From a bacterium (GTDB lineage: Bacteria; Joyebacterota; Joyebacteria; Joyebacterales; Joyebacteraceae): a stretch of DNA of 33,776 nucleotides. Of this stretch, positions 1-33,776 are shown piece after piece. Location of the stretch: the NCBI GenBank assembly GCA_025774935.1, contig JALGZK010000022.1, forward strand, positions 1-33,776. The letters are read 5' to 3'. A program made the position numbers and the translations under genes. Every line of letters begins with the position of its first letter. Positions within the stretch are counted from its first letter, which is position 1. The notes beneath the pieces are model-generated. The model had not been told where the DNA came from. It did no database searches and was given only the letters and a program-made list of their open reading frames with translations.

Positions 1-6
1 GATGTC

Positions 7-2136
7 ATGCGAATGAGATTGCGCACGACATCGCGGTCCCTCATGTGGCTCCTGGCGGGAGCCGTCGCCGTGGCGACGATCGCCGCCGGACCCGCTCTCC
101 ACCTGGAGGGAACCGCCGCCCTGGCGCAGCAGCCGTGCGGGCTCGCGGGCGAGGGCGACGACGCAGGAGAGGACGGCTTCCAGATCGACGGGCAGTTCTT
201 CTCCGGGCAGTACACCGACCCCGGGAACGACTGGGCCGAGGGCTCGAGCTTCGCCGGCGTGATTCTCGACGACGGCACGCCCAACCCCGCCTACGTTCCC
301 GCTCTCCACGAGCGGGATGCCCATTGGGCGGGCAACGCGAGCGACCCGACGACGTTCACGGGACGCTCGAACAAGAACAACGACGACATCAGCTTCGGTG
401 AGGAGCCCTGGTCGTGGGGTCCCGGCAACGGCCCCCAGAAGAATGACCTCACCGACGTCTACGCGCACGCGACGGTCTACGACGTCGGTGGAGTCCCGGA
501 GGTCTGGCTCTACCTGGGCGCCCTGACCCGCGCCGTGAACGGCGACAGCCACGTCGACTTCGAGTGGAACATCGCGGGAGTCGAGCAGCGCGACGACCCG
601 AAGCCCCTCGGCAGACGCATCTACGGGAACGGTCCGCACGCCGGGCGCACGGTGGACATCGACTTCATCGTGAGCGTCGACTACGTCCAGGGCGGCGAGG
701 TGCCCCTGGTGACGTACCGCGTCTGGACGGAGGTGGAGGCCGGGGAGTACGAGTACGAGGAGTTCGTCCCCGACCCGGGTGACGTCTTCGTCTGTACGAA
801 CGGCACCGACATCCCGGCGCCGCCGTGGGGAGCTGTCGCTCCGAACGGCGACCCGGCAACGGAAGTCGTGGCGTTCCAGTTCGTCGAGATGGCCGTGAAC
901 CTGACGGCCCTCGGCGTCGACTCCGCCGAGCTCTGCTCGGCGACCTCGACGATGCTCTACAAGACACGCTCGTCGCAGTCGTTCACCGCCGAGCTCAAGG
1001 ACTACGCACTCTACCCCTTCCCCATCGTCGCGCAGCCGCTCTGCTCGATCGACGGGCCCGGACCGATCTGCGAGGGCGCCTTCCCGGTGCAGCTCTGCGG
1101 GCAGGCGGCCACGAACGGCCACACGTACAGCTACACGTGGACGGGACCCGAGTGGGCAGGTTCGCACACGACCTACGATCTCTGCGTCGACGTCAACCAG
1201 AGCGGCACCTACCGGCTCGTGGTGACCGACGAGACCAACGGTTGTGCGAGCGACACCTGCGAGTACGACCTCATCGAGATTTCGCTCCCGCCGTGTGACG
1301 TCGGCGACGAGACCGCGTGCGTGGGCGGTTCGGCCACGTTCTGCGGGCCCGAGGGCGATTACGCGTGGACCTGGACCTACCCCGACGGCACGACCGAGAG
1401 CGCGCGGTGCATCACGATCGATCCCGTGGCTCCCGCGGACGCGGGGACCTATACCCTGCTCGTCCAGGACGCCACGCACCCGGAGTGCCAGACCCAGTGC
1501 ACGGCCGAACTCATCGTCTCGCCGGGCCCCGAGTGCTGCCTCACTCCGCCGTCCGTGCCCCCCGTCTGCAACTCACAGGGCAACGTGCTGTGCGGCCCCG
1601 GCGTGCCTCCGGGCTACACGTACGAGTGGGAGATCGTGTCGGCGCCGGCCGGCTGGGAGCTCGTCCCGCCGGTCGATGTGCAGTGCGTCACCTACAACGC
1701 CGGCGAAGCGGGCGATGCGACGTTCCGCCTGACCATCACGGACCCGGCCGGCTGCTCCGGCAGCTGCGAGGTGACATTCGGCTGCGGACCGTGCAGGACG
1801 ACGGAGGATCCGGCTCTCACCGACGGCGCAAGGACGGGAGTCCCGATGGCGTTCGCGCTCGCCGTGAACTCGCCGAACCCCGTCTACGAGCGCACGTCGA
1901 TCCGGTACGCGGTTCCCGAGCAGAGCCGCGTGAGCCTGACGATCCACAACCTCCGCGGCCAGGTCGTGGCCGTGCTGGAGGACGGAGTAGTCCGACCCGG
2001 GTACCACTCCAGAGAGTGGAGCACCGCGGGCGGGGCGCCGATCGCTTCCGGCGTCTACTTCTACAAGATGGAAGCCACCGGGCTTGCGACCGGGACAGTT
2101 TTCACACAGATGCAGAAGATGGTCGTCATCCGGTAG
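7..2136 (+). CDS. Secreted Cys-rich protein with Ig-like repeats and FlgD-like C-terminal domain
   Basis: This is an exported protein of unknown function. The N-terminus has Arg residues, a hydrophobic core and an Ala-rich cleavage region ending near residue 40 (TAALAQQ), which reads as a signal peptide. Residues of about 45-340 form a globular region I do not recognise. Residues of about 345-600 hold three Cys-rich Ig/PKD-like segments, recognisable by endings such as GTYRLVVTD, GTYTLLVQD and ATFRLTITD. Residues of about 620-709 match the FlgD-like Ig / type A sorting domain seen at the C-terminus of many exported proteins of FCB-type bacteria (SIRYAVPEQ, GQVVAVL, ASGVYFYKM). It lacks the SWGxIK-type tag found on other proteins here. 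Only six bases precede the ATG, so the true start could lie outside the window. A strong hairpin follows the stop. Confidence 0.75.
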   Translation: MRMRLRTTSRSLMWLLAGAVAVATIAAGPALHLEGTAALAQQPCGLAGEGDDAGEDGFQIDGQFFSGQYTDPGNDWAEGSSFAGVILDDGTPNPAYVPALHERDAHWAGNASDPTTFTGRSNKNNDDISFGEEPWSWGPGNGPQKNDLTDVYAHATVYDVGGVPEVWLYLGALTRAVNGDSHVDFEWNIAGVEQRDDPKPLGRRIYGNGPHAGRTVDIDFIVSVDYVQGGEVPLVTYRVWTEVEAGEYEYEEFVPDPGDVFVCTNGTDIPAPPWGAVAPNGDPATEVVAFQFVEMAVNLTALGVDSAELCSATSTMLYKTRSSQSFTAELKDYALYPFPIVAQPLCSIDGPGPICEGAFPVQLCGQAATNGHTYSYTWTGPEWAGSHTTYDLCVDVNQSGTYRLVVTDETNGCASDTCEYDLIEISLPPCDVGDETACVGGSATFCGPEGDYAWTWTYPDGTTESARCITIDPVAPADAGTYTLLVQDATHPECQTQCTAELIVSPGPECCLTPPSVPPVCNSQGNVLCGPGVPPGYTYEWEIVSAPAGWELVPPVDVQCVTYNAGEAGDATFRLTITDPAGCSGSCEVTFGCGPCRTTEDPALTDGARTGVPMAFALAVNSPNPVYERTSIRYAVPEQSRVSLTIHNLRGQVVAVLEDGVVRPGYHSREWSTAGGAPIASGVYFYKMEATGLATGTVFTQMQKMVVIR

Positions 2137-2155
2137 GTTCTCGTTGAGCAAGGAG

Positions 2156-2187
2156 AGCCGCCGTCGGGCTCGCTCCCGGCGGCGGCT
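2156..2187 (+). terminator. GC-rich hairpin terminator after the first gene
   Basis: Arms 2156-2168 and 2175-2187 pair over 13 positions with one T-G wobble, leaving a six-base loop (CTCGCT). The 3' arm continues into TCTTC. It lies 20 bases after the stop of the preceding gene, and a tRNA-like sequence begins seven bases further on. Confidence 0.8.
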
Positions 2188-2193
2188 TCTTCA

Positions 2194-2219
2194 TGGCGGG
2201 CCCGACATGGAGGTTCGAC
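2194..2219 (-). repeat. Degenerate tRNA-3'-end-like repeat (TLR), leftmost copy
   Basis: The plus strand reads TGGCGGGCCCGAC, a spacer and TTCGAC, resembling the complement of the 3' end of the tRNA-Asp gene at 19783-19860 (CCA end, acceptor strand and T-loop). It is the most diverged copy, and no 5' half of a tRNA is present. Its position right after a hairpin is the same as for the better copies at 9384, 13029, 14815, 16229 and 18014. Confidence 0.4.
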
Positions 2220-2333
2220 GGTCGCTCGGCACTGTGATACTCTGCTGTTGACCGTCGTCGCGAGGTCTCGACCGGGGCCTCCCGTGACTCCCGCTGCGGA
2301 TCGGACGTCACGCCACCGACCGGAGGTGTTGCC

Positions 2334-3551
2334 ATCAGGACCGTCTGGCCGCTCGTGATGACCACACTGCTCTTGCTCGCCTTCTCCGCTCCTGCCCAGC
2401 CTCCCGTGGAGGTGCCTCACGGCTCGGGCGTTCCGGCCGACACTCTGGAGCTCACGGAGGAGCAGCGGCGGGAGCTCGAGCGCCTCGCGACGCTCGGCTA
2501 CATCACGGGCAGCGAGCGCGCCCCGGCGGCCGAAGGGGTGACGGTCCTCGAGCCGGACGCGTACGAGGGGTACACCATCTACGTCTCGCGCGACTTCTCT
2601 GGCGCGTTCGTCGTGGACATGTCCGGAACGATCGTCCACACCTGGCACGACGGCCTCACCCAGGAGTGGACGCGGGCCTGGGCGTACCCCGACGGGAGCG
2701 TGCTCCGGGTCTCCTCCGGACCCGCGAGACTCGTCAAGCTCGACCGCGATTCCAGGGTCGTCTGGACCTACGGCGACGACAGGTTCAAGGCGCACCACGA
2801 TTTCCAGGTTCAGCCCGACGGCACGGTCTACGTCCTGATGCGGCAGCTCCGCAGGTTCCCGTGGCTGTCGGACCGCGTGATCCAGGACGACATGGTCTGC
2901 GCTCTCGAACCCGACGGGGACGCCGTGAGCGAGATCGGGTGCGTATCACTTCCGGAGGCCTTCCACGCGTCGGAGTACCGAGACATGCTCCACGCCGATT
3001 GGTTCCTGCCCGGCGCAGATCCCTTCCACACGAACTCGGTCGAGGTCCTCGACGGGAGCGTCGAGCACGCCGCGTTCCGCGCAGGGAACGTGCTCGTCTC
3101 CATCCGCAACATGGACTGCCTGGCGGTTCTCGACCCGGAGTCCGGGAGCATCGTCTGGACCGACAGGGGCCTCTGGCAGCGGCAGCACGAGGCCCGGATC
3201 ACCCCCGACGGGCGGATCATGCTGTTCGACAACAGGAAGTTCGACGGGGAGTCCCGCGTCGTCGAGTACGACGTCGCGAGCAGGGAGATCGTGTGGAGCT
3301 ACGCGGCGCCCGGGTTCTTCTCGCGGGGTGCGGGCGCCCAGCAGCTCCTTCCGAACGGCAACATCCTCGTCACCGAATCGACCAGAGGGCGGCTCTTCGA
3401 GATCACGCGCGACGGCCGCGTCGTCTGGGAGTATCTGAACCCGCGGAGGATTCGCGACGGGAAGACGATCGTCCGCATCCCGCGTGCCTACCGCGTGCCG
3501 TACGACTACTTCACGGGTGAGTTCGGTAAAGAGCTGTCGACGCGGCGGTAG
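2334..3551 (+). CDS. Exported arylsulfotransferase-like (ASST family) beta-propeller protein
   Basis: The repeated beta-propeller pattern matches the arylsulfotransferase-like family: GTIVHTWHDG, RVVWTYGDD, GSIVWTDRG, REIVWSYAAPG and GRVVWEYLNP, with His-containing motifs (KAHHDF, FHTNSVEV, QRQHEARI) where the family has conserved His residues. Family members move sulfate groups between phenolic compounds, or are propellers of unknown activity, so the substrate is not known. The start is uncertain. The first ordinary starts are GTG 2355 and ATG 2358, which give a short export signal. In frame at 2334 is ATC, preceded by GGAGG and seven bases, the same ribosome-site layout as neighbouring genes; it would give the better signal peptide RTVWPLVMTTLLLLAFSAPA. 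I give the longer form. The gene converges on the oxidoreductase gene to its right. Confidence 0.7.
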   Translation: MRTVWPLVMTTLLLLAFSAPAQPPVEVPHGSGVPADTLELTEEQRRELERLATLGYITGSERAPAAEGVTVLEPDAYEGYTIYVSRDFSGAFVVDMSGTIVHTWHDGLTQEWTRAWAYPDGSVLRVSSGPARLVKLDRDSRVVWTYGDDRFKAHHDFQVQPDGTVYVLMRQLRRFPWLSDRVIQDDMVCALEPDGDAVSEIGCVSLPEAFHASEYRDMLHADWFLPGADPFHTNSVEVLDGSVEHAAFRAGNVLVSIRNMDCLAVLDPESGSIVWTDRGLWQRQHEARITPDGRIMLFDNRKFDGESRVVEYDVASREIVWSYAAPGFFSRGAGAQQLLPNGNILVTESTRGRLFEITRDGRVVWEYLNPRRIRDGKTIVRIPRAYRVPYDYFTGEFGKELSTRR

Positions 3552-3603
3552 CGCCCGACGGCATCGCAGCCCGGATTCGGTTCGTTGTAGGGTGTGGCGG
3601 AAC

Positions 3604-3634
3604 CGCGGGCGAGACGTGTTCGTCCCTGCCCGCG
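3604..3634. terminator. Weak hairpin between convergent genes
   Basis: Arms CGCGGGC (3604-3610) and GCCCGCG (3628-3634) are perfectly complementary, with a 17-base loop in which GACG and CGTC can extend the pairing. It lies between the ends of two convergent genes, so a bidirectional terminator is plausible. There is no T-run. Confidence 0.4.
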
Positions 3635-3642
3635 TTCGCCTT

Positions 3643-4617
3643 CTACATCGTGACGACGAGTTTCCCCAGTACGAGACCCTCCCGCTGGTACTGGAGCGCC
3701 TCCGGGACCTCGTCGAGAGAATAGGTCCTGTCGATGTGCGGCACCATCCTGCCCGCCTCGATGAGCTCCGTCAGGAAGTCCACGTCCGCCTCCCGGAACG
3801 GCTTCCACATCCCCATGCCCATCTTCTTCCTGCTGCCGGTCATCTTGACGAGTAGGCCGAGGATGATGGCTCCGAAGAACTGACCGATCGGACCCCCGAC
3901 GATGGTGTAGATCCCCTCGGGGGTCAGGGACCGCCGGCAGTCGGCCAGAGAGTGGTACGCTGCGATGTCGAGGATACGATCGTACCGCTTGCCGTTCCTC
4001 GTGAAGTCCTCCCGGGTGTGGTCGATGACGTGGTCCGCGCCAATCGACTTGAGCATCTCAAGCTTCGTGGTGCCGTCCACGGCGGTCACCTCGGCCCCGA
4101 ACTCCTTCGCCATCTGCACCGCGAACACGCCCACGTTCCCGCCAGCACCGTTAATCAGTACCTTCTCTTCAGGTCGGACCTCCCCCTTGCTGCGGATGGT
4201 CTGCAGTCCGAGGACCGCAGCCTGGGGGATGGTGGCTGCCTGCTCGAAGGTCAGGTTCCTGGGCTTAGGGGCAAAGGCGCGCTCCGGAGCACACGCGTAC
4301 TCGGCGAACGCCCCGAAACCGAACTCGGTCAGGTCCCCGAAGACCTCGTCGCCCGGCGTGAATCGCGTCACTTCGCCGCCGACCGCTTCAACGCGCCCCG
4401 CCACGTCCAGGCCCAGACGAGCGCTCTTCGGCCTGAACAGGCCGGTCGCGAGGCGCGTGATCAGGGGCAAGCCTGTCAGGTAGTCCAGGTCGGCGGCGTT
4501 CACGGAGGCGGCGTGGACCTTCACGAGGACTTCGTCTTCGCCCGGCGTCGGTGTCGGGACCTCTTCCAGCCTGATATCCTCGGGCGGACAGTATCTGCGA
4601 CGGACGATCGCCCGCAT
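3643..4617 (-). CDS. MDR-family NAD(P)-dependent oxidoreductase (quinone reductase/alcohol dehydrogenase-like)
   Basis: This 324-residue protein belongs to the medium-chain dehydrogenase/reductase superfamily. The GroES-like N-terminal domain is recognisable from VLVKVHAASVNAADL (about 31-45) and GLDVAGRVEAVG (69-80). The Rossmann domain carries the nucleotide-binding motif GAGGNVG (157-163). The catalytic-zinc Cys and the structural Cys cluster of classical alcohol dehydrogenases are not seen, which points to a zinc-independent, quinone-oxidoreductase-like member. It probably reduces a carbonyl or enone using NADPH; the substrate cannot be told. GGAGA precedes the ATG at the right spacing. 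It is the last gene of a three-gene minus-strand operon, 20 bases after the DUF4386 gene. Confidence 0.85.
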   Translation of the reverse strand: MRAIVRRRYCPPEDIRLEEVPTPTPGEDEVLVKVHAASVNAADLDYLTGLPLITRLATGLFRPKSARLGLDVAGRVEAVGGEVTRFTPGDEVFGDLTEFGFGAFAEYACAPERAFAPKPRNLTFEQAATIPQAAVLGLQTIRSKGEVRPEEKVLINGAGGNVGVFAVQMAKEFGAEVTAVDGTTKLEMLKSIGADHVIDHTREDFTRNGKRYDRILDIAAYHSLADCRRSLTPEGIYTIVGGPIGQFFGAIILGLLVKMTGSRKKMGMGMWKPFREADVDFLTELIEAGRMVPHIDRTYSLDEVPEALQYQREGLVLGKLVVTM

Positions 4618-4637
4618 GAGTGTCTCCTTCCCACACC

Positions 4638-5345
4638 TCAGCCCGCGTGCCTGACGTCGATGCCCCTGATCAGGAGCCAGAGCCCGATCACGGCCTCGAA
4701 GACGACGACCGGGATCACGGCGACATTCTGAACCGTCGACGGGAGGCTGGGCCAGAGGATGCTCGCTATGGTGGCGACGAACATGAGCAGGAACGCCGCC
4801 ATTCCCCAGATGGACAGGGCCCTTGGGATGTACCTGGACCTGTAGAACAGGTAGCAGAAGACGATCGTCCCCAGACTGATGAATACGGAGAGAATGGAGA
4901 GCCCGGCCACGCGCACGTTGAGGAGAAGGGCGACCAGGACCTGCTGCTGCTGTGGATCGACGACCGTCGAGTGGCCGCCTCCGCTCAGCACGTGCAGCAC
5001 GACGAGGGCCGCGAGCACCGTGACGGTCCCCACGATGGCCTCTCCCAGCCTCCAGAGGAGGGCCAGGAGAGCGAGTCCCCTGCTCACCCTTCTCAGGATC
5101 ACGAAGAGAGCCACGGACAGGAGCACGACGCTCGGGTACATGACGAGGTCGTAGGCGGCGCCGAGTCGATACAGGGACTCGTTGGCCGTGATGCTGTCGA
5201 TCGTCGCTGCCGGATCGCCAGGCACGACGAGCCTGAGGTCGGTGAGGATAACGGCGACCACGGAGGTCACGATAATCAGGAGGTACGCGAGTCCGGCGAC
5301 TCTCGCAGCTCTCTGCAGTGACGCATCCGGGGTGATTGGGGCCAT
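4638..5345 (-). CDS. DUF4386 family integral membrane protein
   Basis: This 235-residue protein has about six hydrophobic segments (for example AGLAYLLIIVTSVVAVIL near 18-34) and matches the DUF4386 family: an N-terminal ARVAGLAYLLIIV-type helix, a YRLGAAYDLVMYPSVVLL segment and a C-terminal Leu/Val-rich helix. No biochemical role is established for the family. The start ATG lies four bases after the stop of the upstream beta-lactamase-like gene and its AGGAG overlaps that gene's end, so translation is probably coupled. Confidence 0.8.
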   Translation of the reverse strand: MAPITPDASLQRAARVAGLAYLLIIVTSVVAVILTDLRLVVPGDPAATIDSITANESLYRLGAAYDLVMYPSVVLLSVALFVILRRVSRGLALLALLWRLGEAIVGTVTVLAALVVLHVLSGGGHSTVVDPQQQQVLVALLLNVRVAGLSILSVFISLGTIVFCYLFYRSRYIPRALSIWGMAAFLLMFVATIASILWPSLPSTVQNVAVIPVVVFEAVIGLWLLIRGIDVRHAG

Positions 5346-5349
5346 CTCG

Positions 5350-6972
5350 TCACTCCTTCGGAAGGGAGCTGATGAACTTGCCGACGAGGTTCATGTTCGC
5401 TTGCTCGTGCTTCCACGATTCGGGGGTGTGCTCGATGTAGAACGGGTCGGAGGTGACCACGATGACCATGTCGTGCTCGTGCAGGAGGACGATGTACTGC
5501 CCGCCGTGCCCCGCCGCGTAGTCGACGCGGTAGTCCCCGACGGAGGCGGACCACCACTGATAGCCGTATCCGAGATCGATGAAGTAGCGACCCAGCCTTC
5601 GCAGTCTTGCGTGAGCCAGCCAGGCGTCCGGCGAATAGGACTCGAGCGACTCCGCGACCCAGTCGGCAGAGACCACCTGGGTCCCCTTCCACTCGCCGTC
5701 GTTGAGATACAGCAGCCCGAACCTGGCCGCGTCGCGCGCCGTAGTGTGGATCTCCCCTCCACCGATGCGATAGCCGTCCCTGTCCTGCCGCCAGTCGCCG
5801 ACCTCCGCGCCTATCGGCGAGAAGAGATGCTCCTGGGCGAACGCCCGGAGATCCTCCTCACACGCACGCGCCACGACGACCCCGAGGAAGTGGGAGGACA
5901 GGTTGCTGTAGTTGAACTCGGCTCCCGGGGCGTTGATGAGCTCGAAGTCCATCGAGCGACGCAGGTAGTCACCCGACAGAAGCGCCTCCCAGAGGGCGGG
6001 GTCGCTCTCCTCCCACGGATATCCGGCGCGCATCTGAAGCAGGTCGCGGATCGTGATCTGCTCCTTCCTCGGGTCGGTCACCTGGTCGGCGAACTCCGGG
6101 AAGAAGCCCATCATCTTCTGGTCGACCCCCGAGAGGCAGCCCCGATCGATCGCGATCCCCACAAGCGCGGAGGTGAAGCTCTTGGACGCCGACTGAAGGA
6201 GCACCTTCTGGCCGACCGCTCCGCCGTTGAAATAGCCCTCGGCGATCAGATCGCCGTTCTTGATGACAAGGAGCCCGTAGAGGGTCTCCAATCGCGACGC
6301 GTCGAGGAACAGCTCCGCCACGAGCATCGGGTCGAGGTCCTGCTCTTCCGGGGTCGACACCTTCCAGTCGTCCCGGGGGAGCGGCGTGTAGACGACGGCC
6401 TCGAGATCCTCGGCTGCGGGTCGCAGCATCTCCGCAATCCCCGGCCGCGCTGCCTCGACCCGCTCGTAGTCCGACACGAATCCCATCGGCGCAAGTGCTC
6501 CCGCGAGTTGGTCATAGAGGACCCTGTCGGATTCGAGGGGAGACGCGACGATGTCATAGGCGGTCGATCCAGCGATGTTCCTCGAGTGTGCGTCGGCACC
6601 CGCATCCATCAGTGCCCTGACGATCTCCGTGTGACCGAGAAACGCCGCGATCTGAAGCGGGGCTGACCCGTCGTTGTTCCTAGTCTCCGGGTCGGCGCCG
6701 CCGTCGAGCAGAACCCTGGCAGCTTCCGTTCTGCCGAAGGTCGTCGCGATGACGAGAGGGGTGGACCCGTACGAGTCCCTCTCGTTCAGATCGGAGCCGG
6801 CTTCGATGTGCTGCTGGACAGCGTCGATGTCCCCCGTCAGAACGGCGAGATGCAGGCTCACGACCGGGGGCGCTCCAGACGGACCACCCTCCGATGGCGA
6901 GTCCGCCTCCTGTCCGCCGACGGTACCGACGAGCAGGACTAGTCCGAGCGCTGCTACCGCCATCGTCTTCAT
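5350..6972 (-). CDS. Exported ankyrin-repeat/serine beta-lactamase-family fusion protein
   Basis: This 540-residue protein has a signal peptide (MKTMAVAALGLVLLVGTVGG). About three ankyrin repeats follow at 36-145 (GSTPLVIATTFGRTEAARVL, GSAPLQIAAFLGHTEIVRAL, GADAHSRN). The C-terminal domain is of the class C beta-lactamase/penicillin-binding type, with all three active-site motifs: S261-x-x-K264 (SASK), Y355-S-N357 and H489-G-G491. The family includes esterases, D-aminopeptidases and carboxypeptidases as well as beta-lactamases, so hydrolase of unknown substrate is the safest call. The ORF extends open upstream to 7509, but that stretch is divergent-promoter DNA. The ATG at 6972 follows GGGGG and begins the signal peptide. 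It is the first gene of the operon with the DUF4386 and MDR genes. Confidence 0.85.
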   Translation of the reverse strand: MKTMAVAALGLVLLVGTVGGQEADSPSEGGPSGAPPVVSLHLAVLTGDIDAVQQHIEAGSDLNERDSYGSTPLVIATTFGRTEAARVLLDGGADPETRNNDGSAPLQIAAFLGHTEIVRALMDAGADAHSRNIAGSTAYDIVASPLESDRVLYDQLAGALAPMGFVSDYERVEAARPGIAEMLRPAAEDLEAVVYTPLPRDDWKVSTPEEQDLDPMLVAELFLDASRLETLYGLLVIKNGDLIAEGYFNGGAVGQKVLLQSASKSFTSALVGIAIDRGCLSGVDQKMMGFFPEFADQVTDPRKEQITIRDLLQMRAGYPWEESDPALWEALLSGDYLRRSMDFELINAPGAEFNYSNLSSHFLGVVVARACEEDLRAFAQEHLFSPIGAEVGDWRQDRDGYRIGGGEIHTTARDAARFGLLYLNDGEWKGTQVVSADWVAESLESYSPDAWLAHARLRRLGRYFIDLGYGYQWWSASVGDYRVDYAAGHGGQYIVLLHEHDMVIVVTSDPFYIEHTPESWKHEQANMNLVGKFISSLPKE

Positions 6973-7167
6973 CACCGTGCCCCCTGAATCAGGTGGTGGT
7001 CTGCGGATATGAGAGTTGTAGGTAGGTTTGCGAGCATCAGAGCCTAACACCGAACCTCCGTCGGTCAAAGAGGAACCCACGCCATCACCATCGATCCGCT
7101 CGCGTGTCGTCTGCGCTCGCCGTGGGATCATCGACCCGCGTGGTGGCGCCGGGAGCGTGTCCTCCTG

Positions 7168-7173
7168 TATACT
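7168..7173 (+). promoter_or_regulatory. Possible -10 box for the first beta-helix gene
   Basis: The divergent intergenic region 6973-7242 contains TATACT, five of six matches to the -10 consensus, about 70 bases upstream of the beta-helix ATG. I see no good -35 box at the right distance. Nothing else recognisable lies in this region. Confidence 0.3.
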
Positions 7174-7242
7174 CGTCGCACCAACGACAGAACCGGACAC
7201 CGGCCAGAAGCCTACCCCGGACCCGCACGGGAGGAGACTGCC

Positions 7243-8381
7243 ATGTTGGGGAAGACTACCCTCGTGGCGATAGTCGTGGCACTGACCGCCATCTCTGCGA
7301 GCGCGGACAGCGTAGTCGTGGACTGGACCGGAGGAGGCGACTATACGACCATCCAGGACGGAATCAACGCCGTGTCCACGGGCGACACGATCCTGGTGGC
7401 GCCCGGAACGTACATGGGCGAGCCAAACAGGCAGTTGAATCTCGGAGGCCGGGAGATAACCTTGATGTTGACAGGCGGCCGCGATGTGACGACCATCGAT
7501 CCGCAGCATGAAGCCAACGCCTTCTGGATCGGTACGACGCAGACGTCGGCGACCGTGATCTCCGGCTTCACCATCCAGAACGGACTAGCGCAGAAGGGCG
7601 GCGCGATCTACCTCCACTCGAACTCATCCCCCACCATCATGGACTGCCGCATCGTCGCCTGTGAGGCCACGCAGAGCACCGATGGCGCTGGCGGCATATC
7701 CTGCTACGGTGGCTCGCCGACGCTCATCGATGTCGTGTTCTCCGCCAATCGGGCGTACTTCGGGGGCGCGCTGCTCACTCATCACGGCTCCCTCCCGACT
7801 CTCACGAACGTGAGGTTCGAAGGGAACCAGTCCTACAGGCGGGGCGGCGCCTGGTACCATGAGGGGTCAGGGTCCGATCAGGTCACCCTGACGGACTGCA
7901 CGTTCTACAACAACGTCTGCACCAACAACACCGGTGGCGGGGCGATGTTCATATCCAACACGGACGCGGTCATCACCGGAACGACGTTCGCATGGAACAG
8001 GTCACCGAACGCGGGAGCGATCAGACTCGCAACCTCGGAGGGCCAGCCAATCCCACCTTCGAGAACTGCATCTTCGCGTTCAGTTCCGCCGGCCCGGCCA
8101 TGTACACCTCCGGCGGAAGCGATCCAACGAGCAGTCGATGCCTCGTCTACGGGAACGAGGGCGGTGACGAGCTCATAGGCTCGATCTCGGACACGCTCGT
8201 ACGCGATCCGCGCTTCTGCGGACTGCCCACGGGCGACCTCACACTGTGCGCGAACTCCTGGGCTCTCCCCGCAAACAAAAACTGGACGGTGCAGATGGGC
8301 GCCTACGGCGAAGACTGCTCGGACTGTCAGACGCCAGTGGAAGACGCCTCCTGGGGCAGGATCAAGGGGCTGTACCGATAG
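7243..8381 (+). CDS. Secreted right-handed beta-helix protein 1, frameshifted, with C-terminal SWGRIKGLYR tag
   Basis: An exported beta-helix protein: signal peptide MLGKTTLVAIVVALTAISASA, then the family opening YTTIQDGINAVSTGDTILVAPGTY, then repeats of the type SPTLxDCxFxxNxAxxGGA. The first reading frame stops at 8178 after about 25 unrelated Pro/Ser/Arg-rich residues. The beta-helix pattern resumes in another frame (GGPANPTFENCIFAFSS) and runs to 8381, ending ASWGRIKGLYR. The break lies near 8036-8042, in CTCGGAGGG; adding one base restores a continuous protein of about 379 residues. It may be a true mutation, which would remove the C-terminal tag, or a sequencing/assembly error. GGAGGAG precedes the ATG. 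A hairpin follows 26 bases after the stop. Confidence 0.8.
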
Positions 8382-8407
8382 GCCGAGTCCGGCGCAACGA
8401 GACAGAC

Positions 8408-8435
8408 AGGGGCCCGATCAGATGAGCGGGCCCCT
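8408..8435 (+). terminator. GC-rich hairpin terminator after beta-helix gene 1
   Basis: Arms 8408-8416 and 8427-8435 (AGGGGCCCG / CGGGCCCCT) pair perfectly over nine bases; pairing continues inward past one mismatch. A second inverted repeat, CTCTGCG 8434-8440 with CGCAGAG 8453-8459, overlaps it. Unlike the other hairpins here it is not followed by a tRNA-like repeat. Confidence 0.75.
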
Positions 8436-8759
8436 CTGCGGAGGCACTTGCTCGCAGAGCCTCAGGTTAGTGGAGGGCGCCGACGCCCAGTCGGGTCTGC
8501 CGGCGGGACACTTGCCTCCCAGACTGACCGCCTCCGCAGTCGTTGTAGGCTCGCCATACGGACAGCGCAATCAAGTCCGCCCCGCGCATCGCCTCGTGTG
8601 CCGGTCGCAGAACCGAGGGCCACGGATGAGGACTAACCGGTTATCAGCCGTTCCCGCGTGAGACGAGCCCTATGCAATCCTCACGAGACGTGAGACAATC
8701 ACAGCTCGTACGTGCGAGGAACGAACGGTCGTGTCACGTCGTCCAGCAAGGAGGGAACG
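8436..8759. other. Intergenic region upstream of the lipoprotein gene
   Basis: No gene is supported; short open frames here lack ribosome sites and sensible composition. The region holds a perfect inverted repeat, CTCACG-aga-CGTGAG, at 8680-8694, with a further copy of CGTGAGAC near 8657. This could be an operator or part of the lipoprotein promoter region. Confidence 0.3.
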
Positions 8760-9326
8760 ATGTCTCCGGGTCGTCTCGTCAGCCTTGGTAGCATCCTGTT
8801 GATAGTGCTTGCTCTAGCCGCCTGCTCGTCGGACTCGCCGACCCAGTCCGAACCCGACGACTCGATCGAGGTTGACCTGTCCAGGTTCCCGGATTCAGGG
8901 GACCCGGTTCCGAACCAGACGGTCCTGACGGACCAGTGGGCGTCCATCGGGATCATCTTCGATGCTGAACCGGACGGAATCGATCTCGTCAAGGAGGACT
9001 TCGGCGGCAACACGTCGCACATCTTCTTCGCGCCGGACACGGAAGAAGCAATCGCCGTGTTTCGCTTCGTAGAGCCTGGGACGACCGATCCCGTCGATGT
9101 AGCCGCGTTCGAGCTCAGCCCTTGGTTCAATCCCGGCGAGTCGGCCGAGCTTGTCGGGTTCGACGAAGGTGGCGCGGAAGTTGCGGTGGACACGGTGGTA
9201 CCGGAGGACATCGGCAGCGAGAGCAAGAGCATCAAGATGTCGATCCAGGGGAGCTTCCGTGTCGTGGAGTGGCGGACCCATGGAGACCCCGGCATTGCAG
9301 CGAGTGGCCTCGCCTTCGAGTTCTAG
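8760..9326 (+). CDS. Lipoprotein of unknown function
   Basis: This 188-residue protein begins MSPGRLVSLG and has a lipoprotein signal peptide with lipobox LAAC, so lipidation is expected at Cys22. It should sit in a membrane facing the periplasm or the cell surface. A Ser/Asp/Pro-rich linker follows, then a compact beta-rich region (QWASIGIIFDAEP, HIFFAPDT, AAFELSPWF, VEWRTHG). The WASxGIxF segment resembles a motif common in exported proteins of unknown function; I cannot name the domain. The start is set by AAGGAGGG just upstream of ATG 8760, rather than an in-frame ATG at 8712. It lacks the SWGxIK-type tag, yet a hairpin and tRNA-like repeat follow it. Confidence 0.7.
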   Translation: MSPGRLVSLGSILLIVLALAACSSDSPTQSEPDDSIEVDLSRFPDSGDPVPNQTVLTDQWASIGIIFDAEPDGIDLVKEDFGGNTSHIFFAPDTEEAIAVFRFVEPGTTDPVDVAAFELSPWFNPGESAELVGFDEGGAEVAVDTVVPEDIGSESKSIKMSIQGSFRVVEWRTHGDPGIAASGLAFEF

Positions 9327-9349
9327 CAGGATGCCAGGAGGCTGGAAGA

Positions 9350-9379
9350 GCGAAGGGCCCGCTCATACGAGCGGGCCCT
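9350..9379. terminator. GC-rich hairpin terminator after the lipoprotein gene
   Basis: A perfect 13-bp stem, GAAGGGCCCGCTC (9350-9362) with GAGCGGGCCCTTC (9367-9379), and a four-base loop ATAC. It lies 23 bases after the lipoprotein stop and four bases before a tRNA-like repeat. The stem is also positioned to end transcription from the minus-strand radical SAM gene. Confidence 0.85.
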
Positions 9380-9383
9380 TCAA

Positions 9384-9412
9384 CATGGCGGGGCGTACTA
9401 GACGGGTTTCGA
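9384..9412 (-). repeat. tRNA-3'-end-like repeat (TLR)
   Basis: The plus strand reads TGGCGGGGC, five bases GTACT, then AGACGGGTTTCGAAC. Read on the minus strand this resembles a T-loop, T-stem and acceptor ending in CCA. It differs from the copy at 16229 at two of 29 positions. No 5' tRNA half is present, so it is not a working tRNA. Confidence 0.65.
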
Positions 9413-9599
9413 ACTCCAGACCGTGCGGTGGAGTCGAGTGAGAGGGAACGGCTTCGGTTAGCGGCGCATTCAGCGGCACCAGCATGAGCAGGGGCTCGCT
9501 CAGCAGCACAGCAGCAGGCGGGGCCAATCGGCCGGAGATCCCGTCGTCAAGCGGGACGGTGGAGCCTTCTCTGCTCGCGCATCCCGCGGTCCGGTCTCC

Positions 9600-11111
9600 T
9601 CAGGTCTGGCCGCGACCCGCACCGAACGCTTCCGGGGCCGTCAGAAGCTCGTAGCACTTGCGGAAGTGGTAGCCGTACACGGCCAGCGCGAACGCGAGGG
9701 GCAGGGCGCGCGGTCTTGTGAAGAGCGTCCACAGGAGCAAGCTCGGGAAGCGGAAGCGCTCCCTTCCGACGATGGTCAGGCTGTAGAGAGACCGGAAGAC
9801 GGTCCCGGCCTGGGAGAATCCGAGCCCGAGACACGCGCTCCTCGGCCTGTACTCCCGTAGGAACGTTCTCAGACGTCGGTAGTACTCCGGAGGTGAGTAG
9901 ATCTCCTGCACGAGCTTCCTGTAGCCCTCCTGAAGCGACTCGAGACCCATGCGAGGGATGATGTTCGTCGTCCCGTCCGCGTTGTCGCCTGACACGGGCT
10001 CCCCAATCCGACCCTCGCTTTCCAGCCTCTTGTAGAGCGCAGTGTCAACAGGTGCTTGGAGCACCCCGACCATCGCCGTGGCGATACCGCTGGCCTGAAT
10101 GAAGTCGGCCAGCCGCTGGAAGATCGCCGGCGTGTCGTGGTCAAAGCCGACGATGAAGCCCGCCTGGACCTCGAGGCCCGCGCGCTGAATCCGCTTGACG
10201 TCTGCGAGCAGATCGCGACTCCGATTCGGCCTCTTCCTGCACTCTCGCAGGCTCATCTCATCCGGCGACTCGATCCCCACAAAGACGGTGCCGAATCCTG
10301 CGCGCACCATCATCTCCATCAGCTCCTCGTCATCCGCGATGTCAATCGTGACCTGCGCGCTGAAGCCGATGCCGCGCTTGTCCTTCTGCCACTCGATCAG
10401 CGCCGGCAGGAGTTCTGAACGGAGACGCCTCCTGCTGCCACCGAGGTTGTCGTCGACGAAGGGGACCATTCCTCGCCAGCCCAACTCGTGGATGCTGTCC
10501 AGCTCGTTGAGCACCTGAGCCACCGTCTTGGTCCGCCAACGGTGCCCGAGCAGCTGGGTCACATTGCAGAACTCGCAACTGTGCGGGCAGCCTCGCGAGA
10601 ACTGGACGCCCACCGAGGCGTACTTGGGGAGGTCCGCGAGAGCCCACAGAGGTGCGGGGGTCCCGTGTAGATCGGCGAAGCTGTCGGACCTGTAGACCCG
10701 GCGCGGGTCGCCGCGTTCGAGGTCTGCCAGGAATTGCGGGAGCGTCAACTCCGCCTCGTTGAGCACGAAGTGGTCGACGTCCCCGAACTTCTCGTGCTCG
10801 GTCGTGAACAGCGGCCCCCCGGCGACAACGGTCAATCCGGCTTGCTTGCAGCGGGCGATCACCTGGTGCGCTGAGTCCCGCTGTACGATCATCCCGCTCA
10901 CCAGCGCGCAGTCCGCCCACGCGAGGTCCGCGTCCGTGAGCCTGGTCACGTTCTGGTCAACGAGCCGCAGATCCCAATCAGCCGGCAGCATGGCTGCAAC
11001 CGTCAGGAGACCGAGCGGCGGCTGCGCGGACTTCCTGCGAATCAGTCTGAGAGCGTTCGTGAAGCTCCAGAAGGTCTCCGGGCACTCGGGGTAGATGAGC
11101 AGGGCTTTCAC
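9600..11111 (-). CDS. B12-binding-domain radical SAM protein, DUF4070/HpnP-like (paralogue A)
   Basis: This 503-residue protein is a class B-type radical SAM enzyme. The N-terminal region (about 1-135) has the cobalamin-binding-domain fold pattern (MKALLIYP, PPLGLLTVAAMLP, VVAGGPLFTTEHE). The radical SAM core follows with the cluster-binding Cys175-x3-Cys179-x2-Cys182 (SRGCPHSCEFC), then FVDDN and FVGIESPDE motifs. The C-terminal part matches the DUF4070 region found in hopanoid C-2 methylase HpnP and relatives. Such enzymes often methylate unactivated carbons or modify lipids, but the substrate cannot be told. It is divergent from a close paralogue at 11479-12957, with which it shares long identical stretches. 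The minus-strand hairpin at 9350-9379 probably ends its transcript. Confidence 0.85.
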   Translation of the reverse strand: MKALLIYPECPETFWSFTNALRLIRRKSAQPPLGLLTVAAMLPADWDLRLVDQNVTRLTDADLAWADCALVSGMIVQRDSAHQVIARCKQAGLTVVAGGPLFTTEHEKFGDVDHFVLNEAELTLPQFLADLERGDPRRVYRSDSFADLHGTPAPLWALADLPKYASVGVQFSRGCPHSCEFCNVTQLLGHRWRTKTVAQVLNELDSIHELGWRGMVPFVDDNLGGSRRRLRSELLPALIEWQKDKRGIGFSAQVTIDIADDEELMEMMVRAGFGTVFVGIESPDEMSLRECRKRPNRSRDLLADVKRIQRAGLEVQAGFIVGFDHDTPAIFQRLADFIQASGIATAMVGVLQAPVDTALYKRLESEGRIGEPVSGDNADGTTNIIPRMGLESLQEGYRKLVQEIYSPPEYYRRLRTFLREYRPRSACLGLGFSQAGTVFRSLYSLTIVGRERFRFPSLLLWTLFTRPRALPLAFALAVYGYHFRKCYELLTAPEAFGAGRGQT

Positions 11112-11478
11112 CTGGCCTCCCGGGGGTGGCCGCGCCTCCCCGGAGAATAGTAGTGAGGCTGCTGCACAAACACCTCATCAAGTATGCCGCGCCACCAATG
11201 GTGTGTAAAGAGCCTCCATGCACGACCGGCCGACCGCGTCCCGGACGGGAGGTCGCAGGCGCGGCTCGGCGAGAGGGGAGCCAAGGGCGTCGAGCAGCCC
11301 CGGGAGTGCCGCTGACGCCGGTTAGCAAGACAAGCATTGACTTATCCACCGAATGGTGCCACTGTAGCGTTAGAGGTAGATGCCTCGAATGTCCTCACCG
11401 GACACCTGTTCCGATCTGACCTTCCTTCGGTCTCTTTGGGATATCTGCCCGGCCTTTGGCCAATCCAGGGGAGACCGC
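11112..11478. promoter_or_regulatory. Divergent promoter region between two radical SAM genes
   Basis: No gene is supported here. The region separates the start codons of two divergent paralogues and must hold both promoters. It contains a small palindrome CACCAATGGTG at 11193-11203 and a TTGACT at about 11338 that could be a -35 box for the plus gene, though I see no convincing -10 box at the right spacing. Confidence 0.35.
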
Positions 11479-12957
11479 ATGAACGCACTTCTCATCTATC
11501 CGCGTTTCCCGGACACGTTCTGGGGATTCAAGCACTCACTCAAAGTGATTCGCAAGAAGGCGAGCTCTCCCCCGCTGGGACTGCTGACCGTGGCCGGCAT
11601 GCTGCCGGGGGACTGGAAGCTCCTTCTGGTCGACATGAACGTCTTGGAGCTCTCCGACGAGGACCTCGCGTGGGCGGACTGCGCGATGATAAGCGCGATG
11701 GTGGTGCAGCGCGATTCCGCCACGGAGGTCGTCGCCCGCTGCAAGGAAAACGGGGTCACGGTAATCGCAGGAGGACCGCTCTTCTCGAGCGAACACGATG
11801 ACTTCGGTGACGTCGACCATTTCGTCCTCGGCGAGGCGGAGGTGACCCTTGGGCCCTTCCTGAAGGACTTCGAGCGCGGCAGGGCTCGGCGGATCTACAA
11901 CTCCTGCGATTGGGCCGACCTCGGCGAGACGCCCGTCCCCCGGTGGGATCTGGTGCACCCGCGGCACTACGCTTCGAGGAACATTCAGTACTCGCGCGGG
12001 TGCCCACACGATTGCGACTTCTGCAGCGTCACGCAGCTGTTCGGGCACCGACCGCGCACCAAGAGCGCCGCGCAGATGGTCGAGGAACTCGATAGCCTCT
12101 ACGAACTGGGGTGGAGGGGAACCGTCGGCTTCGTCGACGACAACCTGATCGGTAACAGGAGGAGGCTCATCGAGGAACTGCTGCCGGCTCTCGTGGAGTG
12201 GCGGCGCGGGAAGTGGGGCATGCCCTTCAGCACGCAGGTGACCGTCAACCTGGCGGACGACCCCGAGCTCATGGGAGCTATGGTCAGTGCAGGATTCGAC
12301 ACCGTGTTCGTCGGCATCGAGAGCGTCGACGACGACGCTTTCATCGAGTGCAACAAGAGACAGAATGAGAAGCGGGACCTTCTCGAAGACGTCCGGCGCA
12401 TTCAGCGTGCCGGGATGCAGGTTCAGGGCGGGTTCATTGTCGGATTCGACCACGACACGCCGTCGGTATTCGAGCGTATGGCGGCGTTCATCCAACAGAG
12501 CGGCATCGCTACGGCCATGGTAGGGACGCTGCAGGCTCCGGCAGGAACAAGACTCTACGAACGCCTCCGCGGAGAGGGTCGTATACGCTACTCCTTCTCG
12601 GGCAACAACACGGACGGGACGACCAACATCATCCCGGCCATGGGCACTGAGCACCTTGAGCAGGGCTACAAAGACATGATGAAGGAGCTCTACGCGCCCA
12701 GGAACTACTACGCCCGACTGCGGACCTTCCTCAGGGAATACAGGCCGAGGCCCGCGAGGGCGCGGCTGCGCGGCTGGCACATTCTGGCGTTCTTCCGCTC
12801 ACTGTACTACCTGAGCGTGGTGGGCAAGGAGCGCTTCCATTACCCGGGGCTCCTGATCTGGACCGTCTTCCGCAACCCAAGGGCCTTCCCCACTGCCATC
12901 GTCCTCGCCATTTCGGGCTACCACTTGAGGCTCTGCGTGGGTTCCATGGGGATCTAG
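11479..12957 (+). CDS. B12-binding-domain radical SAM protein, DUF4070/HpnP-like (paralogue B)
   Basis: This 492-residue protein has the same layout as its divergent neighbour: cobalamin-domain-like N-terminus (MNALLIYP, PPLGLLTVAGMLPGDW), radical SAM cluster Cys175, Cys179, Cys182 (SRGCPHDCDFC), FVDDN and FVGIES motifs, the GFDHDTP segment and a DUF4070-like C-terminus ending in a hydrophobic stretch. Residues line up with the paralogue almost without gaps through the first 190 positions. The ATG at 11479 is chosen because GGGGAG precedes it and it matches the paralogue's N-terminus; an upstream ATG at 11380 only adds unrelated sequence. Substrate unknown. A hairpin and tRNA-like repeat follow the stop. 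Confidence 0.85.
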   Translation: MNALLIYPRFPDTFWGFKHSLKVIRKKASSPPLGLLTVAGMLPGDWKLLLVDMNVLELSDEDLAWADCAMISAMVVQRDSATEVVARCKENGVTVIAGGPLFSSEHDDFGDVDHFVLGEAEVTLGPFLKDFERGRARRIYNSCDWADLGETPVPRWDLVHPRHYASRNIQYSRGCPHDCDFCSVTQLFGHRPRTKSAAQMVEELDSLYELGWRGTVGFVDDNLIGNRRRLIEELLPALVEWRRGKWGMPFSTQVTVNLADDPELMGAMVSAGFDTVFVGIESVDDDAFIECNKRQNEKRDLLEDVRRIQRAGMQVQGGFIVGFDHDTPSVFERMAAFIQQSGIATAMVGTLQAPAGTRLYERLRGEGRIRYSFSGNNTDGTTNIIPAMGTEHLEQGYKDMMKELYAPRNYYARLRTFLREYRPRPARARLRGWHILAFFRSLYYLSVVGKERFHYPGLLIWTVFRNPRAFPTAIVLAISGYHLRLCVGSMGI

Positions 12958-12992
12958 CCGACTCACGAACACAGGCCACACTCAGTTACTAC

Positions 12993-13024
12993 GAAGAGCC
13001 CGGTCTGAATGGACCGGGCTCTTC
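12993..13024 (+). terminator. GC-rich hairpin terminator after radical SAM paralogue B
   Basis: A perfect 13-bp stem, GAAGAGCCCGGTC (12993-13005) with GACCGGGCTCTTC (13012-13024), and a six-base loop. It starts 36 bases after the stop codon and is followed after four bases by a tRNA-like repeat. Confidence 0.85.
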
Positions 13025-13028
13025 ATGG

Positions 13029-13057
13029 TGGCGGGGCATACGAAACGAGCTTCGAAC
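13029..13057 (-). repeat. tRNA-3'-end-like repeat (TLR)
   Basis: The plus strand reads TGGCGGGGC, ATACG, then AAACGAGCTTCGAAC. It matches the copy at 16229 at 24 of 29 positions. Sequence to its right is homologous to that right of the copy at 18014, so this repeat is part of a larger duplication. Confidence 0.6.
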
Positions 13058-13200
13058 TTCCCGCCTGCCGGTCGACTCGAGCGACCGAGAGAGGCTTCAT
13101 TCCGTCGCAAGTGACGCGGCACGGCTGTATCGGGCTCACCTGGCGATGCCACTCCACAGCCGGCCGACGCGGTGCTCGCACAGCCTGCCTCGGAATGACG

Positions 13201-13229
13201 TTGCGGCAGCGGAATGGGAGTGATACCCT
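13201..13229 (+). promoter_or_regulatory. Predicted promoter of beta-helix gene 2
   Basis: TTGCGG (13201-13206) and TACCCT (13224-13229) are separated by 17 bases. The same layout, with TTGCAG and TAAACT, occurs upstream of beta-helix gene 3. A conserved GAGGGTTGGTCAGAATCACC follows the -10 box in both copies. Confidence 0.45.
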
Positions 13230-13298
13230 GAGGGTTGGTCAGAATCACCACCGACAAGCCGTGCGCCATGAGCAACACAGCCGGACGGGAGGTCTGCC

Positions 13299-14753
13299 AT
13301 GCGCTCCCTGCTGCTACTGGCACTTGTCCCCGTTGCCGCTTCCCTCGTCGTTCCGGTTCACGCTGCAACCTGGCACGTTCCATCCGAATGCCCCACGATC
13401 CAGGCAGGCATCGACTCCGCCGCCTTCGGAGACACCGTCCTCGTTGCCTGCGACACCTACTACGAGCACGACATCGTGATGAAGTCCGGTGTCTGCCTCA
13501 CGAGCGAGACGGGCTCGCCCGACTGTGTCACCATTGACGCGCAACAGGAGGGAAGGGTCATCTACTGCGTGGATGTTGACGACAGAGCAAGCATCGTCGG
13601 GCTCACGATCACTGGCGGTGACGCCACAGGAGCAGGGCTGGCGGACAGCCTGGGAGGAGGAATCTACTGCGAGACATCATCCCCCACCGTGGCGGACTGC
13701 GAGCTGACAGGCAATACTGCCAGCCTTGCCGGAGGGGGGATGTGTGCTTGGATAAACTCCGACCCCGACCTGACGGACTGCACGTTTGCTGAGAACAGCG
13801 TGAGCGGGTACGACGGAAGCGGGGGCGGCATGGTCGCCGCAATCGGCTGCTTTCCCTCGCTCACAGACTGCACCTTCTCAGACAATACCGCTTTCGCCGG
13901 AGGTGGCCTGATGTCCTACCTCTCCTGGCCGACCGTCACTCGGTGCACGTTCTCAACCAACAGCGCGTGGGCCGAGCTTGGAACTGAGACGGGAGGAGGC
14001 GGGATGAAGTGCTCCGAGTCCTGGCCGATCCTCACGGACTGCCTATTCGTGGACAATACATCTGCCGGTCTCAGTGGCGGCCTCCACCTGGGCGGATGCG
14101 AGCAGGCCACAATCACCAGCTGCCGCTTCGTGAGCAACACGGCCATCACCGGTGGCGGACTGGGAGCAAACAGCCAGGGGGACCGCGGGCTCGCAAGGCG
14201 TATGCGCTCAGTCACCAGTGGCGCTTACAGCCGTGGGACGAGCTCCGGTCGGCAGTCAGCAGAGCTGCTAGATTGCACCTTCGCACTGAATGAGGCGACG
14301 TTTGGCGGCGGGATGGCCTGCATCGATGAGACGGACCCCGTGCTGGTGAACTGCACGTTCTGCGCCAACGCGGCGTCGGACATGGGGGGCGGCGTGTACT
14401 GCGGCGGTGTCGGCAGCGTCAGGCTCACGAACTGCATCATCGCGTTCGGCACGAGCGGCAAGGCAGTGCAGGGCTACAGCGAAGTGGCAGTGTACTGCAG
14501 TGACATCTACGGGAACGCCGGAGGAGACTGGGTCGACGTCATCACGGGGCAGGACCTGATCAACGACAACTTCAGCGAGGACCCGCTCTTCTGTTTCGGC
14601 AGCAACGAGCCTCGGCCTCTCACACTCTATGAGACCTCCCCCTGTGCGGAGGCGAACAACCCTGCGTGCGGCCGCGTCGGCGCAAGGGAGGTCGGCTGCG
14701 ACACCGTCGTTCAAGCGAGCAGTTGGGGGACGATCAAGGCGATGTTCCGGTAG
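13299..14753 (+). CDS. Secreted right-handed beta-helix protein 2 with C-terminal [10 protein letters not shown] tag
   Basis: This 484-residue exported protein has signal peptide [22 protein letters not shown], the opening [19 protein letters not shown], and about ten beta-helix coils of the type PTVxDCxFxxNxAxxGGG ([59 protein letters not shown]). Such folds serve as polysaccharide-active enzymes, adhesins or structural surface proteins; no catalytic residues are identifiable. An Arg/Ser-rich stretch of about 24 residues near 290-315 interrupts the coil pattern. The last residues are [17 protein letters not shown] precedes the ATG. It is a paralogue of the gene at 18286, most similar over the first 130 residues and the upstream DNA. 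Confidence 0.85.
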
Positions 14754-14778
14754 GTCACTGCCCGGGAACAGGGAACGA

Positions 14779-14810
14779 GAAGAGGCCTGCTCAAGTGAGC
14801 GGGCCTCTTC
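14779..14810. terminator. GC-rich hairpin terminator between beta-helix gene 2 and the methyltransferase gene
   Basis: A 14-position stem (14779-14792 with 14797-14810) has one T-G wobble and an AAGT loop. It lies 25 bases after the beta-helix stop and could serve the convergent methyltransferase gene as well. Confidence 0.85.
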
Positions 14811-14814
14811 GCAA

Positions 14815-14842
14815 TGGCGGGGCCGACGAGACTCTTTCGAGC
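14815..14842 (-). repeat. tRNA-3'-end-like repeat with 20 bases identical to the tRNA-Asp 3' end
   Basis: Bases 14815-14834 are identical to 19783-19802, the CCA end, discriminator, acceptor strand, T-stem and first T-loop bases of the tRNA-Asp gene. The remainder, TTTCGAGC, resembles the ends of the other repeats. Exact duplication of a tRNA 3' end is the usual footprint of an integrative element's attachment site. Confidence 0.7.
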
Positions 14843-14951
14843 TCTGCCAATGACGCCGGACCACACGACGAGAGCGATCTGTAGCGAGGTTTCGGCCCTC
14901 TTGGGAGATGCCGATGCACAGAGGAGGCCACTCGGGCCCTCGTGCTTGGAC

Positions 14952-16034
14952 TCAATCCGCCCGCCTACTCGCTTCGATTAGGTTGAAGAGCGAGGGCGTG
15001 GGGGTGATTCGAGTGATGTCAAACCCGGCCTTCGAGAGCAGGTCTCGGAACTCCGCTTCGGTGCGCTCACGTCCGCTGTGGCTCATGACATGCATGTGCA
15101 GGTCCATGAACTTGTTGAAGTCTGGCTTGTTGAGATCCTCAAGTACAGCATCGAGGATGAAGACTCTGCCCCCTTCGTTCATGGCGTCGTGGCAGTTGCG
15201 GAGTATTGAAAGGCACTCCTCGTCGCCCCAATCGTGGATGATCTGCTGGAGGACGTAGATGTCGCCCCCCGCTGGCACGGTCTCAAAAAAGCTGCCTCCG
15301 ACAATCTCGCAGCGCAGGGCGACCGCTTCGTCCAGCTTGATGCCAGCAACCACCTCCGGCAGGTCGAATAGCACCCCGGTCAGCTTGGGATTGCTCGCCA
15401 GCGCCGCGCTGATAAGCGCACCCTGCCCGCCGCCAACGTCGACGATTCTCGCGGACTGCTCCTGGCCGAAGATCGCGCTGATGATGGGGCTGGATATCTC
15501 CGCCAAGCGGGTCATCCATGAATTGAAGAGCTTTCCGTCTTCAGGGCGGGACGCCAAGTAGTCGAAGTACCCTTGCCCAAAGACGTTCTCGAACGCCGAC
15601 TCTCCGGTTCGGATGCTTTGAGTCAGTGCCATCCATGGAGCCACCCAGGTCTTGTCGCCAATGAGCAGTGCCAGGAACCTGATCGAGCTCGCGGAGCTCG
15701 ACTCGAGAGCTTGCCCCATGGGTGTGGTTTCGAAGCGTCGCTTCGCGAGTTCCCGGAAGATGCCCTCGCTGGCCAGCGCTCGCATCAGCCTGTGCAGCGA
15801 GTCAGCGCGGGTCGAGGTCGCCTTCGCCAACTCGTCGATGCTCTTGCTGCCATTAGCCAGATGGTCTGCAATGTGCAGCTCTGCAGCAGTGTGGATGGAA
15901 ATGGCCTTGAAGAGGTTGCCGATAGACATCATCACTCGGACATTAGGAGGCATAAGGCTGTCAGCAAGGCCGCGAAGCCAATTGCTTATCCGAGTCAACG
16001 ACTTGAGTACAAAGGGCGGAGGCAATCTACGCAT
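14952..16034 (-). CDS. SAM-dependent O-methyltransferase (methyltransferase family 2)
   Basis: This 360-residue protein matches the plant/bacterial O-methyltransferase family that includes hydroxyneurosporene and polyketide methyltransferases. An N-terminal winged-helix dimerisation domain (AAELHIADHLANGSKSIDEL, RLMRALASEGIF) is followed by the SAM-binding domain with motif VDVGGGQGAL and the catalytic-His region IIHDWGDEECLSIL. It should transfer a methyl group from SAM to a hydroxyl of a small molecule; the substrate is unknown. The start at 16034 is set by AGGAGGT; the frame stays open to 16202 but there runs through a hairpin and non-coding DNA. Its upstream third has lower GC (about 53% by hand count over 15841-15900 and 15961-16020) than the surroundings, which hints at recent transfer. 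It is bracketed by tRNA-like repeats. Confidence 0.9.
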   Translation of the reverse strand: MRRLPPPFVLKSLTRISNWLRGLADSLMPPNVRVMMSIGNLFKAISIHTAAELHIADHLANGSKSIDELAKATSTRADSLHRLMRALASEGIFRELAKRRFETTPMGQALESSSASSIRFLALLIGDKTWVAPWMALTQSIRTGESAFENVFGQGYFDYLASRPEDGKLFNSWMTRLAEISSPIISAIFGQEQSARIVDVGGGQGALISAALASNPKLTGVLFDLPEVVAGIKLDEAVALRCEIVGGSFFETVPAGGDIYVLQQIIHDWGDEECLSILRNCHDAMNEGGRVFILDAVLEDLNKPDFNKFMDLHMHVMSHSGRERTEAEFRDLLSKAGFDITRITPTPSLFNLIEASRRAD

Positions 16035-16191
16035 TATCCACCTCCTGGGCCTGTTCACAGACCATGGTTGAACAGCTGGTGCTTCCTCTGTTCCCTTAGA
16101 GAACTGGTGGTGTTTGTTTGGACTTACGAACGGCGTGCTGGTTGCTGGCTCTGTGACCGTAGCGTCGAGCCCAGGCAGCTCAAGACAAAGC
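16035..16191. other. Intergenic region upstream of the methyltransferase gene
   Basis: A comparatively AT-rich stretch between the methyltransferase start and the next hairpin. It presumably holds that gene's promoter on the minus strand; I cannot point to convincing -10 and -35 boxes. Confidence 0.3.
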
Positions 16192-16223
16192 GAAGGGCCC
16201 AATCTCCACAGACTGGGCCCTTC
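16192..16223. terminator. GC-rich hairpin with no gene end directly to its left
   Basis: Arms GAAGGGCCCA (16192-16201) and TGGGCCCTTC (16214-16223) pair perfectly; pairing extends inward past an A/C mismatch. It is the only one of these hairpins without a plus-strand gene ending just to its left, so a gene may have been lost or replaced here by the methyltransferase gene. Confidence 0.75.
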
Positions 16224-16228
16224 CTAGC

Positions 16229-16257
16229 TGGCGGGGCGTAGTAGACGAGTTTCGAAC
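16229..16257 (-). repeat. tRNA-3'-end-like repeat (TLR), closest to consensus
   Basis: The plus strand reads TGGCGGGGC, GTAGT, then AGACGAGTTTCGAAC. It differs from the tRNA-Asp 3' end mainly by five inserted bases after TGGCGGGGC and two changes before TCGAAC. The copies at 9384 and 18014 each differ from it at two positions. Confidence 0.65.
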
Positions 16258-16446
16258 GGGCGTCGCGCTCTCCCATGGCGCACCTGACGGCAGTCCGTTG
16301 TTTGCCCTGGGTCGGCTTGCGCAGGCAGGCCGGATCAGGCGAGCGTCCGACCTCATTGATAAGCGCAGATGTGTGTGGTATCCTGGAGGATGATTCACCG
16401 CCGAGATCGTGGCGTCCTTCTTCAGCAACAAACCCAGGAGGATCTC
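16258..16446. other. Intergenic region upstream of the cohesin-like gene
   Basis: No gene is supported. The right part holds the predicted promoter at 16356-16384 and the ribosome site AGGAGG just before 16447; nothing else is recognisable. Confidence 0.3.
16356..16384 (+). promoter_or_regulatory. Predicted promoter of the cohesin-like gene
   Basis: TTGATA (16356-16361, five of six matches to the -35 consensus) and TATCCT (16379-16384, four of six to the -10 consensus) are separated by 17 bases. A start near 16391 would give a leader of about 55 bases before the ATG. Confidence 0.5.
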
Positions 16447-17904
16447 ATGACGAGTTGCTGCTATCGTTCCGGCCGGTCCATCCAAGGCACCGCGCGGACA
16501 GTCGCGGTTGCCGCGACGTTGATCCTGTGCGGCGCTTTCGTCGGCGCGGCTTCGGAGTCAGACCGCCCACCCTCCGCACTGCTCTGGCTGGACGGGCCGA
16601 GTGAGGTTGCGGCCGTCGGCTACGAGTTCACGGTTGCCGTGCGGCTGGACGACATCTCCAATGTGTACGGAATAGACATCTCGCTGAGCTTCGATGAGAC
16701 CTCGCTTGAGGTACTCGACGACGGCGGGGCACCCGGCATACAGATCTCCGTCGGGGACTGCCCCGCGCCTGACTTCGTCGTGGCGAACACTGCCGACAAC
16801 ACGGCGGGAACCATCCACTACGCCGTGACGCAGCTGGCCCCGACCCCACCCTGCTCCGGCGGCCTGGTCGCCGAGATTCGATTCCGTGCGATCAGTTCCG
16901 GGCCGTCCGTAGTCGAGTTCACGGCGAGCATTGTGAGCGACCCGAACGGACTTCCACTGGCGCACGAGACGCAGGACCTGGCCATAAACGTGGGTTACGG
17001 GGGGACACTCGAGCTCATCGGGCCGGGAGCCGCCGTGCAGGTCGGGGATGAATTCACCGCCGAGATCCAGCTCTCCGGTGTCGATGACGTGTACGGGGTG
17101 CAGATCGCTCTCAGCTTCGACGAGACCTGCCTTGAGGTGCTCGACGACGGCGGGGCGCCCGGCATCCAGATCCTGCCCGGCGACTGCCCGCAGCCGGATT
17201 TCGTTGTCCAGAACGCCGCTGACAACACGGCCGGTACCATTGAGTACGCAGTAACGCAACTCAATCCCACACCTGCGTGTTCCGGCGGCTTGGTCGCAAC
17301 GATCAGGTTCCGCGCCCTGCTGGCAGCAACAACGCTCGTGCAATTCACGAGCAGCATCGTGAGCGATCCGCTGGGTGCTGAGATACCACACGTGACTCAG
17401 GACCTCAGTGTCACGATAGAGTCCACTCCGGCTTTGCTCTGGCTCAATGGGCCGGACGACCCTGTGCCGGTCGGGGACGAATTCCCGGTTTCTCTACTGC
17501 TGGGCTACCTGAGCGACGTCTTTGGAGCGGAGGTCTCACTGGGATTTGATCCGACTTACCTGGAGGTGCTGGATGATGGGGCGGCACCGGGCATACAGAT
17601 CACGCCAGGCGACTGTCCCCAGCCGGACTTCGTTGTCCAGAATGCCGCGGATAACGTTGCCGGCACCATCGACTACGCCGTCACGCAGCTCGCGCCCACG
17701 CCGCCGTGTGATGGAGGCGTCGTCGCCGTGATGAGACTCGTTGGGCTTCAGGCCGGCGAGACCGAGATCCAGATCGTCGAGAGCGTCATCGCCAATCCCG
17801 ACGGCCTCCCCTTGGCACACGACACTCAGAACGTGATCATCAGCGTCGGCGGATCTCCGGTCGAACAGATGAGCTGGGGGACGATGAAGGCGCTTTATCG
17901 CTAA
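16447..17904 (+). CDS. Secreted protein with three cohesin-like repeats and C-terminal SWGTMKALYR tag
   Basis: This 485-residue protein has an N-terminal export signal (hydrophobic core VAVAATLILCGAFVGAA) and three tandem repeats of about 140 residues starting near 43, 185 and 328. Each contains a G-x-E-F strand, VYG(I/V)xIxLSFD-type strand, LEVLDDGGAPGIQI, GDCPxPDFVV and TIxYAVTQL, the pattern of cohesin-family beta-sandwich domains. Cys residues recur at the same places in each repeat (GDCP and the PPC/PAC before GG). Cohesins bind dockerins or act as surface scaffolds; no dockerin is seen in the window. The protein ends MSWGTMKALYR. ATG 16447 follows AGGAGGATCTC. Repeat conservation at DNA level suggests fairly recent internal triplication. 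Confidence 0.8.
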   Translation: MTSCCYRSGRSIQGTARTVAVAATLILCGAFVGAASESDRPPSALLWLDGPSEVAAVGYEFTVAVRLDDISNVYGIDISLSFDETSLEVLDDGGAPGIQISVGDCPAPDFVVANTADNTAGTIHYAVTQLAPTPPCSGGLVAEIRFRAISSGPSVVEFTASIVSDPNGLPLAHETQDLAINVGYGGTLELIGPGAAVQVGDEFTAEIQLSGVDDVYGVQIALSFDETCLEVLDDGGAPGIQILPGDCPQPDFVVQNAADNTAGTIEYAVTQLNPTPACSGGLVATIRFRALLAATTLVQFTSSIVSDPLGAEIPHVTQDLSVTIESTPALLWLNGPDDPVPVGDEFPVSLLLGYLSDVFGAEVSLGFDPTYLEVLDDGAAPGIQITPGDCPQPDFVVQNAADNVAGTIDYAVTQLAPTPPCDGGVVAVMRLVGLQAGETEIQIVESVIANPDGLPLAHDTQNVIISVGGSPVEQMSWGTMKALYR

Positions 17905-17978
17905 GCGCCGCTAGGCTTTGAGGGCGGGAGGCTCCAGAGTCGGTGTCCATGGCCCAAACGACCCAGCCGTGCACTGAA

Positions 17979-18008
17979 AGAGCCCGGTCCGAGTGGACCG
18001 GGCTCCTT
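17979..18008 (+). terminator. GC-rich hairpin terminator after the cohesin-like gene
   Basis: An 11-bp stem, 17980-17990 with 17995-18005, loop GAGT, extended outward past one mismatch. It starts about 75 bases after the stop, further than at the other loci. Confidence 0.8.
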
Positions 18009-18013
18009 CTGGC

Positions 18014-18042
18014 TGGCGGGGCATAGTAGACGAGTTTAGAAC
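18014..18042 (-). repeat. tRNA-3'-end-like repeat (TLR)
   Basis: The plus strand reads TGGCGGGGC, ATAGT, then AGACGAGTTTAGAAC, 27 of 29 identical to the copy at 16229. Flanking DNA to the right is homologous to that right of 13029. Confidence 0.65.
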
Positions 18043-18183
18043 CCTCTGGCCGCCGGTCGATCCGAGTGGCCGAGAGAGGCTTCATCCCATCGCGCGTGCT
18101 CGGCAGAGGTATGATCGGCTCACCTTGTGATGGCACTCCACAACCAGCCTACGGTGCGCCCGCGAGCCTACCAAAGAATGACG

Positions 18184-18212
18184 TTGCAGCAAGAGCAAGG
18201 GTACAGTAAACT
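18184..18212 (+). promoter_or_regulatory. Predicted promoter of beta-helix gene 3
   Basis: TTGCAG (18184-18189) and TAAACT (18207-18212), spaced 17 bases, lie in the same place as the TTGCGG/TACCCT pair of beta-helix gene 2. Downstream, GCTGTC and GACAGC (about 18252-18268) form a small hairpin in the leader. Confidence 0.5.
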
Positions 18213-18285
18213 GAGGGTTGGTCAGAATCACCATCGACAATCCCCCTCCGCGCTGTCTATTGGACAGCCAGACAGGAGGTCTGCC

Positions 18286-19719
18286 ATGCGCCCCCCGCTG
18301 CTACTGGCACTTGCCCTCGTTACCGTTTGCCTCGTCGTTCCGGTCCAAGCCGCCACCTGGCACGTTCCGTCCGAGTGTCCCACCATCCAGGCAGGCGTGG
18401 ATTCCGCTGCTGTCGGCGACACCGTGCTTGTCGCCTGCGACACCTACTACGAGCACGATATCGTGATGAAGTCCGGGGTCTGCCTCACTAGTGAGACAGG
18501 CGAGGCCGGCTGTGTCACCATCGATGCACAGCAACAGGGAAGGGTCATCTACTGCCTGAACGTGGGTGGCGCAGCCAGCATCGTGGGGTTCACCCTGACC
18601 GGCGGTCTCGCAACTGGGGCTGCAGTGTGGGACAGCTGCGGGGGCGGGATCTACTGCGAGGACTCGTCTCCCACGTTGGCGAACTGCACGTTCTTGGACA
18701 ACGGCTCCACTCTGGCAGGCGGCGGGCTGTTTTGCGGTATGAACATGAGTACCGCGCTAACGAATAGCACGCTGTGGCGTGACCGTGACTCGCCGCCCCC
18801 GATCCGGAGCGGCCCGACGGTCACAGACTGCATGTTCTCAGGGAACACCACCCAGACAGGAGGTGGTGCATTCTCCTATCTCTGCTCTCCGACGCTGACT
18901 CGTTGCACGTTCTCAGTCAACGCTGCCGAAAGGGGAGGCGGACTATGCTGCATGGGAGATGCCACGAGCCTCTCGGGCTGTACGTTCCTCGGCAACTGGG
19001 CTGAGCATGGAGGCGGTGGGATCTACATCACTGTTGGGTCATCCGCGACGTTCACTGATTGCGCGTTCTCACATAACACCTCCGCTGAGGACGGCGGGGC
19101 AATGCAGTGCGAAGAGCTCTCTTCTCCAGCGTTCACTGGCGTGGCTTTCACTCGGAACACAGCGGTCGGGTACGGGGGCGCGGTGTTCTGCAACGGTGCC
19201 TCTCCTACCTTCGATCACGTGGAACTCAACGGCAACACGGCGGGCGGTTTCGGGGGGGGCATGAGATTCAGTGGATCGTCCTCGCCCGTCCTCAACAACG
19301 CGACGCTCTCAGGCAACACGGCCGGAGATGGTAGTGGGCTTTACTGCGGCGACGGATCGTCAGTAACGGTCACGAACTGCATCATCGCATTTGGCGACGG
19401 CGCGAGCGCGGTCGGATCCGACGGCACAGGTGGCGCCACACTCTCCTGCTCTGACGTCTACGGGAATGAAGGTGGGGACTGGGTCGACTGCATCGAGGGT
19501 CAGGGCACGGTCAACGGCAACTTCAGCGCTGATCCGCTCTTCTGCTGGGACGAGATCGTCTTCACCCTCAACGCGAATTCCCCGTGCCTGCCGGGGAATC
19601 ACCCTGACGGTAGCAGCTGCGGGCTCATAGGGGCGGGGGGGATTGGCTGCCCGGCCACGGGGGTAGCCGAGAACGCCCATGAGACGAGCTGGAGCGCAAT
19701 CAAGGCCATGTACAGGTAG
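18286..19719 (+). CDS. Secreted right-handed beta-helix protein 3 with C-terminal SWSAIKAMYR tag
   Basis: This 477-residue exported protein has an N-terminal signal peptide (MRPPLLLALALVTVCLVVPVQA) and the opening [19 protein letters not shown], almost identical to beta-helix protein 2. Coils of the type SPTLANCTFLDNGSTLAGGG, SPTLTRCTFSVNAAERGGG and SATFTDCAFSHNTSAEDGG follow. A short Arg/Pro-rich stretch near 165-178 breaks the pattern. The last residues are TSWSAIKAMYR. ATG 18286 is chosen because AGGAGGT precedes it as in protein 2; the frame is open from 18127 but that part is leader DNA. It is probably a surface or secreted structural/adhesive protein, with no enzyme motif visible. The hairpin 27 bases after the stop is shared with the convergent tRNA-Asp gene. 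Confidence 0.85.
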   Translation: MRPPLLLALALVTVCLVVPVQAATWHVPSECPTIQAGVDSAAVGDTVLVACDTYYEHDIVMKSGVCLTSETGEAGCVTIDAQQQGRVIYCLNVGGAASIVGFTLTGGLATGAAVWDSCGGGIYCEDSSPTLANCTFLDNGSTLAGGGLFCGMNMSTALTNSTLWRDRDSPPPIRSGPTVTDCMFSGNTTQTGGGAFSYLCSPTLTRCTFSVNAAERGGGLCCMGDATSLSGCTFLGNWAEHGGGGIYITVGSSATFTDCAFSHNTSAEDGGAMQCEELSSPAFTGVAFTRNTAVGYGGAVFCNGASPTFDHVELNGNTAGGFGGGMRFSGSSSPVLNNATLSGNTAGDGSGLYCGDGSSVTVTNCIIAFGDGASAVGSDGTGGATLSCSDVYGNEGGDWVDCIEGQGTVNGNFSADPLFCWDEIVFTLNANSPCLPGNHPDGSSCGLIGAGGIGCPATGVAENAHETSWSAIKAMYR

Positions 19720-19745
19720 GCTGACAGCGACACCAGACATAAAGC

Positions 19746-19777
19746 GAAGGGCCCAATCCTATTGGACTGGGCCCTTC
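19746..19777. terminator. Bidirectional hairpin terminator between beta-helix gene 3 and tRNA-Asp
   Basis: Arms 19746-19759 and 19764-19777 pair at 13 of 14 positions (one A/C mismatch) with loop TATT. It lies five bases from the encoded CCA end of tRNA-Asp and serves both convergent units. Its spacing to the tRNA is the same as that of the other hairpins to their tRNA-like repeats. Confidence 0.85.
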
Positions 19778-19782
19778 TGCAG

Positions 19783-19860
19783 TGGCGGGGCCGACGAGAC
19801 TCGAACTCGCGACCTCCGGCGTGACAGGCCGGCGTTCTAACCAAACTGAACTACGACCCC
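19783..19860 (-). tRNA. tRNA-Asp (anticodon GTC), CCA encoded
   Basis: Read on the minus strand, acceptor GGGGTCG pairs with CGGCCCC, the discriminator is G and the CCA end is encoded. TA and GTTC begin the D-arm, the anticodon stem CCGGC/GCCGG encloses CTGTCAC (anticodon GTC), and the T-arm is GCGAG-TTCGAGT-CTCGT. Length and features match bacterial tRNA-Asp. Its 3' end faces the accessory block to the left, where six partial copies of this end lie. Confidence 0.97.
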
Positions 19861-19879
19861 GCAAAACCGCTGAACTGAT

Positions 19880-19907
19880 AATATAGAACCCTAGAACCCC
19901 TTGTCAA
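19880..19907 (-). promoter_or_regulatory. Strong sigma-70-type promoter of tRNA-Asp
   Basis: On the minus strand a perfect TTGACA (19907-19902) and TATATT (19885-19880, five of six) are separated by 16 bases. Transcription should start about 13 bases before the mature tRNA. Confidence 0.8.
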
Positions 19908-19964
19908 CGACAAATAGCCTCGGGGCGGATCGCCGCGCCAGCCCGTTTCCGGGGCCTTCCGCGA

Positions 19965-21407
19965 TCACCTCGCCTCCGGCACGTACTCAGGAGCAATCTC
20001 GATGCCAGCGTAGTAGTGCCTGAGTATTTCGCCGTGGGAGTGCCCCCGGCGGGCCATCTCCATCGCTCCGTGCTGGCACATGCCGACCCCGTGGCCGTAC
20101 CCCTTCCCCGTCGCTCGGATCCGGGACACGCGGCCGCCGCTCTTCTCGACGCCGAGCTCGAACCGCGCGCTCCATAGGATCCCCCCGCCCTTCGGGCGCT
20201 GGAGGACCCAGCGCGACCTGTCGCCGAAAACGCGGTAGGTCCCCGCGTCGGTTCGGATCTCGAGCCACCTCACGCGGCCCGAGGGCGTTCGCTCGGTCAC
20301 CTTCACGTCGTGGACTGCACCGATCGACTCGCGCACCGGCGTCGACGCATACCGTGGCAGGTAGTCCTGAACGAGCATCTCGATCTGGACGCCGGTCCAC
20401 TCTGCGCTCCAGTCGAAGTTGGCACCACCTCGGCAGTAGGCCTCTTCTCTCCGGGACGAGCCGCCGGGGGTGTCCCACACGGACACGAGGTACGGAAGCT
20501 CCTCCAGTTCCCAGACCTCCTCGCGGGCCTCGGTGCGCCCGCCGCAGTTCGCGTAGAAGTAGGCGTTAATCGGTTCGCCGTCCCGCCGTGCCACGAGTCC
20601 GGCGGTCTCCGCGATCGCCCGGTCGCAGACGTCCGTCTCGACGTCGACGCCACCGTACACCTGGTCGCGGACGGTGGAGAAGAGATCGAAGTCGCCGCCG
20701 GAGCGGCCACCATCCGATGCGACCGCGTACGTGCGCGCGGCGATCGCCTGCGCCTTCACCGCCTCGATCTCCCCGATCGGCCTCGGGCCGATCTCCTTCG
20801 GGACGACCCCGCGAAGGTACGACTCGAGTCCGACGACGTTGACGATCGAGAGCGTTCCAGGCGCCGCAAGGAAGAGCTCGACCTCCCCCCGGTACGCGGT
20901 CCCATCGACGACGAGGGGCTTCCCTCCCGTCGGACGCACCCTCACGGTCCCTTCGGCCACCTCGAAGTCCGACGACGGCCCCCTCCCCTCGATCCCGCGC
21001 CCGCCGGCGCGGAACCGCCACTCCTTCCCTTGTTGCGTCGGGACGTGCCGGACGCTGTCCGCGTAGACGTCCACCGTGAAGTGGCCGCTCGAACCCATCG
21101 CGACCCAGGTCGCGGTGCGCTCGAGGCCGACGCGGATGAGCGGACCTTCCGGGACGGTCGTAATCGCCTGCCTGTCGGGCTGAGCGGCCGGGGTCTCTTC
21201 CACCGGAGGAGGCGCGTCCTCCCCGCCCCCAAGCCCCATCCCCGCACACCCACCGACGGCGAGAAGCGCCGCGGACACGAGCAAGACCGCGAGGGCCGCG
21301 GCCGCGCACCTGAGCGGCACGGACGCCTGCCCGCCACGCAGAAAGGCGCCGACCGTGGAGCTCGGCGCCCGCCTGCTATCCCATCGTGCGTGCCTCGAAT
21401 GCGGCAT
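19965..21407 (-). CDS. SpoIID/LytB-domain lipoprotein (putative peptidoglycan-modifying protein)
   Basis: The C-terminal 300 residues match the SpoIID/LytB family: LSIVNVVGLESYLRGVVPKEIG, VKAQAIAARTYAVA, DQVYGGV, PINAYFYANCGGRTE and GYGHGVGMCQHGAMEMARRG. Members cleave peptidoglycan glycan strands lacking stem peptides or assist amidases; in non-sporulating bacteria they act in envelope remodelling. The N-terminus has a hydrophobic stretch and a lipobox-like VGGC (Cys54), so membrane anchoring is likely. The start is uncertain: ATG 21407 lies eight bases after rplQ, while GTG 21320 would put the start after the terminator-like hairpin at 21341-21369 and leave a tidier signal peptide. A longer frame to 22055 overlaps rplQ and is rejected. 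Confidence 0.85.
   Translation of the reverse strand: MPHSRHARWDSRRAPSSTVGAFLRGGQASVPLRCAAAALAVLLVSAALLAVGGCAGMGLGGGEDAPPPVEETPAAQPDRQAITTVPEGPLIRVGLERTATWVAMGSSGHFTVDVYADSVRHVPTQQGKEWRFRAGGRGIEGRGPSSDFEVAEGTVRVRPTGGKPLVVDGTAYRGEVELFLAAPGTLSIVNVVGLESYLRGVVPKEIGPRPIGEIEAVKAQAIAARTYAVASDGGRSGGDFDLFSTVRDQVYGGVDVETDVCDRAIAETAGLVARRDGEPINAYFYANCGGRTEAREEVWELEELPYLVSVWDTPGGSSRREEAYCRGGANFDWSAEWTGVQIEMLVQDYLPRYASTPVRESIGAVHDVKVTERTPSGRVRWLEIRTDAGTYRVFGDRSRWVLQRPKGGGILWSARFELGVEKSGGRVSRIRATGKGYGHGVGMCQHGAMEMARRGHSHGEILRHYYAGIEIAPEYVPEAR
21341..21369 (-). terminator. Terminator-like hairpin at the end of the ribosomal operon
   Basis: On the minus strand GGCGCCGA (21369-21362) and TCGGCGCC (21352-21345) form a perfect 8-bp stem with a nine-base loop followed by TTTC. 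It lies about 47 bases after the rplQ stop and inside the longest version of the next gene, which argues for the shorter start of that gene. Confidence 0.55.
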
Positions 21408-21415
21408 CGTCACGG

Positions 21416-21976
21416 TCAGCCTTCCTTCGGAGCCTCGGCTTCCGCCTCGGCGGTCTCGCCCTCGGCCTCCCCCGCGTCCTCCACGTCGTCCCCCGCGGCC
21501 TCTTCCGACGCCTCCTCGACGACCTCCTCGGGCTCCGGCTCGGGCTCCTTCTTCCGGGAAGTCTCCTCCTCGAACTCGTCGTCGCGGCGCTCCCTCTTCT
21601 CCTTGAACGTGACGGGCTCCGTCACGAACTGGAGGATCGAGAGCGGCGCCGCATCGCCGCGGCGGTTCTCCACCTTGACGATGCGCGTGTAGCCGCCCGG
21701 ACGGTCGACGTACCTCGGGCCGATCTCGCTGAAGAGCTTCGACACCACACGCTTGTTCCGCACCACCCGGAGCACCTGTCGGCGTGCCGCCAGGTCGTCC
21801 GGCCCCCGCTTCGCGAGGGTCACGAGCCGCTCCGCGAGCGACCGCACTTCCTTCGCTTTCGCGTCGGTGGTCTCGATCTTCTCGAGCTCGATGAACGTGG
21901 TCACCATGTTGCGCATCATCGCCTTCCGGTGACTCCACGTCCTGTTGAGCCTCCGCCCCTTCTTCCTGTGTCGCAT
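21416..21976 (-). CDS. rplQ: 50S ribosomal protein L17 with acidic C-terminal tail
   Basis: The N-terminal 125 residues are typical L17 ([60 protein letters not shown]). Residues 126-186 form a Glu/Ala/Pro-rich acidic tail, making the protein 186 residues rather than about 120-130. The ATG at 21976 is set by the conserved N-terminus. It is the last gene of the alpha operon, downstream of rpoA as usual. Confidence 0.95.
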
Positions 21977-22069
21977 CTCTGGGTCCTGCCTTTCTGCGCG
22001 GTTCGCGCTGCCCGGTACGCCGGGCGAAGCGCGGCCCGGAAGCACCCGCGGACACGGGCTCCCTCGGTG

Positions 22070-23245
22070 CTACTCCTCCGGGACCTCCGCCTGGACCTTC
22101 TCCTCACCCTCGTCAGGCTCGCCCTCGTCCACCTCACCCGCATCGCGCGGAGGCTGTTCGTTCGGGTCGAAGACACGCTGCGTCCACTCCTCCGGCTCCC
22201 CGGCGGGAGTGAGGCCTCCCTCGCCCTCCTCGGGCTCCGGCGGCAGCTCCTCCTCGCCCTCCGCCCTGCGCATGGGCGCTAGGATCGCGTCGACGTCCAT
22301 GCCGAACGTGAGTCCCATGTCGGACAGAATGTCGACGAGTTCCTGGAGCGACTTGCGGCCGAAGTTCCGATACTTGAGCATCTCCGCCTCGGACTTCTTC
22401 ACGAGGTCGCCCAGAGTCGTGATGCCCGCGTCGCGGAGGCAGTTCGACGATCTCACGGAGAGCTCCAGCTCCTCGACGCTGTGGTTCAACAGGTCGATGA
22501 GCTTCAACTGCTCCTCGTCGATGATCTCCTCCACCGCTTCCTGAGGCTCCTCGTCGAAGGCCATGAACAGAAGCAGGTGGTCCTTGAGGAGCTTCCCGGC
22601 GAACGAGACCGCGTCCTCGGGACTCACCGTTCCGTCCGTCCAGACCTCCAGCGTGAGCTTGTCGTAGTCGGTACGCTGGCCGACTCGCGTGTTCTCGACA
22701 TCGTAGTTCACGCGCTTGACCGGCGAGAAGACCGAGTCCATCGGGATGAAGCCGATGGGCTTCTCCTCGAACTGGTGGTCCTCCGCCTGGACGTAGCCGC
22801 GGCCGGCGTCGACGATCACTTCCATGTGGAGCTTCGTGTCCGCTCCCAGGGTCGCGATGTGGAGATCGGGGTTCATGATCTCGACGTTCGGGTTGGGCTC
22901 GAAGTCCGAGGCCTTGACGTCGCCCTCGGACTCGGAATGGAGCACGAGCGTCTCGGGACCGTCGCTCAGCAGCATCACGCCCATCTGCTTGAGGTTCAGG
23001 ATGAGCTCGGTCACGTCCCCGGTCACGCCCTGGACGACGGAGAACTCGTGGAGCACGCCGTCGATCCTCACCCCCGTAGCGGCCGCCCCCTGGAGCGACG
23101 AGAGGAGGACGCGCCGCAGGGAGTTGCCGACCGTGATGCCGTAGCCCCGCTCGAGCGGCTCCGCAATGAGCTTCCCGTAGGAACCCGTCATCGTCTCCCG
23201 GTCCCAGACGATACCGTCTGGCATCCTAAGATTCTTCCACTTCAT
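22070..23245 (-). CDS. rpoA: RNA polymerase alpha subunit with long acidic C-terminal extension
   Basis: The N-terminal assembly domain (LERGYGITVGNSLRRVLLSS at 31-50) and the C-terminal DNA-contacting domain are both complete. The alpha-CTD has R265, N268 and C269 in VRSSNCL at E. coli-like numbering, plus NFGRKSL near 294-300. After residue 329 the protein continues for about 60 residues rich in Glu, Pro and Gly to 391, where most RpoA proteins end. It stands between rpsD and rplQ in the alpha operon. Confidence 0.97.
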   Translation of the reverse strand: MKWKNLRMPDGIVWDRETMTGSYGKLIAEPLERGYGITVGNSLRRVLLSSLQGAAATGVRIDGVLHEFSVVQGVTGDVTELILNLKQMGVMLLSDGPETLVLHSESEGDVKASDFEPNPNVEIMNPDLHIATLGADTKLHMEVIVDAGRGYVQAEDHQFEEKPIGFIPMDSVFSPVKRVNYDVENTRVGQRTDYDKLTLEVWTDGTVSPEDAVSFAGKLLKDHLLLFMAFDEEPQEAVEEIIDEEQLKLIDLLNHSVEELELSVRSSNCLRDAGITTLGDLVKKSEAEMLKYRNFGRKSLQELVDILSDMGLTFGMDVDAILAPMRRAEGEEELPPEPEEGEGGLTPAGEPEEWTQRVFDPNEQPPRDAGEVDEGEPDEGEEKVQAEVPEE

Positions 23246-23294
23246 TCTACGCTGGCCTCCTTCGACCTGGCCGCTGACCGGCCAAGGCCGTGGA

Positions 23295-23924
23295 CTACCT
23301 CGAGTAGAAGTTGACGATCAGCTGCTCGTTGACAGGAGAGGGGATCTGCTCCCTCGACGGCAGCTCGAGCACCCTGCCCGAGAACTTCTTCGGGTCGAGC
23401 TCGAGCCACTCCACGGTTCCGACTCCCGCCTTCGCGTCGACCGACATCCTCACATCGTGGACCCTCTGGCTCTTCTCTCTCACCGTGACCTCGTCGCCGG
23501 GCTTGATGAGGTACGAGGGGATGTCCACCTTCCGCCCGTTGACCCGGAAGTGCCCGTGCACGACGAGCTCGCGCGCCGCTGACCTGGACGGCGCGAAGCC
23601 GACCCGGTACACGACGTTGTCGAGACGGCGCTCGAGGAGCCGCATGAGGTTCTCGCCGGTGACGCCCTTCTGGCGCTCAGCCTCCTTGTAGTAGTTCTTG
23701 AACTGCTTCTCGAGCACGCCGTAGATCCGCTTGGCCTTCTGCTTCTCCTTGAGCTGGATCCCGTAGTCTGTGGGCTTGCGCCTGCGCCGCTGACCGTGCT
23801 GGCCCGGCCCGTACGCACGCCGCTCCACCGCGCACTTGTCGGTGTAGCAGCGCTGCCCCTTGAGGAACAGCTTCATTCCGTGGCTTCGGCACTGCTTGCA
23901 CCGCGAGCCGTGATACGTCGCCAT
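23295..23924 (-). CDS. rpsD: 30S ribosomal protein S4, zinc-binding form
   Basis: This 209-residue protein is full-length S4, with the S4 RNA-binding domain [20 protein letters not shown] and the conserved ending. The N-terminus has Cys9, Cys12, Cys26 and Cys31, the zinc-binding arrangement. S4 binds 16S rRNA early in 30S assembly and in some bacteria represses the alpha operon. The start ATG follows GGGAGGT-type sequence, 17 bases after rpsK. Confidence 0.97.
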
Positions 23925-23941
23925 CTAGTGAACCTCCCTGC

Positions 23942-24313
23942 CTAGACCCTGCGCTTCTTGGGGGGACGGCACCCGTTGTGCGGGATGGGCGTCACGTCCC
24001 TGATCGCCGTGATCTTGAGACCCGCGGCCTGTAGAGCCCGGATCGCCGCCTCTCTCCCGGGCCCCGGACCCTTCACCAGCACCTCCACCCTCCGGAGTCC
24101 CATCGGGAGCGCCTGCTCTGCCGCGTTGCTGGCGACGAGCTGCGCGACGAATCCCGTGCTCTTCTTCGAACCTCTGAACCCGACCCTGCCGGCACTCGAC
24201 CAGGCGACCGTGTTCCCCTTCGTGTCGGTGAGGGTCACCACGGTGTTGTTGAAGCTCGCCCTGATGTGAGCGACACCTTCGGGTTCGACCGTCTTCTTCT
24301 TACGCTGAGCCAA
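23942..24313 (-). CDS. rpsK: 30S ribosomal protein S11
   Basis: This 123-residue protein is complete S11: [49 protein letters not shown], and the conserved C-terminus [18 protein letters not shown]. It lines the mRNA exit region of the 30S platform. It sits between rpsM and rpsD. Confidence 0.97.
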
Positions 24314-24331
24314 TGTTACCTCCCGGACCGG

Positions 24332-24718
24332 CTAGCCCTTCTTGCCGGCCTTCTTCCGCTTGCCTGCTACGGTCTTCTTCGGACCCTTCCGCGTGCGGGC
24401 GTTCGTCCGCGTGCGCTGGCCCCTGACGGGCAGCCCGCGCCTGTGACGCCAGCCGCGGTAGCACCCGATGTCTTTCAGGCGCTTGATCGAGAGCGCGATC
24501 TCGGTGCGGAGGCTTCCCTCCACCCGGTAGCCGCCCTCGATGACCTGCCTGATCCGTCCGATCTGGTCGGCCGTGAGGTCCTTCACCCTCATCGTCCCGT
24601 CTATCCCCGCCTCCTTCAGGATCTTCTCTGAAGACGTCCGGCCGATACCGTAGATGTACGTGAGAGCTACGATGGCCCTCTTGTTGTCAGGAATGTCTAC
24701 GCCTACGAGTCGTGCCAA
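24332..24718 (-). CDS. rpsM: 30S ribosomal protein S13
   Basis: This 128-residue protein is complete S13: [21 protein letters not shown] at the N-terminus, [12 protein letters not shown], and a Lys/Arg-rich tail ([16 protein letters not shown]) that reaches the tRNA sites. S13 is in the 30S head and contacts the 50S subunit. It begins the S13-S11-S4-alpha-L17 group. Confidence 0.97.
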
Positions 24719-24742
24719 GGAGACATCCTCCCTCTTGCAGGG

Positions 24743-24856
24743 CTAGCCCTGCCTCTGGTTGTGCCTTCTGTTCTTGCAGATGACACGGACCCTTCCGTGC
24801 CTCTTGATGAGCTTGCAGTGCTCGCAGATCCTTTTCACCGATGATCTGACCTTCAT
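24743..24856 (-). CDS. rpmJ: 50S ribosomal protein L36, zinc-binding form
   Basis: A 37-residue protein beginning [20 protein letters not shown]. Cys11, Cys14, Cys27 and His32 form the classic L36 zinc site. GGAGG lies before the ATG. Its place between infA and rpsM is the standard one. Confidence 0.95.
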
Positions 24857-24916
24857 GGTTCCTCCCGACGACCCCGGCCTCCGGAGTTGATCACGAAGCC
24901 GGGATGCTGCCACGTC

Positions 24917-25135
24917 CTACTTGTAGCGATAGGTGATGCGTCCCCGCGACCAGTCGTAGGGCGAGACCTCTACCGTCACCCGGTCCCCGGGGAGGATCTT
25001 GATGTAGTGCATCCTCATCTTCCCCGAGATGTGCGCCAGGACCTTGTGCCCGTTGTCCAGTTCGACCCTGAACATAGCATTCGGCAGCGCCTCGACCACT
25101 ACTCCCTCTACGGTGATGCCCTTCTGCTTCGCCAT
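24917..25135 (-). CDS. infA: Translation initiation factor IF-1
   Basis: This 72-residue protein is a complete IF-1, a single OB fold: [40 protein letters not shown] and [20 protein letters not shown]-1 blocks the 30S A site during initiation and helps IF-2 and IF-3. It lies between map and rpmJ. Confidence 0.97.
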
Positions 25136-25178
25136 TCATTCTCCCGGGAGCGCGTGTCGCTCCCCGTCCCGCAACCTG

Positions 25179-25940
25179 TCAGGCCGCTCCGTCTCCAGCG
25201 ACCGTGAGTATGTCCGCTCCGTCGTCCGTCACCACGACCGTGTGCTCGAAGTGCGCCGAGAGCTTCCGGTCCGCCGTGACGACGGTCCATCCGTCCTCGA
25301 GCGTCTCGACTGCCGGCCCGCCCGCGTTGACCATCGGCTCGATCGCGAGCACCATCCCGGTCCCGAGGATCGGTCCGTAGCCCGGGGGCCCGAAGTTCGG
25401 GATCTCCGGCGGCTCGTGGAGCTCCGTGCCGACACCGTGTCCTGCGAGCTCCCGGACTACCGTGTATCCCGCTTCCTCGACGACGCCCTGGATCGCGTGC
25501 GAGACGTCCGTCAGGTGCACTCCGGCCCGGACTGTCCCGAGGCCGGCCTCGAGCGCCCGCTGCGTCACGTCCAGAAGGCGCGTCGTCTCCTCCGGCACCT
25601 CTCCCACGGCGAACGTCCGCGCGGCGTCGGCGATGTAGCCGTTCTTCCGGACGCCGACGTCGATCCCGACGATGTCCCCGTCCTCGAGCCGCCGGGTCCC
25701 GGGGATGCCGTGCACGACCTCCTCGTTCACCGACGTGCAGATCGACGCGGGGTAGCCGTGGAAGCCCTTGAACTCGGGGCTGGCGTCGTGGCTCCGTATG
25801 AAGTTTTCGATCTCGCTGTCGAGCTCCCCGGTCGTCGCCCCGCGCTCGATGAGCCCGGCGGCGAGGTCGAGAGCCCCGGCGACCAGCCGGCCGCTCTCCC
25901 TTATGAGCTCGATCTCCTCGGTCGTCCTGATCGCGATCAT
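25179..25940 (-). CDS. map: Type I methionine aminopeptidase
   Basis: This 253-residue enzyme removes the initiator Met from new proteins. The metal ligands are all present: D94 and D105 (GIDVGVRKNGYIADAARTF), H168 (GHGVG), E201 (AIEPMV) and E232 (FEHTVVV), and the catalytic His77 in VVHG. There is no N-terminal extension, so it is the plain bacterial form. The ATG overlaps the adk stop by four bases (ATGA), so translation is probably coupled. Confidence 0.96.
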   Translation of the reverse strand: MIAIRTTEEIELIRESGRLVAGALDLAAGLIERGATTGELDSEIENFIRSHDASPEFKGFHGYPASICTSVNEEVVHGIPGTRRLEDGDIVGIDVGVRKNGYIADAARTFAVGEVPEETTRLLDVTQRALEAGLGTVRAGVHLTDVSHAIQGVVEEAGYTVVRELAGHGVGTELHEPPEIPNFGPPGYGPILGTGMVLAIEPMVNAGGPAVETLEDGWTVVTADRKLSAHFEHTVVVTDDGADILTVAGDGAA

Positions 25941-26617
25941 CCGGCCGCACTCTCCGGAGGTTCGAGACCGTCGAGCAGGTCGATGGCCGCGGTCACGCGC
26001 TTGCCGACCTCAGCGATCGACCCGGTCGTGTCGATCCGGATGAGCTTCCCCTGCGACCGGTAGTACTCGATCATCGGCTTGGTCGACCCCCGGAACTCGA
26101 CGAACCTGGCGTGGACCGTCGCCTCCCGATCGTCCGCGCGCACATCCAGCGTCCCGCCGCACCTGTCGCACTCGCCGGGTGTCTCCGGCGGCTTCGCGTC
26201 CAGGTTGTAGACGAGCCCGCAGTTCGTGCACGAGACTCTCTTCGCGAGTCTCCTGACGGCGGCCGCCTCTTCGATGTCGAAGAACAGAGCTCTGTCGACG
26301 CCGAGATCCCGCTTCGCGAGGATCTCGTCCAGCCCCTCGGCCTGAGGGACCGTCCGCGGGAAGCCGTCCAGAACGATCCCGGCCTCGTACTCGGGCATGT
26401 CGAGCAGCTTCTCGACCCACAGGAGCATGATCTTGTCGGGGACGAGTACGCCGGCCTTCATGTACCTCTCGGCCTGCCGGCCGAGCGGCGTTCCACTGCC
26501 GACCGCCTCCCTCAGAAGGTCCCCGCTCGAGACGTGCGGCAGGTGACGCTTCGCCGCGATCCTCTTCCCGTGCGTGCCTTTCCCTGCCCCCGGCGCTCCT
26601 ACGAGAACGATGATCAT
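25937..26617 (-). CDS. adk: Adenylate kinase, zinc-binding LID form
   Basis: This 226-residue enzyme interconverts ATP plus AMP and 2 ADP. The P-loop GAPGAGKGT is at 7-15 and DGFPRT at 84-89. The LID domain has Cys130, Cys133, Cys150 and Cys153, the structural zinc site. A GTG 12 bases upstream would add four residues (MEHC), but GGTGGAG then fits as ribosome site for the ATG at 26617. The gene lies between secY and map. Confidence 0.95.
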   Translation of the reverse strand: MIIVLVGAPGAGKGTHGKRIAAKRHLPHVSSGDLLREAVGSGTPLGRQAERYMKAGVLVPDKIMLLWVEKLLDMPEYEAGIVLDGFPRTVPQAEGLDEILAKRDLGVDRALFFDIEEAAAVRRLAKRVSCTNCGLVYNLDAKPPETPGECDRCGGTLDVRADDREATVHARFVEFRGSTKPMIEYYRSQGKLIRIDTTGSIAEVGKRVTAAIDLLDGLEPPESAAG

Positions 26618-26643
26618 GCAGTGCTCCACCGGCGCCCGTCTGC

Positions 26644-26664
26644 CGGCCGCGGTCTCCGCGGCCG
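26644..26664 (-). other. Perfect hairpin between secY and adk
   Basis: A 9-bp stem (26644-26652 with 26656-26664, core GGCCGCGG/CCGCGGCC) encloses a three-base loop. There is no T-run, so it is more likely an mRNA processing, pausing or stability structure than a terminator, placed between the ribosomal/secretion part and the adk-map part of the operon. Confidence 0.5.
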
Positions 26665-26674
26665 CCCTCCCGGG

Positions 26675-27997
26675 CTATCGCCGTCTCCCCCTCAGCTTCC
26701 CCTTCTTCATGAAGCCGTCGTAGTGCCGCATCAGGAGGTGGGACTCGATCTGCGACAGCGTGTCGAGTCCGACGCCGACGACGATGAGGAGTCCGGTGCC
26801 GCCGAACGTGAACGGCGCGTTCAGTTTCTGCTGCATGAAGTACGGCAGCACCGCGATGAATGCCAGGAACATCGCTCCGGGAAGCGTGATCCGTGTCAGA
26901 ACGTAGTCGATGTATTCGGCCGTCTTCTTGCCCGGCCGCTTCCCCGGAACGAACCCGCCGTACTTCTTCATGTTGTCGGCGAGGTCGACCGGGTTGAAGA
27001 TGATCGCCGTGTAGAAGTACGCGAAGAAGACGATGATGACGACGTACAGGGTCGTGTGGACCGGCATGCCGGGTTGGAGCATGGCCGCCAGCCCCTCCAT
27101 GAACTGGTTCCCCTTGAAGAACCCGGCCAGCGTCCCTGGGAACATGATGATCGACTGCGCGAAGATGACCGGGATGACGCCCGCCGTGTTCAGCCTGAGC
27201 GGGATGTGCGTGCTCTGCCCGCCGTAGACCTTCCGTCCGACCACGCGCTTCGCGTACTGGACAGGGATCCGGCGCTGCGCCTGCGTCATGAGCACGACCG
27301 CTGCGACGATGCCGATCATCATCACCGTGAGAACGATGAGGCCGAAGATGTTGAGCGAGCCGATCCTGAGCGCCCGGTACGTGTTCAGCCAGTCGGTCGG
27401 GTACCTCGCGACGATGCCGATGAAGATGATGAGCGAGATGCCGTTGCCGATACCCTTGTCGGAGATCTGCTCGCCGAGCCACATGATGAAGATCGTGCCG
27501 GTCGTCATCGTGAGCATCGTGAGGAGCCTGAACCCCCAGCCGGGGCTCGGGACGATCGCGATGCCCTCGACCGCCGGGAGGCTCTCCAGATAGAGCGAGA
27601 GCGCGTACGACTGGACGAGAGCGAGGAAGACGGTCCCGTATCTCGTGTACTGCGTGATCTTCTTGCGCCCTTCCTCCCCCATCTTCTGCAGCTTCTCGAA
27701 GTACGGGATCACCGCGGTGAAGAGCTGCAGGATAATCGACGCACTGATGTAGGGCATGATGCCGAGCGCGAAGATGGTCGCGTTCGCGAACGCGCCTCCG
27801 ACGAACATGTCATAGAGACCCAGGAGCGTTCCCTGCTGGGCCTTGAAGTAGTTAGCGAGCGCCTCTCCGTTGACCCCCGCCGTCGGGACGTGCCCGCCGA
27901 TGCGGTAGATCACGAGGATCATGAGCGTGTAGAGGACGCGCCTCTTCAGCTCCGGGATCTTGAAGATGCTCTGGAGGCTCGTAAACACGTTGGGCAT
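26675..27997 (-). CDS. secY: Preprotein translocase subunit SecY
   Basis: This 440-residue, ten-helix membrane protein is the channel subunit of the Sec translocon. Family signatures include RRVLYTLMILVIYRIGGHVP at the N-terminus, FALGIMPYISASIILQLF, TRYGTVFLALVQSYALSLYL and a conserved C-terminal MKKGKLRGRRR. It lies downstream of rplO in the spc operon as in most bacteria, and would export the signal-peptide proteins of the left half. Confidence 0.97.
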   Translation of the reverse strand: MPNVFTSLQSIFKIPELKRRVLYTLMILVIYRIGGHVPTAGVNGEALANYFKAQQGTLLGLYDMFVGGAFANATIFALGIMPYISASIILQLFTAVIPYFEKLQKMGEEGRKKITQYTRYGTVFLALVQSYALSLYLESLPAVEGIAIVPSPGWGFRLLTMLTMTTGTIFIMWLGEQISDKGIGNGISLIIFIGIVARYPTDWLNTYRALRIGSLNIFGLIVLTVMMIGIVAAVVLMTQAQRRIPVQYAKRVVGRKVYGGQSTHIPLRLNTAGVIPVIFAQSIIMFPGTLAGFFKGNQFMEGLAAMLQPGMPVHTTLYVVIIVFFAYFYTAIIFNPVDLADNMKKYGGFVPGKRPGKKTAEYIDYVLTRITLPGAMFLAFIAVLPYFMQQKLNAPFTFGGTGLLIVVGVGLDTLSQIESHLLMRHYDGFMKKGKLRGRRR

Positions 27998-28012
27998 GTT
28001 CGTGCGCCTTTC

Positions 28013-28456
28013 TTACTTGATCAGCTCGACGGTTCCACCGGCGGCTTCTAGCTTCTCTCGTGCCTTCGCACTGATGGCGTGGATCCTGAGGTCCATCGAC
28101 CTCGTGATCTCGCCGACCGCCAGCACCTTGACCGGCTTTCTGGAGCTCGTGACGACCCCGCTCGCCCTCAACACCTCCACCGTCACGGTCCCCTCGAGAC
28201 CCGAACGCTCGAGGTCCCTGAGGTTGATCACCTCGTACTTCTTCTGCGAGGGGGGCTTGAAGCCCCTCATCGGCACGCGCCGCGCGAGCGGCATCTGGCC
28301 ACCCTCGAACCACGGCGGGACGCTCCCGCCCGAGCGCGACTTCTGGCCCTTGTGGCCCTTGCCGCTGGTCTTCCCGCGGCCCGAGCCGTGCCCTCGGCCG
28401 ATTCGCCTCTTCGTCTTCCGCGCCCCTTTGGCGCTCTTGAGTTCGTTCAGCTTCAT
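28013..28456 (-). CDS. rplO: 50S ribosomal protein L15
   Basis: This 147-residue protein is complete L15, with MKLNELKSAKGARKTKRRIG, the Gly-rich GRGHGSGRGKTSGKGHKGQK extension that threads into 23S rRNA, and the C-terminal ISAKAREKLEAAGGTVELIK. It lies between rpmD and secY. Confidence 0.97.
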   Translation of the reverse strand: MKLNELKSAKGARKTKRRIGRGHGSGRGKTSGKGHKGQKSRSGGSVPPWFEGGQMPLARRVPMRGFKPPSQKKYEVINLRDLERSGLEGTVTVEVLRASGVVTSSRKPVKVLAVGEITRSMDLRIHAISAKAREKLEAAGGTVELIK

Positions 28457-28519
28457 GACTGCGCCTTCCCTGTGGAGACGTTGCTCCGACGGCCCGACGT
28501 GGCCCGTCCGTGCGGTTCC

Positions 28520-28708
28520 CTACTCGTCCAGCTCTTCGACGGTGACGAGGTGGATGACCTTCTGCACCATGCCGCGGATCTGCGGCGTGTCGTCGTGGAT
28601 GACCGTCTGATGCATGCGGTGGATCCCGAGAGCTCTCACAGTCCGCTTCTGCTTCTCGTTGCGGTTGATCGCGCTCCTCGTCTGGCGGATCTTGAGCCTC
28701 TTAGCCAT
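28520..28708 (-). CDS. rpmD: 50S ribosomal protein L30
   Basis: A 62-residue L30: [40 protein letters not shown], and the C-terminal [12 protein letters not shown]. Its start overlaps the end of rpsE by eight bases, suggesting coupled translation. Confidence 0.95.
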
Positions 28709-29273
28709 CCTCCGCCTCCCTCGTGATCCCGAACAGCTCGCCGACTCCCATCCCGCGGTCCTTCGCGACGTCGCGCGCCGACCGCATCTCCTTCAGAGCC
28801 TCGAGCGTCGCCTTCACGATGTTGTGCGGATTGTTCGAGCCCAGCGACTTCGCGAGCACGTCCTTGATCCCGACGCACTCCATGACCGCACGGACTCCGC
28901 CGCCCGCGACGATCCCTGTACCCGGACTCGCCGGACGCACGAGCACCTTGCCGGCGCCGAACTTGCCCAGGACGGCGTACGGAACTGTCCCGCCGACCAT
29001 TGGGACCTCGATCATGTTCTTCTTCGCCACCTCAGTCCCCTTGCGGATCGACTCGGCGACCTCGTTGGCCTTGCCGAGACCGATGCCGACCTTCCCCTTC
29101 CGGTCCCCCACGGCGACGAGTGCGTTGAAGCCGAAGCGGCGGCCGCCCTTGACGACCTTCGCCACCCTGTTGATGTGGATGACCCGCTCCTCGAACTCGG
29201 GCACGACAGCATCCCTGCTGTCCCGCCGGTCCCTCCTGTCCCTTCTACCTCTACCGAACCTCTGCTGTGCCAT
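28701..29273 (-). CDS. rpsE: 30S ribosomal protein S5
   Basis: This 190-residue protein is complete S5: the double-stranded-RNA-binding domain ([39 protein letters not shown]) and the C-terminal [21 protein letters not shown] and [20 protein letters not shown] short Arg/Asp-rich N-terminal extension precedes the domain ([12 protein letters not shown]). S5 is involved in mRNA unwinding and accuracy. Confidence 0.97.
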
Positions 29274-29306
29274 CGGGCTACTGCTCCCTCCCGGGGACGG
29301 CCGTGC

Positions 29307-29684
29307 CTAGAACTCCAGGCCGCTCTCGCGCGCGGCGTCCGCCAGCGCACGCACTCTGCCGTGGTACAGGTACCCGCCCCTGTCGAAACTGATCCGCTTG
29401 ATGCCCCTGTCCAGGGCGCGCTGAGCCAGCACCTTGCCGACGGCCTTACTCGCGTCGGTCTTGGTGTGCCCGCCGTTGCCCAGTTCCTTCTTCACGTCGT
29501 CGCTCAGGGTCGAAGCGGATACGAGAGTCACGCCTTCAGCGTCGTCGATGATCTGAGCGTACGTGTGCTTCAGACTCCTGAATACGCTCAGCCTGGGGCG
29601 CTCGGCCCCGCCGACGATCTTCTTGCGGACGCGCTTCCTCCGTCGTATTCTCCCGGTTCTCCTGACGCTCTTCCTACCCTTCAT
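29307..29684 (-). CDS. rplR: 50S ribosomal protein L18
   Basis: This 125-residue protein is complete L18, the 5S-rRNA-binding partner of L5: [60 protein letters not shown] and ESGLEF. The Arg/Lys-rich N-terminus is typical. It lies between rplF and rpsE. Confidence 0.96.
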
Positions 29685-29732
29685 CGTTCCTCACCAGCCT
29701 CTACTGAGAATTGTCTCTTCGACACTCGGTCA

Positions 29733-30281
29733 CTAGATGCCGGACGACACTGCGAGCTTGCCGGCCTTACGACGCACGTACTCGTCGTGGTATCGGATCC
29801 CCTTGCCCTTGTAGGGCTCCGGGGGCCGCAAGGCCCGGATCTCGGCAGCCGCCTGCCCCACCACCTGTCGGTCGATTCCCTTGACGACGATTCGGGTCGA
29901 CTCAGGAACCTCGATCTCGACGCCTTCCGGGGGTTCGAAGACACACGCGTGGGACAGCCCGAGCTTCAGGTGGAGCGTCTTCCCCTTGAGCTCGGCGCCG
30001 TAGCCCACGCCGATGATGTCCAGGTTCTTGGTGAACCCCTCGGTGACACCCGTGATCGTGTTCGCGATGAGTGCCCTCATCGTTCCGTGGATCGACCGTG
30101 CTGCCTTGGTCTCCGCGGTCCGCGTGACGGTCAGGACGTTCCCGTCGAGGCTCACCTCGACGTCGCCTGAGAGGCGCGTCTCGAGCTCGCCCTTCGGGCC
30201 TTTCGCCTTGACCGTCCTGCCTTCCACGGTGACCTTCACCCCCGCCGGAATCTCTATGGGGGCCTTGCCTACTCTCGACAT
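29733..30281 (-). CDS. rplF: 50S ribosomal protein L6
   Basis: This 182-residue protein is complete L6: MSRVGKAPIEIPAGVKVTVE, VKGPKGEL-type motif, LIANTITGVTEGFTKNLDII and the C-terminal PEPYKGKGIRYHDEYVRRKA. The frame is open further upstream, but the ATG at 30281 gives the conserved N-terminus and follows AGGAGA. Confidence 0.97.
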   Translation of the reverse strand: MSRVGKAPIEIPAGVKVTVEGRTVKAKGPKGELETRLSGDVEVSLDGNVLTVTRTAETKAARSIHGTMRALIANTITGVTEGFTKNLDIIGVGYGAELKGKTLHLKLGLSHACVFEPPEGVEIEVPESTRIVVKGIDRQVVGQAAAEIRALRPPEPYKGKGIRYHDEYVRRKAGKLAVSSGI

Positions 30282-30352
30282 CCGGGTCTCTCCTTGTTCT
30301 GCTGCGCTTTCGCTCGTCGGGCGACGCCGCCCTCCGGCAACCGGTCGACCGG

Positions 30353-30748
30353 CTACCAGATGTGGCAGACCACCTCGCCCCCGACGTGTTCCTTCCGGGA
30401 CTCGCCGCTCGTCAGGACGCCCTTCGGCGTGGACAGGATCGCAGCACCGTAGTTGCTCCTGACCCTCGGGATCTCGTCGACGCCGACGTAGCGCCTGAGC
30501 CCGGGCTTGGAGATGCGCTGGATTCCGCGGATCACACTCTCGCCCTTCGGCGTGTACTTCAGGTGGACCCTGAGAATCCCCTGCTTCCCGTCCTCGACCA
30601 CGCGGAAGTCCCTGATGAACTTCTCCCTCAGAAGCGCCTCGGCGATCGCGATCTTGAACTTCGACGCCGGTACGTCGACGCTCCTCTTCCTCGCCCTGCA
30701 CCCGTTTCTGATCCTCGTCAGCATGTCGGCGATCGGATCGGTCATCAT
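30353..30748 (-). CDS. rpsH: 30S ribosomal protein S8
   Basis: This 131-residue protein is complete S8: MTDPIADMLTRIRNGCRARK, FIRDFRVVEDGKQGILRVHL and the C-terminal GVLTSGESRKEHVGGEVVCHIW. Two ATGs stand in a row and the second (30745) gives the usual N-terminus. In some bacteria S8 represses the spc operon; I did not identify its target here. Confidence 0.96.
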   Translation of the reverse strand: MMTDPIADMLTRIRNGCRARKRSVDVPASKFKIAIAEALLREKFIRDFRVVEDGKQGILRVHLKYTPKGESVIRGIQRISKPGLRRYVGVDEIPRVRSNYGAAILSTPKGVLTSGESRKEHVGGEVVCHIW

Positions 30749-30845
30749 CGTCCGTTCTCTCCTTCACGCGGAAGCCTGTGCCCGTCTCACGGGCCACCCT
30801 TCCGCCGGTGCGGGACCGGGTCCCGCAGTTCTCCCCGCGAGCGCC

Positions 30846-31031
30846 CTACCAGCTGGCCTTGAGCACCCCGGGGATCTCCCCCTTCAGGGCGAGCTCGCGG
30901 AAGCAGATGCGGCAGAGGCCGAAGTCGCGGAGATACGCACGGGAACGCCCGCACCGGTGGCACCGGTTGTACTCGCGCACCTTGTACTTCGCCTTCCTCT
31001 TCTGCTTCTCGATCAGTGCCTTCTTCGCCAA
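30846..31031 (-). CDS. rpsN: 30S ribosomal protein S14, zinc-binding short form
   Basis: This 61-residue protein is the short C+ form of S14, with Cys24, Cys27, Cys40 and Cys43 ([20 protein letters not shown]) binding zinc. The C-terminal [11 protein letters not shown] is conserved. It lies between rplE and rpsH. Confidence 0.97.
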
Positions 31032-31092
31032 GTTCTCTTCCCCTCGGTGGTTCCTGAGGCCGCCGCCTCCGGCGGCGCCCCTCGCACGGCGG

Positions 31093-31632
31093 CTAGCGCC
31101 TGAACGGCATGCCCAGGAGCTTGAGGAGTTCCATCGCCTCCTCGTCCGTCATTGCCGTCGTGACGATCGTGATGTCCATCCCCTTGATGGAGTCAACGTC
31201 GTCGTAGTCGATCTCCGGGAACACGACCTGCTCGTCGAGGCCGAAGGTGTAGTTGCCCCGGCCATCGAACGAGTTCGTCGGGAGACCCCTGAAGTCGCGG
31301 ATCCGCGGGGCCGCGATGGTCACGAACCGGTCGTAGAACTCGTACATCCGGTCTCCCCTGAGCGTGACCTTGCAGCCGATCGGCTGTCCGGCCCTGAGCT
31401 TGAAGTTCGCGATCGCCTTCTTCGCGCGGGCGATGCGAGGCTTCTGCCCTGTGATGGCCGAGAGCTCCTTCATGGCTCCGTCGAGGACCTTGATGTCTTC
31501 CTTGGCCTCGGAGAGTCCCATGTTGATGACGATCTTCGAGAGCTTCGGGACCATCATCGTGTTGGCGTACTCGAAGCGCTTCATCAGCGCCGGCACGACC
31601 TCACTCCTGTAGCGTTCCTTCACACGTGTCAT
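31093..31632 (-). CDS. rplE: 50S ribosomal protein L5
   Basis: This 179-residue protein is complete L5, which binds 5S rRNA and contacts P-site tRNA: LKERY-type start ([19 protein letters not shown]), [55 protein letters not shown] and the C-terminal [15 protein letters not shown]. Confidence 0.97.
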
Positions 31633-31706
31633 GCTCTTCTACTCCGATGTTTCCGGCGCGGTCCCGCGACCCTTCGCGGCCAGTCCGCCGGCACCACACG
31701 GGCCGG

Positions 31707-32036
31707 CTACGACCTCCGCTCGACCATCTCGCCGCACTGGGTGCAGACGCGCGTCTTCGACCTGTCCGCGAGGATCTTCGTGCGGATCCTGACGCCCTTG
31801 TTGCACTTCGTGCAGACCAGCATGACGTTCGAGACGTTGATCGGCGCTTCCTTCTCGATGATCCCCCCCTGCTCGCCCTGCCCCCGCGCGCGCGTGTGCC
31901 GGTGGATGAAGTTGATCCCCTCCACCACGACACGGCTCTGCTTCGGCATGACCTTGAGGACCTTCCCGCGCTTGCCCCGGTCGTTGCCCGCTATGACCTC
32001 CACGATGTCGTTCTTCGCGATGTGCATCTGTCCCAT
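31707..32036 (-). CDS. rplX: 50S ribosomal protein L24 with zinc-ribbon-like C-terminus
   Basis: This 109-residue protein is L24: a KOW domain (MHIAKNDIVEVIAGNDRGKR, GKVLKVMPKQSRVVVEGINF) and PINVSNVMLVC. The C-terminal part has two Cys pairs, Cys75/Cys78 and Cys98/Cys101 (CTKC, CTQC), able to bind zinc as in many bacterial L24 proteins. The start may be this ATG or the one nine bases on. Confidence 0.95.
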   Translation of the reverse strand: MGQMHIAKNDIVEVIAGNDRGKRGKVLKVMPKQSRVVVEGINFIHRHTRARGQGEQGGIIEKEAPINVSNVMLVCTKCNKGVRIRTKILADRSKTRVCTQCGEMVERRS

Positions 32037-32106
32037 CGTATGTCCCTCAATCCTCGGTAAGACCTTCCGGAACGTCCGGCCCCCCGGGCCTTCTTCCGGC
32101 AGACGG

Positions 32107-32475
32107 CTAGAGCACCTCGGGAGCGAGGGCGACGATCTTCATGAACTTCTTCTCCCGGAGCTCCCTCGCGACGGGGCCGAAGATCCTGGTTCCGATCGGC
32201 TCGTTCTGCGGGTTCACGATGACGGCCGCGTTGTCGTCGAACCTGATGTAGGACCCGTCCTTCCGCCTGATCTCCTTCTTCGTCCGCACGATGACCGCCC
32301 GCACGACCTGCTTCTTCTTGACGTTGCCCCCAGGCATCGCTGACCTGACGCTCGCGATGACGATGTCGCCCACGCGCGCGTATCTCCTCCGGGATCCCCC
32401 CAGCACCTTGAAGCACCGCACTTCCTTGGCCCCGGAGTTGTCGGCCACCTTGAGTTTCGTGTACTCCTGAATCAT
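32107..32475 (-). CDS. rplN: 50S ribosomal protein L14
   Basis: This 122-residue protein is complete L14: [70 protein letters not shown] and the C-terminal [14 protein letters not shown]14 contacts 16S rRNA in an intersubunit bridge. It follows rpsQ. Confidence 0.97.
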
Positions 32476-32508
32476 TTCCTGCCTCGTAGGTTGCTCGCGC
32501 GCCGCCAG

Positions 32509-32790
32509 CTAATGCGCAGACTTCCGCATCACCTCGATGAGTCTCCAGCGCTTGTCCTTGGAGAGCGGGCGAGTCTCGGTGATCCGGACGACGTCCCCCA
32601 CCTGACACTCGTTCTTCTCGTCGTGCACCTTGAACTTCGTCGTCCGCTTCACGAAGCGGCCGTACATCGGGTGCTTGACGAGCCTCGTGACCGCGACCAC
32701 CGCGGTCTTGTCCATCTTGTCGCTCACGACCTGGCCGACACGTACCTTCCGTCGACCTCGCTTCTCAGTAGCGTTCATCTCTGCATTCAT
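32509..32790 (-). CDS. rpsQ: 30S ribosomal protein S17
   Basis: This 93-residue protein is S17, an OB-fold rRNA-binding protein: [40 protein letters not shown] and [20 protein letters not shown]. The start is uncertain by four residues because two ATGs ([11 protein letters not shown]) are close together. Confidence 0.95.
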
Positions 32791-32847
32791 CTCTTCGCAC
32801 TCCGGTCTGCTCCGTTGCCGTGCCGCCCGCCGAGCGGGCGCGCGCGG

Positions 32848-33075
32848 CTACTGTCCCTCGGCCTGCTCCGGCGCCTGCGGGATGTCCACGCCGCCGCCCT
32901 GATCCAGAAGCGTCATGAGCCGAGCGATGTCCTTCCTGACCTCGCGGATCCTGAGCGGATTGGCCAGCTGACCAGTCTTATGCTGGAACTTGAGGTTGAA
33001 GAGCTCCTCGCGAGCCTCCCTCAAGCGCTGCGCCAGTTCCGCCTGGGTCAGAGTTCTCAACTCCTTCGCCTTCAA
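32848..33075 (-). CDS. rpmC: 50S ribosomal protein L29 with TTG start
   Basis: A 75-residue L29: [40 protein letters not shown] and [12 protein letters not shown]. No ATG gives this N-terminus; the codon before KAKELRT is TTG, preceded by GGAGGAG at good spacing, so TTG is the likely start. A Gly/Glu/Pro-rich tail of about 18 residues follows the two-helix core. It lies between rplP and rpsQ. Confidence 0.92.
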
Positions 33076-33124
33076 AACCGACTCTCCTCCAGGAGATCGT
33101 CCCGCGGGCTCGTCGCCCGGCGAG

Positions 33125-33535
33125 CTATACCTCCCTGATCGTGAACTTCGTCTTGAGCGGGAGTTTGTGGCTCGCCAGGGCAAGGCACTCCCGGGCGATC
33201 TGTTCGGTCACTCCCTCGAGCTCACAGATGATGCGCCCGGGCTTCACCACCGCCACCCAGTGATCGAGCGCGCCCTTGCCCTTGCCCATCCTGGTCTCCG
33301 CCGGCTTCTTCGTGATCGGCTTGTCCGGGAAGACCCTGAACCAGAGCTTGCCGCGACGCTGCATGTGCCTCGTGATGGCGATACGCGCCGCCTCGATCTG
33401 GCGCGCCGTCAGCCACCCGGGCTCGAGCGCCCTCAGGCCGTACTCGCCGAAGTCGAGCCTGTCTGCGCCCTTCGTACGGCCCTGCATGCGGCCCTTGTGC
33501 TGCTTCCTGTGTTTGCTTCTCTTCGGTTCGAGCAT
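33125..33535 (-). CDS. rplP: 50S ribosomal protein L16
   Basis: This 136-residue protein is complete L16: [60 protein letters not shown] and [21 protein letters not shown]16 sits near the peptidyl transferase centre and A-site tRNA. It lies just downstream of rpsC. Confidence 0.97.
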
Positions 33536-33565
33536 GATCTCTGCCTATCCTTCGGGACCCTGTTC

Positions 33566-33776
33566 CTAGCTGTCACTCTTGGGCGCGGGCCTGCCGCCAC
33601 CTGTCCGACCACCCGGACGGGAACCGCCGCCGGGACCGCCACCGCGACCACCGCCGCCACCGCGACCGCCGCCGCCACCGCGACCGCCGCCACCGCCGCG
33701 ACCACCGCCGCCACCGCGACCGCCGCCACCGCCGCGACCGCCGCCGCCACCACGACCGCAGCCGCCACCGCGACCG
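33566..33776 (-). CDS. rpsC: C-terminal end of ribosomal protein S3, Gly/Arg-repeat tail (partial)
   Basis: On the minus strand an open frame enters at the window edge and ends with TAG at 33566-33568, 30 bases before rplP. The visible 69 residues are almost entirely GRGGGG repeats, ending GGGRPAPKSDS. Its place directly upstream of rplP fits rpsC, as in nearly all bacteria, so I read it as a low-complexity C-terminal extension of S3. The S3 core (KH domain) lies outside the window, so the identity rests on gene order and on Gly/Arg tails known on some S3 proteins. Confidence 0.7.
   Translation of the reverse strand, partial: GRGGGCGRGGGGGRGGGGGRGGGGGRGGGGGRGGGGGRGGGGGRGGGPGGGSRPGGRTGGGRPAPKSDS

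Follow-up and report, generated by a model that had tools for sequence, protein, structure and literature searches.

The DNA analysed here is a window of 33,776 nt from deep-sea, uncultured Eisenbacteria, in which a tRNA-Asp(gtc) gene is flanked by a row of units that each begin with a sequence resembling the 3′ end of that tRNA and close with a hairpin (Table 1). The initial annotation had the tRNA preceded by a hairpin similar to the others; the similarity holds, but since tRNA-Asp lies on the minus strand, the hairpins sit 3′ of the tRNA, at its terminator position. As annotated, a plus-strand ORF precedes five of the six hairpins, the exception being the hairpin at 16192, which follows a minus-strand gene. 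Cassette 2 is paralogous to cassette 5, starting at the first base of the site.

Table 1. Features of the tRNA-Asp locus, with the proposed cassettes and predicted recombination sites
Feature	Position	Strand	Details
Degenerate further copy, doubtful, not claimed	2159..2221	+	hairpin + TGGCGGGCCCGACATGGAGGTTCGAC; E=0.006, independent model
Hairpin before the 9386 site	9352..9381
Recombination site of older cassette (predicted)	9386..9414	+	type B
Older cassette, 3643 nt	9386..13028	+	radical-SAM/DUF4070 genes 9600-11111 (-), 11380-12957 (+)
Hairpin after radical-SAM gene	12993..13024		orthologous hairpin directly adjoins tRNA-Asp in four relatives
Recombination site of cassette 2 (predicted)	13029..13057	+	type B
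Cassette 2, 1786 nt	13029..14814	+	beta-helix protein gene 13299-14753
Hairpin closing cassette 2	14779..14810
Recombination site of cassette 3 (predicted)	14815..14842	+	type A
Cassette 3, 1414 nt	14815..16228	+	O-methyltransferase gene 14952-16202 on minus strand
Hairpin closing cassette 3	16192..16223		near-identical to the tRNA's own hairpin
Recombination site of cassette 4 (predicted)	16229..16257	+	type B, exact consensus
Cassette 4, 1785 nt	16229..18013	+	gene 16369-17904, repeated cohesin-type segments
Hairpin closing cassette 4	17976..18008
Recombination site of cassette 5 (predicted)	18014..18042	+	core TGGCGGGGC + type-B arm ATAGTAGACGAGTTTAGAAC
Cassette 5, 1769 nt	18014..19782	+	site, beta-helix secreted protein gene, hairpin
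Gene of cassette 5	18127..19719		ORF from 18127; start may be ATG at 18287; C-terminus SWSAIKAMYR
Hairpin 3′ of tRNA-Asp	19746..19777		terminator position; would now be right end of newest cassette
tRNA-Asp(gtc), proposed insertion target	19783..19860	-	ARAGORN, Rfam RF00005; last 9 nt GCCCCGCCA = shared core

The comparison set comprised 20 genomes of one family, all MAGs, so that some comparisons are limited by contig ends and misbinning; a class-level search added no genome to these, and statements on the window's genome as a whole are based on searches of its contigs. By using a covariance model for hairpin plus repeat built from 39 copies, all from other genomes, the copies at 9347-9421, 12989-13064, 14775-14849 and 17973-18049 were detected with E values from 8e-18 to 4e-17, the copy at 16188-16264 with 3e-18, and the tRNA's own hairpin copy with 1.5e-22; a strict pattern matched four copies in the window versus 0 expected by chance. 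Five of the six repeats first annotated were thus recovered, one of them with its start moved from 9384 to 9386, while the sixth, at 2194, scored 14 bits (E=0.006) and is regarded as unproven because this does not stand out clearly from the scores of chance hairpins in the window. Strong Asp-type copies were found only in this window of the genome, at tRNA-Asp and not genome-wide, and a second array, with the core TGGCTCCCC, was found on contig C12 of the same genome. Some hairpins score as terminators and lie between convergent genes, and the repeat motif also occurs on contigs without a visible tRNA.

A single consensus, as originally given for all copies, describes the four type-B copies, in which exact identity with tRNA-Asp is limited to TGGCGGGGC and is followed by the arm AGACGAGTTTCGAAC; the copy at 14815 differs (type A), its first 20 nt being the tRNA-Asp end, followed by TTTCGAGC. 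The duplicated stretch of the tRNA 3′ end is accordingly 9 nt in type B, 20 nt in type A and about 25 nt in a further type C. The hairpin arms vary but keep their pairing, in agreement with the initial reading: 87.5% of the cells are paired and 109 are double-changed, versus at most 31 when the partners were slid and 43.6 (s.d. 7.9) when they were shuffled.

Comparison of occupied and empty sites revealed how the locus differs between relatives. The radical-SAM gene with its hairpin directly adjoins tRNA-Asp in four genomes (G005, G006, G013 and G014), is separated from it by 3,021 bp in G004 and 1,830 bp in G007, and in the window's genome by 6.75 kb, that is, four cassettes; the predicted site at 13029-13057 marks the insertion point of the first of these beside the radical-SAM gene. 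The insertion breaks fall inside TGGCGGGGC: G004 and G006 share an identical ttcttgaa|TGGCGGGGC up to the core end and then split, one continuing into the tRNA and the other into the arm. Different cassettes stand behind the same upstream end in the pairs G004/G008, G004/G005, G007/G009 and G004/G007, and between genera g3 and g5 the radical-SAM segment retains 94-97% identity, versus 75.7% for rpoA. On sequence grounds, this comparison establishes that insertion occurred at the tRNA-Asp end with breaks in the core, and that cassette DNA was transferred between genera. Cassettes gained and lost in this way at a conserved tRNA, from one relative to the next, are also a mark of additive tRNA-anchored islands, and the gained intervals with breakpoints in the repeat make serial insertion at tRNA-Asp by a recombinase encoded elsewhere, as the initial annotation suggested, the best reading.

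The same architecture was found at other tRNAs, with the cores TGGCGGGGC at tRNA-Asp, TGGCGTCCC at tRNA-Glu and TGGCTCCCC at a tRNA identified through an adjoining integrase remnant as tRNA-Asn, and with an arm common to all three. The position of TTCGAAC was counted in the 29 Asp-type array sites whose hairpin is strong: it was 23 in 23 sites and 18 in three, the latter being also its position in native tRNA-Asp, and in most cassette sites the distance between motif and core exceeds that in the tRNAs by exactly 5 bp. In large serine integrases, the ZD motif in attB is shifted 5 bp toward the centre relative to attP, and the TTCGAAC offset, as a feature of sequence, matches this documented difference between attP and attB (PMC3783163). 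Three type-C copies have the arm without the +5 shift, and conventional tRNA integration explains these equally well.

Candidate serine integrases with Resolvase, Recombinase and Zn-ribbon domains were located at tRNA-Glu or tRNA-Asn sites in G003, G005, G007, G013 and G014. In G013 and G003, the coding sequence for their C-termini lies within tRNA-Glu; in G007, a C-terminal remnant, 100% identical over 43 aa to an intact copy, adjoins tRNA-Asn and closes an array of tRNA-Asn-type sites, and in G014 a C-terminal remnant adjoins a tRNA-Asn-like sequence. Integrase genes of this type, intact or partial, were present in only six of the 20 genomes, and among viral contigs there were only remote relatives of the integrase, none with a tRNA detected beside it. 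There is no recombinase gene within the array. Because no serine integrase or Resolvase-domain gene was found in the window's genome, and none of the 20 genomes has a serine integrase adjoining tRNA-Asp, the enzyme of the Asp array is deduced from the Glu and Asn cases, which point to a large serine integrase as the likely enzyme and not to one of the tyrosine or integron type.

Taken together, the locus is probably an array of small mobile cassettes, inserted serially at the tRNA-Asp 3′ end by site-specific recombination. Each cassette would start with a recombination arm that extends the shared 9-nt core by about 20 nt, and close with a terminator-like hairpin. The crossover would take place inside the final nine bases of the tRNA gene, leaving the tRNA sequence intact and making the hairpin of the incoming cassette the tRNA's 3′ neighbour, with the old hairpin and a core copy remaining as the left border. 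A large serine integrase of the kind adjoining tRNA-Glu and tRNA-Asn in the sister genomes presumably acts in trans; TTCGAAC would be its outer (zinc-ribbon) motif, and cassettes without an integrase gene would be non-autonomous passengers. A point against such an enzyme is that serine integrases of the textbook kind would need a directionality factor to use a hybrid attL/attR site again. More tentatively, the system may be a serine-integrase counterpart of the integron, in which the tRNA with its terminator hairpin plays the role of attI and the hairpin-core-arm sites that of attC. As each cassette would bring its own hairpin, a fresh tRNA target would be recreated at every insertion, and arrays at three tRNAs could therefore grow and reshuffle with the enzyme encoded elsewhere.

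The same segments could have been added or removed between the repeated 40-50 bp of hairpin plus core by RecA-dependent homologous recombination, through uptake of relatives' DNA or unequal crossing over and with no dedicated recombinase, a possibility that we consider unlikely but take seriously. Hairpin and core are identical in some pairs (the array site and the tRNA site of G014), the similarity at tRNA-Glu of G001 reaches about 60 nt before the hairpin, and the lack of a serine integrase among the contigs of the window's genome is as expected from this route, which could well contribute to later shuffling. However, many insertions join unlike hairpins (the new and old ones of G004), leaving 9-14 nt of identity, and RecA recombination predicts neither a fixed 5-bp-shifted arm common to three tRNA classes nor integrase genes that end exactly at cores.

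A tyrosine recombinase is a distinctly less probable agent, whether the integron integrase of contig C16, XerC/XerD or a phage-type integrase that targeted tRNAs and has since been lost. It is usually tyrosine integrases that exploit tRNA 3′ ends (PMC4383910), tRNA attB sites were found only with them (PMC10654092), and among the 20 genomes XerC/XerD-like genes occur in almost every one and an integron-type integrase in about half. Nevertheless, the array-rich G001, G003, G004, G005 and G009 have only Xer-type genes, and G010, G012 and G016 carry the integron-type gene without matching type-A/B sites. The search for a tyrosine or integron-type integrase proposed in the initial annotation yielded the integron integrase (TIGR02249, 411 bits), which is on C16 and not on the array contig C31; no tyrosine integrase, nor any further PF00589 gene, was found on array contigs. 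An attC scan detected sites on the integron contigs L113, L114, L115 and L118, but neither in the window nor in the C12 array. Since the integron integrase of this genome uses classical attC of 104-126 nt, which are absent from the window, the array first described as integron-like with tRNA-derived sites does behave like an integron, but is not one.

That the repeats are mere bidirectional terminators with decayed tRNA fragments, or a small dispersed repeat that inserted behind genes, with no role in moving genes is scarcely credible, for although it accommodates the terminator-scoring hairpins and the copies away from a visible tRNA, it is already contradicted by the occupied and empty sites, where whole gene-plus-hairpin units are inserted exactly between core and tRNA and cassettes are exchanged behind identical upstream ends. 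HUH/RAYT (REP-type) hairpin transposition was rejected, the Y1 transposase PF01797 being absent from 20 of 20 genomes, as was a DDE transposon with a 9-bp target duplication, since it is invariably the tRNA end that is duplicated and no terminal inverted repeats were seen at the cassette ends (read by eye). tRNA-primed reverse transcription was dropped, with no supporting feature.

Integrons are the standard example of dedicated stockpiling of single-gene cassettes, and the array resembles them, including those without an integrase, in its mostly single-gene cassettes of one orientation, each with its own site, and in its growth at one end beside a fixed target. It differs in that the window has no attC, no attI and no integron integrase nearby and the target is a tRNA gene, whereas the genome's true integron with classical attC is on another contig. 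Eisenbacteria appear to stockpile cassettes at several tRNA genes through sites of another type and, most likely, recombinases of another family, and in doing so to move secreted-protein and metabolic genes between genera.

Ccr enzymes, the recombinases of staphylococcal cassette chromosome (SCC) elements, are large serine recombinases. In composite islands, SCC elements accumulate serially at the 3′ end of orfX/rlmH, with short direct repeats, recombinases and recombinase-less pseudo-elements (PMC7029136), and here, too, elements bordered by short direct repeats follow one another at a conserved gene's 3′ end. However, the target in the window is tRNA-Asp, not rlmH, and the genome yielded no Resolvase-domain gene; three tRNA 3′ ends are used, each cassette, of 1.4-4.5 kb, holds one to three genes closed by a terminator-like hairpin, and in most cases the integrase is missing. 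Additive flexible genomic islands of Alteromonas, Actinomarinales and Methylopumilus also carry cassettes at tRNA genes with partial-tRNA direct repeats, use several tRNAs and are transferred between genera, but in the portions of those reports drawn on here the repeats are plain partial-tRNA copies of, for example, 20 or 52 nt, described without a conserved arm, a bordering hairpin or a serine integrase (PMC4119200, PMC7771536, PMC10872708). If our reading is right, it offers a mechanism for these islands, which the same portions describe without one. Tycheposons are described as cargo elements at tRNA genes as well, but of 4-200 kb and with a tyrosine recombinase (PMC10872708), neither of which is present here.

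Large serine integrases of the Listeria A118 type (PMC3783163) share with our candidates the domain set, the 5-bp motif shift and site lengths, here put at about 48 and 38 bp. They differ in that serine integrases seldom use tRNA genes, all tRNA attB sites belonging to tyrosine integrases (PMC10654092), and in that serial arrays through one reused site are not their textbook behaviour. If the proposal holds, the arrays provide natural, tRNA-targeted sites of serine integrases that are open to direct testing. The hairpin half-site displays no clear symmetric motif; the putative attP of the tRNA-Asn integrase forms an imperfect palindrome centred in the core, with 14 of 24 positions paired, a level reached by 32 of 2000 shuffles.

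Left of tRNA-Asp in the window, which is contig C31 of a 3.24 Mb genome of 40 contigs (G000), we found five good units, each consisting of a GC-rich hairpin followed after 4–6 nt by a site of 28–29 nt. The array sites start with TGGCGGGGC, the complement of the final nine bases of the tRNA-Asp gene; these nine bases are referred to as the core, and the approximately 20 nt beyond them as the arm. A covariance model trained on 39 copies, exclusively from other genomes, recovered the five units at E values of 3e-18 to 4e-17 and the hairpin copy of tRNA-Asp itself at 1.5e-22. The initial annotation had counted six hairpin-repeat copies, of which these five were confirmed, whereas the copy at 2194 reached an E value of only 0.006. 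Its observation that the hairpin arms differ yet stay paired was borne out by strong covariation, with 109 double-changed cells compared with at most 31 when the partners were slid, and of the two distributions that it had considered, clustering or genome-wide spread, the former was found, strong Asp-type copies within G000 being confined to the window.

Comparison with relatives demonstrated insertion at the tRNA 3′ end, with the core as the breakpoint, exchange of cassettes and their transfer between genera. The relatives are metagenome-assembled genomes, all of one family and several labelled Candidatus Eisenbacteria, whose isolate names suggest marine sediment as the sample source. A SpoIID-domain gene and rpoA, beyond tRNA-Asp, are syntenic across the family. 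A radical-SAM gene and its hairpin directly adjoin tRNA-Asp in G005, G006, G013 and G014, and the distance between this gene and the tRNA is 1,830 bp in G007, 3,021 bp in G004, where the gene is 98% identical to the G006 copy, and 6.75 kb in the window, which corresponds to four cassettes (each a site, one or more genes and a closing hairpin). G004 and G006 are the same through ttcttgaa and the following TGGCGGGGC and diverge at the very next base, past which G006 runs into the tRNA and G004 into a type B arm; gain or loss of intervals with exact breaks in the repeat, a check proposed at the outset, was thus observed at the core end. In the sister species (G002), the tRNA flank is 89% identical and the array-side genes are entirely different, and elsewhere in the arrays four genome pairs have near-identical upstream ends followed by different cassettes. 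Between genera g3 and g5, the radical-SAM segment is 94–97% identical compared with 75.7% for rpoA, and therefore cassettes travel between genera.

Four window sites are of type B, in which the core is followed by RTAGTAGACGAGTTTCGAAC or a near variant, and one is of type A, with 20 nt of exact tRNA end followed by TTTCGAGC; type C, an exact copy of approximately 25 nt of the tRNA end, was seen in relatives. Among 29 Asp-type array sites picked by hairpin and core alone, 23 have TTCGAAC at position 23, one has it at 22 and three (type C) have it at 18, and in two it was unrecognisable; real tRNAs have it at position 18. The loci were retrieved with a model tolerating the five-base difference, so this spacing does not stem from how they were searched for. 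Among identical cores without a hairpin, 200 of 211 have no TTCGAAC-type motif.

The arm was also found behind the core TGGCGTCCC, which is the tRNA-Glu end (array and tRNA are both in G001:C13), and behind TGGCTCCCC, which was assigned to tRNA-Asn because an array of such sites in G007:C70 ends at tRNA-Asn. A second array in G000, on contig C12, is of this tRNA-Asn type. The native tRNA-Asn sequence is TGGCTCCTC in G007 and TGGCTCCTG in G000, and TGGCTCC is the only stretch common to tRNA and array sites in this class, placing the crossover within roughly seven bases. Gene-less mini-elements of approximately 75 bp, with the tRNA-Glu core, the arm TAATGCTGAGAAGTTGGAACC and their own hairpin, look like empty cassettes, and a further arm family, TGGCTCCCCGGGGTGGTGTCTCAGAGCGTGATTC, was observed on tRNA-Asn-type sites within the same arrays.

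No recombinase gene was found in the array, in agreement with the earlier view of a recombinase acting from elsewhere. XerC/XerD-like genes are present in G000, as is a true integron integrase; the latter is an unlikely agent, its presence not tracking arrays among genomes. An HUH Y1 transposase was not found in the family. Large serine integrases are present in several relatives that carry arrays. The integrase gene extends into tRNA-Glu on the opposite strand in G013:C51 and G003:C170, where tRNA sequence encodes its last residues (ASPTGxEPVLPP). An intact integrase in G005:C203 ends on TGGCTCCCC; remnants of this gene end on tRNA-Asn (G007), on array sites (G005 and G013) and on a tRNA-Asn-like sequence not called by ARAGORN (G014). 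The joint of integrase end, core and arm forms a weak, imperfect palindrome (14 of 24 pairs; 32 of 2000 shuffles equally good) centred between core bases 5 and 6. Given this centre, the half-site would measure 23.5 bp in the cassette type and 18.5 bp in the tRNA type, and the full sites approximately 48 and 38 bp. For the Listeria integrase, the zinc-ribbon motif lies 5 bp nearer the centre in attB than in attP, and attB is approximately 10 bp shorter in several serine-integrase systems (PMC3783163). The type F arm follows one integrase end and also ordinary hairpins, and so ties the integrase elements to the cassettes with hairpins. The likely enzyme for the arrays is a large serine integrase; since no integrase for tRNA-Asp itself was found, we infer that of the window from the tRNA-Glu and tRNA-Asn cases.

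Under the proposed mechanism, a serine integrase whose gene lies on a different element would recombine the hairpin-core-arm site of a circular cassette with the hairpin-core-tRNA site, so that the two are joined. The tRNA sequence would be kept, gain the newcomer's hairpin and again be a target, and the former hairpin and core would become the left border of the inserted cassette. Part of the cassette shuffling may also stem from homologous recombination between hairpins.

The description of the array as integron-like held for its behaviour and failed for its sites: no attC was detected in the window by the scan that detects the classical attC sites (104–124 nt) of the true chromosomal integron in G000:C16, which has an integrase (TIGR02249, 411 bits) and an attI-like GTTAGAC. 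The window array shows the features by which additive tRNA islands are recognised, and resembles SCC composite islands in its probable enzyme and serial layout (PMC7029136). In a large mycobacterial survey, every tRNA attB site was used by tyrosine integrases (PMC10654092), which makes serine integrases at tRNA ends unusual. We file the array as a new variant form of tRNA-anchored additive islands; that the system is the serine-integrase counterpart of the integron is a tentative reading, somewhat less likely than not.

Coordinates of features in the window and in compared loci
Feature	Locus	Position	Strand
tRNA-Asp(gtc)	window	19783-19860	minus
Type A site	window	14815	
Genes with SWGxIKAxYR-type C-terminus (also in many relatives)	window	13299-14753, 16369-17904, 18127-19719	
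Ankyrin/beta-lactamase-type gene	window	5350-7509	minus
Radical-SAM/DUF4070 gene	window	9600-11111	minus
Radical-SAM/DUF4070 gene	window	11380-12957	plus
Mini-element	L163	689-763	minus
Mini-elements	L158	17507, 19449	
Mini-element	L160	10976	
TGGCTCCCCGGGGTGGTGTCTCAGAGCGTGATTC arm sites	L099 (G000:C12)	10205, 12384, 16025	
TGGCTCCCCGGGGTGGTGTCTCAGAGCGTGATTC arm sites	L092, L279		
Integron integrase	L113 (G000:C16)	5302-6414	minus
attC sites	L113 (G000:C16)	2637-2760, 3558-3661	

The window cassettes carry genes for secreted beta-helix proteins, a cohesin-repeat protein, an O-methyltransferase and radical-SAM proteins, to which those of relatives, named by reading sequences, add an aminotransferase, an aldo/keto reductase, a transporter, a pyruvate/phosphate-dikinase-like enzyme and others. 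Like the contents of cassettes in integrons or additive islands, this cargo seems to serve ordinary functions of the cell. A short conserved motif, SWGxIKAxYR or a close variant, recurs at the C-terminus of secreted proteins from cassettes of both the array and the integron and seems to be a signal by which this lineage sorts or attaches proteins; the first cassette of the C16 integron encodes a beta-helix protein whose C-terminal motif resembles that of the window proteins. One window protein combines ankyrin repeats with a beta-lactamase-type domain. The two radical-SAM/DUF4070 genes form a divergent paralogous pair, and in G001 and G018 a similar pair is found next to hairpin sites that match (L064 and L087). 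Finally, 1,383 nt beside an integrase remnant are 99.8% identical between two genera (L280 and L275; G005:C175 and G013:C368), G013 having approximately 180 additional bp that include a tRNA-Asp-type site; this 1.4 kb stretch could be a recent transfer or misbinning.
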